This document shows positions 1 through 64,000 of a stretch of DNA of 64,000 nucleotides, one piece after another. Below the pieces are notes generated by a model. The model ran no database searches. It saw only the letters and a program-made list of their open reading frames with translations, and was not told where the DNA came from. The DNA is from Janibacter terrae NBRC 107853 (lineage in GTDB: Bacteria; Actinomycetota; Actinomycetes; Actinomycetales; Dermatophilaceae), in assembly GCF_001591405.1 (NCBI RefSeq), contig NZ_BCUV01000004.1, forward strand, positions 1 to 64,000, in the 5' to 3' direction. Numbering within the stretch: position 1 is the first letter of the stretch; the number at the start of each line of letters is the position of its first letter. The position numbers and the translations under genes are program-made.

Positions 1-645
1 ACCCTCGCGGCCTCCCTGCGCGCCGTCGTCGTGCTCTCGGCAGCGGCGGCTGCCGGGCTCGTCGCGGCCGCCGCACCGATCGGCCGGGTCTTCACCGCCA
101 TCGACCGGCGCGGCGAGGGCTCCCGGGCCCTGGCGGCCATGCCCGAGGCGCTCATCGCCATGGTGCCGGGACTCATCGCCTTCGCGCTGTGCGCCGTGGC
201 CCTGCGGGCGCTCTACGCGCGCGGCCGAGCCCTGCTCGCCGGGCTGACGATGGCCGGGGGCTGGCTCGTCGCGGCCGTCGTGCCGCTGCTCGTCCTCGGC
301 CCCCAGGACGGGGCCCGTCGCACCCTCGTGGTCCTCGGGCTCGCGTCCTCGCTCGGCATGGCGCTCGCGGGCCTGGGCCTGCTCCTGCGGGTGCGCCACG
401 ACTGGGGCGTCGAGGCCGTCGCCGGGCTGACGCGCGCCCTCGTCCTCGCCGGGCTCGCCCTCGGCGCGGGGCTGCTCGTCCACCTGCTCGGCCGGGACCA
501 CTGGCCCGAGCAGACCCCCTTCGTCGTCGTCGCCGGGGGCCTCGCCGCCGCCGCCGTCGCCGCGGGTGTGCTGCTCGTGGGGGCCGCACTCGACCCCGGC
601 CTGCGTGCCCGACTGCCCGGAGCACGGCGGACGAAGGGAGGATGA
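1..645 (+). CDS. murJ: Lipid II flippase MurJ, C-terminal part (start lies outside the window)
   Basis: The open frame is already running at base 1 and stops with TGA at 643-645, giving 214 visible residues. They form about six hydrophobic segments (near residues 8-28, 52-74, 82-100, 109-130, 148-168, 174-196) with short basic turns, ending in a short basic tail. This fits the last helices of MurJ/MviN, the inner-membrane flippase that exports lipid II for peptidoglycan synthesis. No catalytic motif is visible in this part, so the call leans on the helix pattern and on the neighbours: actinobacteria often carry steA, mctB and murJ just before a glycosyltransferase and pyrG. Another polytopic membrane protein cannot be excluded. 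Confidence 0.6.
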   Translation, partial: TLAASLRAVVVLSAAAAAGLVAAAAPIGRVFTAIDRRGEGSRALAAMPEALIAMVPGLIAFALCAVALRALYARGRALLAGLTMAGGWLVAAVVPLLVLGPQDGARRTLVVLGLASSLGMALAGLGLLLRVRHDWGVEAVAGLTRALVLAGLALGAGLLVHLLGRDHWPEQTPFVVVAGGLAAAAVAAGVLLVGAALDPGLRARLPGARRTKGG

Positions 646-649
646 GCCC

Positions 650-1687
650 ATGAGGATCCTGCTCTGCCTCGCGAGCGCCTCCGGAGGGATCGGGACGCAC
701 GTCGCCGACCTCGCCGCCGGGCTGCGCGCAGCCGACCACGACGTCGTCGTCGCCACCGAGCCGGGGACCCGCGAGCGGTTCGACCTGCCGGGGGAGGCGC
801 CCCTCACCCCACGCGCCGTGCGCGCCCTGGCCCGGGGGGCCGACGTCGTCCACGCCCACGGGTTCCGGGCGGGGCTGGTCGCCTCGGCCGCGGCGCGGGG
901 GACCCCCTTCGTCATCAGCCTGCACAACCCCGTCCGCGGCTCGGGGACCTCGCCGCGCCGGCTCGCGGGGGAGGCGGCCGCCCGGCTCGTCGTGCGGCGA
1001 GCCGACCTCGTCACCGGGGCGAGCAGCGACCTCGTCGCCGACGCGAGAGCGCTCGGCGCCCGGCGGGCGGAGCCGGCGGAGGTGCCCTCGCCACGGGTGC
1101 CCGGGCTGCTCGCCACCGACCGAGCCGCCTGGCGGGCCGCGCACCGTGACCTGCTCCTGGCGGGGCACGGGATGGCGGGGGAGACCCCCTTCGTCCTGAC
1201 GATCGCCCGGGTCGCCCCGCAGAAGGGCATCGACGTGCTGCGGACGGCGGCGGGGCTCGGAACCGGCACATGGGGGCTCGTCGGGCCCGGCCAGGAGGCA
1301 CTGACCGACCCGGGACCGGTGCGCCTGCTCGGCGCGGCCCGCGACGTCACGCCGTGGCTGCTGGCCGCCGACGTCCTCGTCGTGCCGAGCGAGTGGGAGG
1401 CCCGGGCCCTCGTCGTCCAGGAGGCCATGGCAGCCGGGACGCCCGTCGTGGCCCGCAGGGTCGGCGGCCTGCCGGACCTGCTCGACGGGGCCGGGCTGCT
1501 CGTCGAGGGCCCGCAGGACCAGGCCGCGGCGCCCATCGCGCGCGCCGTCGCCGCAGTCCTGGACCACCCGGAGCGCGCGGCGGCGGCCGCCGGACGCGCC
1601 CGCACGCGGGCCGCGACGTGGGACGGGCTCGAGGAGAGCGTGGCACGGTGGGTGGCCAGGTACCGAGCACTGCCCGATGTGACGTAG
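650..1687 (+). CDS. Family 4 glycosyltransferase (GT-B fold)
   Basis: Predicted cytosolic sugar-nucleotide-dependent glycosyltransferase of 345 residues. The N-terminal Rossmann half begins [18 protein letters not shown], with the glycine-rich acceptor loop typical of family 4. The C-terminal half has the donor-site region [20 protein letters not shown], where the two conserved glutamates of the E-x7-E motif contact the nucleotide sugar. The ATG at 650 is preceded by GGGAGG (636-641) at good spacing; a longer upstream extension is open but would overlap murJ. It sits 4 bases after murJ, so a cell-envelope role is likely, but acceptor and sugar cannot be read from sequence. Its TAG stop (1685-1687) forms the start of the next gene's -10 box. 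Confidence 0.8.
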
Positions 1688-1690
1688 ATT
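1685..1690 (+). promoter_or_regulatory. -10 box of a leaderless pyrG promoter
   Basis: TAGATT matches the actinobacterial TANNNT -10 element and lies 8 bases before GTG 1699, so transcription would begin at or next to the start codon. No ribosome site is seen upstream of the GTG, which supports leaderless translation. The TAG is also the stop codon of the preceding glycosyltransferase. No clear -35 box is visible. Confidence 0.55.
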
Positions 1691-1698
1691 GGAACCCC

Positions 1699-3422
<1,724 letters not shown>

Positions 3423-3423
<1 letters not shown>

Positions 3424-4058
3424 TGGTCGAGGACGGGAGGCTGCGGGACGAGCTGGTCAGCCTGTCGGTGACGGCCAGCGAGGTCGTCTTCGACGGTGCG
3501 GTGTGGGACGTGCGCCGTGACACCTTCGAGCTCGAGGGACAGACCCTCGTGCGCGAGGTCGTCGACCACCCGGGCGCCGTCGCCGTCCTCGCCCTCGACG
3601 AGGACGACCGGGCGCTGCTCATCCGGCAGTACCGCCACCCCGTGGCCGCCCACGAGTGGGAGGTCCCCGCCGGACTGCTCGACGTCGCGGGCGAGGATCC
3701 ACTCGTCGGGGCGCAGCGCGAGCTGCTCGAGGAGGCGGACGTCACCGCCGACGAGTGGTGGGTCCTCGTCGACTACTTCCCCTCGCCCGGCGGGATGAAC
3801 GAGGCGATCCGGGTCTACCTGGCCCGCGGCCTGCACGAGGTGCCCGAGGGCGAGCGCCACGCGCGCGACGGCGAGGAGACCCACCTCGAGTACCGCCGGG
3901 TCCCGCTCGACGAGGTGGCCGAGGCCGTGCTCGCGGGACGGGTGCACAACTCGACCCTGATCGTCGCGGCCCTGGCCGCCCGGGTCGCGCGGGAGGGCGG
4001 GTGGGTCTCCCTTCGTCCGGCCGACAGCCCGTGGCCGGAGCACCCCGCCCACCGCTGA
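3423..4058 (+). CDS. NUDIX hydrolase, probable ADP-ribose pyrophosphatase
   Basis: 211-residue NUDIX enzyme that probably cleaves ADP-ribose to AMP and ribose 5-phosphate, a housecleaning reaction. The family layout is clear: an N-terminal strand region, then ALLIRQYRHPV, then the box with PAGLLDVAGEDP followed by RELLEEAD, whose glutamates bind metal. The glycine that normally ends the box is Asp here, an unusual change. The later SPGGMNEAIRVYLARGL segment is typical of the ADP-ribose subfamily. The ATG at 3423 overlaps the pyrG stop (TGATG), so translation is probably coupled; this pyrG-ADPRase pairing is common in actinobacteria. Substrate is inferred from the subfamily only. Confidence 0.88.
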
Positions 4059-4103
4059 TCCGTCCGTGCGGGCCACGGGTTCGCCGAGCACCTCGCTCCT
4101 TCG

Positions 4104-4109
4104 TAGGAT
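4104..4109 (+). promoter_or_regulatory. Possible -10 box for aspS
   Basis: TAGGAT in the 105-base gap before aspS matches the TANNNT form seen repeatedly in this window. It lies about 55 bases before the ATG, so this would be a leadered transcript, unlike the N6-8 cases. No convincing -35 box is seen. Confidence 0.35.
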
Positions 4110-4163
4110 GAGCGGTGGCCGGGCGCCCGCCGGGCCGAGAACCACCCCTCGCGATAGGACGTC

Positions 4164-5969
4164 ATGCTCCGCACCCACGAAGCCGGCACACTGCGTGCCG
4201 AGCACTCCGGCCAGACCGTCACGCTCACCGGATGGGTGGGTCGCCGACGCGATCACGGCGGCGTGGCCTTCCTCGACCTGCGGGACGCCTCGGGCGTCGC
4301 CCAGGTCGTCGCCCGTGACGAGGTCCTCACCGGTGCGGCGCACGACCTGCGCAACGAGTACGTCGTCAAGGTCGTCGGCGAGGTCACCCCGCGTGACCCC
4401 AAGGACGTCAACCCCAACCTGCCCACCGGCGAGGTCGACGTCGTCGCGACGACGATCGAGGTCCTCTCCGAGGCCGCGCCGCTGCCCTTCCAGATCGACG
4501 AGCGCGTGAGCGTCGGCGAGGAGGCGCGCCTGAAGCACCGCTACCTCGACCTGCGCCGCCCGGGTGCCTCGAGCGCCGGCGCCGGTCTGCGTCTGCGGAG
4601 CAAGGTCAACGCCGCTGCCCGCTCGGTGCTCGCCGAGCGCGACTTCGTCGAGATCGAGACCCCGACCCTCACGCGGTCCACGCCCGAGGGCGCGCGTGAC
4701 TTCCTCGTCCCCGCGCGCCTCGCGCCCGGCGAGTGGTACGCGCTGCCGCAGAGCCCGCAGCTGTTCAAGCAGCTGCTCATGGTCGCCGGCATGGAGCGCT
4801 ACTACCAGATCGCGCGCTGCTACCGCGACGAGGACTTCCGCGCCGACCGGCAGCCGGAGTTCACCCAGCTCGACATCGAGATGTCCTTCGTCGAGCAGGA
4901 CGACGTCATCGAGCTCGGCGAGGCGATCGCCAAGGCGGTCTGGGCGACGATCGGCGTCGACCTGCCCACCCCCTTCCCGAGGATGACCTACGCGGAGGCC
5001 ATGGAGCGCTACGGCTCCGACAAGCCCGACCTGCGCTTCGGCGTCGAGCTCGTCGACTGCACCCAGTACTTCGCCGACACCCCCTTCCGGGTCTTCAGGG
5101 CCGAGCACGTCGGCGCCGTTGTCATGCCGGGTGGCGCGAGCCAGCCCCGCCGGCAGTTCGACGCCTGGCAGGAGTGGGCGAAGCAGCGCGGGGCCAAGGG
5201 CCTGGCCTATGTCACCGTCGGCGAGGACGGCCAGCTCGGTGGCCCCGTCGCCAAGAACATCTCCGACAGCGAGAAGGCCGGTCTGGCCGCCCACGTCGGT
5301 GCCGAGCCCGGCGACTGCATCTTCTTCGCCGCGGACACCCCCCGGGCCGCCCGCGCGCTCCTGGGTGCCGCCCGCCAGGAGATCGCCCAGCGGTGCGGGC
5401 TCATCGACGACAGCGCCTGGTCCTTCCTGTGGGTCGTCGACGCCCCGCTCTTCGAGCCGGCCGGCGACGCCGTGGCCGCGGGCGACGTCGCGGTGGGTGC
5501 CGGCGCGTGGACCGCGGTCCACCACGCCTTCACCAGCCCCAAGGAGGAGTTCCTCGACACCTTCGACTCCGACCCGGGGCCGGCTCTCGCCTACGCGTAC
5601 GACCTGGTCTGCAACGGCAACGAAATCGGCGGCGGGTCCATCCGTATCCACCGCAAGGACGTGCAGGAGCGGGTCTTCAAGGTCATGGGCCTGGACGAGG
5701 AGTCCGCGCAGGAGAAGTTCGGATTCCTCCTCGAGGCCTTCAAGTTCGGCGCCCCGCCGCACGGCGGCATCGCCTTCGGCTGGGACCGCATCTGCATGCT
5801 GCTCCTGGGTGCCGACTCCATCCGCGACGTCATCGCCTTCCCCAAGTCCGGTGGCGGCTACGACCCGCTGACCGACGCGCCCGCGCCGATCACCCCGGAG
5901 CAGCGCAAGGAGGCGGGCATCGACGCCACGCCGCGCCGCGACGAGGACGCGGAGCAGGCAGGCGCCTGA
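4164..5969 (+). CDS. aspS: Aspartyl-tRNA synthetase (possibly Asp/Asn-type)
   Basis: Class II synthetase that charges tRNA-Asp. 601 residues, the full bacterial length. The N-terminal anticodon-binding OB fold begins [11 protein letters not shown]; motif 2 is seen as [19 protein letters not shown]; the bacterial GAD insertion occupies the middle; motif 3 is GIAFGWDRI near residue 540. Residue 31 is His, which is reported to go with nondiscriminating enzymes that also charge tRNA-Asn, but the residue matching the second reported determinant (near 80) is Lys, as in discriminating enzymes, so specificity is open. The start has a weak AGGAC site just upstream. A HAD gene follows after 3 bases. 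Confidence 0.97.
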
Positions 5970-5972
5970 GCG

Positions 5973-6605
5973 ATGGGCGAGCCGGTCGAGGTGCTGCTGT
6001 GGGACTGCGACGGCGTCCTGCAGCACGGACGCTTCGACTGGCGCGCCCGTCTCGACGGGGCGGTCGGCCCCGGCTTCGCCGAGCAGGTCTTCGAGGCCGA
6101 GCTGCCCGCCCTGCGCGGTGAGCGGTCGCTGCGCGAGGTCCTCGAGGAGCTGCTGCGGCACGAGGGCCGGCGGCGCACGCACCTGCCGTTGACGGTCGAG
6201 GACCTGCTGGCGATCTGGGAGCAGTTCGACCTCGACCCGGAGGCGGTGGCGGTGCTCACCGCGGTCCGAGAGCTCGGCGTGCCGTGCATGCTCGCGACCA
6301 ACCAGCAGGACCACCGGGTGCGGCACATGCGTGAGGTGCGCGGCTACGACGACCTCGTCGACGGCTCCTACTACTCGAGCGAGCTCGGCGCGATGAAGCC
6401 CGACCCCACCTTCTTCGAGCACATCCTGCAGGACCTCGACCTGCCGGGGGAGCGGGTCGGGTTCGTCGACGACGTGCCGGTCAACGTCACGGCCGCCCGC
6501 GGCGTCGGGATCCGGGCGGTGCTGCACGACCCCGCCTCGGGCGCCGCCGGCCTCGTCCACGGCCTCACCCCGCTCGTGCCGGGGCTCGCCGCCCACTCGA
6601 TCTGA
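5973..6605 (+). CDS. HAD-family hydrolase
   Basis: 210-residue haloacid dehalogenase-like phosphatase of unknown substrate. All four HAD motifs are present: I, WDCDGV with the nucleophile Asp; II, LATNQ with the Thr; III, the Lys of MKPDPTFF; IV, GFVDD with metal-binding acids. An alpha-helical cap lies between motifs I and II (about residues 15-95), so this is the subfamily I type. It starts 3 bases after aspS and is probably cotranscribed. It ends one base before the convergent NUDIX gene, leaving no room for a terminator. Confidence 0.85.
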   Translation: MGEPVEVLLWDCDGVLQHGRFDWRARLDGAVGPGFAEQVFEAELPALRGERSLREVLEELLRHEGRRRTHLPLTVEDLLAIWEQFDLDPEAVAVLTAVRELGVPCMLATNQQDHRVRHMREVRGYDDLVDGSYYSSELGAMKPDPTFFEHILQDLDLPGERVGFVDDVPVNVTAARGVGIRAVLHDPASGAAGLVHGLTPLVPGLAAHSI

Positions 6606-6606
6606 G

Positions 6607-7077
6607 TCAGTCGCCGAGCAGCTCCACGAGCCGGTCGAGGAAGGCCGTCTGCGCGGCCACCACGAGCTCCCGGGCGCTGTCGAGGTCGTGCCACCCCGCG
6701 CGGTCGAGCTCGGGGAAGCTCTGCCGCCGGCCGGATCGCGGAGGCCACTCCATCTCGAACACGCCGCTCTCGACGAAGACGACGTCAGCTGCCGCGCCGA
6801 CCTCGATCGCCCACGCCGTGACCCGTTTGCCGCCGGACTGGCGGATCTCGCCGAGCGGCACACGGTCACCAGCCGGTGCCGGAGCCCCGGTCTCCTCCAG
6901 CCACTCGCGCTCGGCCGCGGCGAGCGGCTCCTCGTCCGGCCCGTGCTCGCCCTTGACGATCGTCCAGCCGCGCGGCCGCCTGGTCCACAGGGGGCCGCCC
7001 ATGTGCCCGAGGAAGACGTGCGCGCTCCCCCCTTCGCCCCGGACGAAGGGGAGCAGTCCCGCACTCGTGCGGGTCAC
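6607..7077 (-). CDS. NUDIX hydrolase (MutT-like)
   Basis: 156-residue single-domain NUDIX protein. The box is seen as VKGEHGPDEEPLAAAERE followed by WLEETG, with the metal-binding glutamates intact. The opening SAGLLPFVRGEGGSAHVFL and the segment HMGGPLWTRRPRGWTIVKGE resemble a small clade of nucleotide or dinucleotide hydrolases; the substrate cannot be told. It starts with GTG one base after the stop of the FUSC gene and is the last gene of a three-gene minus-strand unit. The gene before it and this gene share no functional logic that I can see. Confidence 0.82.
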   Translation of the reverse strand: MTRTSAGLLPFVRGEGGSAHVFLGHMGGPLWTRRPRGWTIVKGEHGPDEEPLAAAEREWLEETGAPAPAGDRVPLGEIRQSGGKRVTAWAIEVGAAADVVFVESGVFEMEWPPRSGRRQSFPELDRAGWHDLDSARELVVAAQTAFLDRLVELLGD

Positions 7078-7078
7078 C

Positions 7079-8788
7079 TCAGGCCCCGGCGAGGATCGCG
7101 TGGACCCGACGCAGGTCGGCGGTGATCGCCTCCGCCGGCCGGTGCCGGGTCACCGGGTGGTCGGTGAGGCCCGTGAGGGCCTCGCGCGCCTGCGCCATGA
7201 GCTCGCGCTGCCCGCGCACGCGCGGGTTCCACGCCGCACCGAGGACCTGGTAGCCGATGGCGGCGAGCAGCTGCTCCATCTCGCGGTACGGGGCGACCGC
7301 CCGGGGGGCGTCGGCGACGGCCCGCGTGGCCACGACGTCGGAGCCGATGAGCTCGACGTACAGCTGGCGGCAGTGGTCGAGGTGGGCGGCCATCCCGGCG
7401 TCCGTGCGGGTCCGGCGCTCGGCGAGGTCCGCGAGCACGTCGTCGAGGGCGAGGACGACCCGACGCCCGTGGGCCCGCAGGAGCAGCTCCGGCCGGCCGA
7501 GGCGACCGCTGACGAAGAGGACGAGCACCGCCGACCCCACGCCGATGAGCGTGTCGAGGGCGCGGTCGAGCACGATCGTCTCCGTGTCCATCGCCGTCAG
7601 CCGTGAGGAGATCACCAGCGCGAGCGGGGTGATGAAGGTGACCGCCATCGCGTAGTTGCGTGTCACGAGCAGCTCGACGATGCCCTGGAAGACGATGACG
7701 ACCGCCACGAGCCACCAGTGGCTGAGGTCGAGCGAGAGGACCGCGGCGAAGAGGACGAGCCCGGTGGCGGTGCCCACGGTGCGCTGCAGGGCCCGGTGGT
7801 GCTGCGAGACCCGGGTCCCGCCCGTCTGCACGACGAGGACGGCGAACCCGGCCGCCCAGTAGGCGTGGGCGTTGTCGAGCAGGAGGGCGAAGCCGCCCGC
7901 GAGGAGGGTCGCCGCCGCGACGCGGGCGGCGACGAGCAGGTCCTCGCTCGGCCAGCGCAGGGCCTGGCGCAGGGACCACGAGGCGCGGGGGCGCCCGAGG
8001 GAGACCTGCCGCACGCTCGCGGCCTGGTGCAGGGCCATCTCCGCGGTCACCTCGGTGTCGGTCCCGCCGACCGCTTTGGCGACCGTGCTCGCGTAGCGGT
8101 TGTTGACACGCTGGAGCCGCCCCGCGAAGGCCTCCTCGGTGCCACCGTCGGTCACGGCGGTCCAGGCCCGGCTGAGGGCCCCGGCGGCGGTCCGGCGGGC
8201 CGCGGGGACGGCCGCCGGGTCCGTCTCCCGGACGTAGGCGTCGACGGCCCCCTCGGCGGCGCTGACCGCGGCCTCCTCGATGCCGGTGACGCGGAACCAC
8301 GCATCCGAGGTCCCGACGACGATCGCCGACAGGACGCCGATGGCGGCGAGACCGAGCACCTTGCCGGGATCGGCTCCGCCGGTCGCCGCGAGGTGGGCGA
8401 TGCCGAGATCGAGGGCGAAGAAGAACGCGGCCGGCGGCCCGATGCCGAGGGTGTAGGTCAGCAGGGCGGCGACGGTCGCGACCACCGCCATCGCGAGGAT
8501 GCCGAGGAGTGCATGGCCCGCGGTGAGGATGCCGATGCCGATCGCGAGGAGCAGCCCCAGACCGGCGAGCGGGATGGTCCGGAACCGGCGCCGGACCGGT
8601 CCACCGGCCCCGTAGAGGACGGCGAAGACCCCCAGCCCGGCCATGAAGGCATCGTGGTGGTTGTCGAGGAGGGAGATGAGGACCATCGGGACCGCCGCGG
8701 CCGTCGCCGCCCTGAGGGCGATCCAGCGCCGCACGGGGCCGGGGTTCCAGCGGACGAGGGGTCGCAGGAGCTCGCCGACCGCGCTCAT
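7079..8788 (-). CDS. FUSC-family membrane protein (aromatic acid exporter-like)
   Basis: 569-residue integral membrane protein with two clusters of hydrophobic helices (about residues 20-170 and 325-470), each followed by a hydrophilic helical region, the duplicated plan of the FUSC/ArAE family. The second cluster contains [16 protein letters not shown] and a following [15 protein letters not shown] segment, which is characteristic of the family. Such proteins are proposed to export aromatic acids or other small anions; the substrate here is unknown. ATG 8788 overlaps the acetyltransferase stop by ATGA, so it is probably translated by coupling. A further 256 residues of open frame upstream are a shadow of the acetyltransferase gene. 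Confidence 0.85.
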
Positions 8789-9522
8789 GCCAACCTCCCG
8801 CTGGTCCACTCCGCGTGCACCTCGTAGCCGAGCGAGAGATAGATCCGTCGTGCCCGGTCGTTGTGCGAGTACATCCCCAGCGTGCACCACCCGTGCTCGG
8901 CGACGGCGGCCCGGGTCAGCTCGGTCGTGACCGCCCGCGCGAGCCCACGGCCGCGGGCGGCGGGCACCGTCGTGATGCCGGCGAGCACCGGTGCGCCCGA
9001 GCGCTCGCGCTCGCAGCAGCCGACGGCGAGCAGGGCGCCGGCCGCGTCGCGGGCACCGAGCCAGCGCTGCCCCGCGCGGGCGAAGGGCTGCCCGTCGGTC
9101 CCCGGGTTGTGCATGTCGAGCAGGGCCTGGACCTCGTCGCGCTCCGACGGCCCCAGCTCGACGAGGCCCTCGACGGGCTCGGTGGCCGGCGCGGTCCGCG
9201 TGCTCATGAACTCCCAGCGGCCACCGACCGCCCCGAGCAGCCCGCCGAGGTCCTCCAGACCGCGGGGCAGGGTGACCGAGGTGGCTCCCTTCGCCCTCGC
9301 CCGGCTCACCCACGAGGCGAAGGGGGCGGACCCCACCAGCTCGCGCAGGGCCGCGTGGTCGCCCCGGAGCATGATCGCGACGCCGTGGGTGTGGGTCGGG
9401 CGGACGAAGGCGAGCGCCCACGCCGCCCCGGCGCGGATCGCGAGGGCGGGGACCTCGACGTCGGACGAGGCCTCGGCCCGCACGACCGGGTCGCCGCCGC
9501 TCCACTCCAGCAGGTGCGACAT
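8785..9522 (-). CDS. GNAT-family N-acetyltransferase
   Basis: 245-residue protein with a C-terminal GNAT fold (about residues 125-240). The acetyl-CoA binding segment reads [20 protein letters not shown] and is followed by [19 protein letters not shown], the standard motif A and B positions. The N-terminal 110 residues are less conserved and may be a degenerate second GNAT-like half. Acceptor is unknown. ATG 9522 was chosen; a GTG at 9540 would add six residues. It is first in the unit acetyltransferase, FUSC, NUDIX and is divergent from rarA, with about 36 bases between the two starts. Confidence 0.85.
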
Positions 9523-9545
9523 GGGGACGGTCTGGCTCACCGGGA

Positions 9546-9551
9546 TAGCGT
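9546..9551 (+). promoter_or_regulatory. -10 box of a leaderless rarA promoter
   Basis: TAGCGT followed by exactly 7 bases and GTG 9559. It lies between the divergent acetyltransferase and rarA starts. No ribosome site is seen before the GTG. Confidence 0.55.
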
Positions 9552-9558
9552 GCCACCT

Positions 9559-10974
<1,416 letters not shown>

Positions 10975-10989
10975 GACGGCGGGCCCGGG

Positions 10990-10995
10990 TAGGGT
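10990..10995 (+). promoter_or_regulatory. -10 box between rarA and alaS
   Basis: TAGGGT followed by 7 bases and ATG 11003, the same spacing as the leaderless genes in this window. It probably drives alaS with a leader of about 150 bases that includes a short reading frame. Confidence 0.5.
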
Positions 10996-11002
10996 GGGGG
11001 CC

Positions 11003-11074
11003 ATGACCGTGCCTCTCGGACGGCCGCGGCGGACCATCGCCCGGCGAGCTACCTCGGGGTCGGCCCGCGCCTGA
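11003..11074 (+). CDS. Possible 23-residue leaderless upstream ORF before alaS
   Basis: ATG 11003 stands 7 bases after the TAGGGT -10 box, so a transcript from that promoter would begin with this codon and be translated from the 5' end. The frame ends with TGA at 11072-11074 and encodes a basic peptide (PRRTIARRATSG) with five arginines in the middle. It has no relatives that I recognise. It could be a leader peptide, or only the 5' end of the alaS transcript with a chance ATG. Codon use gives no help at this length. Confidence 0.3.
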   Translation: MTVPLGRPRRTIARRATSGSARA

Positions 11075-11151
11075 CGCGCCGGTCGCCCCCTTCGCTCCTG
11101 CCCGAGATCCTGCAGCACAGACCTGCACCACCAGATTGGACGCGAACACCC

Positions 11152-13825
<2,674 letters not shown>

Positions 13826-13833
<8 letters not shown>

Positions 13834-14359
13834 CGAGGTGCCCGGCGCGATGCGCCCGGGCGTGCGGCTCGGCATCGACGTGGGCGAGGCCCGCGTCGGG
13901 GTCGCCGCGTGCGACCCCGGCGGGCTGCTCGCGACGCCCGTCGAGACCGTGGCACGCGACCTGCAGCACGGCAGCGACATCGACCGCGTCATCACCCTCG
14001 CCGGCGAGCTCGGCGCGATGGAGCTCGTCGTCGGCCTGCCCCGCTCCCTCGACGGGAGCGAGGGGCCGGCGGCAGCCGGGGTCCGGACCTGGGTCAAGCA
14101 CCTGGGGTCCGTGTTGCACGCGTCACCGCTCGGCAACACACCGATCCGCCTCGTGGACGAACGGCTCACGACCGTGGATGCTCATCGGGGTCTGCGGGAG
14201 AGCGGCGTCGCCGGACGGCGCCATCGCAGCGTGGTCGACCAGGCGGCGGCCGTGCTGATCCTGCAGACTGCGCTGGACACGGAACGCGCAACCGGTGGAC
14301 CCCCCGGCGAACGGGTCGGTCGGCCGCGCCGACGCACACCGAAGGGCAAGAAGGCATGA
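13826..14359 (+). CDS. ruvX: Putative pre-16S rRNA nuclease / Holliday junction resolvase-like YqgF
   Basis: RNase H-fold nuclease family implicated in maturing the 5' end of 16S rRNA, formerly called a Holliday resolvase. 177 residues from GTG 13826. Motifs: GIDVGEARVGVAACDP with the first Asp, VVGLPRSLDGSEGPAA, and LVDERLTT. The C terminus is basic (RPRRRTPKGKKA). GTG 13826 overlaps the end of alaS; ATG 13850 (169 residues) is also plausible because a GAGG site sits 11 bases before it. The alaS, ruvX, mltG, aroE order is common in actinobacteria, and the stop overlaps the mltG ATG. Confidence 0.92.
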
Positions 14360-15495
14360 ACCAGCTCGACGACGACATCTTCGAGAGCCAGCACGAGCAC
14401 CGGCACACCCGGTCGCGTCGTCGGGCCAACCGCGACCGCTCGCGCCGCACCGGGGCGAGCTGCCTGGCGGTCCTGCTCGCCGGTGCGGTCCTGCTCGCGG
14501 CGGCCTTCTTCGCCTTCGGCTCCCTGCGCTCGCTCCTCCCCGGCGCCAGCGAGCCAAGCGACTACGAGGGCGCCGGCCACGGCACCGTCGAGGTGGAGAT
14601 CACCTCCGGGCAGTCCGGCTCCGAGATCGGCGAGTCCCTCGTCGAGGCCGGCGTCGTGAAGTCGACGAGCAGCTTCACCTCCGTGGCGGCGACCCAGCCG
14701 GACAAGGCGGCGGCGATCCAGCCGGGCACCTACTCGATGCGTCAGGAGATGTCGGCGGCCAGCGCCTTCGACCGTCTGCTCGACCCCAAGGCGCGGATCG
14801 CCAAGGGCGTCACGCTGAGCGAGGGCCTGTGGCGGTCGGAGATCTACCCCAAGCTCTCCAAGGCCACCGGCGTGCCCGTCGCCGACTACGAGAAGGCGGA
14901 GAAGTCCGCCCAGCTCGAGCTCCCCGCCGAGGCAGGCGGCGACGTCGAGGGCTGGCTCTTCCCCTCGACCTACGAGTTCGAGAAGGGCACGAGCGCGGTC
15001 GAGCAGCTCAACCAGATGATCAGGATGACGACCGACCAGCTCACCGAGGCCAAGGTCGCGCGCCGCGACTGGGAGCGCACCCTCACCGTCGCCTCGATCG
15101 TCGAGGGTGAGGCCGGGGCCGCCGACCGCGGCAAGGTCGCCCGGGTCGTCGAGAACCGTCTGGAGGACGTCAACGGACCGACGGTCGGGATGCTCCAGAT
15201 GGACTCGACGATCCACTACATGCTCCAGAAGCGGGGGACGGTGACGACCTCCGACAAGGAGCGCAACACCGACAGCCCGTACAACACGTACAAGAACAAG
15301 GGGCTGCCCCCCGGCCCGATCAACAACCCGGGCGCCGACGCCATCGAGGCCGCCGGCAACCCCGACGAGGGCGACTGGCTCTTCTTCGTCACCGTCGACC
15401 CGGAGTCGGGGGAGACGAAGTTCACCGCGGACGAGGCCCAGCACCAGCGCAACGTCCAGGAGTTCTGCCGCAACACCGGCAGCTGCGAGAAGTGA
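14356..15495 (+). CDS. mltG: Endolytic murein transglycosylase
   Basis: Membrane-anchored enzyme that cuts nascent glycan strands and helps set their length. 379 residues: a basic cytoplasmic N terminus rich in His and Arg (to about 35), one membrane helix (about 36-57), an extracytoplasmic LysM-like region, and the YceG domain. The catalytic Glu is Glu250 in ASIVEGEAG. The later MLQMDSTIHYML and PYNTYKNKGLPPGPINNPG motifs are diagnostic. ATG 14356 overlaps the ruvX stop (ATGA). Acts next to the penicillin-binding proteins at the outer face of the membrane. Confidence 0.95.
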   Translation: MNQLDDDIFESQHEHRHTRSRRRANRDRSRRTGASCLAVLLAGAVLLAAAFFAFGSLRSLLPGASEPSDYEGAGHGTVEVEITSGQSGSEIGESLVEAGVVKSTSSFTSVAATQPDKAAAIQPGTYSMRQEMSAASAFDRLLDPKARIAKGVTLSEGLWRSEIYPKLSKATGVPVADYEKAEKSAQLELPAEAGGDVEGWLFPSTYEFEKGTSAVEQLNQMIRMTTDQLTEAKVARRDWERTLTVASIVEGEAGAADRGKVARVVENRLEDVNGPTVGMLQMDSTIHYMLQKRGTVTTSDKERNTDSPYNTYKNKGLPPGPINNPGADAIEAAGNPDEGDWLFFVTVDPESGETKFTADEAQHQRNVQEFCRNTGSCEK

Positions 15496-16313
15496 CGCTG
15501 CACGCGGGCGTCCTCGGCAGCCCGATCCGGCACTCGCTCTCGCCCACGCTCCACCGGGCGGGGTACGCGGCGGCCGGGTTGCCGGACTGGGAGTACACCG
15601 CCCACGAGGTCGACGAAGGGGGTCTCGCCCCCTTCGTCGCCGGTCTCGACGCCTCCTGGCGCGGCCTGAGCCTCACCATGCCGCTCAAGGTCGCGGCCTT
15701 CGACGTCGCCGACGAGGTGAGCGCGCTCGCCCGCGCGGCCGGCGCCATCAACACGCTCGTGCGCACGCAGGCGGGCTGGTCGGCGCACAACACCGACGTC
15801 CACGGGATTGTCGCGGCCCTCGCCGAGGCGGGTGCCGCGCACGTCTCCTCCGCGACGATCGTCGGGTCCGGGGCGACGGCCCGCTCGGCGCTGCTCGGGC
15901 TCGTCGGGCTCGGGGCGCGACGGGTCACCGTCGCTGCCCGGACCCCGTCCCGGGCCGAGGCCCTGCGGGACGTGTGCGACGTCGATCTGCAGGTCGTCCC
16001 GCTCCGGGAGTGGGCGACCACGGGTGACCGGGCCGTGGTCTCCACCCTCCCGGGGGGACCGGCCAACGCCGTCGCCGCCGGGCACACCCGCGGCGACCTC
16101 ACCGGGGTCACCCTCCTCGACGTCGTCTACGCCGACTGGCCGACCCCGCTGGCGCGGGCCGCCGCCGAGCACGGTGCGACGGTCGTCTCCGGGCTGGAGA
16201 TGCTCGTCCACCAGGCGGCGCGGCAGTTCGAGCTCTTCACCGGGGTCACGGCGCCCGTCGAGGCGATGCAGGCTGCCGGCCGGGAGGCACTCGGCCACAC
16301 CCCGGACGCCTGA
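15492..16313 (+). CDS. aroE: Shikimate dehydrogenase
   Basis: Reduces 3-dehydroshikimate to shikimate with NADPH. 273 residues. The substrate domain shows [14 protein letters not shown] and the catalytic Lys in LTMPLK, followed by GAINT and the Asp of NTDVHG. The nucleotide domain uses [10 protein letters not shown] instead of the usual GAGGAAR; this is typical of the short actinobacterial AroE group. GTG 15492 overlaps the mltG stop. It is first of four shikimate genes; the aroC gene that follows has its own promoter. No aroQ is present in this window. Confidence 0.93.
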
Positions 16314-16335
16314 CGGCGCCCGCTGACCGAAGTGC

Positions 16336-16341
16336 GAGGAT
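16336..16341 (+). promoter_or_regulatory. -10 box of a probable leaderless aroC promoter
   Basis: GAGGAT followed by 7 bases and ATG 16349. The same GAGGAT-N7-ATG arrangement occurs at 25694 before the lipase-like gene, which suggests that the first T of TANNNT can be replaced in this organism. GAGG could instead be read as a ribosome site at about 9 bases, so both readings remain open. Confidence 0.4.
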
Positions 16342-16348
16342 TGCGCCC

Positions 16349-17578
16349 ATGTTGCGTTGGTTGACCGCTGGTGAGTCGCACGGCCAGGCCCTCGTGGCGA
16401 CCCTCGAGGGGCTGCCCGCGGGCGTCGAGGTCACGACCTCGGACGTCGCCGGGGCCCTCGCCCGTCGCCGTCTCGGCTACGGCCGCGGGGCCCGCATGAA
16501 GTTCGAGCAGGACCAGGTGACCTTCCTCGGTGGTGTCCGCCACGGGAGGACCCTCGGCTCGCCGCTGGCCGTGATGATCGGCAACACCGAGTGGCCCAAG
16601 TGGGAGACGGTGATGAGCGCCGACCCCGTCGAGAGCGACGCGCTCGCCGCGGCCGACGACGTCAACGCGGAGAAGGAGATCGCCCGCAACCGGCCGCTCA
16701 CCCGCCCGCGTCCCGGCCACGCCGACCTCGTGGGCATGCAGAAGTACGGATTCGACGAGGCCCGCCCGGTCCTCGAGCGCGCCTCGGCCCGCGAGACCGC
16801 GGCCCGCGTGGCCCTCGGCGAGATCGCCGAGCGCTTCCTCGAGCAGGCCTACGGCATCCGCCTCGTCGCGCACACGGTCGCCATCGGTGAGGGCTCCGCC
16901 CCCGTGGACGGCCCGCTGCCGACCCCCGAGGACACCCCGGTCCTCGACGCCAACCCGGTCCGCGCGATGACCCGAGAGGGCACCGACGCCATGGTCGCCG
17001 AGATCGAGGCGGCCAAGAAGGACGGCGACACCCTCGGCGGCGTCGTCGAGGTCCTCGCCTACGACCTGCCCCCGGGCCTGGGCAGCCACGTCCACTGGGA
17101 CCGTCGCCTCGACGCGCGCCTCGCGGGCGCCCTCATGAGCATCCAGGCGATGAAGGGCGTCGAGGTCGGCGACGGCTTCACGACCGCCCGCCGTCGCGGC
17201 TCGGCCGCGCACGACGAGATGGAGCGTGACGCGGACGGCGTGATCCACCGCCGCACCGGCCGGGCCGGAGGGACCGAAGGGGGCATGAGCACCGGTGACG
17301 TGCTGCGCGTGCGCGCCGCGATGAAGCCCATCAGCACCGTCCCGCGCGCCCTCGAGACCGTCGACGTCGCCGGGACCGACCCGGCGACCGCCATCCACCA
17401 GCGCTCGGACGTGTGCGCCGTGCCCGCCGCCGGCGTCGTCGCCCAGGCGATGGTCGCCCTCGTGCTCGCCGAGGCCTGCGTCGAGAAGTTCGGCGGCGAC
17501 TCCGTCGCCGAGACCGCCCGCAACCACCGCGCCTACCTCGACGCGATCCCCGAGCTCATGCGGACGTGGGAGGCGTGA
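16349..17578 (+). CDS. aroC: Chorismate synthase
   Basis: Forms chorismate from EPSP with reduced FMN, the last step of the shikimate pathway. 409 residues. Family signatures are all present: [11 protein letters not shown] at the N terminus, [15 protein letters not shown], the RPRPGHADL stretch with the catalytic His, and [17 protein letters not shown] near the C terminus. The ATG is fixed by the conserved first residues [12 protein letters not shown]. The stop overlaps aroK (GTGA). Confidence 0.97.
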
Positions 17579-18090
17579 GCGGGGCCCCCTTCGTCGTCGT
17601 CATCGGCCCTCCCGGGGTCGGCAAGTCGACGGTCGCCCGCGAGCTCGCCGACCGCCTCGGCCGGTCCCTCGTCGACACCGACTCCCTCGTGGAGCAGCGC
17701 GAGGGACGCAGCATCTCCGACCTCTTCGTCATCGAGGGGGAGGAGTACTTCCGGGCCGCCGAGGAGCGCGCCGTGCTCGAGTCGCTCACCGATGAGGGCA
17801 TCGTCCTGGCGCTCGGTGGCGGGGCGCCGATGATCCCCGCGGTCACCGAGGCGCTGGCCGGGCACACGGTCCTCTTCCTCGACGTCGGCATCGCCGACGC
17901 GGCCAAGCGGATCGGCTTCGACACGAGCCGGCCGCTGCTGGCGGTCAACCCGCGGCAGAGCTGGATCCGGACGATGGAGGCGCGCCGCCCCACGTACGAG
18001 GCCCTCGCGACGCACCGCGTGGACACCGCGGGACGGCAGGTCGACGAGGTCGTGGCCGACGCCCTGCGTCTGCTGGAGGAGAGCGCGTGA
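17575..18090 (+). CDS. aroK: Shikimate kinase
   Basis: Phosphorylates shikimate with ATP. 171 residues. P-loop GPPGVGKST at residues 11-19, shikimate-binding Asp in [14 protein letters not shown] in the core, and SRPLL in the lid region. GTG 17575 overlaps the aroC stop; the pair GGGAGG just before is very close to the GTG, so translation probably depends on coupling. Followed by aroB with a GTGA overlap. Confidence 0.95.
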
Positions 18091-19157
18091 GTGACGTGAG
18101 CACCATCCCCGTCGGAGACGACTACGACGTCCTCGTCGGGCCCGGCGTCTCGAGCCGCGTCACCGACGTCCTGCCGAAGGGGGTCGCCCGGGTCCTCGTC
18201 GTCCACGGCGCGCCGCTCGCCCGGCTCGCGGAGCCCGTCGTCGCCGCCCTGCGGGATGCCGGTCTCGAGGTCCACGTCGCCCCCGTACCGGACGCCGAGG
18301 CGGCCAAGACGGTGACCGTCGCGGCCGACCTGTGGGCGACGATGGGGCAGGCCGGGTTCACCCGGAGCGACGCGGTCGTCGCCGTCGGCGGCGGCAGCGT
18401 CACCGACCTCGGCGGCTGGGCCGCCGCGGCCTGGCTGCGCGGCGTGGCGGTCGTGCACGTGCCGACGACCGTGCTCGGCATGGTCGACGCGGCCGTGGGT
18501 GGCAAGACCGGCATCAACACGGCCGAGGGCAAGAACCTCGTCGGGGCCTTCCACACGCCGGCCGCCGTGCTCTGCGACCTCGACCACCTCGCGACGCTGC
18601 CCCCGGCGGACCTGTCCGCGGGGCTCGCCGAGGTCGTCAAGGGCGGCTTCATCGCGGACCCGCGCATCCTCGAGATCGTCGAGGCCGACGAGTCCGGGGT
18701 GCAGGACCCCACCTCGCCCGCCCTGCGCGAGGTCATCGAGCGCAAGATCGCGGTCAAGGCGGGCGTCGTCGCCGCCGACCTGCGCGAGTCGCACCTGCGC
18801 GAGATCCTCAACTACGGCCACACCCTCGGTCACGCGATCGAGCACCACGAGCAGTACCGCATGCGTCACGGCGAGGCCGTGGCCATCGGCATGGTCTTCG
18901 CGGCCGAGATCGCCCATCGCACGGGTCGGATCGACGCGGCCCTGCTCGAGCGGCACCGGTACGTGCTGGGTCTCCTCGGCCTGCCGACCCGGTACTCGGG
19001 AGCGGACTTCGACGAGCTGCTCGCCGCCCTTCGCCGTGACAAGAAGACGCGCGGGTCCACCCTGCGCTTCGTCGTGCTCGACGGCCTGGCCGAGCCGGCC
19101 CGGCTCGAGGGCCCGGACGAGGCCCTGCTGCGCGCGGCCTACGCCGCCCTCGCCTGA
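18087..19157 (+). CDS. aroB: 3-dehydroquinate synthase
   Basis: Makes the first ring of the shikimate pathway from DAHP, using NAD and a divalent metal. 356 residues. NAD site: VGGGSVTDLGGWAAA; substrate site: GKTGINTAEGKNLVG; metal ligands: Glu in LAEVVKGGFI and His in NYGHTLGHAIEHHE plus RHGEAVAIGM. Coupled to aroK by GTGA. Last gene before a twin-palindrome repeat and the insertion sequence. The aroQ gene that often follows in actinobacteria is absent. Confidence 0.96.
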   Translation: MSDVSTIPVGDDYDVLVGPGVSSRVTDVLPKGVARVLVVHGAPLARLAEPVVAALRDAGLEVHVAPVPDAEAAKTVTVAADLWATMGQAGFTRSDAVVAVGGGSVTDLGGWAAAAWLRGVAVVHVPTTVLGMVDAAVGGKTGINTAEGKNLVGAFHTPAAVLCDLDHLATLPPADLSAGLAEVVKGGFIADPRILEIVEADESGVQDPTSPALREVIERKIAVKAGVVAADLRESHLREILNYGHTLGHAIEHHEQYRMRHGEAVAIGMVFAAEIAHRTGRIDAALLERHRYVLGLLGLPTRYSGADFDELLAALRRDKKTRGSTLRFVVLDGLAEPARLEGPDEALLRAAYAALA

Positions 19158-19187
19158 CCGATCCCGCGCGCGACCGCCCCCCCGAAC

Positions 19188-19234
19188 CTGCATTCCCCTA
19201 GGGCAATGCGCGCTCAGGTCTGCATTGCCCTAGG
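19188..19234. repeat. Twin CTAG-centred palindromes, locus 1 (left part, split by the IS)
   Basis: Two copies of a palindrome with consensus GCATTSCCCTAGGGSAATGC, separated by CTCAGGTC. The first is complete at 19190-19209. The second starts at 19222 and is cut after CCTAGG (19229-19234), resuming after the insertion sequence at 20388. The same pair, with the same CAGGT spacer, lies at 56082-56144. Both loci are between convergent genes (aroB and a response regulator here; hisF and a TIGR03085 protein there), so a bidirectional terminator role is plausible. The RNA stems have no following U-run. Confidence 0.8.
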
Positions 19235-19264
19235 TGTTGCGGGGCATGAGGTTGGTGACACGAG
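19235..19264 (+). repeat. Left terminal inverted repeat of the IS481-like element
   Basis: Begins TGTTGCGGGGCATGAG and pairs with the right end with about 24 matches in 30. The core GGGCATGA and TTGGTGACAC are identical at both ends, which marks them as transposase binding sequence. Confidence 0.85.
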
Positions 19265-19274
19265 GAGGGGCGTA

Positions 19275-19356
19275 ACAGGGCGGGCAGGTCCCCGTGGCGA
19301 CAGGATGAGGGTGTCAAAGCCGTTCATCACGAGCCAGCCAAAGGAACCTGCCCTGT
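19275..19356 (+). promoter_or_regulatory. Inverted repeat that could sequester the transposase ribosome site
   Basis: ACAGGG-CGGG-CAGGT at 19275-19289 is complementary, apart from the four-base CGGG bulge, to ACCTGCCCTGT at 19346-19356, which abuts the AAGGAA ribosome site (19341-19346) and covers part of the GTG start. A transcript entering from aroB would contain both arms and could fold to hide the start, while a transcript starting inside would not. This kind of protection from readthrough is known for other insertion sequences; here it is inference from pairing. Confidence 0.4.
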
Positions 19357-20392
19357 GTCCCACGCTAATGCCCCGATGACCCCTGGTGGTCGCCTACGTC
19401 TGATCGAGCGAGTGCTGGGTCAGGCCAATGATGAGGCCGGCCCGCGGCCGATCGCGCACGTCGCAGCCGAGGCCGCGATCTCACGCCAGTGCCTGTCCAA
19501 ATGGGTAGCCCGCTACCGCGAGCACGGCGAGGAAGGGCTGCACGACCGCTCCAGCCGGCCACAACGCTCCCCGAGCGCGACTGCCGAACCGGTGGTCGAG
19601 CGGATCATCGAGCTGCGGCGCCGTAAGTGGTCCGCGCGGCGCATCCATCTGGCGCTGGCCGATGAGGGCACGAATGTGGCGGTGTGCACCATCGCCCGGA
19701 TCCTGCGCCGCGAGGGCTTGAACCGGCTGCGGGACCTGGACGTCGACGGGCAGCCCCTGCGCCAGCAGCCCGCCGGCAAGATCATCGCGCGCTACCCCGG
19801 GCACATGATCCACCTGGACGTGAAGAAGGTCGGACGCATCCCGCCCGGGGGCGGGTGGCGCGTCCACGGCCGCGGCTCGGACGCTGACCGGGCCCGCGGC
19901 CTGCGAGGACACCACCGCGGCGCCAAGGTGGGCTACACCTACCTGCACTCGGCCGTGGACGGCTTCACCCGGATGGTCTACACCGAGGCCCACGACGACG
20001 AGAGCGCCGCGACCGCGATCGCGTTCCTGGCCCGCGCCCGGGTCTTCTTCGCCGCGCACGGCATCACCCGCATCACCCGCATCGTCACCGACAACGGGTC
20101 CTGTTACCGCGCCAAGAACTTCACCCGCTCGGTGCTCTCCTTCGCCTCGAAACACAAGCGGATCAAGCCCTACACGCCCAAGCACAACGGCAAGGTCGAG
20201 CGCTACCAGCAGACCATGGCCCGCGAGGTCCTCTACGCCGACGCCTACCCCTCCGAAGAAGCCCGCCGACGACAGCTACAGATCTGGGTGACCCACTACA
20301 ACTACCATCGCCCACACAGCGCCATCGGGGACCAACCCCCAGCCAGCCGCGCCAAGACCCGTGTCACCAAGGTCATGCCCAGTTACACCTAG
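19355..20392 (+). CDS. IS481-family transposase
   Basis: 345-residue DDE transposase. The N-terminal helix-turn-helix region includes SRQCLSKWVARYREHGEEGL. The catalytic triad fits DD35E: Asp155 in HLDVKKVG, Asp246 in VTDNGSCYRA and Glu282 in NGKVERYQQT. The GTG start has AAGGAA 8 bases upstream. The TAG stop (20390-20392) lies outside the element: it is supplied by the CCTAGG target copy, so insertion at NCTAGN sites itself completes the gene. Confidence 0.93.
   Translation: MSHANAPMTPGGRLRLIERVLGQANDEAGPRPIAHVAAEAAISRQCLSKWVARYREHGEEGLHDRSSRPQRSPSATAEPVVERIIELRRRKWSARRIHLALADEGTNVAVCTIARILRREGLNRLRDLDVDGQPLRQQPAGKIIARYPGHMIHLDVKKVGRIPPGGGWRVHGRGSDADRARGLRGHHRGAKVGYTYLHSAVDGFTRMVYTEAHDDESAATAIAFLARARVFFAAHGITRITRIVTDNGSCYRAKNFTRSVLSFASKHKRIKPYTPKHNGKVERYQQTMAREVLYADAYPSEEARRRQLQIWVTHYNYHRPHSAIGDQPPASRAKTRVTKVMPSYT
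20358..20387 (-). repeat. Right terminal inverted repeat of the IS481-like element
   Basis: Read on the minus strand it begins TGTAACTGGGCATGAC and matches the left end. It overlaps the last codons of the transposase gene. Confidence 0.85.
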
Positions 20393-20401
20393 GGGAATGC
20401 A
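20388..20401. repeat. Twin palindrome locus 1, right remnant with target duplication
   Basis: CCTAGGGGAATGCA continues the palindrome that was interrupted at 19234; the first six bases are the duplicated target. The response regulator gene ends only a few bases further on. Confidence 0.8.
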
Positions 20402-20404
20402 GGG

Positions 20405-21079
20405 TCAGGGGGCGTCGAGGTCGGCCTCGTGCACGGTGATCGCGACCTGGACCCGGTTGTCGGCGTCGAGCTTGTCGAGGATGCGGCCGACGTGGGCCTT
20501 GACCGTCGCGACGCTCAGGTAGAGCTGCGCCGAGATCTCCGCGTTGGACAGGCCCGCGCCGACGGCGCGGGCGACGTCGAGCTCCCGCTCGGTGAGCAGC
20601 GCCAGGCGGGACCGGGCCGTGTCACGCGACGCGTCGGCCTCGCGTCGGGAGGCCCCGCGCACGGACTCCAGGACCCGGGACGTGACGCTCGGGGAGAGGA
20701 TCGACTGCCCGGCCGCGACGAGCCGCACGGCTTCGACGATCCGGTCCGGCGGGGTGTCCTTGAGCAGGAATCCGTCCGCCCCGTGCTGCAGCGCGCGCAT
20801 GACGTCGTCGTCGGCGTCGAAGGTCGTGAGGACGATGACCTTGCTCGGTGCCCCGCTGCGGACGAGCTCCTCGGTGGCCGACAACCCGTCCAGGCGCGGC
20901 ATGCGGATGTCCATGAGCACGACGTCGGGCGCGTGCTCGGCGATGACCGACAGCCCCTGCCGGCCGTCCCCGGCCTGGGCGACGACGGTGATCTCCGGCG
21001 CCCCGCCGAGGATCATCGACAGCGCGGTGCGGACCATGGCGTCGTCGTCGACGAGGACGACGGAGATGGGCGGGCTCAC
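20405..21079 (-). CDS. Two-component response regulator, NarL/LuxR family
   Basis: 224 residues. Receiver domain at 5-120 with the acidic pocket VDDD (11-13), phosphoacceptor Asp57 in VVLMDIRMP, Thr in VLTTFD and Lys in FLLKD. A GerE-type helix-turn-helix DNA-binding domain follows (LTERELDVARAVGAGLSNAEI then ATVKAHVGRILDKL). GTG 21079 is preferred because it overlaps the kinase stop (GTGA); GTG 21088 would add three residues. The partner kinase upstream is interrupted, so this regulator may lack its cognate phosphate donor. Likely targets include the divergent ABC exporter, by analogy with similar cassettes. Confidence 0.92.
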   Translation of the reverse strand: MSPPISVVLVDDDAMVRTALSMILGGAPEITVVAQAGDGRQGLSVIAEHAPDVVLMDIRMPRLDGLSATEELVRSGAPSKVIVLTTFDADDDVMRALQHGADGFLLKDTPPDRIVEAVRLVAAGQSILSPSVTSRVLESVRGASRREADASRDTARSRLALLTERELDVARAVGAGLSNAEISAQLYLSVATVKAHVGRILDKLDADNRVQVAITVHEADLDAP

Positions 21080-22278
21080 GCCGGCCACGGTAGCGAGGCC
21101 ACGAGTCGGTGCATCCCGTCGGGGTGCCAGCCGTGCGCCAGCTCACCGCCGGCCAGCTCGACGCGCTCGGCGAGCCCGAGGAGACCCAGCCCGGAGGCTG
21201 GTGCCGGCGCCTGGTGGCCGACGGCGCGGGGGTTGGCGACCTCGACCCGCAGCGTGCCGCCGGCGCGGCCGCCGAGCGTGACCGCCACGGCCGCCCCGGG
21301 CGCGTGCTTGCGGGCATTGGTCAGGCCCTCCTGCACGACCCGGTAGACCGTGCGTCCGGTCGTCTCGGGCACGGCCGTCGGGTCGATGCCGCCGTCGTCG
21401 AACGCGGCCCGGGTTCCCGCGGCACAGGCCTCCTCGAGCAGCTCCGGCACGTCGGCGAGGGTGCTCTGCGGGCGAAGGGGGAGGGACACGTCCTCGTCGC
21501 GCAGGACCCCGAGGACCTCGCGCAGGTCGGTCAGCGCGGCGCGGGCGTTGGTGTCGATCGCGGCGATCGCCTCGCGCCGCTCCGCCTAGGGCAGGTCCTC
21601 GCGGTAGGCGAGCAGCCCGGAGTGCATCGTGATGAGGGAGATGCGGTGGGCGAGGACGTCGTGCATCTCGCGGGCGATGCGCGAGCGCTCTGCCGTCTGC
21701 GCCCGGGAGACGCGCGCGCTCTGCTCCGACTCCGCGGAGCGGGCCCGCTCGACCCACGAGGCCACGAGTGCCCGGCGCGACCCGATGGCGTACCCGACCG
21801 CCACGGTGACGACGATGACGAGCAGGGTGACGAGGGCCTCCACCCAGAGCGGCAGCGCCTTGGGGTCGGGGTAGACGACGCGGGTCGCGAGGAGGCTCGC
21901 GAGCACGGTGAACCCGGCGAGCGGGAGGATCTCGCGCCAGCGCCGGCGGGTCGCGAGCGAGACGAGCACGACGGTCTGCGCTCCCGCGGCGACCATCGAC
22001 ACGCCGGCGAGCACCGTCGTCGCGGTGGTCACCGGGACCGGCCACCGACGGCGCAGCAGGAGCAGACCCGCGGCGAGGAGACCGAGGAGCGGGTCGACGA
22101 CGACGAACCACAGGCCCCTCAGCACGCTCGGGCCCAGACCGCTGTCCGAGAAGATCATCGCGGCCGTGACGAGCCACAGCAGCCCGCCCAGGAGCAGCGC
22201 GACGACGACCCGCCACGTGGTGTCCCACCACGTGAGCCGGTCCGGGACGCGCTCCTCGCGCTGGGCTGTGGCTGTCAC
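21076..22278 (-). pseudogene. Sensor histidine kinase interrupted by an in-frame amber codon
   Basis: The frame from GTG 22278 to the TGA at 21076 would encode 400 residues, but codon 231 is TAG (plus-strand bases 21586-21588) with no frame change on either side. Residues 1-230 hold about five membrane helices (about 20-150) and the HisKA_3 motif ERSRIAREMHDVLAH with phosphoacceptor His206, 24 residues before the stop. After the stop the same frame continues with the rest of the dimerisation helices and the HATPase domain (YRVVQEGLTNARKH, then GLGLLGLAERV). Reading CAG as TAG, a single C to T change, is the simplest cause. The truncated product cannot phosphorylate itself. Readthrough or a base-calling error are alternatives. 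Confidence 0.88.
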
Positions 22279-22284
22279 GGGCCC

Positions 22285-22290
22285 ACCGTA
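22285..22290 (-). promoter_or_regulatory. -10 box of the histidine kinase gene
   Basis: On the minus strand TACGGT stands 6 bases before GTG 22278, giving a leaderless arrangement. No ribosome site is visible. Confidence 0.45.
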
Positions 22291-22344
22291 GGCGCAGCCC
22301 GACCGCGACGACATCAGCCCCAGGGAGGGGGCCGCACGCCGGCG

Positions 22345-22364
22345 CCCCCTACCTGAGGAGGGGG
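22345..22364. promoter_or_regulatory. Inverted repeat in the kinase/ABC divergent region
   Basis: CCCCCT and AGGGGG face each other across ACCTGAGG between the divergent kinase and ABC exporter genes. Its place in the shared promoter region makes an operator for the adjacent response regulator possible, but short G/C inverted repeats are common in DNA of this composition. Confidence 0.2.
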
Positions 22365-22409
22365 AGCCGTCGAGACCTGCGGGCGATGCCCCCTTCGCCC
22401 CCGCCGTCG

Positions 22410-22415
22410 CATCGT
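22410..22415 (+). promoter_or_regulatory. Possible -10 box of the ABC exporter genes
   Basis: CATCGT followed by 7 bases and ATG 22423. It keeps the A at position 2 and the final T of TANNNT but not the first T, so support is weaker than for other sites in the window. Confidence 0.3.
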
Positions 22416-22422
22416 GGGAGCC

Positions 22423-23319
22423 ATGATCACGCTCACCCACCTCACCAAGCGCTACGGCGGCTTCACCGCCGTCGACGACATCTCCTTCACCGCCCGCCCC
22501 GGCAGCGTCACCGGGTTCCTCGGCCCCAACGGCGCGGGCAAGTCCACCGCGATGCGGATGGTCACCGGCCTCACGCCGCCGACCTCCGGCGAGGCGCTCG
22601 TCCTCGGCCGGCGCTACGCCGACCTGCCCAACCCCGGCCGCCACGTCGGCGTCATGCTCGACGCCTCGGCCCAGCACCCCGGCCGCACCGGACGAGAGGT
22701 GCTCACCCTGGCCGCCCGGACGATCGGCGTCGGTCCGACCGCCGTCGAGCACGGGCTCGCCACCGTCGGTCTCACCGACCAGGAGGCCGGTCGACGGGTG
22801 CGCAGCTACTCGCTCGGCATGCGCCAGCGCCTCGGCCTGGCCGCTGCGCTCATCGGCGACCCCGAGGTGCTCGTCCTCGACGAGCCGGCCAACGGGCTCG
22901 ACCCCCAGGGCATCCACTGGATGCGGGGGCTGCTGCGCGGCTTCGCCGACCGCGGCGGCACCGTGCTGCTCTCCTCGCACCTGCTCTCCGAGGTGCAGGT
23001 CGTCGCCGACGAGCTCGTCATCATCGGCCACGGGTGCATCGTCGCCCAGGGCAGCGTCGAGCAGCTCCTGCAGCAGCAGGGCACGCGCGTGCGCTCCACC
23101 GACGACGCGGCCCTGGTCGCAGCGCTGACCACCGCGGGCATCGAGGTCACCGCCAGCCCCGCCGGCCTCCTGGCCGCGACGAGCAGCGAGGCGGTCGGTC
23201 GCATCGCGCTCGACGCCCGCATCGTCCTCACCGACCTCGCCAGCGGCTCCGCCGGTGGCCTCGAGGAGCTCTTCCTCACCCTGACCGCCGCACAGTCCCG
23301 AGAGGGGATGGCCGCATGA
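22423..23319 (+). CDS. ABC transporter ATP-binding protein
   Basis: 298-residue nucleotide-binding subunit of a small exporter. Walker A GPNGAGKST (34-42), signature SYSLGMRQRLG, Walker B VLVLDEPANGLDP and the switch His in LLSSHLLSEV are complete. The C-terminal 90 residues (with AALTTAGIEVTASPAG) form the extra domain seen in DrrA/CcmA-like and bacitracin- or drug-export subunits. ATG 22423 is taken over GTG 22414. Coupled by ATGA to the permease. Divergent from a kinase/regulator pair, the usual arrangement for inducible drug or peptide export. Confidence 0.93.
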   Translation: MITLTHLTKRYGGFTAVDDISFTARPGSVTGFLGPNGAGKSTAMRMVTGLTPPTSGEALVLGRRYADLPNPGRHVGVMLDASAQHPGRTGREVLTLAARTIGVGPTAVEHGLATVGLTDQEAGRRVRSYSLGMRQRLGLAAALIGDPEVLVLDEPANGLDPQGIHWMRGLLRGFADRGGTVLLSSHLLSEVQVVADELVIIGHGCIVAQGSVEQLLQQQGTRVRSTDDAALVAALTTAGIEVTASPAGLLAATSSEAVGRIALDARIVLTDLASGSAGGLEELFLTLTAAQSREGMAA

Positions 23320-24101
23320 GCGCCGCCACCGCACCCACCGCACCCACCACGTCCGAGTCCGCGCCGGTCGACGTCTCCGGCGACCGGATCCCCTTCGCCC
23401 GGCTCGTCGGCCTCGAGCTGCGCAAGATGGTCGACACCCGCGCCGGTATGTGGATGCTCGTCGTCATGGCGGGGATGAGCTTCCTCGTCGCTGCCGGCCT
23501 CGTCGTCTGGGGCGAGGGGAGCGGCACGGCCTTCCCGACCTTCTTGGGCCTGATCGTCATGCCGATGATGCTCCTGCTGCCGATCGTGGGCATCATGTCG
23601 GCGACCCAGGAGTGGGCCCACCGCACCGGGCTGGTGACCTTCGCCCTCGTGCCACGGCGCGGTCGGGTGCTCGCTGCGAAGGTCGCCGGGGCGCTGGTGC
23701 TCTGCCTCGTGCTGCTCGCCGCCGCCGGCGCCGCGGCCCTCCTCGGCACGCTCCTCGCGGGCGGGGAACTCACCCTGACCGGCATCTCGCTGGTCGGCAT
23801 CGTCCTCGCCGGGCTCGTCTACACCCTCCAGGGCGTCGCCTTCGGCGCGGCCTTCCTCAACACCCCGGTCGCTATCGTCACCAGCCTCGTGCTGCCGACG
23901 GTGTGGACGGTCCTCACCGCGATGACCGGCTGGATGGGCGATGTCGCCCGCTGGCTCGACCTCAACCTCGTCACCGCGCCTCTCACCGAGGGCAGCATGA
24001 CCGGCGAGAGCTGGGCGCAGCTGGCGGCCGCCACCGCCGTCTGGGTCGGGATCCCGCTGGCGATCGGGACCCACCGGGTCCTCATGCGCGAGGTGAAGTA
24101 G
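23316..24101 (+). CDS. ABC transporter permease
   Basis: 261-residue membrane subunit partner of the preceding ATPase. After a 30-residue Ala/Thr-rich N terminus there are six hydrophobic segments (about 47-67, 74-96, 124-146, 155-175, 182-203, 235-252), the ABC-2 export plan. ATG 23316 overlaps the ATPase stop. The last 20 bases overlap the end of the convergent glutamate-synthase-like gene. Substrate unknown. Confidence 0.85.
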   Translation: MSAATAPTAPTTSESAPVDVSGDRIPFARLVGLELRKMVDTRAGMWMLVVMAGMSFLVAAGLVVWGEGSGTAFPTFLGLIVMPMMLLLPIVGIMSATQEWAHRTGLVTFALVPRRGRVLAAKVAGALVLCLVLLAAAGAAALLGTLLAGGELTLTGISLVGIVLAGLVYTLQGVAFGAAFLNTPVAIVTSLVLPTVWTVLTAMTGWMGDVARWLDLNLVTAPLTEGSMTGESWAQLAAATAVWVGIPLAIGTHRVLMREVK

Positions 24102-25659
24102 TCCGCTCCCTGCTCGACCCACCACGGGGTGCGGTCCGCGACATGATCTCGATGATCGCGGCCGCGTCCTCGTCGCTGATCGCGCCCCACCCGGGCTCGT
24201 AGCCGTAGACCTCGCCGAGCGGGGTGGCCGCGCGGTTGCCGAGGAGCAGCTCCACGTCGTCGACCGTGAGCAGCCCGGGGTGCCAGACGCCGCACGCCTC
24301 CGAGACCTTGAGCAGGTCGCGGCGCAGGGTGCGCAGGTAGTTGTTGACGCGCTGCGCCTTGAGCGTCGGGTCCAACCCCCGGACGAGCCACGGGTTCTGC
24401 GTGGCGACACCGGTGGGACAGTGGTCCGTGTGACACCGCTGGGCCTGGATGCAGCCCAGCGCGAGCATCGGCTCACGGGCCACGTGCACCATGTCGCAGC
24501 CGAGGGCGAAGGCGACGAGCGCGTTCTCGGGCAGGCCGAGCTTGCCGGACCCGACGAAGGTGACCCGGTCGGTGATGCCCGCGCGGGCGAAGACCGAGTA
24601 CACCCGGGTGAAGGCCAGCCGGAAGGGCAGCGCCACCGCGTCGCTGAAGACGAGCGGGGCAGCGCCGGTCCCCCCTTCGCCACCGTCGATGACGACGAAG
24701 TCGACCCCGCGGGAGTGGTCCGCGGCCATCGTGTCCACGAGCTCCTGCCAGAACCCCATGTCGCCCACCGCGGACTTGATGCCCACGGGCAGCCCGGTCT
24801 CGTCGGCGACGCGCTCGACGAAGTCGAGGAGGGAGTCGACGTCGTCGAACTCGGTGTGCCGGGAGGGGCTGGCGCAGTCGTGCCCCTGCGGGATGCCTCG
24901 GGTCTGCGCGATCTCGTCGGAGATCTTGGCCGCGGGCAGCATGCCACCCAGCCCCGGCTTGGCCCCCTGGCTCAGCTTGACCTCGATGGCCTTGACCGGC
25001 GCGGACGCCACGACCTCCTTGAGCCGCTCGAGGTCGAAGCGGCCCTCCTCGTCCCGGCACCCGAAGTAGGCCGTGCCGATCTGGAAGATCAGGTCCCCGC
25101 CCTGCCGGTGGTGCGGCGAGAGCGACCCCTCGCCGGTGCAGTGCAGCGCGCCGGCGAGGCGGGCGCCCTCGTTGAGGGCCCGGACGGCCGGACCGGACAG
25201 CGAGCCGAAGCTCATGCCGGAGATGTTGACGACCGAGTTGGGCCGGAACGCGTGCCGGCGGCCACGCGGTCCCCCGAGGACCTTGGCGCTCGGCAGGACC
25301 ACGGAGTCCGCGGAGTGCACCGCCGTGGGCGCGGCGACGTCGGAGAAGGTGCGGTGCTTGAGGATCGGGTAGCCCTCCACCGTCTCCACGTCGTTGTCCG
25401 TGCCGAAGCCGACGTAGTTGTTCTCCATCTTGGACGAGGCGTAGACCCAGGCCCGCTGGTCCCGGCTGAAGGGCCGCTCCTCGTCGTTGCTCGTGACGAT
25501 GTACTGCCGCAGCTCGGGTCCGATGCGCTCGAGCAGGTAGCGGGCGTTGGCGACGACCGGGAAGTTGCGCTTCAGGGAGTGCTGCTTCTGCAGCAGGTCC
25601 CGGGCAGCGAGCCCGGCGGTGCCGGCGAGCACGGTGGCGAGGGCGACCTTCGACTTCAT
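24082..25659 (-). CDS. FMN-binding glutamate synthase-like protein
   Basis: 525 residues resembling the stand-alone FMN domain of glutamate synthase large subunits (GltB family). It has an N-terminal hydrophobic helix ([18 protein letters not shown]), then a TIM barrel with [49 protein letters not shown] and [19 protein letters not shown]. The cysteine motif [19 protein letters not shown] matches the 3Fe-4S site of glutamate synthase. There is no amidotransferase domain, so glutamine hydrolysis is not part of the protein; its real reaction is unknown. ATG 25659 is preferred over 25668 because CAGGAT lies exactly 7 bases before it. Divergent from the lipase-like gene. Confidence 0.88.
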
Positions 25660-25666
25660 GCTCGCC

Positions 25667-25672
25667 ATCCTG
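25667..25672 (-). promoter_or_regulatory. -10-like box of the glutamate synthase-like gene
   Basis: On the minus strand CAGGAT precedes ATG 25659 by 7 bases, the same spacing as other leaderless genes here. It differs from TANNNT in its first base only. Confidence 0.35.
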
Positions 25673-25693
25673 CCTCTCCCGGGGGGTGGATGC

Positions 25694-25699
25694 GAGGAT
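25694..25699 (+). promoter_or_regulatory. -10-like box of the lipase-like gene
   Basis: GAGGAT, 7 bases before ATG 25707, identical in form to the aroC site at 16336. A ribosome-site reading of GAGG is also possible. Confidence 0.35.
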
Positions 25700-25706
25700 G
25701 CCCCGC

Positions 25707-26963
25707 ATGACGACCTCGTGGGGCGCCGGCCGGCGTCGATGGCTGCTCGTGGCAGCGGCCGTCGTCGTGGTCCTCCTCGCAGCCCTCGTCCTGTGGCGCG
25801 CCGGCGACGACGACGTGCCGGGGGCGCCGCAGGGCCCGGCGGGGGCGGCGTTCTACTCGACGAGCGCGGAGCAGCTGTCCGCAGGGCGCCACGGCAGCCT
25901 CATCTGGTCCCGCCGGGTCGTCGACGGCCCGACGATCGGCGGGACGACGCACCTGGTCATGTACCGCTCGACGGACGCGAAGGGGGAGCCCGTCGCCGTG
26001 TCCGGGGTGGTGTCCGTGCCGGCCGGGAAGCCCCCGCAGGGCGGCTGGCCGGTCATCAGCTGGGGCCACGGCACCACCGGCATGGCCGACGAGTGCGCCC
26101 CCTCCCGCTCCCTGGTGGACCAGCAGACGGGCGTCTACACCGCGGCCATGGACCGGGCCACCGCGGACCTCGTCGGGGACGGCTACGCCGTCGCGCGCAC
26201 CGACTACGAGGGGCTGGGCACGCCGGGGCCGCACCCGTACCTCATGGGGCAGTCGGCCGGGGCGGCCATGACCGACATCGTCCTGGCCGCGCACGAGCTC
26301 TCCCCGGACCTCTCCCCGCACTGGGTCGCCATGGGGCACTCGCAGGGCGCCCAGGCGGCACTCTTCACGAGCCGCTTCACCACCGGGTACTCACCCGGGC
26401 TCGACCTGGCCGGGATCGTCGCCCTGGCGCCGCCGAGCCAGCTCGGCGTCGTCGTCGAGATGGCCGACGGCGGTCGGCCCGCGGGGACGACGGCGCAGGA
26501 GCGGGCCGCCGCGGCAGATGCGGGCTCGGGGTTCCTCGGTCCGCTCATCGTCTCCGCCGCCCGCGTCGCCGGCGTGCCGGAGGAGGACGTGGTGAGCCCC
26601 GCGGGCCGCAGGCTGCTGCCGCAGCTGGAGGAGCGCTGCATCGCCGAGCTCTTCCGGCAGGACTCCTTCGGCGGCATGGACCTGCCGACCTTCCTGCGGG
26701 ACGACGCCGACCTCTCCCGCATCCGCCGGGTCGTCGGCGCCAACGACGCGGCGGAGCTGCACCCGCAGGTGCCGGTCCTCGTCGTCCACGGCACGAAGGA
26801 CACCACGGTGCCGCCGCTGCTCAGCGACCGCCGGGCGGAGCAGTACGAGGCGCAGGGCGCGGACCTGACGTACGAGCGCGTGCGGGGGGCCGACCACATC
26901 TCGGTGCTCGAGGAGGCCGCCGCCGACGTGAGCGCGTGGGTGTCCGAGGCGTTCGACGGTTAG
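25707..26963 (+). CDS. Secreted or anchored alpha/beta hydrolase, secretory lipase type
   Basis: 418 residues. The N terminus has RRR followed by a long hydrophobic helix (about 11-28) and an acidic linker, a signal anchor or uncleaved signal peptide, so the enzyme should face outside. The alpha/beta hydrolase core shows the oxyanion region [15 protein letters not shown], an Asp-Tyr-Glu-Gly turn ([11 protein letters not shown]) and the nucleophile elbow GHSQG. The late segment [14 protein letters not shown] supplies the acid and [11 protein letters not shown] the His. This matches the PF03583 secretory lipase group; an ester substrate is likely but unspecified. The TAG stop forms part of a -10 box for efp. 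Confidence 0.82.
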
Positions 26964-26966
26964 GAT
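26961..26966 (+). promoter_or_regulatory. -10 box for efp and nusB
   Basis: TAGGAT, overlapping the lipase stop codon (TAG, 26961-26963). It leaves a leader of roughly 65-70 bases before GTG 27041, so efp is leadered. No convincing -35 box. Confidence 0.45.
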
Positions 26967-27040
26967 GCTGGGCGGCCCGCGCGCGCCCTCGGCGCAGCGG
27001 TGGGAGACCAGACCGAGACGACGCGAAGGCGAGCACACCC

Positions 27041-27601
27041 GTGGCAACGACGAATGACCTCAAGAACGGCATGGTCCTCAACATCGACGGCCAGCTCTGG
27101 AGCGTCGTGGAGTTCCAGCACGTCAAGCCCGGCAAGGGCCCGGCCTTCGTGCGCACCAAGCTGAAGAACGTCACGAGCGGCAAGACCGTCGACAAGACCT
27201 TCAACGCCGGCACCAAGGTCGAGACGTCCAACGTCGACAAGCGCACGATGCAGTACCTGTACAACGACGGCACCGACTTCGTCTTCATGGACCCCGACAC
27301 CTACGACCAGATCCCGGTCGCGCCGGAGGTCGTCGGTGACGCCGCCAAGTACATGCTGGAGAACCAGGAGGCGGTCATCGCCCGCCACGACGGCAGCGTC
27401 CTGTACGTCGAGCTGCCCGCCTCGGTCGTCCTCGAGATCACCTACACCGAGCCGGGCCTCCAGGGCGACCGCTCGACCGGTGGCACCAAGCCGGCCACCC
27501 TCGAGACCGGCGCCGAGATCGCCGTCCCGCTCTTCCTCGAGCAGGGCACCAAGGTCAAGGTCGACACCCGCGACGGCTCCTACCTCGGTCGAGTGAGCTG
27601 A
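27041..27601 (+). CDS. efp: Elongation factor P
   Basis: Relieves ribosomes stalled at polyproline. 186 residues, three beta-barrel domains as in the family. The loop that reaches the peptidyl centre reads [10 protein letters not shown], with Lys32 at the position that is modified in some bacteria. Domain III ends [19 protein letters not shown], the family signature. GTG 27041 is fixed by the conserved first residues. nusB follows directly, as in most actinobacteria. Confidence 0.97.
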
Positions 27602-28015
27602 GTGGGGGCACGCACCAAGGCGCGTCGGCGTGCCGTCGACCTGCTCTTCGAGGCCGAGTCCCGGGGCCTGAACGCGAGTGACCTCGCGAGCGAGCGGGCG
27701 TCGAAGCCGGTCACGCCGGCGCCGCTCAACCCGTACACGATCACCGCTGTCCAGGGCGTCGTGGCGCACTGGAACGACATCAACGACGCCCTGACCACGT
27801 ACAGCCAGGGCTGGACCCTCGACCGCATGCCCGACGTCGACCGCGCCATCCTGCGGCTCGGCGCCTGGGAGATCCTCTTCAGCGAGGACGTCCCCGACCA
27901 GGTCGCCGTGAGCGAGGCCGTCGTCCTGGCGACCGAGCTCAGCACGGACGAGTCGCCGAAGTTCATCAACGGGCTGCTGGCGCGCATCGTCGAGGTCAAG
28001 CCCACCCTCGTCTGA
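27602..28015 (+). CDS. nusB: Transcription antitermination factor NusB
   Basis: 137-residue all-helical protein that binds boxA RNA with S10 in rRNA antitermination. The start GARTKARRRAVDLLFEAE and the segment MPDVDRAILRLGAWEILF followed by VAVSEAVVLATELSTDESPKFINGLL are diagnostic. GTG 27602 follows the efp TGA without a gap. Usually pyrR comes next in actinobacteria; here about 4.6 kb of other genes intervene. Confidence 0.96.
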   Translation: MGARTKARRRAVDLLFEAESRGLNASDLASERASKPVTPAPLNPYTITAVQGVVAHWNDINDALTTYSQGWTLDRMPDVDRAILRLGAWEILFSEDVPDQVAVSEAVVLATELSTDESPKFINGLLARIVEVKPTLV

Positions 28016-28023
28016 GGAGACAC

Positions 28024-29211
28024 ATGAGCAGCGAGACCACCGTCGAGCACCGCCCCGAGCCCGTGGACCGCGGCGTCGTCATCGGACGGGGGCTGACCGC
28101 GCTCGCCCGGTGGTCGTGGCGCCTGGTCCTCCTGGCGGCCGGAGCGGTCGTGGTCTGGTGGGTCCTCGGCAAGCTCTGGGTCGGGGTCTTCCCCGTGCTC
28201 CTCGCGCTCATCGTCGCCACGGTCCTGTGGCCGCCGACCCGCTGGCTGCGGGCGAAGGGGGTGCCCTCCGCGCTCGCCGCGGCGCTGGTCATCGTCGGCT
28301 CGCTCCTCGTCTTCTTCGGGGTCCTCGGCGCGATCGCGCCCTCGCTCGTCTCGCAGTCCGGTGACCTCGCCGACCAGGCGGCCAAGGGCCTGGGCGACCT
28401 GCAGGAGCTCGCGGCCAAGCCGCCCTTCAACGTCGACAGCGCGACGATCGACGACGCGGTCGGCAAGGCGACGACCTGGCTGCAGGAGCGGAGCGGCCAG
28501 ATCGCGAGCGGTGCCCTGGCCGGTGCCTCGGCCGTCGGCTCCGGCCTCGTCACCCTCGTCCTCGTCCTCGTGCTCGTCTTCTTCTTCATCAAGGACGGGC
28601 CGGCGTTCCTCCCCTTCGTCCGTCGGGTCGCCGGTGAGCGCGCCGGTGGTCACCTCACCGAGGTGGCGACGCGGTCGTGGAACACCCTGGGTGGCTTCAT
28701 CCGCACCCAGGCGCTCGTCTCCGCCGTCGACGCGGTCCTCATCGGCACCGGTCTGGCGCTGCTCGGCGTGCCGCTCGCCTTCGCCCTGGCGATCCTCACC
28801 TTCTTCGGTGGCTTCGTGCCGATCGTCGGTGCCTTCGCCGTCGGCGTCCTGTCCGTCCTCGTCGCCCTCGTCGCCCAGGGCCCCACGACGGCGCTGCTCG
28901 TGCTCGCGCTGATCATCGCGGTGCAGCAGATCGAGGGCAATGTCCTCCAGCCCTTCCTCCAGGGCCGCTCGATGCAGCTGCACGCCGGCGTGATCCTCCT
29001 GGCGGTCGCGGTGGGCAGCACGCTCTTCGGCATCGTCGGTGCCTTCCTCGCCGTGCCGGTGGCCGCCGTCGCGGCGGTCGTCCTGCGGTACATCAGCGAG
29101 CAGGTCGACCTGCTCGCCGGCATCGTCAGCGCGGACGAGGTCGTCACCGAGTCGGCCGAGGGCGGGGAGGTCGCCGACGAGGTCGAGGACGAGGCCCCGG
29201 TCAGATCGTGA
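28024..29211 (+). CDS. AI-2E family transporter (PerM/UPF0118)
   Basis: 395-residue polytopic protein. Two N-terminal helices (about 30-75), a helix near 82-105, a soluble helical segment (about 110-165), then four or five closely spaced helices (170-345), the AI-2E family layout. The family motif appears as ALLGVPLAFALAILTFFGGF and later as NVLQPFLQGRSMQLHA. The C terminus is strongly acidic (EVADEVEDEAP). Members transport varied small molecules or sodium/protons; substrate here is unknown. It starts 8 bases after nusB and overlaps the NUDIX gene by GTGA. Confidence 0.9.
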   Translation: MSSETTVEHRPEPVDRGVVIGRGLTALARWSWRLVLLAAGAVVVWWVLGKLWVGVFPVLLALIVATVLWPPTRWLRAKGVPSALAAALVIVGSLLVFFGVLGAIAPSLVSQSGDLADQAAKGLGDLQELAAKPPFNVDSATIDDAVGKATTWLQERSGQIASGALAGASAVGSGLVTLVLVLVLVFFFIKDGPAFLPFVRRVAGERAGGHLTEVATRSWNTLGGFIRTQALVSAVDAVLIGTGLALLGVPLAFALAILTFFGGFVPIVGAFAVGVLSVLVALVAQGPTTALLVLALIIAVQQIEGNVLQPFLQGRSMQLHAGVILLAVAVGSTLFGIVGAFLAVPVAAVAAVVLRYISEQVDLLAGIVSADEVVTESAEGGEVADEVEDEAPVRS

Positions 29212-29870
29212 CGCCCGTCGTCGCCCGCCCGGCCGTGAGCGTCATCCCGCTGCGTGACGGGCCGGACGGCCTCGAGGTCTTCGTCCAGCACCGCGCGACG
29301 ACGATGGACTTCGCGGCCGGTGTCGTCGTCTTCCCCGGCGGCCGGTGCGACCCGGCCGACGAGGCGAGGGGAGCGGACCTCGCCCTGTCCGCCGCGACCC
29401 TCGCCGAGCACGTGCGCCGGTGGCGTCAGGTCCCCGTCGACGCCCCCGTCCACGTCGACCCGAGCGTGTCCGCGCGCACCCTGCTCGCCACCGGGCTGCG
29501 GGAGCTCGCCGAGGAGACCGGGCTCCTCGCCGACCCCGAGGCGCTGCTGCCGTGGGACCGCTGGGTGACCCCCGAGGCCTCGCCCAAGCGCTTCGACGTC
29601 GCCTTCTTCGTCCTCCCCGTGCCCGGGCACGCTCCCGACCAGCCGACGCACCTCACGACCGAGGCCACGCACTCCGTGTGGGAGGGCGTCGACGCCCTCC
29701 TCACCGCGGCGACGGAGCAGCGGCTGCGGCTGATGACCCCGACGAGGGTGCTGCTGCGCGAGCTCGCCGACCTGGGCGACGTCGCGTCGGTGCTCGCCCT
29801 GAGGCCGGTCATCACCGGCGTGCGGGACGACCGGCCCGGCAGCCGCCCACGGGCGACCGACCCCTCCTGA
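29208..29870 (+). CDS. NUDIX hydrolase (CoA pyrophosphatase/NUDT19-like)
   Basis: 220 residues. The strand PAVSVIPLRDGPDGLEVFVQ leads into a divergent box in which VFPGGRCDPADE is separated by about 40 residues from GLRELAEETGLLAD. Such a long insertion inside the box is typical of the NUDT19-like group, for which acyl-CoA substrates are proposed. Catalytic glutamates of RELAEETG are intact. GTG 29208 overlaps the AI-2E stop. The gene ends 12 bases before the convergent metQ end. Confidence 0.8.
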   Translation: MTPVVARPAVSVIPLRDGPDGLEVFVQHRATTMDFAAGVVVFPGGRCDPADEARGADLALSAATLAEHVRRWRQVPVDAPVHVDPSVSARTLLATGLRELAEETGLLADPEALLPWDRWVTPEASPKRFDVAFFVLPVPGHAPDQPTHLTTEATHSVWEGVDALLTAATEQRLRLMTPTRVLLRELADLGDVASVLALRPVITGVRDDRPGSRPRATDPS

Positions 29871-29882
29871 GCCGCGCGTCGA

Positions 29883-30731
29883 TCAGAAGGCGGGCAGGAC
29901 CTCACCGTTCGGCCAGGTCTCCTCGATGTACTTCTTGACCTCGGGGGAGTGGAGGAGCTCGTCGAGCTTCTTCAGCGACGCGTTGTCCTCGTTGGCCTTC
30001 TGCACCGCGAGGAAGTTGGCGTACGGGCTGTCCTTGCCCTCCTCGACGAGCAGCGCGTCATCGACCGACAGGTCGGCCTCGATGGCGTAGTTGCCGTTGA
30101 TGACGGCGGCGTCGAGGTCCTGGAGCGAGCGCGCGAGCTGGGCCGCGTCGGTCTCCTTGAAGGTGAGGTCCTTCGGGTTGTCGGCGACGTCGAGGATGGT
30201 CGCGTTGGTCGCGTCCTTGCCGTCCTTGAGGGTGATGACGTCATTGTCGGCGAGCAGCTGCAGCGCGCGACCCTGGTTGGACGGGTCGTTGTTGATGCCG
30301 ATCTGGGCGCCGTCCGGCAGGTCCTTGACGTCCTTGACCTTGTCGGAGTACAGGGCGAAGGGCTCGATGTGGATGCCCGTGTAGTGCGCGAACTCGTACC
30401 CGCGGTCCTTGACCTGCGCCTCGTAGTAGGGGAGGTGCTGGTAGTAGTTCGCGTCGAGCGTGCCCTCGGAGAGCTGGACGTTGGGCTGGACGTAGTCGTC
30501 GAAGGTCTTGATCTCCAGGTCGAGCTTCGCGTCGGGCGCGAGCTCCTTGTCGACGAACTCGAGGATCTTGGCGTGCGGGGTGGGGGACGCGCCGACGGAG
30601 ATCGTGGTGACGCCGCCGTCGCCGGCCGCGGGGCCCTCGGCATCGTCCTCGACCGCGCCGCAGGCCGCGAGGGCAAGGGCGGAGACGGTGATGACCGCAG
30701 CAGCGCGGGTCGCGGAGCGGGTGGTGGGCAT
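29883..30731 (-). CDS. metQ: Methionine ABC transporter substrate-binding lipoprotein
   Basis: 282-residue NlpA-family lipoprotein that captures methionine outside the membrane. Signal peptide of 23 residues ending ALALAAC with the lipid-carrying Cys24, then an acidic/Gly linker. The mature domain shows VGASPTPHAKILEFV, LEIKTFDDYVQPNVQL, LDANYYQHLPYYEA and NGNYAIEADL, all diagnostic of MetQ. A good GAGAGGA site precedes the ATG. Lies 53 bases after metI on the same strand, third gene of metN-metI-metQ. Confidence 0.95.
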   Translation of the reverse strand: MPTTRSATRAAAVITVSALALAACGAVEDDAEGPAAGDGGVTTISVGASPTPHAKILEFVDKELAPDAKLDLEIKTFDDYVQPNVQLSEGTLDANYYQHLPYYEAQVKDRGYEFAHYTGIHIEPFALYSDKVKDVKDLPDGAQIGINNDPSNQGRALQLLADNDVITLKDGKDATNATILDVADNPKDLTFKETDAAQLARSLQDLDAAVINGNYAIEADLSVDDALLVEEGKDSPYANFLAVQKANEDNASLKKLDELLHSPEVKKYIEETWPNGEVLPAF

Positions 30732-30784
30732 GGTGGTTCCTCTCGATGGGTGGCCGGTCGGGCCGGTGGTACGAAGGGGGGAGG

Positions 30785-31480
30785 TCAGCGGTGGTCGAGG
30801 CGGCGGGCGACGAGGTCGCCGACGACCTGGACGATCGTCACGATGACGACGAGGAGGGCGACGCAGACGATCATCACGTCGGACTCGAAGCGGTTGTACC
30901 CGTAGGACATCGCGACGGCGCCGAGGCCGCCGCCGCCGATGGCACCGGCCATCGCGGTGTAGCCGATGAGCGCGATGACCGTCGTCGTCAGTCCGGCCAC
31001 GAGACCGGAGCGCGCCTCCGGGAGCAGCACCTTGCGGGTGATCTCGCGACGCGTGGCGCCCATCATCGCGACGGCCTCGACCTTGCCCGCAGGCACCTCG
31101 CGCAGCGAGGTCTCGACGAGCCGGGCGTAGAAGGGGATGGCGCCGACGGTGAGCGGGACGACCGCCGCCTGCCAGCCGATCGAGGTCCCGACGACGAAGC
31201 GCGTGAACGGGATGATCGCGATCATCAGGATGAGGAAGGGCAGCGAGCGTCCGACGTTGACGACCGCCCCGAGCGCACGGTGGACGGTGGGGTGGGGCGA
31301 GGTGCCGCCGGGCGAGCTCGTGTAGAGCAGCACACCGACGGGGATGCCGAGCAGCGCGGTGAGCACGCCCGCGAGGCCGGTCATCGCCAGCGTCTCCCAG
31401 ACGGCGGTGGGGACGAGCTGGCGGATGACGTCGTTGTCGAGCCAGCGGCCCTCGGCGGCGACGGTGGTCAGGGCGGTCAT
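30785..31480 (-). CDS. metI: Methionine ABC transporter permease
   Basis: 231 residues with five membrane helices (about 26-50, 72-95, 104-125, 155-180, 200-222). The EAA loop that docks with the ATPase reads VEAVAMMGATRREITRKVLL. The stretch GAIGGGGLGAVAMSYGYNRF is characteristic of D-methionine/methionine permeases. ATG 31480 overlaps the metN stop. Confidence 0.95.
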   Translation of the reverse strand: MTALTTVAAEGRWLDNDVIRQLVPTAVWETLAMTGLAGVLTALLGIPVGVLLYTSSPGGTSPHPTVHRALGAVVNVGRSLPFLILMIAIIPFTRFVVGTSIGWQAAVVPLTVGAIPFYARLVETSLREVPAGKVEAVAMMGATRREITRKVLLPEARSGLVAGLTTTVIALIGYTAMAGAIGGGGLGAVAMSYGYNRFESDVMIVCVALLVVIVTIVQVVGDLVARRLDHR

Positions 31481-32478
31481 GCGGCCACCTCCGGGGACAG
31501 GTGGGCGGCCTCGAGGACGCGGACGGCGTCACCGGTGCGCGCCGGCTCGACCTCGAGCTGGATGCGGCCGACGCGGCGGCCGGCGATGGTCTCGAGCGTC
31601 GCCGCGGCGACCTCGGCGGGGATGCCGGCCTCGCGCAGCAGCGCCAGGACGGCGTCGACGCTCGTGGTGCCGGAGCGGCTGTCGCCGAGCGCGACCTCGA
31701 CGTAGCCACCCTCGTGCCCGAGCGGCAGCGGGGGCAGGGGGACGAGGTCGCGGTGGAGCTGGCGGCGCGGGTCGGCCACGACCTCACCGATGGGGCCGGT
31801 CTCGACGACGCGGCCGTCGGCCAGGAGGGTCACCGTGTCGCACACCTCGCGGACGACGGAGGGCTCGTGCGTGATGATGACGACGGTGATCCCGAGGTGC
31901 TCGCGCAGGTCGCGCAGCAGCCCCAGGATCTGCCGGGTGGTCGCGGCGTCCAGGGCCGAGGTCGGCTCGTCGCACAGCAGGATGTCGGGACGGGTCGCCA
32001 GGGCGCGGGCGATGCCGACGCGCTGCTGCTGGCCACCGGAGAGCTGGCCGGGGTGGTTGTCGGCGCGATCGGTGAGCCCGACGAGCTCGAGCAGCTCGGC
32101 GACGCGCGCCCGGCGCTCGTCGGCGGACCAGCCGGCGATCTCCAGGGGGAGGGCGATGTTGTCGGCGGCCGTGCGCGAGTCGAGCAGGTTGGCGTGCTGG
32201 AAGACCATGCCGAAGCGGCGACGCACCGCGCGCAGCTGCTCGCCGGCGAGGGCCGGGATGTCGGTGCCGTCGAGGTCCACCGTCCCGGAGGTCGGCCGCT
32301 CGAGCCCGGTGAGGCAGCGGATGAGCGTGGACTTGCCGGCGCCGGAGCGACCGACGATGCCGTGGATCGAGCCGCGCGCGATCGACAGGGTGATGTCGTC
32401 GAGTGCGACGACCGGCCCGCGCGCGGAGGGGAACTCCTTGCGCAGGCCGGACAGCTGCAGGAGGGGGGTCTCGGTCAC
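31477..32478 (-). CDS. metN: Methionine ABC transporter ATP-binding protein
   Basis: 333 residues. The ABC domain (1-235) has Walker A GRSGAGKST, Q-loop region VFQHANLL, signature LSGGQQQRVGIARAL, Walker B ILLCDEPTSALD and H-loop ITHEP. The C-terminal NIL domain (about 260-330), which binds methionine and inhibits uptake when the cell is full, is present. GTG 32478 lies exactly 7 bases after a TATTAT -10 box, so translation is leaderless. A 15-base palindrome in the promoter suggests repression. Confidence 0.95.
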   Translation of the reverse strand: MTETPLLQLSGLRKEFPSARGPVVALDDITLSIARGSIHGIVGRSGAGKSTLIRCLTGLERPTSGTVDLDGTDIPALAGEQLRAVRRRFGMVFQHANLLDSRTAADNIALPLEIAGWSADERRARVAELLELVGLTDRADNHPGQLSGGQQQRVGIARALATRPDILLCDEPTSALDAATTRQILGLLRDLREHLGITVVIITHEPSVVREVCDTVTLLADGRVVETGPIGEVVADPRRQLHRDLVPLPPLPLGHEGGYVEVALGDSRSGTTSVDAVLALLREAGIPAEVAAATLETIAGRRVGRIQLEVEPARTGDAVRVLEAAHLSPEVAA

Positions 32479-32485
32479 GTCGAAG

Positions 32486-32515
32486 ATAATAGGAAGTTAT
32501 GTCTGGCATAAGCAA
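32486..32515 (-). promoter_or_regulatory. metNIQ promoter (-35 TTGCTT, 18-base spacer, -10 TATTAT)
   Basis: Read on the minus strand, TTGCTT (32510-32515) and TATTAT (32486-32491) are separated by 18 bases, and GTG 32478 follows the -10 by 7 bases. This is the best formed promoter in the window and the only markedly A+T-rich stretch. The TTG and the spacing fit a vegetative sigma factor. Confidence 0.7.
32497..32511. promoter_or_regulatory. Palindromic operator candidate in the metNIQ promoter
   Basis: TTATGTCTGGCATAA is a near-perfect 15-base palindrome lying inside the -35/-10 spacer and touching the -35 box, where a bound repressor would block RNA polymerase. A methionine-pathway repressor is the obvious candidate, but no regulator gene is nearby. 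Confidence 0.55.
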
Positions 32516-32598
32516 AACGCATGATGAGCCCCCTTCGCCCACGGGGTGGCGGTGCCGGGCGGACGTGGACGGATGTCGGGCGGTCCCGCCGCGGACGG

Positions 32599-32604
32599 TA
32601 GAGT
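32599..32604 (+). promoter_or_regulatory. -10 box of the pyrimidine operon
   Basis: TAGAGT, about 65 bases before the pyrR ATG. A transcript starting about 7 bases later would contain the PyrR-binding hairpin at 32631-32646. Confidence 0.45.
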
Positions 32605-32630
32605 CGGGGCCGATCGACATCCTTTAACCA

Positions 32631-32646
32631 CTGTCCCGTGAGGCAG
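32631..32646 (+). promoter_or_regulatory. PyrR-binding RNA hairpin controlling translation of pyrR
   Basis: CTGTCCCGTGAGGCAG closes as a stem CTG/CAG with the UCC...GG core and a CNGNGA loop, matching the binding loop known from bacilli (ARUCCNGNGAGGYU) at every fixed position except the closing pair, which is U-A instead of A-U and so preserves pairing. The ribosome site AAGGAGG (32649-32655) starts 3 bases after it, so bound PyrR would block initiation. No antiterminator/terminator pair is seen, so control is likely translational, as reported for mycobacteria. Confidence 0.7.
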
Positions 32647-32668
32647 AGAAGGAGGTCTCGAGACACCC

Positions 32669-33250
32669 ATGTGTCCGGACACGCCCCCAGAGGTCGGCCC
32701 CGAGCCGCCAGCCCGTGAGGTGCTCAGCACCTCCGACGTCGCCCGAGCGCTGCGTCGCATCGCCCACGAGGTCGTCGAGCGCAACAAGGGGGCCCAGGAC
32801 GTCGTCCTGCTCGGCATCCCCAGTCGCGGCGTCGAGCTCGCCCAGCGCCTCGCAGCGCTCATGACGGAGATCGAGGGCGCCTCGGTACCCGTCGGCTCGC
32901 TCGACGTGACGATGTACCGCGACGACCTGCGGGGCCGCCCGACCCGCGCGCCGCAGCAGACCACCTTCCCCGCTGCCGGCGTCGACGACCGCATCGTCGT
33001 CCTCGTCGACGACGTCCTCTACTCCGGCCGGACCGTGCGCGCCGCCCTGGACGCGCTGTCCGACTACGGCCGCCCGCGGGCGGTGCGCCTGGCCGTCCTC
33101 GTCGACCGCGGGCACCGCGAGCTGCCGATCCGCGCCGACCACGTCGGCAAGAACCTCCCCACGTCCCAGGCCGAGCGCGTCACCGTGCGCCTCACCGGGC
33201 ACGACGGCGTCGAGGACTCCGTGACGATCTCGGGCGGTGACCCCCGATGA
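32669..33250 (+). CDS. pyrR: Pyrimidine operon regulator / uracil phosphoribosyltransferase
   Basis: 193-residue PRTase-fold RNA-binding protein that senses UMP/UTP. The PRPP loop is [21 protein letters not shown]; other family segments are [27 protein letters not shown] and [23 protein letters not shown] 32669 lies 13 bases after a strong AAGGAGG, a little long. It opens the pyr operon and overlaps pyrB by ATGA. Confidence 0.96.
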
Positions 33251-34221
33251 CCCGCCACCTGCTCTCCGTCGCCGACCTCGGCGACGACGCCCTGCGCGAG
33301 GTCCTCGACACCGCGGCCGAGATGCACGAGGTGCAGCATCGCCAGGTCAAGAAGATCCCGACCCTGCGGGGACGCACGATCATCAACCTCTTCTTCGAGG
33401 ACTCCACCCGCACGCGCAGCTCCTTCGAGATCGCCGGCAAGTGGATGAGCGCCGACACGATCAACATCACCGGCAAGGGGTCCTCGACGTCGAAGGGGGA
33501 GTCCCTCCGCGACACCGTGCGCACCATCGCCGCCATGGGGGTGGACGCGATCGTCATGCGGCACCAGGCCTCCGGTGCCGCCCACCAGGTGGCCCGCTGG
33601 TTCGACGAGGCCGACGTGCGCACCTCGGTCGTCAACGCCGGCGACGGCACCCATGAGCACCCGACCCAGGCGCTGCTCGACGCCTACACGATCCGTCGGC
33701 GCCTCGGCACGCTCGAGGGCAAGCGGGTCGCGATCGTCGGGGACGTCACGCACAGCCGGGTCTTCCGCTCCAACGTCCTGTCCCTGCCGCGCCTCGGTGC
33801 GCAGGTCACGGTCGTCGCGCCGCCGACGCTCATGCCGAGCGGGGCCGCGCGCTGGGCGCAGGCCGACGGCTTCACCCTGAGCGACGACCTCGACGAGGTC
33901 ATCGACTCCGGGGTCGACGCCCTGATGATGCTGCGGGTCCAGCGCGAGCGGATGTCGGGCGGGTTCTTCCCCACGGCCCGCGAGTACACGGTCGGCTACG
34001 GCCTGACCCGCGACCGCCTCGCCGCGCTCACCGCCGCCAACCCCGAGGCGGTCATCTGCCACCCCGGCCCGATGAACCGCGGCCTCGAGATCGCCGCCGA
34101 CGCGGCGGACGCCGCGAGCAGCCTGGTCCTCGACCAGGTCAGCGCCGGTGTCGCCGTGCGGATGAGCGTCCTCTACCACCTGCTGGCCTCCGGCCTGACC
34201 GACGAAGGGGGCGCCGCATGA
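33247..34221 (+). CDS. pyrB: Aspartate carbamoyltransferase catalytic subunit
   Basis: Condenses carbamoyl phosphate with aspartate. 324 residues. Carbamoyl phosphate site [12 protein letters not shown], then [14 protein letters not shown], the [12 protein letters not shown] segment and the aspartate site loop TRDRLAAL. No pyrI gene is present, as usual in actinobacteria. Coupled on both sides by ATGA. Confidence 0.97.
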
Positions 34222-35519
34222 GGGACCTGCTGATCACCGGGGCCTCCCCGCTGGGCGCTGCGGCCACCGACGTGCTCGTGCGCGACGGCGCCGTCGTCGC
34301 GCTCGGGGCCGACGCCTCCGCCGACGCGACCCGGCAGGCCGAGCGCCTCGACGCCGACGGGCTGGTCCTGCTGCCCGGTTTCGTCGACCTGCACACCCAC
34401 CTGCGCGAGCCCGGCCGGGAGGACGCCGAGACCGTCCGCACCGGGTCGGCCGCCGCCGCCGCCGGTGGCTTCACGGCGGTCCTCGCGATGGCCAACACCA
34501 GCCCGGTCACCGACACCGCCGAGGCCGCCGAGCGCGTCCTCGACCTCGGGGTCGCCGCCGGGCACTGCGACGTCCGGCCGATCGGTGCCGTGACCAAGAG
34601 CCTCGAGGGCGCCGAGCTGGCCGAGCTCGGTCTCATGCACCGCTCCCGGGCCCAGGTCAGGGTCTTCTCCGACGACGGCCGCTGCGTCCACGACGCGCGG
34701 GTCATGCGCCGGGCGCTCGAGTACGTGCGGGCCTTCGACGGCGTCATCTCCCAGCACGCCCAGGACCCGGCCCTCGCCGGCCCGGCCGCGTGCTGCCACG
34801 AGGGCGAGCTGAGCGGCCGCCTGGGCCTCACCGGCTGGCCGGCCGTCGCCGAGTCGAGCATCATCGCCCGCGACGCCGAGCTGGCGCTGCACACCGGCTC
34901 ACGCGTGCACGTCGCTCACGTCTCGACCGCCGAGGGCGTCGAGGCCGTGCGCTGGGCCAAGCGTCGCGGGGCCCGCGTGACCGCGGAGGTGACCCCGCAC
35001 CACCTCGTGCTCACGACCGACCTGCTGAGCGGCTACGACCCGGTGTACAAGGTCAACCCGCCGCTGCGCCCCGCCGAGGACGTCGAGGCGCTGCGCGAGG
35101 CCCTGGCCGACGGCACGATCGACGCCGTCGCGACCGACCACGCCCCGCACGCCCGCCACGACAAGGAGCACGCCTTCCCGGACGCCGCCTTCGGCATGCT
35201 CGGGCTCGAGACGGCCTTCTCCGTCGTGCACGACGTGATGGTCGGCTCCGGTCGCACCGACCTCGCGACGCTCGCCGAGCGGATGTCCCACGCCCCGGCC
35301 CGCATCGCCGGGCTCACCGACCACGGACGGGCGATCGAGGTCGGCTCCCCGGCCAACCTCGTCCTCGTCGACCCGAGCGAGCGGGTCACCGTCGACCCGG
35401 CCACCTCGCTCTCCCTGTCCCGCAACACCCCCTTCGCCGGGCACACCCTCACCGGGCGGGTCCGCACGACGATCCTGCGCGGCCGCGTCACGGCCACCGA
35501 TGGAGAGGTCATCAGTTGA
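34218..35519 (+). CDS. pyrC: Dihydroorotase
   Basis: 433-residue class I dihydroorotase closing the pyrimidine ring. Metal ligands: [10 protein letters not shown] near residue 56, later His residues in HVAHVST, and the Asp in [13 protein letters not shown]. The first 60 and last 70 residues form the small beta domain. ATG 34218 overlaps the pyrB stop; a CGAAGGGG octamer sits just before it. Confidence 0.96.
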
Positions 35520-36678
35520 GTCACCACACCACCACCCCCGCGGTCCTCGTCCTCGAGGACGGTCGGACCTTCGCCGGCACGGCTTACGGCGCCGTCGGTG
35601 CCACCGTCGGTGAGGCGGTCTTCTCCACCGGCATGACCGGCTACCAGGAGACCCTCACCGACCCCAGCTACCGCGGCCAGGTCGTCGTCATGACCTCGCC
35701 GCACGTGGGCAACACCGGCTGGAACGACGAGGACGACGAGTCCTCCCGCATCCACGTCGCCGGCTACGTCCTGCGCGACCCCGCGATCCGCCCGAGCAGC
35801 TGGCGCTCGCGCCGCTCGCTCGAGGAGGAGCTCGCCGCGCAAGGCATCGTCAGCATCGCCGGGATCGACACCCGGGCGCTCACCCGCCACCTGCGCGAGC
35901 GGGGCGCCATGCGCGTCGGGATCTTCTCCGGCGAGGCCCTCGCCGACGAGGCGACCCTGCTGGAGCGGGTGCAGGCCGCCCCGGAGATGGCCGGCTCCGC
36001 GCTCGCGACCCAGGTGAGCACCACCGAGCCCTACGTCGTGGAGGCGAAGGGGGACAAGCGCTTCACCGTCGCCGCGATCGACCTCGGGATCAAGACCATG
36101 ACCCCGAAGCGGCTCGCCGAGCGCGGCATCGAGGTCCACGTGCTGCCCGCGACCTCCACCTTCGAGCAGGTCATGGCGGTCGGCCCCGACGGCCTGTTCT
36201 TCTCCAACGGCCCCGGCGACCCGGCGACCGCGGGCGACCAGGTGGCCCTGCTCCAGGAGGCACTGCGCGCCGGCCTGCCCTACTTCGGCATCTGCTTCGG
36301 CAACCAGCTCTTCGGGCGGGCCCTGGGCTTCGGCACCTACAAGCTCAAGTACGGCCACCGCGGCATCAATCAGCCGGTCTTCGACCGGACGACCAACAAG
36401 GTCGAGGTCACCGCCCACAACCACGGCTTCGCCGTGGACGCGCCCCTCGACGAGGTGACGCAGACCCCCTTCGGCGCCGCGGCCGTGAGCCACGTGTGCC
36501 TCAACGACGACGTCGTCGAGGGCTTGGAACTACGGAGTGCTGCGGGGCAGCTCTTGGCCTTCTCCGTGCAGTACCACCCGGAGGCGGCGGCCGGCCCGCA
36601 CGACGCCGCGTACCTCTTCGACCGCTTCGTCGACCTCCTCGAGACCACCACCGCCACCACCAAGGAGACCCAGGCCTG

Positions 36679-36679
<1 letters not shown>
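35516..36679 (+). CDS. carA: Carbamoyl phosphate synthase small subunit
   Basis: Glutaminase subunit feeding ammonia to CarB. 387 residues. The N-terminal half includes [17 protein letters not shown]; the class I amidotransferase half has the Cys in [16 protein letters not shown] and the His/Glu pair in [13 protein letters not shown]. The start is TTG 35516, overlapping the pyrC stop (TTGA) with GGAGAGG 7 bases upstream; no ATG or GTG fits the conserved N terminus better. This is the only TTG start that I call in the window. Confidence 0.95.
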
Positions 36680-39977
<3,298 letters not shown>

Positions 39978-39981
<4 letters not shown>

Positions 39982-40877
39982 CGGCTCGCACGATCGCGGC
40001 CCGCGAGGGGGCCGGTGTCGTCCAGGTCGACGCCGAGGTCCTGGGCAACGCCGCCGTGGGCGCCTACCGGCACCTGACGCTCGTCACGCCGGGTCTGGCC
40101 GAGATCGCGCGGCCGGGGCAGTTCGTGGCGCTGTCCGTCGGTGACGGGACGAGCTCGATGCTGCTGCGCCGCAGCTTCTCCATCCACCGGGTGAGCCCGG
40201 CCGGCACCTACGGCGGCACGACTGAGGTCGTCGTGGCGGCGCACGGGCCCGGCACCCGGGCGCTCACCGCGCTCGAGGCGGGGGAGAGCGTGAGCGTCAT
40301 CGGTCCGCTCGGGCGCGGGTTCCCGCTGCCCTCGCAGCCGGTGCCGTGCATCCTCGTCGGCGGTGGCTACGGCTCCGCGCCGCTCTTCTGGCTGGCCGAG
40401 CAGCTGCGCGAGCGCGGTTGCGCCGTCGAGATCGTCCTCGGTGCGGCCTCGGCCGACCGGCTCTTCGGCGTCGTCGAGGCCCGCAGGGTCGCCGACGGCG
40501 TCACCGTGACGACCGACGACGGGTCGGCCGGCACGCAGGGCTGGGTCTCGGACGTGCTGCCCGACCTCATCACCCGCACGGGCGCCGGCGTGCTCTACGG
40601 CTGCGGGCCCATGGGCATGCTGCGCTCGATGAGCGAGATCGCCGAGGCACACGGGATCATCGCGCAGGTCGCCGTCGAGGAGGCCATGGCCTGCGGCGTC
40701 GGCATCTGCATGACGTGCGTCATGCCCGTCAGCGACGCGCAGGGCAGGACCAAGATGGTCCGCAGCTGCCTCGAGGGCCCGGTCTTCCGAGGCGACCGCG
40801 TGCGCTGGGAGGCCTTCGCGGACGGCCTGTGCCGCGTGCCCGCCGACGCGGTCGGCGCGCCGAAGGAGGCCCGATGA
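39978..40877 (+). CDS. pyrK: Dihydroorotate dehydrogenase electron transfer subunit
   Basis: 299 residues. FAD domain with [15 protein letters not shown] domain with [19 protein letters not shown], and a C-terminal 2Fe-2S cluster held by Cys residues in [16 protein letters not shown] plus the later Cys in [10 protein letters not shown]. It lets class 1B PyrD pass electrons to NAD. GTG 39978 overlaps the carB stop. Its presence shows that PyrD here is of the NAD-linked class and not the quinone-linked class 2 found in many other actinobacteria. Confidence 0.93.
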
Positions 40878-41887
40878 CACCCCCTTCGTCCACGTCCGCG
40901 GCGTCCGCGGCGTCCGTGGCGTCCGTGGCGTCCGTCGACATGTCGGTGGACCTGGCCGGGGTGCGCCTGCCCAACCCGATGATGACCGCGAGCGGCTGCG
41001 CCGCCAACGGCCGGGAGATGCACCGGTTCATCGACGTGGCGCAGCTGGGCGCCTTCGTCACCAAGTCGGTCAAGGCCCAGCCCGTCTCCGGGCGCGGCAC
41101 ACCGCGCATGGCGGAGACCCCCTCGGGGATGCTCAACTCCATCGGCCTGCAGGGGCCGGGCGTCCAGGCCTTCGTCGAGGAGGACCTCGCCTGGCTGCAC
41201 TCGATCGGCGCCCGCGTCGTCGTCTCCATCGCCGGGAGCACGGCCTCGGAGTTCGCGGGTGTCGCGCGCGCGGTCGTGCGCAGCCGGTACGCGAGCGCCG
41301 TCGCCGCCATCGAGGTCAACATCTCCTGCCCCAACGTCGCCAACCGCGGGCTCGTCTTCGCGTGCGACCCCGCGAGCTCGCACAAGGTGATGACGCTCGT
41401 GCGCGAGGAGGTCCCGCGCGGGCTGCCCATGCTCGCCAAGCTCAGCCCCGACGTCACCGACATCGTCGAGATCGCCGACACGGTGCTGCGGGCCGGCGCC
41501 CACGGCCTGACGATGATCAACACCACGCTCGGCGTCGCGATCGACGTCGACCGCCTGCGGCCCCACCTCATCGCGGCGACTGGTGGGCTCTCCGGGCCGG
41601 CGATCCGCCCGATGGCGGTCCGGGCGGTCTGGCAGGTCGCCGGGGCCATGCGCGCCGGCCGGATCAGGACCGCACCCATCGTCGGGGTCGGGGGGGTGCG
41701 GCACGGCCGCGACGCCCTCGAGCTCGTCGCGGCGGGCGCGAGCGCGATCCAGGTCGGGACGGCCGCCTTCAACGACCCGACCGCCCCCGAGCGCGTCGGG
41801 CGCGAGCTCGAGCAGCTGCTCGCCGAGCGCGGCTTCGACCGCCTGTCCGACGTCGTCGGGATCGCCCACGAGAGGTTCACGCCATGA
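40874..41887 (+). CDS. pyrD: Dihydroorotate dehydrogenase, class 1B catalytic subunit
   Basis: 337-residue FMN enzyme oxidising dihydroorotate to orotate. Family features: LPNPMMTASGCAANGREM, GLQGPGVQAFVEEDL, EVNISCPNVANRGLVFACDP with the catalytic Cys region, and GVGGVRHGRDALELVAAGA for FMN phosphate. The first 21 residues are low complexity, coded by a five-unit 9-base repeat; the conserved protein begins near ATG 40940, so the true start may be either. Coupled to pyrK by ATGA. Confidence 0.95.
   Translation: MTPPSSTSAASAASVASVASVDMSVDLAGVRLPNPMMTASGCAANGREMHRFIDVAQLGAFVTKSVKAQPVSGRGTPRMAETPSGMLNSIGLQGPGVQAFVEEDLAWLHSIGARVVVSIAGSTASEFAGVARAVVRSRYASAVAAIEVNISCPNVANRGLVFACDPASSHKVMTLVREEVPRGLPMLAKLSPDVTDIVEIADTVLRAGAHGLTMINTTLGVAIDVDRLRPHLIAATGGLSGPAIRPMAVRAVWQVAGAMRAGRIRTAPIVGVGGVRHGRDALELVAAGASAIQVGTAAFNDPTAPERVGRELEQLLAERGFDRLSDVVGIAHERFTP
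40892..40936 (+). repeat. Five tandem 9-base units in the 5' end of pyrD
   Basis: Units of the form GCGTCCGYG (first unit begins ACG, last ends GTC) in frame with pyrD, coding Ala-Ser-Ala/Val repeats before the conserved domain. Unit number could vary by slippage without breaking the frame. Confidence 0.8.
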
Positions 41888-42759
41888 GCGCCGACCCGCT
41901 GCCCCCCCTGCCCTTCGGCGCTCGGCTGCAGGCCGCGATGGCCGAGTACGGACCGCTGTGCGCCGGCATCGACCCGCACCGGGGCCTCGTCGAGTCGTGG
42001 GGCCTGACCTACGACCTCGCCGGCCTCGAGCGCTTCACGATGACCTGCGTCGAGGCCTTCGGGGGAGCGGTGGCCGCGGTCAAGCCGCAGTCCGCCTTCT
42101 TCGAGGTCTTCGGGGCGAAGGGGGTGGCCCTCCTCGAGCGGGCCCTCACCGATCTGCGGGACGCCGGCACCCTCACGGTGCTCGACGTCAAGCGCGGCGA
42201 CATCGGCACGACCGTCGACGCCTACGGCGAGGCCTTCCTCGGCACGGACGCGCCCGCGGCCGCCGACGCGATCACGCTCAGCCCCTACCTGGGGTACGGC
42301 TCCCTGCGCCCGGCCATCGACCTCGCGCACCAGACCGGTCGCGGGGTCTTCGTCCTCGCCCTGACCTCCAACCCGGAGGGCGCCCAGGTGCAGCACGCCC
42401 GGCTCGCCGACGGCCGCTCCGTCGCCGGCGCCATCGCCGACGACGCCGCGGCGGACAACGCCGGGGCCCGCTCCCGTGGCGAGCTCGGCAGCGTCGGCCT
42501 CGTCGTCGGCGCGACCGTGGGGTCCGCCGTCGCGGACCTCGGCGTCGACCTGCCGGCCATGGGCGGACCGATCCTCGCACCCGGTCTCGGGGCGCAGGGC
42601 GCCACCGCCGCGGACGTGCGCTCGGTCTTCGCCGGGGCGCTCGGCCAGGTGCTCGCGAGCAGCAGCCGCGACGTGCTCCGGGCGGGGCCGGACGTGTCCT
42701 CCCTCCGCGCCCGGGCCCGGGAGGTGGCGACGCAGGTCGCCGACATCACCGCGGCGTGA
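41884..42759 (+). CDS. pyrF: Orotidine 5'-phosphate decarboxylase, type 2
   Basis: Gives UMP. 291 residues, the longer type 2 form. The catalytic Asp-Lys-Asp array is in LTVLDVKRGDIGTT; other family stretches are LCAGIDPHRGLVESWG and ITLSPYLGYGSLRPA. The end carries VGATVGSAVADLG and GPILAPGLGAQGAT. ATG 41884 overlaps the pyrD stop. Last pyrimidine gene of the operon. Confidence 0.96.
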   Translation: MSADPLPPLPFGARLQAAMAEYGPLCAGIDPHRGLVESWGLTYDLAGLERFTMTCVEAFGGAVAAVKPQSAFFEVFGAKGVALLERALTDLRDAGTLTVLDVKRGDIGTTVDAYGEAFLGTDAPAAADAITLSPYLGYGSLRPAIDLAHQTGRGVFVLALTSNPEGAQVQHARLADGRSVAGAIADDAAADNAGARSRGELGSVGLVVGATVGSAVADLGVDLPAMGGPILAPGLGAQGATAADVRSVFAGALGQVLASSSRDVLRAGPDVSSLRARAREVATQVADITAA

Positions 42760-42801
42760 GAGGGTGACCGGATCGCCGACCCGACGCCCCGGAGGCACGC
42801 C

Positions 42802-43119
42802 GTGAGCATCCCGCCCCTCAGCCCGCAGCAGCGTGCCCGGGCCCTGGAGCAGGCCGCCTCGGCCCGGCTCCGGCGGGCGGAGGTGCGCGAGCACCTCAAG
42901 GCCGGTCGTACCGGGGTCGCCCAGGTCCTCGAGGACGCCGGGAGCGACGACGCGCTGGCCCGGATGCGGGTCCGCACGCTCATCGAGTCCCTCCCGGGTG
43001 TCGGGCCCGTCACCGCATCCCGGATCATGGACGAGCTGGGGATCGCGGCCTCACGCCGGGTCCGCGGACTCGGCCGTCACCAGCGCACCGCACTCCAGGA
43101 GAGGTTCCCCCGGGCATGA
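42802..43119 (+). CDS. mihF: Actinobacterial integration host factor
   Basis: 105-residue nucleoid protein restricted to actinobacteria, not related to the alpha/beta IHF of proteobacteria. A basic helical N-terminal part is followed by the helix-two-turn-helix DNA-binding region [21 protein letters not shown] 42802 has GGAGG 6 bases upstream. It stands directly before gmk in nearly all actinobacteria, and overlaps it here by ATGA. Confidence 0.95.
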
Positions 43120-43673
43120 GCACCCCCCGTCTGACCGTCCTCGCCGGACCCACCGCCGTGGGCAAGGGCACCGTCGCCGCCTGGATCCGCGAGCACCACC
43201 CCGAGGTGTGGCTCTCCGTGTCCGCGACGACCCGGCCGCCACGACCCGGCGAGGTCGACGGGGTGCACTACCGCTTCATGTCCGGCGACGAGTTCGCCGA
43301 GCAGGTCGCCTCCGGGCAGATGCTCGAGTGGGCGGTCGTCCACGGACGGGCCTCCTACGGCACCCCGCGCCGACCGGTCGAGGAGGCCCTGGCCGCGGGC
43401 AAGCTCCCCCTGCTGGAGATCGACCTGCAGGGAGCCCGGCAGGTGCGGGCCTCGATGCCCGACGCCTGCTTCGTCTTCCTCGCCCCGCCGACGTGGGAGG
43501 AGCTCGTCGGTCGGCTCGAGGGCCGCGGCACCGAGACGGCGGACGAGCGGGCGGTCCGGCTGGAGACCGCCAAGGTCGAGCTGGCGGCCCAGAACGAGTT
43601 CGACCGGGTCATCGTCAACGACGACATTCGTCGTGCCGCCGAGGAACTCGTATCATTGATGAGATCCCACTGA
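43116..43673 (+). CDS. gmk: Guanylate kinase
   Basis: 185 residues. P-loop [17 protein letters not shown]-binding [19 protein letters not shown], and [13 protein letters not shown]. Converts GMP to GDP. The P-loop reads GPTAVGKG where many enzymes have GPSGVGKG. A -10 box for rpoZ lies in its last codons. Confidence 0.96.
43651..43656 (+). promoter_or_regulatory. -10 box for rpoZ inside the end of gmk
   Basis: TATCAT in an unusually A+T-rich spot near the gmk stop, 41 bases before GTG 43698. A weak TTCGTC lies 18 bases upstream. A separate supply of the omega subunit would make sense. Confidence 0.4.
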
Positions 43674-43697
43674 CCCCGACGACAGGACCACCCCGAC

Positions 43698-44009
43698 GTG
43701 TCCGGCACCACGGCCAACCCCATCGGTATCACCAACCCGCCGATCGACGACCTGCTGACCAAGGCTGACAGCAAGTACGCGCTCGTCATCTACGGCGCCA
43801 AGCGGGCCCGCCAGATCAACGCGTACTACTCCCAGCTGCAGGAGGGCCTGCTCGAGTACATCGGCCCCCTCGTCGACGCGCAGGTCCACGACAAGCCGCT
43901 CTCGATCGCCCTTCGCGAGATCAACGAGGGCCTGCTCACCAAGGAGGCCAGCGCCCCCGAGGGCGAGGACCTCCCGGCCACCGACGCGCCCGTCGCCGAC
44001 GAGGCCTGA
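43698..44009 (+). CDS. rpoZ: RNA polymerase omega subunit
   Basis: 103 residues. The conserved core [20 protein letters not shown] followed by [10 protein letters not shown] and [10 protein letters not shown] is diagnostic. Binds beta-prime and helps assemble the polymerase. GTG 43698 with an AGGA about 10 bases upstream. Confidence 0.96.
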
Positions 44010-44023
44010 GCGGACCCCCCTTC

Positions 44024-45268
44024 GTGCGCATCGTCCTCGGTGTCGGAGGCGGCATCGCCGCCTACAAGGCAGCCCTCCTGCTGCGCCTGTTCACCGAGGA
44101 GGGCCACGAGGTGACCGTGGTCCCGACGGACGCCGCGCTGCGCTTCGTCGGGGCCCCCACGTGGGAGGCCCTCTCGGGCCGTCCCGTCCAGACCGACGTC
44201 TGGAGCAACATCACCGACGTGCCCCACGTGCGGCTGGGCCAGGAGGCCGACCTCGTCGTCGTCGCGCCGACGACCGCGGACCTGCTCGCCAAGGCCGCCC
44301 ACGGGCTGGCCGGTGACCTGCTGACCAATGTCCTGCTCACCGCCCGCTGCCCGGTGGTGCTCGCCCCGGCGATGCACACCGAGATGTGGGAGCACGCGGC
44401 GACGCGGGCCAATGTCGCGACGCTGCGCGAGCGCGGCGTGACCGTCGTCGAGCCCGCCTCCGGGCGGCTCACCGGTGCCGACACCGGCCCCGGCCGGCTC
44501 CCGGAGCCGGAGGCGATCCACGCCGCCGCCCTCGAGGCCCTGGGCGGCTCGCCGTCCGCCGACCCGGCCCGCGGGCCCGACCTCGCCGGACGCACCGTGC
44601 TCATCAGCACGGGCGGCACCCGCGAGCCCCTGGACCCGGTGCGCTACCTCGGCAACCGGTCCTCCGGCAAGCAGGGCCTGGCCCTGGCCGAGGCCGCCGC
44701 CGCCCGGGGCGCGCGGGTGACCCTCGTCGCCGCCAACCTCGCCCTGCCCGTCCCCGACGGGATCACCGTCGTGCCGGTCCAGACCGCGCTGGATCTGCAG
44801 GCCGAGATGACCGCCCGGGCCGCGAGCCACGACGTCGTCGTCATGGTCGCGGCGGTGGCCGACTTCCGGCCCGCGGACTACGCCGAGAGCAAGATCAAGA
44901 AGACCCACGACCCGGCGGACCCCGATGCGGCGCCAACGATCCGGCTCGTGCGCAACCCCGACGTCCTCGCCGGTCTCGTCGCCGCGCGCGGGTCGTCGGC
45001 AGCACCGCTCCTCGTCGGCTTCGCCGCGGAGACGGGGGACGCGACCGGCTCGGTCCTCGAGCTCGGGCGGCAGAAGCTGGCCCGCAAGGGCTGCGACCTC
45101 CTCGTCGTCAACGAGGTGGGGACGGACAAGACCTTCGGCGCCGACGACACGAGCGTCCAGGTGCTCACCCGGGACAGCGAGGCGGTCGTGGAGATCGGCC
45201 CCGCCAGCAAGCTCGAGGTCTCGCACGGCATCTGGGACGTCGTCGTGGGCGTGTCGGCTGCGCGCTGA
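44024..45268 (+). CDS. coaBC: Bifunctional phosphopantothenoylcysteine decarboxylase/synthetase
   Basis: Two steps of coenzyme A synthesis from phosphopantothenate, cysteine and CTP. 414 residues. The CoaC flavodomain (1-180) has GGGIAAYKA, the catalytic His of NITDVPHVRLGQEADL and APAMHTEMW. The CoaB domain starts near 190 with STGGTREPLDPVRYLGNRSS and holds AAVADFRPADYAESKIKK. The CTP requirement ties it to the nearby pyr genes. GTG 44024 has no clear ribosome site. Confidence 0.95.
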   Translation: MRIVLGVGGGIAAYKAALLLRLFTEEGHEVTVVPTDAALRFVGAPTWEALSGRPVQTDVWSNITDVPHVRLGQEADLVVVAPTTADLLAKAAHGLAGDLLTNVLLTARCPVVLAPAMHTEMWEHAATRANVATLRERGVTVVEPASGRLTGADTGPGRLPEPEAIHAAALEALGGSPSADPARGPDLAGRTVLISTGGTREPLDPVRYLGNRSSGKQGLALAEAAAARGARVTLVAANLALPVPDGITVVPVQTALDLQAEMTARAASHDVVVMVAAVADFRPADYAESKIKKTHDPADPDAAPTIRLVRNPDVLAGLVAARGSSAAPLLVGFAAETGDATGSVLELGRQKLARKGCDLLVVNEVGTDKTFGADDTSVQVLTRDSEAVVEIGPASKLEVSHGIWDVVVGVSAAR

Positions 45269-45279
45269 GCGCGCGTGCT

Positions 45280-45285
45280 TAGACT
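45280..45285 (+). promoter_or_regulatory. -10 box for metK
   Basis: TAGACT, giving a leader of about 50 bases before GTG 45343. The leader holds a small hairpin, GGGCGG/CCGCCC (45301-45319), and a GGGAG ribosome site (45331-45335). The hairpin does not resemble any S-adenosylmethionine riboswitch that I know. Confidence 0.45.
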
Positions 45286-45342
45286 GGCCGGGCCCGTACC
45301 GGGCGGTCCTGGGCCGCCCTTCCACGATCATGGGAGTACTGC

Positions 45343-46566
<1,224 letters not shown>

Positions 46567-46579
46567 GCCACAGCGGTCG

Positions 46580-46612
46580 ACCGGGCGGGGTGTCGCTGAC
46601 ACCCCGCCCGGT
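46580..46612 (+). terminator. Strong hairpin after metK (15-base perfect stem, 3-base loop)
   Basis: ACCGGGCGGGGTGTC and its exact complement flank a GCT loop 13 bases after the metK stop. There is no U-run, as is common for actinobacterial terminators. It directly abuts the priA -10 box (46613), so it occupies the place where a -35 element would be. Confidence 0.75.
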
Positions 46613-46618
46613 TACCTT
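46613..46618 (+). promoter_or_regulatory. -10 box of a leaderless priA promoter
   Basis: TACCTT, 7 bases before GTG 46626, starting immediately after the metK hairpin. Confidence 0.5.
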
Positions 46619-46625
46619 GGTCCCC

Positions 46626-48617
46626 GTGCGCGTCGCCCAGGTCCTCGTCGACTCGGGGCTGGTCCATCTCGACCGGCCCTTCGAGTACCTCGTGCCCGAG
46701 GCCCTCGACGAGGCGGCGCAGCCCGGTGTCCGGGTCAAGGTGCGCTTCGCCGGGCGTGACCTGCCCGGCTACGTCCTCGAGCGGACCGAGGTCGCCGAGC
46801 ACACCGGTCGCCTCGCCGAGGTCCGCACCGTCGTCTCGCCGGAGCCGGTGCTGACCCCCGAGGTCCTCGAGCTCGCCCGACGCCTCTCCCGGCACCAGGC
46901 CGGCACGGTCATGGACGTCCTGCGCCTCGCGGTCCCGCCCCGGCACGCACGTGCGGAGAAGGCGTTGCCGCTCGACCCGCCCACCTGCGACCCGGCCACC
47001 GAGGCAGGGGAGGCGGGTCCCCCTTCGCCGGAGACGACGGCGGGGGTCCCGCAGGTCTGGGCGGGCTACCGGGCGGGGGCCGCGTGGTGGTCACGGGTCG
47101 CGGCGGGCGAGTCCCCTCGCGCCGCCTGGCTCGCCGCCCCCGGGCGGCCTGTGGATCAGGACTGGCCGCGGGCCCTCGCCGAGGCCGCCGGGGCCGCCCT
47201 CCGCTCCGGCCGGGGGAGCGTCGTCGTCGTGCCCGACCAGCGGGACGTCGCCCGCGTCGACGCGGCCCTGACCGAGGTGCTCGGGACGGGGCAGCACGTG
47301 CGCCTCACCGCCGGCCAGGGACCGCAGGCGCGCTACACCGCGTGGCTGAAGGTGCTGCGCGGTCACGTGCGCGTCGTCGTCGGCACCCGCGCCGCCGCCT
47401 ACGCGCCCGTGCGCGACCTCGGGCTCGTCGCCTGGTGGGACGACGGGGATGACCTGCACCTCGAGCCCCGCTCGCCCTACGCCCACGTCCGCGAGGTGCT
47501 CACCACGCGCGCCGACATCGAGGACGCCGCGCTCCTCGCCGGCGGGCTCGCCCTCTCGACCGACCTCGCCGCGCTCGTCGACGTCGGCCGGGTGCACCTC
47601 GTCGGCGGCATCACCTCCCGCCGCGAGGCCCCGCAGGTGCTCGTCGCCGGTGAGGGGACCGACGAGGAGCGGGACGGGCCGGGCGCCCGGGCGCACATCC
47701 CCTCGTCCGCGCACCGCGCCGCCTCCGCCGCCCTCGAGCACGGTCCCGTGCTGCTGCAGGTGCCGCGCCGCGGATACCTCCCCGCGATGTCCTGCGCGAG
47801 CTGCCGAGCGCCGGCGCGGTGCCCCGAGTGCCGAGGTCCGCTCGCGCTGCCCTCGCCCGACCGGTCGCCGGAGTGCGGGTGGTGCGGCAAGGTGCCCCGC
47901 GGCTTCGTCTGCCCGCACTGCGACGGCGACCGGCTGCGCGCCGGGATCATCGGCGCGCGACGGACCGCGGAGGAGATCGGGCGGTCCTTCCCGGGGACCC
48001 GCGTCATCACCTCCGGTGCAGGAGAGGTCCGCGAGGGCGTCGGCGCGGAGCCGACGATCGTGGTGGCCACCCCCGGTGCCGAGCCCGTGGCCGAAGGGGG
48101 GTACGCCGCCGTGCTCCTGCTCGACGCGTGGGCGAGCCTGGACCGGCCCGACCTGCGCGCGGGGGAGGAGGCGGTGCGGCGGTGGTTCGCCGCGGCGGGG
48201 CTGGCCCGCTCCTGGGCCGACGGCGGCACGGTGGTGCTCTGCGGTGCGCCGGGCCACGTGACGATCCCCCCGGTCGAGGCCCTCGTGCGGTGGGACCCGC
48301 AGTGGTTCGCGGCGCGCGAGCTGGCCGAGCGGGCCGAGCTGTCGCTGCCGCCGACGACGTGGACCGCCGAGGTGGTCACGGACCGCAAGCGCGTCGAACC
48401 GATCGAGCAGGCCGTGCGCGCCGCGGCGCCCGACGCCGCGGTGCTCGGGCCGCTGCCGGTACCCGGCGCGGACCAACGACGACGACTCGTCGTCACCGCC
48501 CCCTTCGCCGACGGGCCGCTCGTCGCCGCGGCGCTCAAGGACGTGCGCGCGGGGGAGAGCGCCCGCAAGGCGCCTGACCTGACCTCGGTCCGGGTGGGGC
48601 ATCTGAGCATCGGGTGA
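46626..48617 (+). CDS. priA: Primosomal protein N' without helicase motifs
   Basis: 663 residues. The N-terminal 3' DNA-binding domain starts VRVAQVLVDSGLVHLDRPFEY, and the zinc-binding region has four Cys pairs (CASCRAPARCPEC, then CGWC and CPHC). Where active PriA has a Walker A GSGKT and a DEAH box, this protein has RSGRGSVVVVPDQRD and WWDDGDD, so it should not hydrolyse ATP. This is known for actinobacterial PriA, which may act only as a loading platform. GTG 46626 is supported by the promoter spacing. Confidence 0.93.
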   Translation: MRVAQVLVDSGLVHLDRPFEYLVPEALDEAAQPGVRVKVRFAGRDLPGYVLERTEVAEHTGRLAEVRTVVSPEPVLTPEVLELARRLSRHQAGTVMDVLRLAVPPRHARAEKALPLDPPTCDPATEAGEAGPPSPETTAGVPQVWAGYRAGAAWWSRVAAGESPRAAWLAAPGRPVDQDWPRALAEAAGAALRSGRGSVVVVPDQRDVARVDAALTEVLGTGQHVRLTAGQGPQARYTAWLKVLRGHVRVVVGTRAAAYAPVRDLGLVAWWDDGDDLHLEPRSPYAHVREVLTTRADIEDAALLAGGLALSTDLAALVDVGRVHLVGGITSRREAPQVLVAGEGTDEERDGPGARAHIPSSAHRAASAALEHGPVLLQVPRRGYLPAMSCASCRAPARCPECRGPLALPSPDRSPECGWCGKVPRGFVCPHCDGDRLRAGIIGARRTAEEIGRSFPGTRVITSGAGEVREGVGAEPTIVVATPGAEPVAEGGYAAVLLLDAWASLDRPDLRAGEEAVRRWFAAAGLARSWADGGTVVLCGAPGHVTIPPVEALVRWDPQWFAARELAERAELSLPPTTWTAEVVTDRKRVEPIEQAVRAAAPDAAVLGPLPVPGADQRRRLVVTAPFADGPLVAAALKDVRAGESARKAPDLTSVRVGHLSIG

Positions 48618-48631
48618 GCGTGGCGGCCAAC

Positions 48632-48637
48632 TAGACT
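48632..48637 (+). promoter_or_regulatory. -10 box of a leaderless fmt promoter
   Basis: TAGACT followed by exactly 7 bases and GTG 48645; no ribosome site. Confidence 0.55.
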
Positions 48638-48644
48638 CGCGCAG

Positions 48645-49577
48645 GTGCGACTGATCTTTGCCGGGACCCCCGAGGTCGCCGTCCCCTCCCTGCGTGCCCT
48701 GCTCGACGCCGACCACGAGGTCGTCGCCGTCGTCACCCGACCCGATGCACGGGTCGGGCGCGGCCGACGCCTCGGGTCCTCCCCGGTCAAGGTCCTCGCC
48801 CAGGAGGCCGGGCTCGAGGTGCTCACGCCGACCAGCCCGAAGGACGAGGACTTCGTCGCCCGCCTCACCGAGCTCGCCCCCGACTGCTGCCCGGTCGTCG
48901 CCTACGGCGCCCTGCTGCCGGTCCGGGTGCTCGACATCCCGGCGCACGGGTGGGTCAACCTGCACTTCTCGCTGCTGCCCGCCTGGCGCGGCGCCGCACC
49001 CGTCCAGCGGGCGCTCATCGCCGGCGACGAGATCACCGGGGCGAGCACCTTCCGGATCGAGGCCGGGCTCGACACCGGGCCGGTCTTCGGCACGATGACC
49101 GAGCGGATCCGGCCGGACGACACCTCCGGCGCGCTCCTGGAGCGGCTCGCGGGCGCCGGCGCGCCGCTGCTCGTCGCGACGATGGACGGGATCGCCTCGG
49201 GAGACCTGCAGCCGCGGCCCCAGCCCGACGAGGGCGTGAGCCACGCCGCGAAGATCACCGTCGAGGACGCCCGGGTCGACCTTCGCCACCCGGCGATGGC
49301 CGTCGACCGCCTCGTGCGCGGCTGCACGCCCGCACCCGGCGCCTGGACGACCTTCCGGGGGGAGCGCCTGAAGCTCGCACCCGTGACGATCACCGACGAG
49401 CAGCTGCCCGCCGGGACCATCGACGCCCGCAAGCGCGAGGTGCTCGTCGGCACCGCCGACCGCGCCGTGTGCCTGGGCGAGGTGACCCCCCTGGGCAAGA
49501 AGCCGATGCCCGCTGCCGACTGGGCCCGCGGGGTCCGCATCGGGGCCGGGGAACGGCTCGGAGAGGAGAGCGCATGA
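48645..49577 (+). CDS. fmt: Methionyl-tRNA formyltransferase
   Basis: Formylates initiator Met-tRNA with 10-formyl-THF. 310 residues. The start [19 protein letters not shown], the catalytic region [20 protein letters not shown] and [10 protein letters not shown] are diagnostic. Coupled to rsmB by ATGA; the priA-fmt-rsmB order is common in actinobacteria. Confidence 0.97.
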
Positions 49578-51061
49578 GCCAGGACCGTCCGCACCACCGG
49601 GGGCCGCGGCAGAAGTCGCGCACCGCACCCTCCGCCCGGGCCCGTCGCGCCGACGTCCCCCGCTCGACCGCCCAGCAGGTGCTGCGTGCGGTCTCGCAGG
49701 ACGGCGCCTACGCCAACCTCGAGCTGCCCAGGGCCCTGCGCCGGGTGCGCCTGTCCGGACGGGACGCGGCCTTCGCCACCGAGCTGACGTACGGGACCCT
49801 GCGGATGCAGGGCCTCTACGACGCGGTCATCGCCGAGGCGTCCCAGCGTCCCGTGAGCAAGCTCGACGGCGGGGTGCTCGACGTGCTGCGCATGGGCGCC
49901 CACCAGGTCCTCGGCATGCGCGTGCCCGAGCACGCCGCCGCCGACCAGTCCGTCGCCCTCGCCCGCGCCGCGGCCGGTCAGGGTGCCGCGGGCCTCGTCA
50001 ACGCCGTCATGCGCCGCATCGGCGAGCGCAGCCGCGAGGAGTGGCTCGAGCTCGTCACGCCGACCGAGCCCGTCGCCGAACGGTTGGCCGTGTCGCAGTC
50101 GCACCCGGTCTGGGTCGTCAAGGCGCTGCGGCAGGCGCTCATCGGCCACGGCGCCGCGACGCCCGACGACGCGGACGCGGAGCTCGAGGAGCTCCTCGCC
50201 GCGCACAACGTGCCCGCCGACGTCTCCCTCGTCGCCCGTCCCGGCTTGGCCGACGTCGACGAGCTGCTCGCCGCCGGCGCGCAGCCCGGGCGGTGGTCCC
50301 CCTTCGCCGCCGAGCTCGAGAGCGGTGACCCCGGCGCGCTCGATGCCGTCCGCGAGGGCCGCGCCGCGGTCCAGGACGAAGGGAGCCAGCTGCTCGCCCT
50401 CGCGCTCGCCGCCGTGCCGGTCACCCCGCGCAGCGTCGGTGCACCCGAGCGGTGGCTCGACCTGTGCGCCGGGCCCGGTGGCAAGGCAGGCCTGCTCGCG
50501 GCGCTCGCGCTGCGGCAGGGGGCCGACCTCGTCGCCAACGAGGTGAGCGAGCACCGCACGGAGCTGGTCCGCCAGAGCCTGCGCCCCGCGCTGACCAAGG
50601 CCAGGGACCACGGTCGCGAGCTCGTCGTGCGCACCGGCGACGGCCGCGAGGTCGGCCGGGACGAGCCGGAGGTCTACGACCGGGTGCTCGTCGACGCCCC
50701 GTGCACGGGGCTGGGCGCCCTGCGCCGCCGGCCCGAGGCGCGCTGGCGCCGCCAGCCCACGGACCTCGCGGGACTGGGCCCGCTGCAGCGCGAGCTGCTC
50801 GCCGCCGGCATCGACGCGACGCGCCCCGGTGGCGTCATCGCCTATGCGACGTGCAGCCCGCACCTGTCCGAGACGACCTTCGTCGTGCGCGACGTGCTCA
50901 AGAAGCGTGACGACGTCGAGGTGCTCGACGCCCGGACCTTCCTCGCCGACGCGGCGACCGCCGAGCTGACCGGGCTCGGCGACGGGCCGCACGCCCAGCT
51001 GTGGCCCCACCTGCACGGCACGGACGGCATGTTCCTCGCACTCCTGCGCAAGAAGGGCTGA
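49574..51061 (+). CDS. rsmB: 16S rRNA m5C967 methyltransferase (RsmB/Sun family)
   Basis: 495 residues. A basic N-terminal tail leads to a NusB-like RNA-binding domain (about 30-165), then the SAM-dependent methyltransferase domain with [19 protein letters not shown], the catalytic Cys in [20 protein letters not shown], and the second Cys in [11 protein letters not shown]. Methylates a cytosine of 16S rRNA. ATG 49574 overlaps fmt. Confidence 0.95.
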
Positions 51062-51064
51062 ACC

Positions 51065-51448
51065 GTGCGCGCCCTCGTCACAGGTCTCTTCGTCACCGAC
51101 GTCCGCCGCGCCCACGAGTTCTACACCCGGGTGCTCGGCTGGCGCGACGTGCTCGTCGTGCCGGACGAGGAGCTGTGCATCCTCGGCCCCGGCAGCGGCT
51201 GGGAGCGGGGCTGCCAGCTCAACCTCGAGCCCGTCGAGGACGAGGTGACCCGGGCCTTCTCCCAGCACCGGTACCGCGAGGGCCTCGCCGCGATCATGCT
51301 CGCGGTCGACGACGCAGAGATGGAGTACCGCCGGCTCAAGGACCTCGGGGGCATCGTCTTCCGCGAGGAGCTGACCCGCGACGTCATCGGCCTGCACTTC
51401 CAGATCGAGGACGGGTGCGGCAACATCCTCTCGATCCACGAGGACTGA
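51065..51448 (+). CDS. VOC-family protein (glyoxalase/dioxygenase fold)
   Basis: 127 residues with one pair of beta-alpha-beta-beta-beta units. It starts VRALVTGLFVTDVRRAHEFY, typical of the fold, and ends FQIEDGCGNILSIHED. A Glu near the end (QIEDGCGN) and His in LHFQ could bind metal. Function is unknown; antibiotic-binding and glyoxalase-like roles are both possible. GTG 51065 lies 3 bases after rsmB. Confidence 0.75.
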   Translation: MRALVTGLFVTDVRRAHEFYTRVLGWRDVLVVPDEELCILGPGSGWERGCQLNLEPVEDEVTRAFSQHRYREGLAAIMLAVDDAEMEYRRLKDLGGIVFREELTRDVIGLHFQIEDGCGNILSIHED

Positions 51449-51481
51449 CCCACCACCCGACCCCCACCAGCAGAGGACCCC

Positions 51482-52138
51482 GTGCAGATCTCTCCGAGCA
51501 TCCTGTCCGCCGACTTCGCCAACCTGCAGTCCGAGCTGCAGGCGATCGCCACCGCCGACTGGGCGCACGTCGACGTCATGGACGCCCACTTCGTGCCCAA
51601 CCTCACCCTCGGTCTGCCGATCGTCGAGTCGCTGCTGCGGGTGAGCCCGATTCCGATCGACTGCCACCTGATGATCGAGGACCCCGACCGGTGGGCGCCG
51701 CCGTACGCCGAGGCCGGGGCGCAGAGCGTCACCTTCCACATCGAGGCCGCCAAGGACCCGGTGACCCTCGCCCGCGGCATCCGCGCCCAGGGTGCGCGGG
51801 CGAGCATGGCGATCAAGCCGGGGACCCCCTTCGCCCCGTACGAGGAGCTGCTGCCCGAGCTCGACATGGTGCTCGTCATGACCGTGGAGCCGGGATTCGG
51901 CGGGCAGTCCTTCATGGCCGACCAGATGCCCAAGGTCGCGCAGGTCCGCGAGGCCGTGAAGCGCCACGGCGGTGACATCTGGGTCCAGGTCGACGGGGGA
52001 GTCTCGGCCAGGACCATCGAGCAGTGCGCCGAGGCGGGCGCCGACGTCTTCGTCGCCGGGTCCGCGGTCTACGGTGCCGAGTCGGCCGCCGCGGCCGTCG
52101 AGGAGCTGCGCGCGCTGGCGCAGGGGCACGCCCACTGA
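51482..52138 (+). CDS. rpe: Ribulose-phosphate 3-epimerase
   Basis: Interconverts ribulose 5-phosphate and xylulose 5-phosphate. 218 residues, TIM barrel. Signatures: [28 protein letters not shown] with metal His and Asp, [23 protein letters not shown] and [14 protein letters not shown] 51482 with an AGAGGA upstream. The product feeds ribulose 5-phosphate, a precursor of riboflavin, whose transporter lies next. Confidence 0.97.
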
Positions 52139-52156
52139 CCGACCGGCCACCCCGCC

Positions 52157-52231
52157 GTGCACAAAGAGTCGTCCTGGTGCATCTCGTGGCGGATATCGCC
52201 ACCGACTGCGTCAGGACGACCTGTTGTGCAC
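52157..52231. repeat. 75-base imperfect palindrome after rpe
   Basis: Arms are symmetric about base 52194. The outer arms GTGCACAA/TTGTGCAC are perfect, followed by TCGTCCTG/CAGGACGA, a weaker zone, and a perfect inner hairpin GTGGCG/CGCCAC around GATAT (52186-52202). The 283-base gap between rpe and ribM holds this dyad, a short unstructured part (52232-52276) and the riboswitch. It may end rpe transcription, be a protein-binding dyad, or be a small mobile-type repeat; no second copy is in this window. Confidence 0.7.
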
Positions 52232-52276
52232 GCCCGAATTGCCGAGCGGGCCAACCCTTCGCACAATGTCCCTGCA

Positions 52277-52403
52277 CGTGCCACGTGACGCGGTGAAAAT
52301 CCGCACCGGCGGTGAGAGCCCGCGACCCGACCGCCTGCGCGGACGGTGAACTCCGGTCAAGAACCCCGGGGCCGACGGTGAGAGTCCGGACGAGAGCGGC
52401 ACG
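52277..52403 (+). promoter_or_regulatory. FMN riboswitch (RFN element)
   Basis: The conserved RFN core is evident: GGTGAAAATCCGCACCGGCG followed by GGTGAGAGCCCGCGA, then a variable stem, ACTCCGG, and GGGCCGACGGTGAGAGTCCGG. The closing stem P1 is CGTGCC (52277-52282) with GGCACG (52398-52403). The ribosome site AAGGA (52411-52415) lies 8 bases after P1, so FMN binding probably controls translation of the transporter gene that follows. Confidence 0.95.
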
Positions 52404-52421
52404 CGCGGACAAGGACGACGC

Positions 52422-53135
52422 ATGTCCATCATCGAATGGATCTACTCGGCCGGCGTCGACATCGCCGGCTACCGCCTCTCGCTCATGGAGGTCATCGGGA
52501 TCGGCTTCGGTCTCGCCTCCGCCGTCGGGGGGATGCTGCGCAGGGTGTGGGCGTGGCCGATCGGCATCGTCGGCAACGCCATCCTCTTCCTCGTCTACAT
52601 CGGGATCACCGTCGGCGTGGACGACAAGGCGCCGCTCTTCGGCCAGTCCGCCCGGCAGATCTTCTTCATCGTCACCTCGCTCTACGGCTGGTGGCGCTGG
52701 CGCCAGGTGAGGTCGGCGCGGGCAGGTGGCGACGGGCACGCGATCACCCCGCGGTGGGCGAAGGGAGCCGAGCGCCTCGGTCTGCTCGTCACCGCAGTCA
52801 TCGGCATCGTGATCGTCCAGCAGGTCTTCGCCGTGCTCGGTGCGGGGTGGCCGGCGCCGCGCTGGTACTTCTGGGCCGACGCGTGGATCTTCATGGGCTC
52901 GCTGCTCGCGACCTACGCCATGGCGCGCGGCTGGAACGAGTTCTGGCTCATCTGGATCGGCGTGGACCTCGTGGGGGTGCCGCTGCTGTGGCACAGCGGC
53001 TACCTGCCGACCGCCTTCCTCTACGCCGTGTACGCGATCTTCGTCGTCTACGGCTTCGTCGTCTGGCGGCGCGCCTCGCGGGCCGAGAGTCCGGACGGTG
53101 AACCCGTGGGCGAGCGGTCGCTCGTGGCGAACTAG
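52422..53135 (+). CDS. ribM: Riboflavin transporter of the PnuC family (RibM/PnuX)
   Basis: 237 residues with about seven membrane helices. It has the PnuC family segments [35 protein letters not shown] and [19 protein letters not shown]. PnuC proper carries nicotinamide riboside; the FMN riboswitch directly upstream instead identifies a flavin transporter, as described for RibM/PnuX of actinobacteria. ATG 52422 is 6 bases after AAGGA. Its TAG stop forms part of the hisE -10 box. No riboflavin synthesis genes are nearby. Confidence 0.9.
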
Positions 53136-53138
53136 GCT
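53133..53138 (+). promoter_or_regulatory. -10 box of a leaderless hisE promoter
   Basis: TAGGCT, 8 bases before GTG 53147. The TAG is the ribM stop codon. Confidence 0.55.
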
Positions 53139-53146
53139 GGGCGCTC

Positions 53147-53410
53147 GTGAAGACCTTCGAGACCCTCTTCGACGAGCTCTCCCGCAAGGCCGCCGAGCGG
53201 CCCGAGGGATCGGGCACCGTGGCGCAGCTCGACGCCGGGACCCATGCGATCGGGAAGAAGATCGTCGAGGAGGCCGCCGAGGTGTGGATGGCCGCCGAGT
53301 ACGAGAGCAAGGAGGAGCTGGCCGAGGAGATCAGCCAGCTGCTCTACCACCTGCAGGTGCTGATGATCGACGGTGGCCTCACCGTCGAAGACGTCTACAC
53401 CCACCTCTGA
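53147..53410 (+). CDS. hisE: Phosphoribosyl-ATP diphosphatase
   Basis: Second step of histidine synthesis. 87 residues of the all-helical MazG-like fold, with the metal-binding region [18 protein letters not shown] followed by [16 protein letters not shown]. Separate from HisI, as usual in actinobacteria. hisG follows after 10 bases. Confidence 0.96.
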
Positions 53411-53420
53411 GAGGACCGCC

Positions 53421-54260
53421 GTGCGCATCGCCGTGCCCAACAAGGGCTCCCTGTCCGAACCCGCCGTCGAGATGCTGCGCGAGTCCGGGTACCGGGTCCG
53501 CCGCGACAGCAAGGAGCTGATCGTCGCCGACGCCGACAACGACGTCGAGTTCTTCTACCTGCGTCCGCGTGACGTGGCCCTGTACGTCGGCAAGGGCCAG
53601 GTCGACGCGGGCATCACCGGCCGGGACCTGCTCCTGGACTCCGGCTCGGCCGCGACCGAGGTCATGGGCCTGGGCTTCGGCGGGTCGACCTTCCGCTTCG
53701 CCGGCCGGCCCGGTGAAGCGAGCAGCGCCGCCGACCTCGACGGTCGCCGGGTCGCGACCTCGTACGCCGGTCTCGTGCGCGACCACCTCGCGGCGAAGGG
53801 GGTCACCGCCGACGTCGTCCGCCTGGACGGCGCCGTGGAGACCGCCATCACCCTCGGCGTCGCCGACGCCATCGCCGACGTCGTCGAGACCGGGACCACC
53901 CTGCGCCAGCAGGGGCTGGAGGTCTTCGGCGAGCCCATCCTGCGCAGCGAGGCCGTGCTCATCCGCCGTGCCGACGCGAGCGAGGGAGGCATCGACGTGC
54001 TGCACCGGCGGCTCACCGGTGTCGTCACCGCCCGCGAGTACGTGCTGCTCGACTACGACTGCCCGGCCGAGCTCGTCGAGCAGGCCGTGCAGCTGACGCC
54101 CGGCCTCGAGTCGCCGACCGTGAGCACCCTGCACGACGAGCGCTGGTGCGCCGTGCGCTCGATGGTCCCGCGCGGCCGGACCAACCGGATCATGGACGAG
54201 CTGTACGACCTCGGTGCGCGCGCCATCCTCGTCACCGAGATCACGGCGTGCCGGCTGTGA
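53421..54260 (+). CDS. hisG: ATP phosphoribosyltransferase, long form
   Basis: First committed step of histidine synthesis. 279 residues, the long form with its own C-terminal ACT-like regulatory domain (about 205-279), so feedback inhibition by histidine is expected and no HisZ is needed. Start VRIAVPNKGSLSEPAVEML, the PRPP region VVETGTTLRQQGL and the end RTNRIMDELYDLGARAILV are diagnostic. GTG 53421 with GAGAGGA upstream. Confidence 0.96.
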   Translation: MRIAVPNKGSLSEPAVEMLRESGYRVRRDSKELIVADADNDVEFFYLRPRDVALYVGKGQVDAGITGRDLLLDSGSAATEVMGLGFGGSTFRFAGRPGEASSAADLDGRRVATSYAGLVRDHLAAKGVTADVVRLDGAVETAITLGVADAIADVVETGTTLRQQGLEVFGEPILRSEAVLIRRADASEGGIDVLHRRLTGVVTAREYVLLDYDCPAELVEQAVQLTPGLESPTVSTLHDERWCAVRSMVPRGRTNRIMDELYDLGARAILVTEITACRL

Positions 54261-54682
54261 CCGTCCCCGACCGCGCGAGCGCCGCCCCCTTCCGTCCCGT
54301 GCGAGGGCGGTGGGTCTCGGCGGTCATCGCTGTCGTCATCCTCCTCGGGTCGGTCGTGCTGGCGGCGACCCTCCCCGAGCGCTTCGGGGTCATGGACCGG
54401 CTCACCTGCGCGGGCATCGGGGTCGCCGTCGCGGCCTTCCTCTCCCGCTTCGCGACGCTGCACGCCCGGCCGCGGGCCGAGGGTCTCCTCATCCGCAACC
54501 TCGGGCCCGGCGAGGTCGTGCCGTGGGAGGACATGCTCGCGATCCGCTTCTCCCAGGGGATGCCCTGGCCGCGCATCGACCTGGCGGACGGCACCGACGT
54601 CGCCGTCATGGCGATCCAGCGCTCGGACGGGGAGCGCTCGGTCGAGGAGGCCCAGCGCCTCGCCGACCTCATCGGTCGCTAG
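54257..54682 (+). CDS. Small membrane protein with PH-like domain
   Basis: 141 residues: two membrane helices (about 20-40 and 48-66), then a beta-rich segment with GLLIRNLGPGEVVPWEDMLA and IRFSQGMPWPRIDLADGT, the pattern of bacterial PH-domain (bPH) proteins found after hisG in actinobacteria. Function unknown. GTG 54257 overlaps the hisG stop (GTGA). The last 14 bases overlap the end of the convergent kinase-like gene. Confidence 0.75.
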   Translation: MTVPDRASAAPFRPVRGRWVSAVIAVVILLGSVVLAATLPERFGVMDRLTCAGIGVAVAAFLSRFATLHARPRAEGLLIRNLGPGEVVPWEDMLAIRFSQGMPWPRIDLADGTDVAVMAIQRSDGERSVEEAQRLADLIGR

Positions 54683-55229
54683 CGTCCAGCTGCGCCATCG
54701 TCAGGACCACGTGCGCCCGCTCCCGGGTGCGGTCCGCGGTGAAGACGGCCTCCTCCTGCCGCGCCCACATCTCCCAGTGGGAGGCGAAGACCGCGCCGTC
54801 GCGCGCGATGGCACGCTCCCGCCGCAGCCCGGCCGGCCCCTCGAGCCACGCGCGCGTCCCGACGAAGGGCGCCGCCGGGCCCACCGTCGCCCCGCACCCC
54901 TCGACGACCAGGCGGTCGGAGACGGGCAGCGGCAGCCGCGGACCGGGGCGCTCGGCGAGCCAGTCCCACGTCGGCACGAGCGGCTCGTCACCGCGCGAGA
55001 GCGGGAGCAGGACGTGCTCGACGAGCAGCGGGGTCGCTGCGGCCAGCCCGGACCAGCCGGGGTAGAGCGAGTCCATGGACAGCACGGGTGCCTCCCACCG
55101 GCGGGCCAGCCGCCGGGCCAGCGAGGTCTTGCCCGACCCGCTCCGCCCGTCGATGCCGATGACGTGCACCGGACCGCACGAGGGCGGCGCGCCGGCGGCG
55201 TGGGCGAGGAGCTGCTCGAGGGGCGACAT
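54669..55229 (-). CDS. P-loop nucleoside/uridine kinase-like protein
   Basis: 186 residues. Walker A is [17 protein letters not shown] near residue 25, followed by [14 protein letters not shown], where the Asp corresponds to the substrate-activating residue of uridine kinases. The rest contains VEGCGATVG and a helical region ending [12 protein letters not shown]. The phosphate acceptor is unknown. ATG 55229 lies 8 bases after TACGCT, a leaderless arrangement. Divergent from hisF. Confidence 0.75.
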
Positions 55230-55237
55230 CGGGGCGA

Positions 55238-55243
55238 AGCGTA
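55238..55243 (-). promoter_or_regulatory. -10 box of the P-loop kinase-like gene
   Basis: TACGCT on the minus strand, 8 bases before ATG 55229. It faces the hisF -10 box 14 bases away. Confidence 0.45.
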
Positions 55244-55257
55244 ACCGGGGGGCTCGG

Positions 55258-55263
55258 TAGGCT
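55258..55263 (+). promoter_or_regulatory. -10 box of a leaderless hisF promoter
   Basis: TAGGCT followed by 7 bases and GTG 55271, no ribosome site. Confidence 0.55.
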
Positions 55264-55270
55264 GCCCCGC

Positions 55271-56059
55271 GTGTCCCTCGCCGTGCGTGTCATCCCCTGC
55301 CTCGACGTCGACGCCGGACGGGTCGTCAAGGGCGTCAACTTCGAGAACCTGCGCGACGCCGGCGACCCGGTCGAGCTCGCCCGGCGCTACGGCCAGCAGG
55401 GAGCCGACGAGCTGACCTTCCTCGACGTCACCGCCAGCAGCTCGGACCGGGCGACGACCTACGACGTCGTGACCCGCACGGCCGAAGAGGTCTTCATCCC
55501 GCTCACCGTCGGCGGGGGAGTGCGCACGGTCGAGGACGTCGACCGGCTGCTGCGCTGCGGCGCAGACAAGGTCGGGGTCAACACCGCGGCGATCGCGCGG
55601 CCGGAGCTGATCAGCGAGGTCGCCGACCGCTTCGGCGCGCAGGTGCTCGTCCTGTCGGCCGACGTGCGCCGTCGGACCGCCGAGGACGGTTCTCCCGCAG
55701 GCGGGTTCGAGGTGACGACCCACGGTGGTCGCACCCGCACCGGGATCGACGCCGTCGAGTGGTGCGCGCGGGCCTCGCACCTCGGCGCGGGGGAGATCCT
55801 GCTCAACTCGATGGACGCCGACGGGACCAAGGCCGGCTTCGACCTGGAGCTCATCCGCGCCGTCCGCGCCGAGGTGAGCATCCCCGTCATCGCCAGCGGT
55901 GGTGCCGGGGCCGCCGCGCACTTCCCCCCGGCCGTCGAGGCCGGCGCCGACGCCGTGCTGGCCGCGAGCATCTTCCACTTCGGCGAGGTGACGATCGGTG
56001 AGGTCAAGGACGCCCTCGCCTCCGCCGGGCTGCCGGTCCGTCGCGGTCGCGCGGACTGA
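55271..56059 (+). CDS. hisF: Imidazole glycerol phosphate synthase cyclase subunit
   Basis: 262-residue TIM barrel that makes imidazole glycerol phosphate with ammonia from HisH. Catalytic Asp12 is in [18 protein letters not shown] and the second Asp in [29 protein letters not shown] and [11 protein letters not shown] hold the phosphate sites. It stands alone here: hisH and hisA, its usual neighbours, are not in the window, and it has its own promoter. Confidence 0.96.
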
Positions 56060-56081
56060 GGCTCCCCCCTTCGCCCGCCCC

Positions 56082-56144
56082 TGAACCCGCATTGCCCTAG
56101 GGGAATGCGGGTTCAGGTCTGCATTGCCCTAGGGGAATGCAGAC
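56082..56144. repeat. Twin CTAG-centred palindromes, locus 2 (intact)
   Basis: A 34-base palindrome (56082-56115, outer arms TGAACCCGCATT/AATGCGGGTTCA) and a 28-base palindrome (56117-56144, outer arms GTCTGCATT/AATGCAGAC), sharing the core GCATTGCCCTAGGGGAATGC. Each is perfect except for the G/G pair flanking the core. It fills the convergent gap between hisF and the TIGR03085 gene. It is the uninterrupted counterpart of the locus hit by the insertion sequence near 19.2 kb. A bidirectional terminator is the simplest role. Confidence 0.88.
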
Positions 56145-56154
56145 GAACGGTCGC

Positions 56155-56793
56155 TCAGATGCCGTAGGAGGCCGTGCGGACGGTCTCGACCGCCTCCGGC
56201 GGGCCGGTGAGCTCGACCTCGGCGACGCCCTTGCGGCCGAAGCCGAAGAGGATGATCTCGCCCGGACGCCCGTGGATCTCGACGACCGGGCCGTCGCCGG
56301 AGCCGATGCGGTCGCGGCGGCGGGCGGTGACGAGCTCGACGTCCACCCCCTTCGTCCGGCCGAAGAGCAGCCGACCCATGGTGGCGAGCCGGTCCCCGAG
56401 CGCCGAGACGAGCTCGGGCGAGAGGGTGCGGCGGGGGGCGCCGAGGCGGGCGCGCAGCAGGTCCTCGTGGTGGACGAACATCTCGACGAGGTTGACCTTC
56501 TCGTCCACCGCACCGACGCTCGTCGGGTGCCAGCGGGGCGGGCCGGACCGCAGGCGGGCGACGAGGTCCTCGAAGGAGTGGCGCTCGAGCAACCGGGCCA
56601 TGGCCTTCTCGGTGCGACCGGCGAGCGGCGCGGCGAGGATGCCGGCGGCCTGGTCGGGGCGGCCCTCGCGGACGACGAGGTGCGCGAGCAGCTCCGCGCT
56701 CGTCCAGTCGCCGCAGAGCGTCGGCGCGTCGGGGCCGAGGTCGAGGAGGGTGTCGCACAGTGCTTCGCGCTCGGCGCGGGCGTGGCGGGTCAT
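56155..56793 (-). CDS. TIGR03085-type protein (maleylpyruvate isomerase/DinB-like fold)
   Basis: 212 residues. The N-terminal helical bundle (about 1-125) reads RAEREALCDTLLDLGPDAPT then LCGDWTSAELLAHLVVREGR and holds the His in NLVEMFVHHEDLLRARLG, the metal-binding pattern of the mycothiol-dependent superfamily. The C-terminal part resembles a sterol-carrier-like beta domain. The family is actinobacterial and its function is unknown; a mycothiol-linked role is a guess. The ATG has GGAGG upstream. Confidence 0.8.
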   Translation of the reverse strand: MTRHARAEREALCDTLLDLGPDAPTLCGDWTSAELLAHLVVREGRPDQAAGILAAPLAGRTEKAMARLLERHSFEDLVARLRSGPPRWHPTSVGAVDEKVNLVEMFVHHEDLLRARLGAPRRTLSPELVSALGDRLATMGRLLFGRTKGVDVELVTARRRDRIGSGDGPVVEIHGRPGEIILFGFGRKGVAEVELTGPPEAVETVRTASYGI

Positions 56794-56896
56794 GGGGCCT
56801 CCGGAGGGTCTGGGACACGTGGTCGTGCTGACGTCGCAGGGTAACCCCGCCCCGACCACGATGCGATGCGACGCGGGGGCGATCGGGCCCGGCGTG

Positions 56897-56902
56897 CACA
56901 AT
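56897..56902 (+). promoter_or_regulatory. Possible -10 box of hisI
   Basis: CACAAT followed by 7 bases and GTG 56910. It keeps the A at position 2 and T at position 6 of TANNNT. Confidence 0.35.
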
Positions 56903-56909
56903 GGCAAGG

Positions 56910-57284
56910 GTGTCCACGCCTTCGTCCTCGCCCCTGCCCGAGCAGCTCGCGGCACGCCTGCGCCGCGACCCGGCCGGCCTCGTCGCCGCCATCGTCCAGC
57001 AGCACGACACCGGCGAGGTGCTCATGCTCGGCTGGATGGACGACGAGGCCCTGCACCGCACCCTCACGAGCGGCCGGGTGACCTTCTGGTCGCGCAGCCG
57101 TCAGGAGTACTGGCGCAAGGGCGACACCTCGGGCCACGTGCAGCACGTGCGCTCTGTGGCCCTCGACTGCGACGGCGACGCGCTGCTCGTGCGGGTCGAC
57201 CAGGTCGGCGCCGCCTGCCACACCGGTGACCGCACCTGCTTCGACGCCGACGACCTCGGGGCGGTCGTGGGGGCGGACGGATGA
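56910..57284 (+). CDS. hisI: Phosphoribosyl-AMP cyclohydrolase
   Basis: Third step of histidine synthesis. 124 residues from GTG 56910 (ATG 56901 would add three). Signatures: [34 protein letters not shown] and the zinc/magnesium region [20 protein letters not shown] followed by TGDRTCF. Coupled to trpE by ATGA, the usual actinobacterial junction of his and trp genes. Confidence 0.95.
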
Positions 57285-58852
57285 GCGCGCCGCGCACCCA
57301 GCTGCCCGCCCTCGACCACGGGCAGACCTGGCCGGACCTCGACACCTTCACCGACCTGGCCCGCGACCGGCGCGTCGTGCCCGTCGTCCGGCGGCTCGTC
57401 GCCGACGGCGAGACCCCGGTCGGGGTCTACCGCAAGCTCGCCGGGGACGCGCCCGGCACCTTCCTGCTCGAGTCCGCCGAGCACGGCGGGGTCTGGTCGC
57501 GCTGGTCGATGATCGGCGCGCAGAGCCGAGCCACCCTCACCGAGCGCGACGGCCAGGCGCACTGGATCGGTGAGCCGCCGGCCGGTGTGCCCACCGAGGG
57601 CGACCCGACCGTGGCCCTCCGGGCGACGCTCGAGGCGCTGCGGACCGACCCGATCGAGGGCCTGCCGCCGCTCACCGGTGGCATGGTCGGGGCGATCTCC
57701 TACGACGCCGTGCGCCGCTGGGAGCGCGTGCCGAGCGAGCTGCCGGACGTCCTCGGCGTCCCCGAGCTCGGCATGGTCCTCGCGACCGACGTCGCGGTGC
57801 TCGACCACAGCGACGGCTCGCTGCTGCTCGTCGCCAACGCGATCAACTACGACGACACCGACGAGCGCGTCGAGTGGGCCCACCAGGACGCGGTCGCGCG
57901 CCTCGACGCGATGACCGAGCGCCTCGCCGCGCCCGCCGCGTCGACCGTGGCCTCGGTCGACCCCGAGGTGGTGGAGAGCGCGCGGGCGGAGGTCGAGAGC
58001 GACATCAGCGTCGAGGGCTTCGAGGAGATCGTCGACCGCGCCAAGGAGGACATCCGCGACGGCGAGGTCTTCCAGGTCGTCCTGTCGCAGCGCTTCTCGA
58101 TGCCGTGCCCGGTCGACGCGCTCGAGGTCTACCGGGCCCTGCGACGCAGCAACCCGAGCCCGTACATGTACTTCGTGCGCCTGCCTCACCCCGACGGCTC
58201 GGTCTACGAGGTCGTCGGTTCCTCGCCCGAGGCCCTCGTCAAGGTCACCGGGCGCCGGGCGATCACCCACCCGATCGCGGGCACCCGCCCCCGCGGCACG
58301 TCCCCCGAGCAGGACCTCCAGCACGAGGAGGACCTCATCGGCGACCCCAAGGAGCGCGCCGAGCACCTCATGCTCGTCGACCTGGGGCGCAACGACCTGC
58401 AGCGCGTGTGCACGGCCGGCAGCGTCGACTGCGTCGAGTTCATGAACCTGCGTCGCTACAGCCACGTCATCCACCTGGAGTCGACCGTCGTCGGCGAGAT
58501 GGCGAAGGGGGTCGGGGCCTTCGACGTCCTCGTCTCCACCTTCCCCGCGGGGACGCTCTCGGGCGCTCCCAAACCCCGGGCCCTCGAGCTCATCGAGCGC
58601 TACGAGCGCAGCAGACGAGGGATCTACGGCGGGGTGGTCGGCTACCTCGACTTCCACGGGGACATGGACGTCGCCATCGCCATCCGGACCGCGCTCGTCA
58701 AGGACGGGGTCGCGCACGTGCAGGCGGGGGCGGGCATCGTCGCCGACTCGGTGCCGGGCCTCGAGCAGGAGGAGACGGTGCACAAGGCGGGTGCCGCGCT
58801 CGCGGCCGTCGCGGCGGCCCGGGCGACCCGCCCCATCGGCGGTGCCCGATGA
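57281..58852 (+). CDS. trpE: Anthranilate synthase component I
   Basis: 523 residues. Makes anthranilate from chorismate; ammonia comes from a TrpG subunit that is not in this window. The tryptophan feedback site is in the N-terminal part ([10 protein letters not shown]). The catalytic part has [33 protein letters not shown] and [18 protein letters not shown] 57281 overlaps the hisI stop. Confidence 0.97.
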
Positions 58853-59439
58853 GGCTGCTCACCCGCAAGCCGGTCGTCGTGCTGCTGGCGGTCGCCGCCG
58901 GGATCGTGCTCCTCGCCGCGGGGCGTGCCGACTGGGTCACCGGGACCGTCGACGGGGTCGCCGGACCGGTGCGCGCGGCCGCGGTCGGCACCGAGGCGGC
59001 GCCCGGCCTCGCCGGCCTGGCCCTCGTCGCGATGGCCGCCTCCGTCGCCGCCACCACCTCCGGTCGGGTCGCTCGCTGGATCAGCCTCGCCGTGCTCGGC
59101 GCCGTCGGGGCGGGCGTCATCGCCCTCGCCCTGCGTGCCGTGGTCGACGCCCCCGACGTCCTCGGCAGCGTCGCGGCGACCCACTCCGGCGCGACCGGGA
59201 CCCTCGAGGCGACCGGGTCGGCGACGGCCTGGCCGTGGATCGCGGTCGTGGCCGCGGGGCTGCTGCTGCTCGCCTGCGTCGGCGGTATCCTCGGCGGCCG
59301 CCGCTGGGGAGGTCTGGGTCGCAGGTACGAGCGGCCCGTCGGCGACGGGGACGGGGGCCAGGTGGGCGGCGCCCGGGGGGAACGGGTCGACTCCGACTGG
59401 GACCGGGTCACCCTCGGCGACGACCCGAGCGTCGACTAA
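58849..59439 (+). CDS. Trp-operon-associated membrane protein (TIGR02234 type)
   Basis: 196 residues with four membrane helices (about 7-24, 48-68, 76-97, 125-148) and an acidic soluble tail. Such proteins occur between trpE and trpC in many actinobacteria; their role is unknown, tryptophan transport or regulation has been suggested only from position. ATG 58849 overlaps the trpE stop. Its TAA stop is the start of the trpC -10 box. Confidence 0.82.
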   Translation: MRLLTRKPVVVLLAVAAGIVLLAAGRADWVTGTVDGVAGPVRAAAVGTEAAPGLAGLALVAMAASVAATTSGRVARWISLAVLGAVGAGVIALALRAVVDAPDVLGSVAATHSGATGTLEATGSATAWPWIAVVAAGLLLLACVGGILGGRRWGGLGRRYERPVGDGDGGQVGGARGERVDSDWDRVTLGDDPSVD

Positions 59440-59442
59440 CCT
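59437..59442 (+). promoter_or_regulatory. -10 box of a leaderless trpC promoter
   Basis: TAACCT, 6 bases before ATG 59449, made partly of the upstream stop codon TAA. It would allow trpCBA expression apart from trpE. Confidence 0.5.
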
Positions 59443-59448
59443 GTGGCC

Positions 59449-60240
59449 ATGCCCAGCGTCCTCGACCAGATCATCGATGGTGTCCGTGAGGACCTCGCCG
59501 GGCGCGAGGCCCGGACCCCGCTCGAGCGCCTGCGGCGCCAGTGCGACGGGCTGCCCGCGCCCCGCGACGCCGAGGCGCTGCTGAGGCGCCCCGGCCTGTC
59601 CGTCATCGCAGAGGTCAAGCGCTCCAGCCCGAGCAAGGGGGCGCTCTCCGACATCCCCGACCCGGCAGCCCTCGCCTCCGCGTACGCCGCGGGCGGAGCC
59701 ACCGCCATCTCGGTGCTCACCGAGCAGCGCCGGTTCGGCGGCAGCCTCGCCGACCTCGAGGCCGTCCGCGCGGCGGTCGACGTGCCGGTCCTGCGCAAGG
59801 ACTTCATCGTCACCGAGTACCAGGTCTGGGAGGCGCGGGCCCACGGGGCGGACATCGTCCTGCTCATCGTCGCCGCCCTCGACGACCGCCGGCTGTCCGA
59901 CCTCATGGCCCTCGCCGGGTCGCTCGGCCTGACCTGCCTCGTCGAGGTCCACGACGAGGCCGAGGCCACCCGCGCGGTCGACGCCGGTGCGAGCGTCATC
60001 GGCGTCAACAACCGCAACCTCAAGACACTCGACGTCGACATCCAGACCTTCGCCCGGATCGCCCCACTCATCCCGGCGTCGTGCGTGCGCGTCGCGGAGT
60101 CCGGTGTCCGCGGGCCCGAGGAGGCCGCGGTCTTCGCGCGGGCCGGTGCCGATGCCATCCTCGTCGGCGAGGCCCTCGTCGTCGGCGGCGACCCCGAGGC
60201 CGGGGTGCGCTCGATGATCGCAGCAGGAGAGCAGGCATGA
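59449..60240 (+). CDS. trpC: Indole-3-glycerol phosphate synthase
   Basis: 263-residue TIM barrel. Signatures: [15 protein letters not shown] with the catalytic Lys/Glu, [20 protein letters not shown] and [17 protein letters not shown] 59449 is chosen over GTG 59443, since the latter directly touches the -10 box. No trpD or trpF is present between trpE and trpB. Coupled to trpB by ATGA. Confidence 0.96.
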
Positions 60241-61493
60241 GCGAGTCCCGAGAGACCGAGCAGCAGACCGAGCAGGCCGACGTCCCCGCCGAGGTGCACG
60301 TCCCCGGGCGCTTCGGCGCCTTCGGCGGCCGCTACGTCCCCGAGGCGCTCGTCCCCGCGCTCGAGGAGCTCGACGAGGCCCGCCAGAAGGCGCTCGTCGA
60401 CCCCGAGTTCGTCGACGAGCTGGCCCGGCTGCACCGCACGTACACCGGCCGGCCGAGCATCATCACCGAGGTGCCCCGCTTCGCGGCGCACGCCGGCGGC
60501 GCGCGGATCATCCTCAAGCGCGAGGACCTCAACCACACCGGCAGCCACAAGATCAACAACGTGCTCGCCCAGGCCCTGCTCACCAAGCGCATGGGCAAGC
60601 GCCGCGTCATCGCCGAGACGGGCGCCGGACAGCACGGGGTCGCCACGGCCACCGCCGCGGCCCTCATGGGCCTGGAGTGCCGGGTCTACATGGGCAAGGT
60701 CGACACCGAGCGGCAGGCGCTCAACGTCGCCCGCATGCGGATCCTCGGGGCCGAGGTCGTCGCCGTCGAGCACGGCAGCGCCACCCTCAAGGACGCGATC
60801 AACGAGGCGATGCGCGACTGGGTGACCAATGTCGAGCACACCCACTACGTCCTCGGGACGGTCACCGGACCCCACCCCTTCCCGGAGATGGTCCGTGACT
60901 TCCACAAGATCATCGGCGAGGAGGCCCGCGCCCAGGTCCTCGAGCTGACCGGTCGCCTCCCCGACGCGGTCATCGCGTGCGTCGGCGGCGGGTCCAACGC
61001 CATGGGCATCTTCCACCGCTTCGTCGGCGACGAGGGCGTGCGCCTCATCGGCGTGGAGGCCGGTGGCGCGGGCGTCGAGACCGGTCGGCACGCCGCGCGC
61101 TTCGCGACCGCGGAGCCCGGGGTCCTGCATGGCGCGATGAGCTACCTCATGCAGGACGACGAGGGGCAGACCCTCGAGACGCACTCGATCTCCGCCGGCC
61201 TGGACTACCCGAGCGTCGGCCCGGAGCACTCCTACCTGCGCGACAGCGGGCGGGCCGAGTACCGCTACGCCACCGACGAGCAGGTCATGGACGCCTTCCG
61301 GCTGCTCTCCCGCACCGAGGGCATCATCCCGGCGCTCGAGTCGGCGCACGCCCTCGCCGCGGCGCTCGACGTCGGCACGGAGCTCGGCCCCGAGGCCCTG
61401 CTCCTGGTGAACCTCTCCGGTCGCGGTGACAAGGACATGCACACGGCGGCCGAGTACTTCGGCTACGTCGACGGGTCCGAGGGCGGGGCATGA
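60237..61493 (+). CDS. trpB: Tryptophan synthase beta chain
   Basis: 418 residues. The PLP Lys lies in [18 protein letters not shown], the phosphate loop is [11 protein letters not shown], and [19 protein letters not shown] is the family signature. It joins indole and serine. A 30-residue hydrophilic N-terminal extension precedes [13 protein letters not shown]. Coupled to trpA by ATGA. Confidence 0.97.
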
Positions 61494-62287
61494 GCGCGCT
61501 GAGCGAGGTCTTCGAGCGCTGCCGTGCCGAGGGCCGGGCCGCCCTCATCGGGTACCTGCCGGTCGGCTACCCCGACGTCGAGGGCTCGTTGGCCGCGATC
61601 ACCGTGCTCGCCGAGTCCGGCGCCGACATCATCGAGGTCGGCATGCCCTACAGCGACCCCGTCATGGACGGTCCGGTCATCCAGCGCGCGGCGACCGAGG
61701 CACTGGCGAAGGGGGTCCACGTCGACGACGTCTTCCGGGCGACGGCCGCCGCCCGCGCGGCGGGCGCCGTCCCGGTCGTCATGTCCTACTGGAACCTGGT
61801 GCTCCGTCGGGGCGTCGACCGCTACGCCGCGGACCTGGCCGCCTCGGGCGGAGCCGGCATGATCACGCCGGACCTCATCCCCGAGGAGGCGGGGGAGTGG
61901 CACGAGGCCAGCGAGCGGCACGGACTCGACCGCATCTTCCTCGTCGCCCCGAGCTCCACCCCCGAGCGGATCGCGACCGTCACCGCCGCGAGCAGCGGCT
62001 TCGTCTACACCGCGTCGACGATGGGTGTCACAGGCACCCGGGGCAGCGTCGGCAGCAGCGCGCCCGAGCTCGTCGCCCGGCTGCGCGGGGCGACCGACCT
62101 GCCGCTGTGCGTCGGGCTCGGCGTGAGCAACGGTGCGCAGGCGGCCGAGGTGGCCTCCTTCGCCGACGGCGTCATCGTCGGCTCCGCGCTCGTGGCCACC
62201 CTCATGGACCGCGGCCGCGACGAGGGGCTGGCCGCGCTCCGCGCGCTCACCACCGAGCTCGCCGAGGGCGTGCGGGGCCGGGTGTGA
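61490..62287 (+). CDS. trpA: Tryptophan synthase alpha chain
   Basis: 265-residue TIM barrel releasing indole. Catalytic Glu in [18 protein letters not shown] with the Asp nearby; later [18 protein letters not shown] and [13 protein letters not shown]. The GVPYSDP motif is GMPYSDP here. Coupled on both sides. Confidence 0.97.
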
Positions 62288-62763
62288 CCACCTGCTGGCG
62301 CGACCATGTCGGCCTCCTCGCCCGCGTGGCCCTGGGCGGTGTCCTCGTGTGGGCCGGTGCGCTCAAGCTCGGCAACCCGCTCGGCTCGGCCCGGGCGGTG
62401 CAGGCCTACGACGTCCTCCCCTTCGAGGTCGCGAAGTACCTCGGCTACGGCCTCCCGTGGCTCGAGGTCGCGGTCGGCGCGCTGCTCGTCATCGGCCTCC
62501 TCACCCGCGCCAACGCGCTCGTGGGAACCCTGCTCATGGCGGCGTTCGTCGTCGGCATCGCGCAGGCCTGGGCCCGCGGGCTGACCATCGACTGCGGCTG
62601 CTTCGGCGGCGGTGGCCAGGTGGCCGCCTCCGAGACCAGGTACGGCAGCGAGATCGCCCGGGACCTCGCGCTGGCCCTGTGCGGGCTGTGGCTCGTCGTC
62701 CGTCCGGCGTCGACGTGGAGTCTCGACCGGGTCCTCTTCGGGACCACGAAGGAGTTGCAGTGA
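62284..62763 (+). CDS. MauE/DoxX-like membrane protein
   Basis: 159 residues with four membrane helices (about 8-28, 45-68, 76-98, 118-138). The loop DCGCFGGGG between helices 3 and 4 carries the paired Cys typical of MauE, which supports disulfide formation in secreted proteins. It is followed by a DsbA-like protein, which fits that role. GTG 62284 overlaps the trpA stop. Confidence 0.85.
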   Translation: MTTCWRDHVGLLARVALGGVLVWAGALKLGNPLGSARAVQAYDVLPFEVAKYLGYGLPWLEVAVGALLVIGLLTRANALVGTLLMAAFVVGIAQAWARGLTIDCGCFGGGGQVAASETRYGSEIARDLALALCGLWLVVRPASTWSLDRVLFGTTKELQ

Positions 62764-63551
62764 GCACCACCGACCGCAAGGCCAAGGCGCAGGCCGCCGC
62801 CAGGGGAGCGAAGGGGGGCGCCAACGTCCTCGTCGTCGCCGGCGTGGTGGTCGTCCTCGTCATCGCACTCGTCGTCGGCGGGGCCATCTGGGCCTCGACG
62901 CGCGGCGGCGACACGGCGGCGAGCAAGCAGCCCGTCGGTGTCGAGCAGGGGCAGCCGATCGAGCCCTTCAAGGACGCGAAACCCGCGGCCGACGCGCCGG
63001 TCGTCGACGTCTACGAGGACTTCCGGTGCCCGATCTGCCAGGTCTTCGAGCAGGCGATGGGCGACACGATCAACGACCTGGCCAAGGACGGCAGGATCAG
63101 GCTGCGCGTGCACCTCAAGACCGTCATCGACACCAACACCGGCGGTGACTCCTCGGCCGTCGCCGGGTCGAGCGCCGTCTGCGCCGCCGACCAGGGCAGG
63201 TGGGAGGAGTACCACGAGGCGCTCTTCGCCCTGCAGCCCGCGACGGAGACGCAGCAGGGATTCCCCGAGGGCGACTACACCCGCGCGGCGAAGGAGGCCG
63301 GTCTCTCCGGCGACGCCCTCGACGCCTGGCAGGAGTGCACGGACGAGGGCACCTACGTCGACTACGTCAGGAGCGTCGACGACGCGACCGTCAAGGACGG
63401 CATCACCGGGACGCCGGTCATCGCGGTCGGCGGGACCCAGCTCAGCTGGGGGGCCCTGATGGACCAGCAGACGGGCCGGGCGGACACCACGCGCCTGACC
63501 GAGGTCCTCACGAGCGGCGAGGTGCCGCAGGACCTGGTGCAGCAGCGGTGA
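62760..63551 (+). CDS. Membrane-anchored DsbA-family thiol-disulfide oxidoreductase
   Basis: 263 residues: a basic N terminus, one membrane helix (about 23-45), then a thioredoxin-fold domain of the DsbA/Mtb DsbA-like type with the active site FRCPICQVF. Cis-Pro is in GTPVIAVGG. Additional Cys residues (VCAADQG, ECTDEG) may form a structural disulfide. Acts outside the membrane, probably reoxidised with help of the preceding MauE-like protein. GTG 62760 overlaps that gene. Confidence 0.9.
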   Translation: MSTTDRKAKAQAAARGAKGGANVLVVAGVVVVLVIALVVGGAIWASTRGGDTAASKQPVGVEQGQPIEPFKDAKPAADAPVVDVYEDFRCPICQVFEQAMGDTINDLAKDGRIRLRVHLKTVIDTNTGGDSSAVAGSSAVCAADQGRWEEYHEALFALQPATETQQGFPEGDYTRAAKEAGLSGDALDAWQECTDEGTYVDYVRSVDDATVKDGITGTPVIAVGGTQLSWGALMDQQTGRADTTRLTEVLTSGEVPQDLVQQR

Positions 63552-64000
63552 TCCCGGCCACGCTCCCTTCGCCCACCGTCGGGGTTCTCGCGCTCGGACC
63601 GCTGACGATCCACGCGTACGCGCTGTGCATCCTCGCCGGCATCGGCGTGGCCATCTGGATGGGCGACCGTCGCATGCGCGATCGCGGCGGCGAGGAGGGC
63701 CTCGTCCTCGACGTCGCGATGTGGGCAGTGCCCTTCGGCATCGTCGGTGGCCGGCTCTACCACGTCATCACCACCCCGCAGCCCTACTTCGGCGAGGGCG
63801 GGAGCCCCGTCGACGCGCTGAAGATCTGGCAGGGGGGCCTGGGCATCTGGGGCGCCGTCGCCCTCGGCGCCCTCGGGGCATGGATCGGCACCCGGCGGGA
63901 GGGGGTCTCCTTCCTCTCCTTCGCCGACGCCGTCGCACCCGGCGTGCTCGTCGCCCAGGCGATCGGGCGCTGGGGCAACTGGTTCAACAACGAGATCTAC
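63548..64000 (+). CDS. lgt: Prolipoprotein diacylglyceryl transferase, N-terminal part (runs off the window)
   Basis: 151 residues are visible with no stop. Lgt transfers diacylglycerol to the lipobox Cys of prelipoproteins such as MetQ. Seen: an N-terminal helix with LTIHAYALCILAGIGVAIW, the GIVGGRLYHVIT segment with conserved Arg, and QAIGRWGNWFNNEIY with the essential Gly/Asn region. GTG 63548 overlaps the DsbA-like stop. The trpA to lgt order is conserved in actinobacteria. Confidence 0.95.
   Translation, partial: MIPATLPSPTVGVLALGPLTIHAYALCILAGIGVAIWMGDRRMRDRGGEEGLVLDVAMWAVPFGIVGGRLYHVITTPQPYFGEGGSPVDALKIWQGGLGIWGAVALGALGAWIGTRREGVSFLSFADAVAPGVLVAQAIGRWGNWFNNEIY

What the first reader, a model, noticed from the sequence alone, without database searches (positions are those of the whole stretch)
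1..64000. Octamer CCCCTTCG/CGAAGGGG is strongly over-represented, on both strands
Scanning by eye I count about 45 copies in 64 kb (for example 516, 904, 1186, 7029, 11087, 17583, 22388, 40881, 48505, 56345 and, in the other direction, 9318, 13681, 18186, 28255, 34203, 58504, 62804), most extended to CCCCCTTCG(T/C)C. For a GC content near 72% chance would give roughly 5-6. The two orientations are about equal (near 25 and 21). It occurs in genes in more than one frame and in several gaps (11086, 22387, 32523, 44015, 56066). In genes, Ala-Lys-Gly is often written GCG AAG GGG in place of the commoner GCC AAG GGC, which suggests selection on DNA. Two sites are inverted pairs (7029-7051 and a 12-base perfect hairpin at 15611-15639). 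An unskewed, roughly one-per-1.4-kb word recalls DNA uptake sequences or a site for a chromosome-structuring protein.
Basis: partly seen in the sequence, partly recalled or inferred. Interest (0 to 1): 0.7.

Follow-up and report, generated by a model that had tools for sequence, protein, structure and literature searches.

The report
Genome-wide DNA word resembling uptake sequences
One small group of actinobacteria has filled its chromosomes with one to two thousand copies of a short DNA word that is distributed like the 'password' sequences some other bacteria use to recognise and take up DNA of their own kind, while close relatives carry a different word or none.

Summary
The window holds 46 CCCCTTCG/CGAAGGGG (25 and 21; order-3 Markov expectation 6.5). 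The genome holds 1797 CCCCCTTCG (892/905) against 22 for the reversed word. Consensus CCCCCTTCGYC, flanks random. The excess survives synonymous-codon shuffling; density is 2.3-4.7 times higher between genes; close pairs mostly form hairpins; no replication-strand skew was detected. All 16 genomes of the genus and both of a sister genus carry 797-1939 copies; the other 129 of 147 genomes searched have at most 80. Many other genera of the family, and a second family, over-use a different word, CGGCATMC, which this clade does not. That pattern matches DNA uptake sequence (DUS) dialects of Neisseriaceae. ComEA-ComEC and a Tad/Flp pilus are present, type IV PilM is not, but these genes are near-universal in the family and do not single out word-bearing genomes. 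In the window's own strain comEC is broken beside a prophage. Best reading: an uptake/self-recognition word for natural transformation (about 48%). Rivals: Chi for RecBCD (RecC in 17 of 18 word-bearing genomes) or a HIP1-like or DNA-protein site. Uptake itself is untested.

The parts
516..523 (+). word CCCCTTCG
904..911 (+). word CCCCTTCG
1186..1193 (+). word CCCCTTCG
7029..7036 (+). word, left member of inverted pair 7029-7051
7044..7051 (-). word, right member of inverted pair 7029-7051
9318..9325 (-). word CCCCTTCG
10275..10282 (+). word CCCCTTCG
11087..11094 (+). word, upstream of alaS (predicted start 11152)
11198..11205 (-). word, in alaS
13679..13686 (-). word, in alaS
15611..15639 (.). 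12-bp perfect hairpin made of two facing words, 5-nt loop, inside the aroE-type gene
15614..15621 (-). word, left arm of the hairpin
15629..15636 (+). word, right arm of the hairpin
17275..17282 (-). word, in the chorismate synthase gene
17586..17593 (+). word, just after the chorismate synthase gene
18175..18182 (-). word, in the 3-dehydroquinate synthase gene
21473..21480 (-). word CCCCTTCG
22390..22397 (+). word CCCCTTCG
23390..23397 (+). word CCCCTTCG
24672..24679 (+). word, in a glutamate-synthase-domain gene
25978..25985 (-). word, in a secretory-lipase-type gene
28253..28260 (-). word, in an AI-2E family transporter gene
28611..28618 (+). word, in an AI-2E family transporter gene
30772..30779 (-). 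word CCCCTTCG
32530..32537 (+). word, between predicted genes
33491..33498 (-). word CCCCTTCG
34203..34210 (-). word CCCCTTCG
35429..35436 (+). word, in an amidohydrolase gene
36045..36052 (-). word CCCCTTCG
36466..36473 (+). word CCCCTTCG
39228..39235 (+). word, in carB; same place in 3 of 16 other word-bearing genomes' carB
39720..39727 (-). word, in carB; same place in 2 of 16 other word-bearing genomes' carB
40881..40888 (+). word CCCCTTCG
42116..42123 (-). word CCCCTTCG
44017..44024 (+). word, ending at the predicted start (44024) of a flavoprotein/DFP gene
47020..47027 (+). word CCCCTTCG
48092..48099 (-). word CCCCTTCG
48500..48507 (+). word CCCCTTCG
50299..50306 (+). word CCCCTTCG
51826..51833 (+). 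word CCCCTTCG
53794..53801 (-). word CCCCTTCG
56066..56073 (+). word, between predicted genes
56347..56354 (+). word CCCCTTCG
58503..58510 (-). word, in an anthranilate-synthase-I-type gene
61707..61714 (-). word, in the tryptophan synthase alpha gene
62418..62425 (+). word CCCCTTCG
62809..62816 (-). word CCCCTTCG

Best explanation
CCCCCTTCGYC is a genome-wide self-recognition word of the DNA uptake sequence kind. Cells of this clade would bind it on free DNA, probably through a Tad/Flp pilus and a ComEA-ComEC route, take up DNA carrying it preferentially and recombine it in, so that copies accumulate wherever coding allows (synonymous positions, gaps, hairpins). Other genera of the family would use a different word (CGGCATMC) or none, which would limit exchange between genera. 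Shown: the word, its excess, no detected strand skew, gap enrichment, hairpin pairs, clade limit, the second word, presence of the machinery genes. Inferred: binding, preferential uptake, accumulation by uptake bias, the receptor.
For: 1797 copies against 22 for the reversed word, 892/905 by strand. All 16 genus genomes 797-1860, both g38 genomes 1317 and 1939; the other 129 of 147 genomes at most 80; of 394 genomes drawn across the class only G000 and G052 reach such numbers (next 231 copies in 9.2 Mb, reversed word 139). Synonymous shuffle: 195 vs 60.5+/-7.0 and 177 vs 21.8+/-4.6 (G000), 114 vs 34.5 and 119 vs 13.1 (G008); negative control G063 6 vs 5.2. Gaps 1.33 vs 0.58/kb in genes (G000), 3.05 vs 0.65 (G008). 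Pairs within 40 bp: CGAAGGGG..CCCCTTCG 24, opposite 5, direct 0 (G000); 24, 5, 2 (G008). Leading:lagging 192:167, p 0.21. A second word in other genera of the family, bimodal: 37 of 63 family genomes at 390 or more per Mb, 26 at 245 or fewer, word-A clade 142-189, also above the codon null (38 vs 8.3; 82 vs 18.2). ComEC 43/43, TadE 39/39, Flp pilin 76/80 genomes. Mobile-looking stretches are word-poor: prophage 12 per 44.5 kb, C7:390-440k 8 per 50 kb, genome sample 506 per 744 kb. DUS dialects, and inverted DUS pairs linked to terminators, are reported for Neisseriaceae (PMC3630211, passages).
Against: No uptake data. ComEC, TadE and Flp are near-universal in the family and do not separate word-bearing from word-free genomes: with words called by density, Flp is in 53 of 54 genomes with either word and 23 of 26 with neither, p 0.098; an earlier ratio cut gave p 0.011 only because it called G087 word-free. 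PilM is absent from all 18 word-bearing genomes, so the known DUS receptor system (ComP on a type IV pilus) is unlikely to apply. In the window's own strain comEC is broken. One-mismatch forms are not in excess for the 9-mer (Rep -0.01, 0.10) and moderately for the 11-mer (1.9, 2.8), below the published value of about 10 for an A. pleuropneumoniae uptake word. Bias to gene ends is slight. The two words of the family share no obvious core.
Confidence: 0.48

Rival explanations
1. The word is the Chi site of this clade's RecBCD enzyme: it stops degradation of the cell's own broken DNA and starts recombination.
For: RecC is found in 17 of 18 word-bearing genomes (the miss, G015, is 79% complete) and in 13 of 37 others; the sister G063 lacks RecC. 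One strand of the word is G-rich (CGAAGGGGG), as known Chi sites are (recalled).
Against: No orientation bias to replication detected (192:167), while Chi in E. coli is biased (recalled). Hairpin pairs and gap enrichment are not expected of Chi. Word-bearing genomes form one clade, so the RecC link may be one event. RecC+ G024, G025 and G055 show no strong word, and the family's other word goes with absence of RecC (4 RecC+, 18 RecC- of 22).
Confidence: 0.18
2. The word is a binding or modification site of a clade-specific DNA protein (nucleoid-associated protein, methylase, HIP1-like process), unrelated to uptake.
For: HIP1 in cyanobacteria is of similar or greater magnitude (Rep 1129 for the 10-mer) and its role is unsettled (recalled). 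Nothing here shows the word in use.
Against: The word is not a palindrome, unlike HIP1. Two unrelated words in one family would need two such proteins. No candidate gene was searched for, so absence of one is not evidence.
Confidence: 0.23
3. Oriented chromosome-structuring or segregation signal (KOPS/AIMS for FtsK).
For: Abundance throughout the chromosome.
Against: No strand skew; no rise towards the terminus (Spearman with distance from the origin -0.42, p 0.07; near-origin half 172, near-terminus half 187 copies).
Confidence: 0.04
4. Chance, codon usage, or a mobile repeat.
For: Part of the count in genes is expected from codon usage: 7.8 of 39 in the window.
Against: Synonymous shuffle exceeded, larger excess between genes, flanks near background beyond 11 bp, no excess in the GC-matched sister G063.
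Confidence: 0.02

Closest known systems
DNA uptake sequences (DUS) of Neisseriaceae
   Same: A 9-11-base non-palindromic word, here about one CCCCCTTCG per 2 kb, on both strands, inverted pairs able to form hairpins, enriched in gaps, different words in related genera (dialects; PMC3630211, passages)
   Different: Actinobacteria; no PilM, a Tad/Flp pilus instead; the family's two words share no obvious core, whereas the eight Neisseriaceae dialects share three bases; uptake untested
Uptake signal sequences (USS) of Pasteurellaceae
   Same: Abundant non-palindromic word with two types in one family (Apl type mentioned; the other recalled)
   Different: Lineage, sequence; bias to gene ends reported there (PMC2346458, abstract) is only slight here
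Chi sites for RecBCD/AddAB
   Same: Short, clade-specific, over-represented; RecC present in 17 of 18
   Different: No strand bias detected; larger excess over base composition (Rep 15-21 for this 9-mer; 5.7 for the E. coli Chi 8-mer; lengths differ)
HIP1 of cyanobacteria
   Same: Very abundant short word limited to a lineage
   Different: HIP1 is a palindrome; this is not

Membership tests
DNA uptake sequence | Strong genome-wide over-representation not explained by codons or base composition | tested here: met
DNA uptake sequence | Both strands, no replication skew | tested here: met
   892/905; 192:167, CI 0.48-0.59 (one genome, 359 sites)
DNA uptake sequence | Enriched between genes; inverted pairs forming hairpins | tested here: met
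   whether the pairs terminate transcription was not tested
DNA uptake sequence | Clade-specific variants (dialects) | tested here: met
   the second word is unrelated in sequence, so a looser kind of dialect
DNA uptake sequence | Graded excess of one-mismatch forms | tested here: inconclusive
   11-mer Rep 1.9-2.8, 9-mer about 0; in excess mainly T (and A) at position 1, T at position 2, C at position 9
DNA uptake sequence | Bias towards gene ends (reported for Pasteurellaceae) | tested here: inconclusive
   outer four deciles 236 vs 207 expected; whole shape p 0.15
DNA uptake sequence | Uptake channel and pilus genes present | tested here: met
   ComEC 43/43, TadE 39/39, Flp 76/80; loci; not discriminating
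DNA uptake sequence | Known receptor system: minor pilin ComP on a type IV pilus | tested here: not met
   PilM in 0 of 18 word-bearing genomes, 2 of 55 in all; ComP itself was not searched for
DNA uptake sequence | Preferential uptake of DNA with the word | not testable with these tools
   needs an experiment
Chi site | Cognate RecBCD present | tested here: met
   RecC in 17 of 18
Chi site | Orientation bias to replication (as in E. coli, recalled) | tested here: not met
   192:167; a bias below about 59% is not excluded
Chi site | Attenuates the nuclease and stimulates recombination | not testable with these tools
   needs an experiment
KOPS/AIMS | Strand skew and increase towards the terminus | tested here: not met
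HIP1 | Palindromic word | tested here: not met
   sequence itself
HIP1 | Associated DNA methylase | not tested
   no search made

The most novel reading that the evidence does not exclude
Actinobacteria of two families keep a DUS-like system of unrelated genome-wide words (CCCCCTTCGYC in one clade, CGGCATMC in many other genera), read by a Tad/Flp-pilus uptake route with an unknown sequence-specific receptor: uptake words that arose independently of the Neisseria and Haemophilus ones, with word replacement between genera.
Probability: 0.4. Interest if true: 0.87.

Novelty: new variant of a known kind. Interest (0 to 1): 0.74.

Why it matters
In the abstracts and passages seen here, uptake words are described for Neisseriaceae and Pasteurellaceae. 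Searches of the held open-access library for such words in Actinobacteria or Micrococcales, and for these words by their letters, listed nothing that describes them; one search listed 15 of 33 papers and one search listed 8 of 28, most subscription journals are not held, and the listed papers were not all opened. An actinobacterial word system would be an independent origin, would mark which genera are or recently were transformable, would point to a sequence-specific receptor outside the type IV pilus, and would make the origin and replacement of such words testable within one family. If it is Chi instead, it would be a conspicuous Chi candidate for an actinobacterial RecBCD.

Tried and rejected
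Chance, codon usage, mobile repeat: rejected. KOPS/AIMS: rejected on skew and gradient. Type IV pilus: PilM absent. Presence/absence of uptake genes: ComEC and TadE in every genome searched, no power. In that test 9 of 89 family genomes were left out to meet the limit of 80 handles: G015 and eight word-A-free ones, of which six have 444 to 1244 CGGCATMC per Mb and two 215 and 232; their Flp status was not examined. RecC link: confounded by one clade. Naming the organism: the named-genome scan returned no close relative, a plasmid search gave no genus, nor did a phage search with one prophage protein; only the family is bracketed by Terrabacter and Nostocoides. The gene caller failed on the lower-GC genomes G026 and G018, so gap enrichment of the second word rests on G041 alone. 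Repeats in G030 and G039 look like arrays and were not counted as words. Even spacing: var/mean 0.72-0.86, partly caused by merging sites within 60 bp and after leaving out two word-poor stretches (L090, L099). A paper with the letters CCCCTTCG (PMC4287430) turned out to list a transposon end (passage).
Full report
THE OBSERVATION. The window (64,000 bases, 73.2% GC) contains 25 CCCCTTCG and 21 CGAAGGGG; Markov models of orders 1 to 4 expect 3.1 to 7.8; orders 5 and 6, trained on the word itself, 24.6 and 37.9. Thirty-eight of 46 extend to CCCCCTTCG, and C or T then C usually follow. In the larger sample the consensus is CCCCCTTCGYC with flanks near background (505 sites of G000, 359 of G008). 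In the pooled stretches of G000 and G008 (1.14 Mb) 644 CCCCCTTCG are seen against 14.2 expected from a word-masked order-4 model; the CTTC at positions 5 to 8 is rigid, T at positions 1 and 2 is also in excess (138 against 12.5, 178 against 15.2).

GENOME-WIDE. The window lies in G000 (3,576,202 bases, 11 contigs), which holds 892 + 905 CCCCCTTCG; the word read backwards occurs 22 times.

NOT CODON USAGE. Shuffling synonymous codons within each predicted gene (100 times) gives, for G000, CCCCTTCG 60.5 +/- 7.0 (195 seen) and CGAAGGGG 21.8 +/- 4.6 (177 seen); for G008 34.5 (114) and 13.1 (119). Both orientations together: window 7.8 (39 seen), G052 8.3 (43), G001 7.1 (33); the nearest word-free relative sampled, G063, 5.2 (6). 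Ala-Lys-Gly is GCG AAG GGG in 57 of 102 cases. The gene finder was home-made and no codon-pair null was run.

WHERE THE COPIES ARE. Density is higher between predicted genes: 1.33 against 0.58 per kb in G000, 3.05 against 0.65 in G008; the two orientations on genes are about equal (195:177, 114:119). Per base it is highest in convergent gaps (3.18 and 3.98 per kb, against 1.66-1.78 and 3.18-3.56 in the others). Pairs within 40 bases are mostly inverted with the words as the outer stem of a hairpin: 24 of 29 in G000, 24 of 31 in G008, often with further complementary bases inside. They resemble intrinsic terminators, but this was not tested, and the window's own hairpin lies inside an aroE-type gene. 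Neisseria DUS show such inverted pairs (PMC3630211, passages). Inside genes the bias to the ends is slight (outer four deciles 236 against 207; whole shape p 0.15).

NO REPLICATION SIGNAL. In G008 CGAAGGGG lies 192 times on the leading and 167 on the lagging strand (53.5%, CI 48-59%, p 0.21), taking the origin at base 1 and the terminus opposite. There is no rise towards the terminus (Spearman with distance from the origin -0.42, p 0.07).

WHO HAS IT. Of 147 genomes (own and 146 relatives), 18 carry 797 to 1939 copies: all 16 of the genus (G015, 79% complete, 870) and both of genus g38; the other 129 have at most 80. In 394 genomes drawn evenly across the class, only G000 and G052 reach such numbers; the next is 231 in a 9.2-Mb genome (reversed word 139), and G457 has 203 against 73. 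In a carB tree the 17 word-bearing rows (all but G015) form one clade (82/92, drawn open) with word-free G063 as sister (100/98); G001, placed in the genus, groups with G052 there. The organism could not be named; Terrabacter and Nostocoides fall among its family in the tree.

A SECOND WORD. A k-mer survey of 60 to 100 kb each of eight RecC+ and five RecC- word-A-free relatives found another over-used word: CGGCATAC in G026 (71 against 5.7) and G018 (44/4.5), weakly G040 (10/0.9); the variants CCGCATAC in G035 (22/1.7) and CGGCATCC in G041 (62/6.1) and, weaker, G016 (37/8.9); no strong word in G024, G025, G055, G063. Counting CGGCATMC in the 147 genomes, the word-A clade has 398 to 597 copies, 142 to 189 per Mb; of 63 other family genomes 37 have 390 to 1304 per Mb and 26 have 128 to 245, with nothing between. 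Of the eight family genomes left out of that list, six are high and two low. Among 296 class genomes high counts are confined to f1 and f19 (for example G124 4563, G305 4927); a 60-kb survey of G124 gives CGGCATCC 105/14.1. Congeners can differ: G276 587 against 2370 to 4927 in six others of g79; G016 1365 vs G067 632; G040 1949 vs G083 600. In G041 the second word is also denser between genes (4.0 against 0.70 per kb) and above the synonymous null (38 vs 8.3; G124 82 vs 18.2). One family thus holds genera with word A, with word B and with neither, the pattern of DUS dialects, though the two words share no obvious core.

MACHINERY. ComEC is in 43 of 43 genomes searched, whatever their word. 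In 12 loci read, the gene caller found comEC in 10 and comEA in 9, side by side (domains of the G008 pair). PilM is in 2 of 55 genomes and in none of the 18. TadE is in 39 of 39. In G000 a tadZ-tadA-tadB-tadC-flp-tadE-like locus lies at C2:11.1-14.8 kb (tadZ by position only, tadB match below cut-off). Its Flp pilin (DUF4244) is in 76 of 80 genomes; with words called by density, 53 of 54 genomes with either word have it and 23 of 26 with neither, p 0.098, so it does not discriminate. Micrococcus luteus, an actinobacterium with ComEA and ComEC, needs Flp pili for transformation (PMC6370729, passages).

CHI. RecC is in 17 of 18 word-bearing genomes and in 13 of 37 others. This keeps Chi alive for word A, but word B goes with absence of RecC (4 RecC+, 18 RecC- of 22; 9 and 6 of 15 with neither), and the missing skew and the hairpins speak against Chi. 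In Bakkali's tables (PMC1939737, passages) the excess over base composition is 145 for an A. pleuropneumoniae uptake word, 5.7 for Chi, 1129 for HIP1; here it is 15 to 21 for the 9-mer and 60 to 76 for the 11-mer. One-mismatch excess there is 10, 1.5 and 10; here about 0 for the 9-mer and 1.9 to 2.8 for the 11-mer.

MOBILE DNA. In the window's strain only the part of comEC from about codon 270 of the G008 protein was found; next to it stands a serine-recombinase gene followed by phage-type genes (one with PhageMin_Tail), and the same gene order starts again 44.5 kb further on, so two tandem prophage copies or an assembly effect. The 5' part of comEC and comEA were not found in the 80 kb read, so the far junction was not seen. 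Elements inserted in competence genes are known (PMC4774983, passages). The prophage unit has 12 of the 8-mer in 44.5 kb and C7:390-440k has 8 in 50 kb, against 506 in 744 kb of the sample.

SITE TURNOVER. In 17 carB genes of word-bearing genomes only four carry the word at all, at four positions; one is shared by G000, G004, G012 and G052, one by the first three, while nearer relatives lack both: patchy gain and loss, compatible with exchange, not proof.

VERDICT. The uptake-sequence reading explains most features, but nothing here shows uptake, machinery genes do not discriminate, and the receptor is unknown. I put it at 0.48, Chi at 0.18, another DNA-protein or HIP1-like role at 0.23. Searches for the words by their letters found no paper that describes them; searches for uptake sequences in Actinobacteria or Micrococcales gave one paper (not opened), none, and no title to that effect among 15 listed of 33.

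Noticed in passing
G000 C6:460.9-532 kb (L173, L228, L229, L230): comEC is broken beside a serine-integrase prophage of about 44.5 kb that appears twice in tandem; competence is probably off in this strain.
   Followed up: partly
L116:9734, L117:17288, L122:3146 and others in G008: Palindrome ACCCTAGGGT within a longer imperfect palindrome: 17 copies in 400 kb of G008 (16 outside predicted genes), some in pairs 42 bases apart; none in the G000 sample. Perhaps a regulator box.
   Followed up: partly
families f1 and f19, e.g. G022, G041, G124: Second genome-wide word CGGCATMC, up to 5476 copies (G022), with low counts in some congeners.
   Followed up: partly
G039 and G030 stretches (L177, L185, L197-L199; L178, L224, L225): Highly repeated longer words (around AGCGGGGATGAGCC and AGCGGCATACGG) that look like repeat arrays, perhaps CRISPR.
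   Followed up: no
G000 C7:390-440 kb (L231, L099, L232): Lower-GC stretch nearly free of the word (8 in 50 kb), a likely island; gene content not examined.
   Followed up: partly
window 19355-20392: IS481-type transposase gene.
   Followed up: no
window 52275-52405: FMN riboswitch (Rfam RF00050).
   Followed up: no
family f1: RecC is patchy: 30 of 55 family genomes; of 14 control genomes only E. coli has it.
   Followed up: partly
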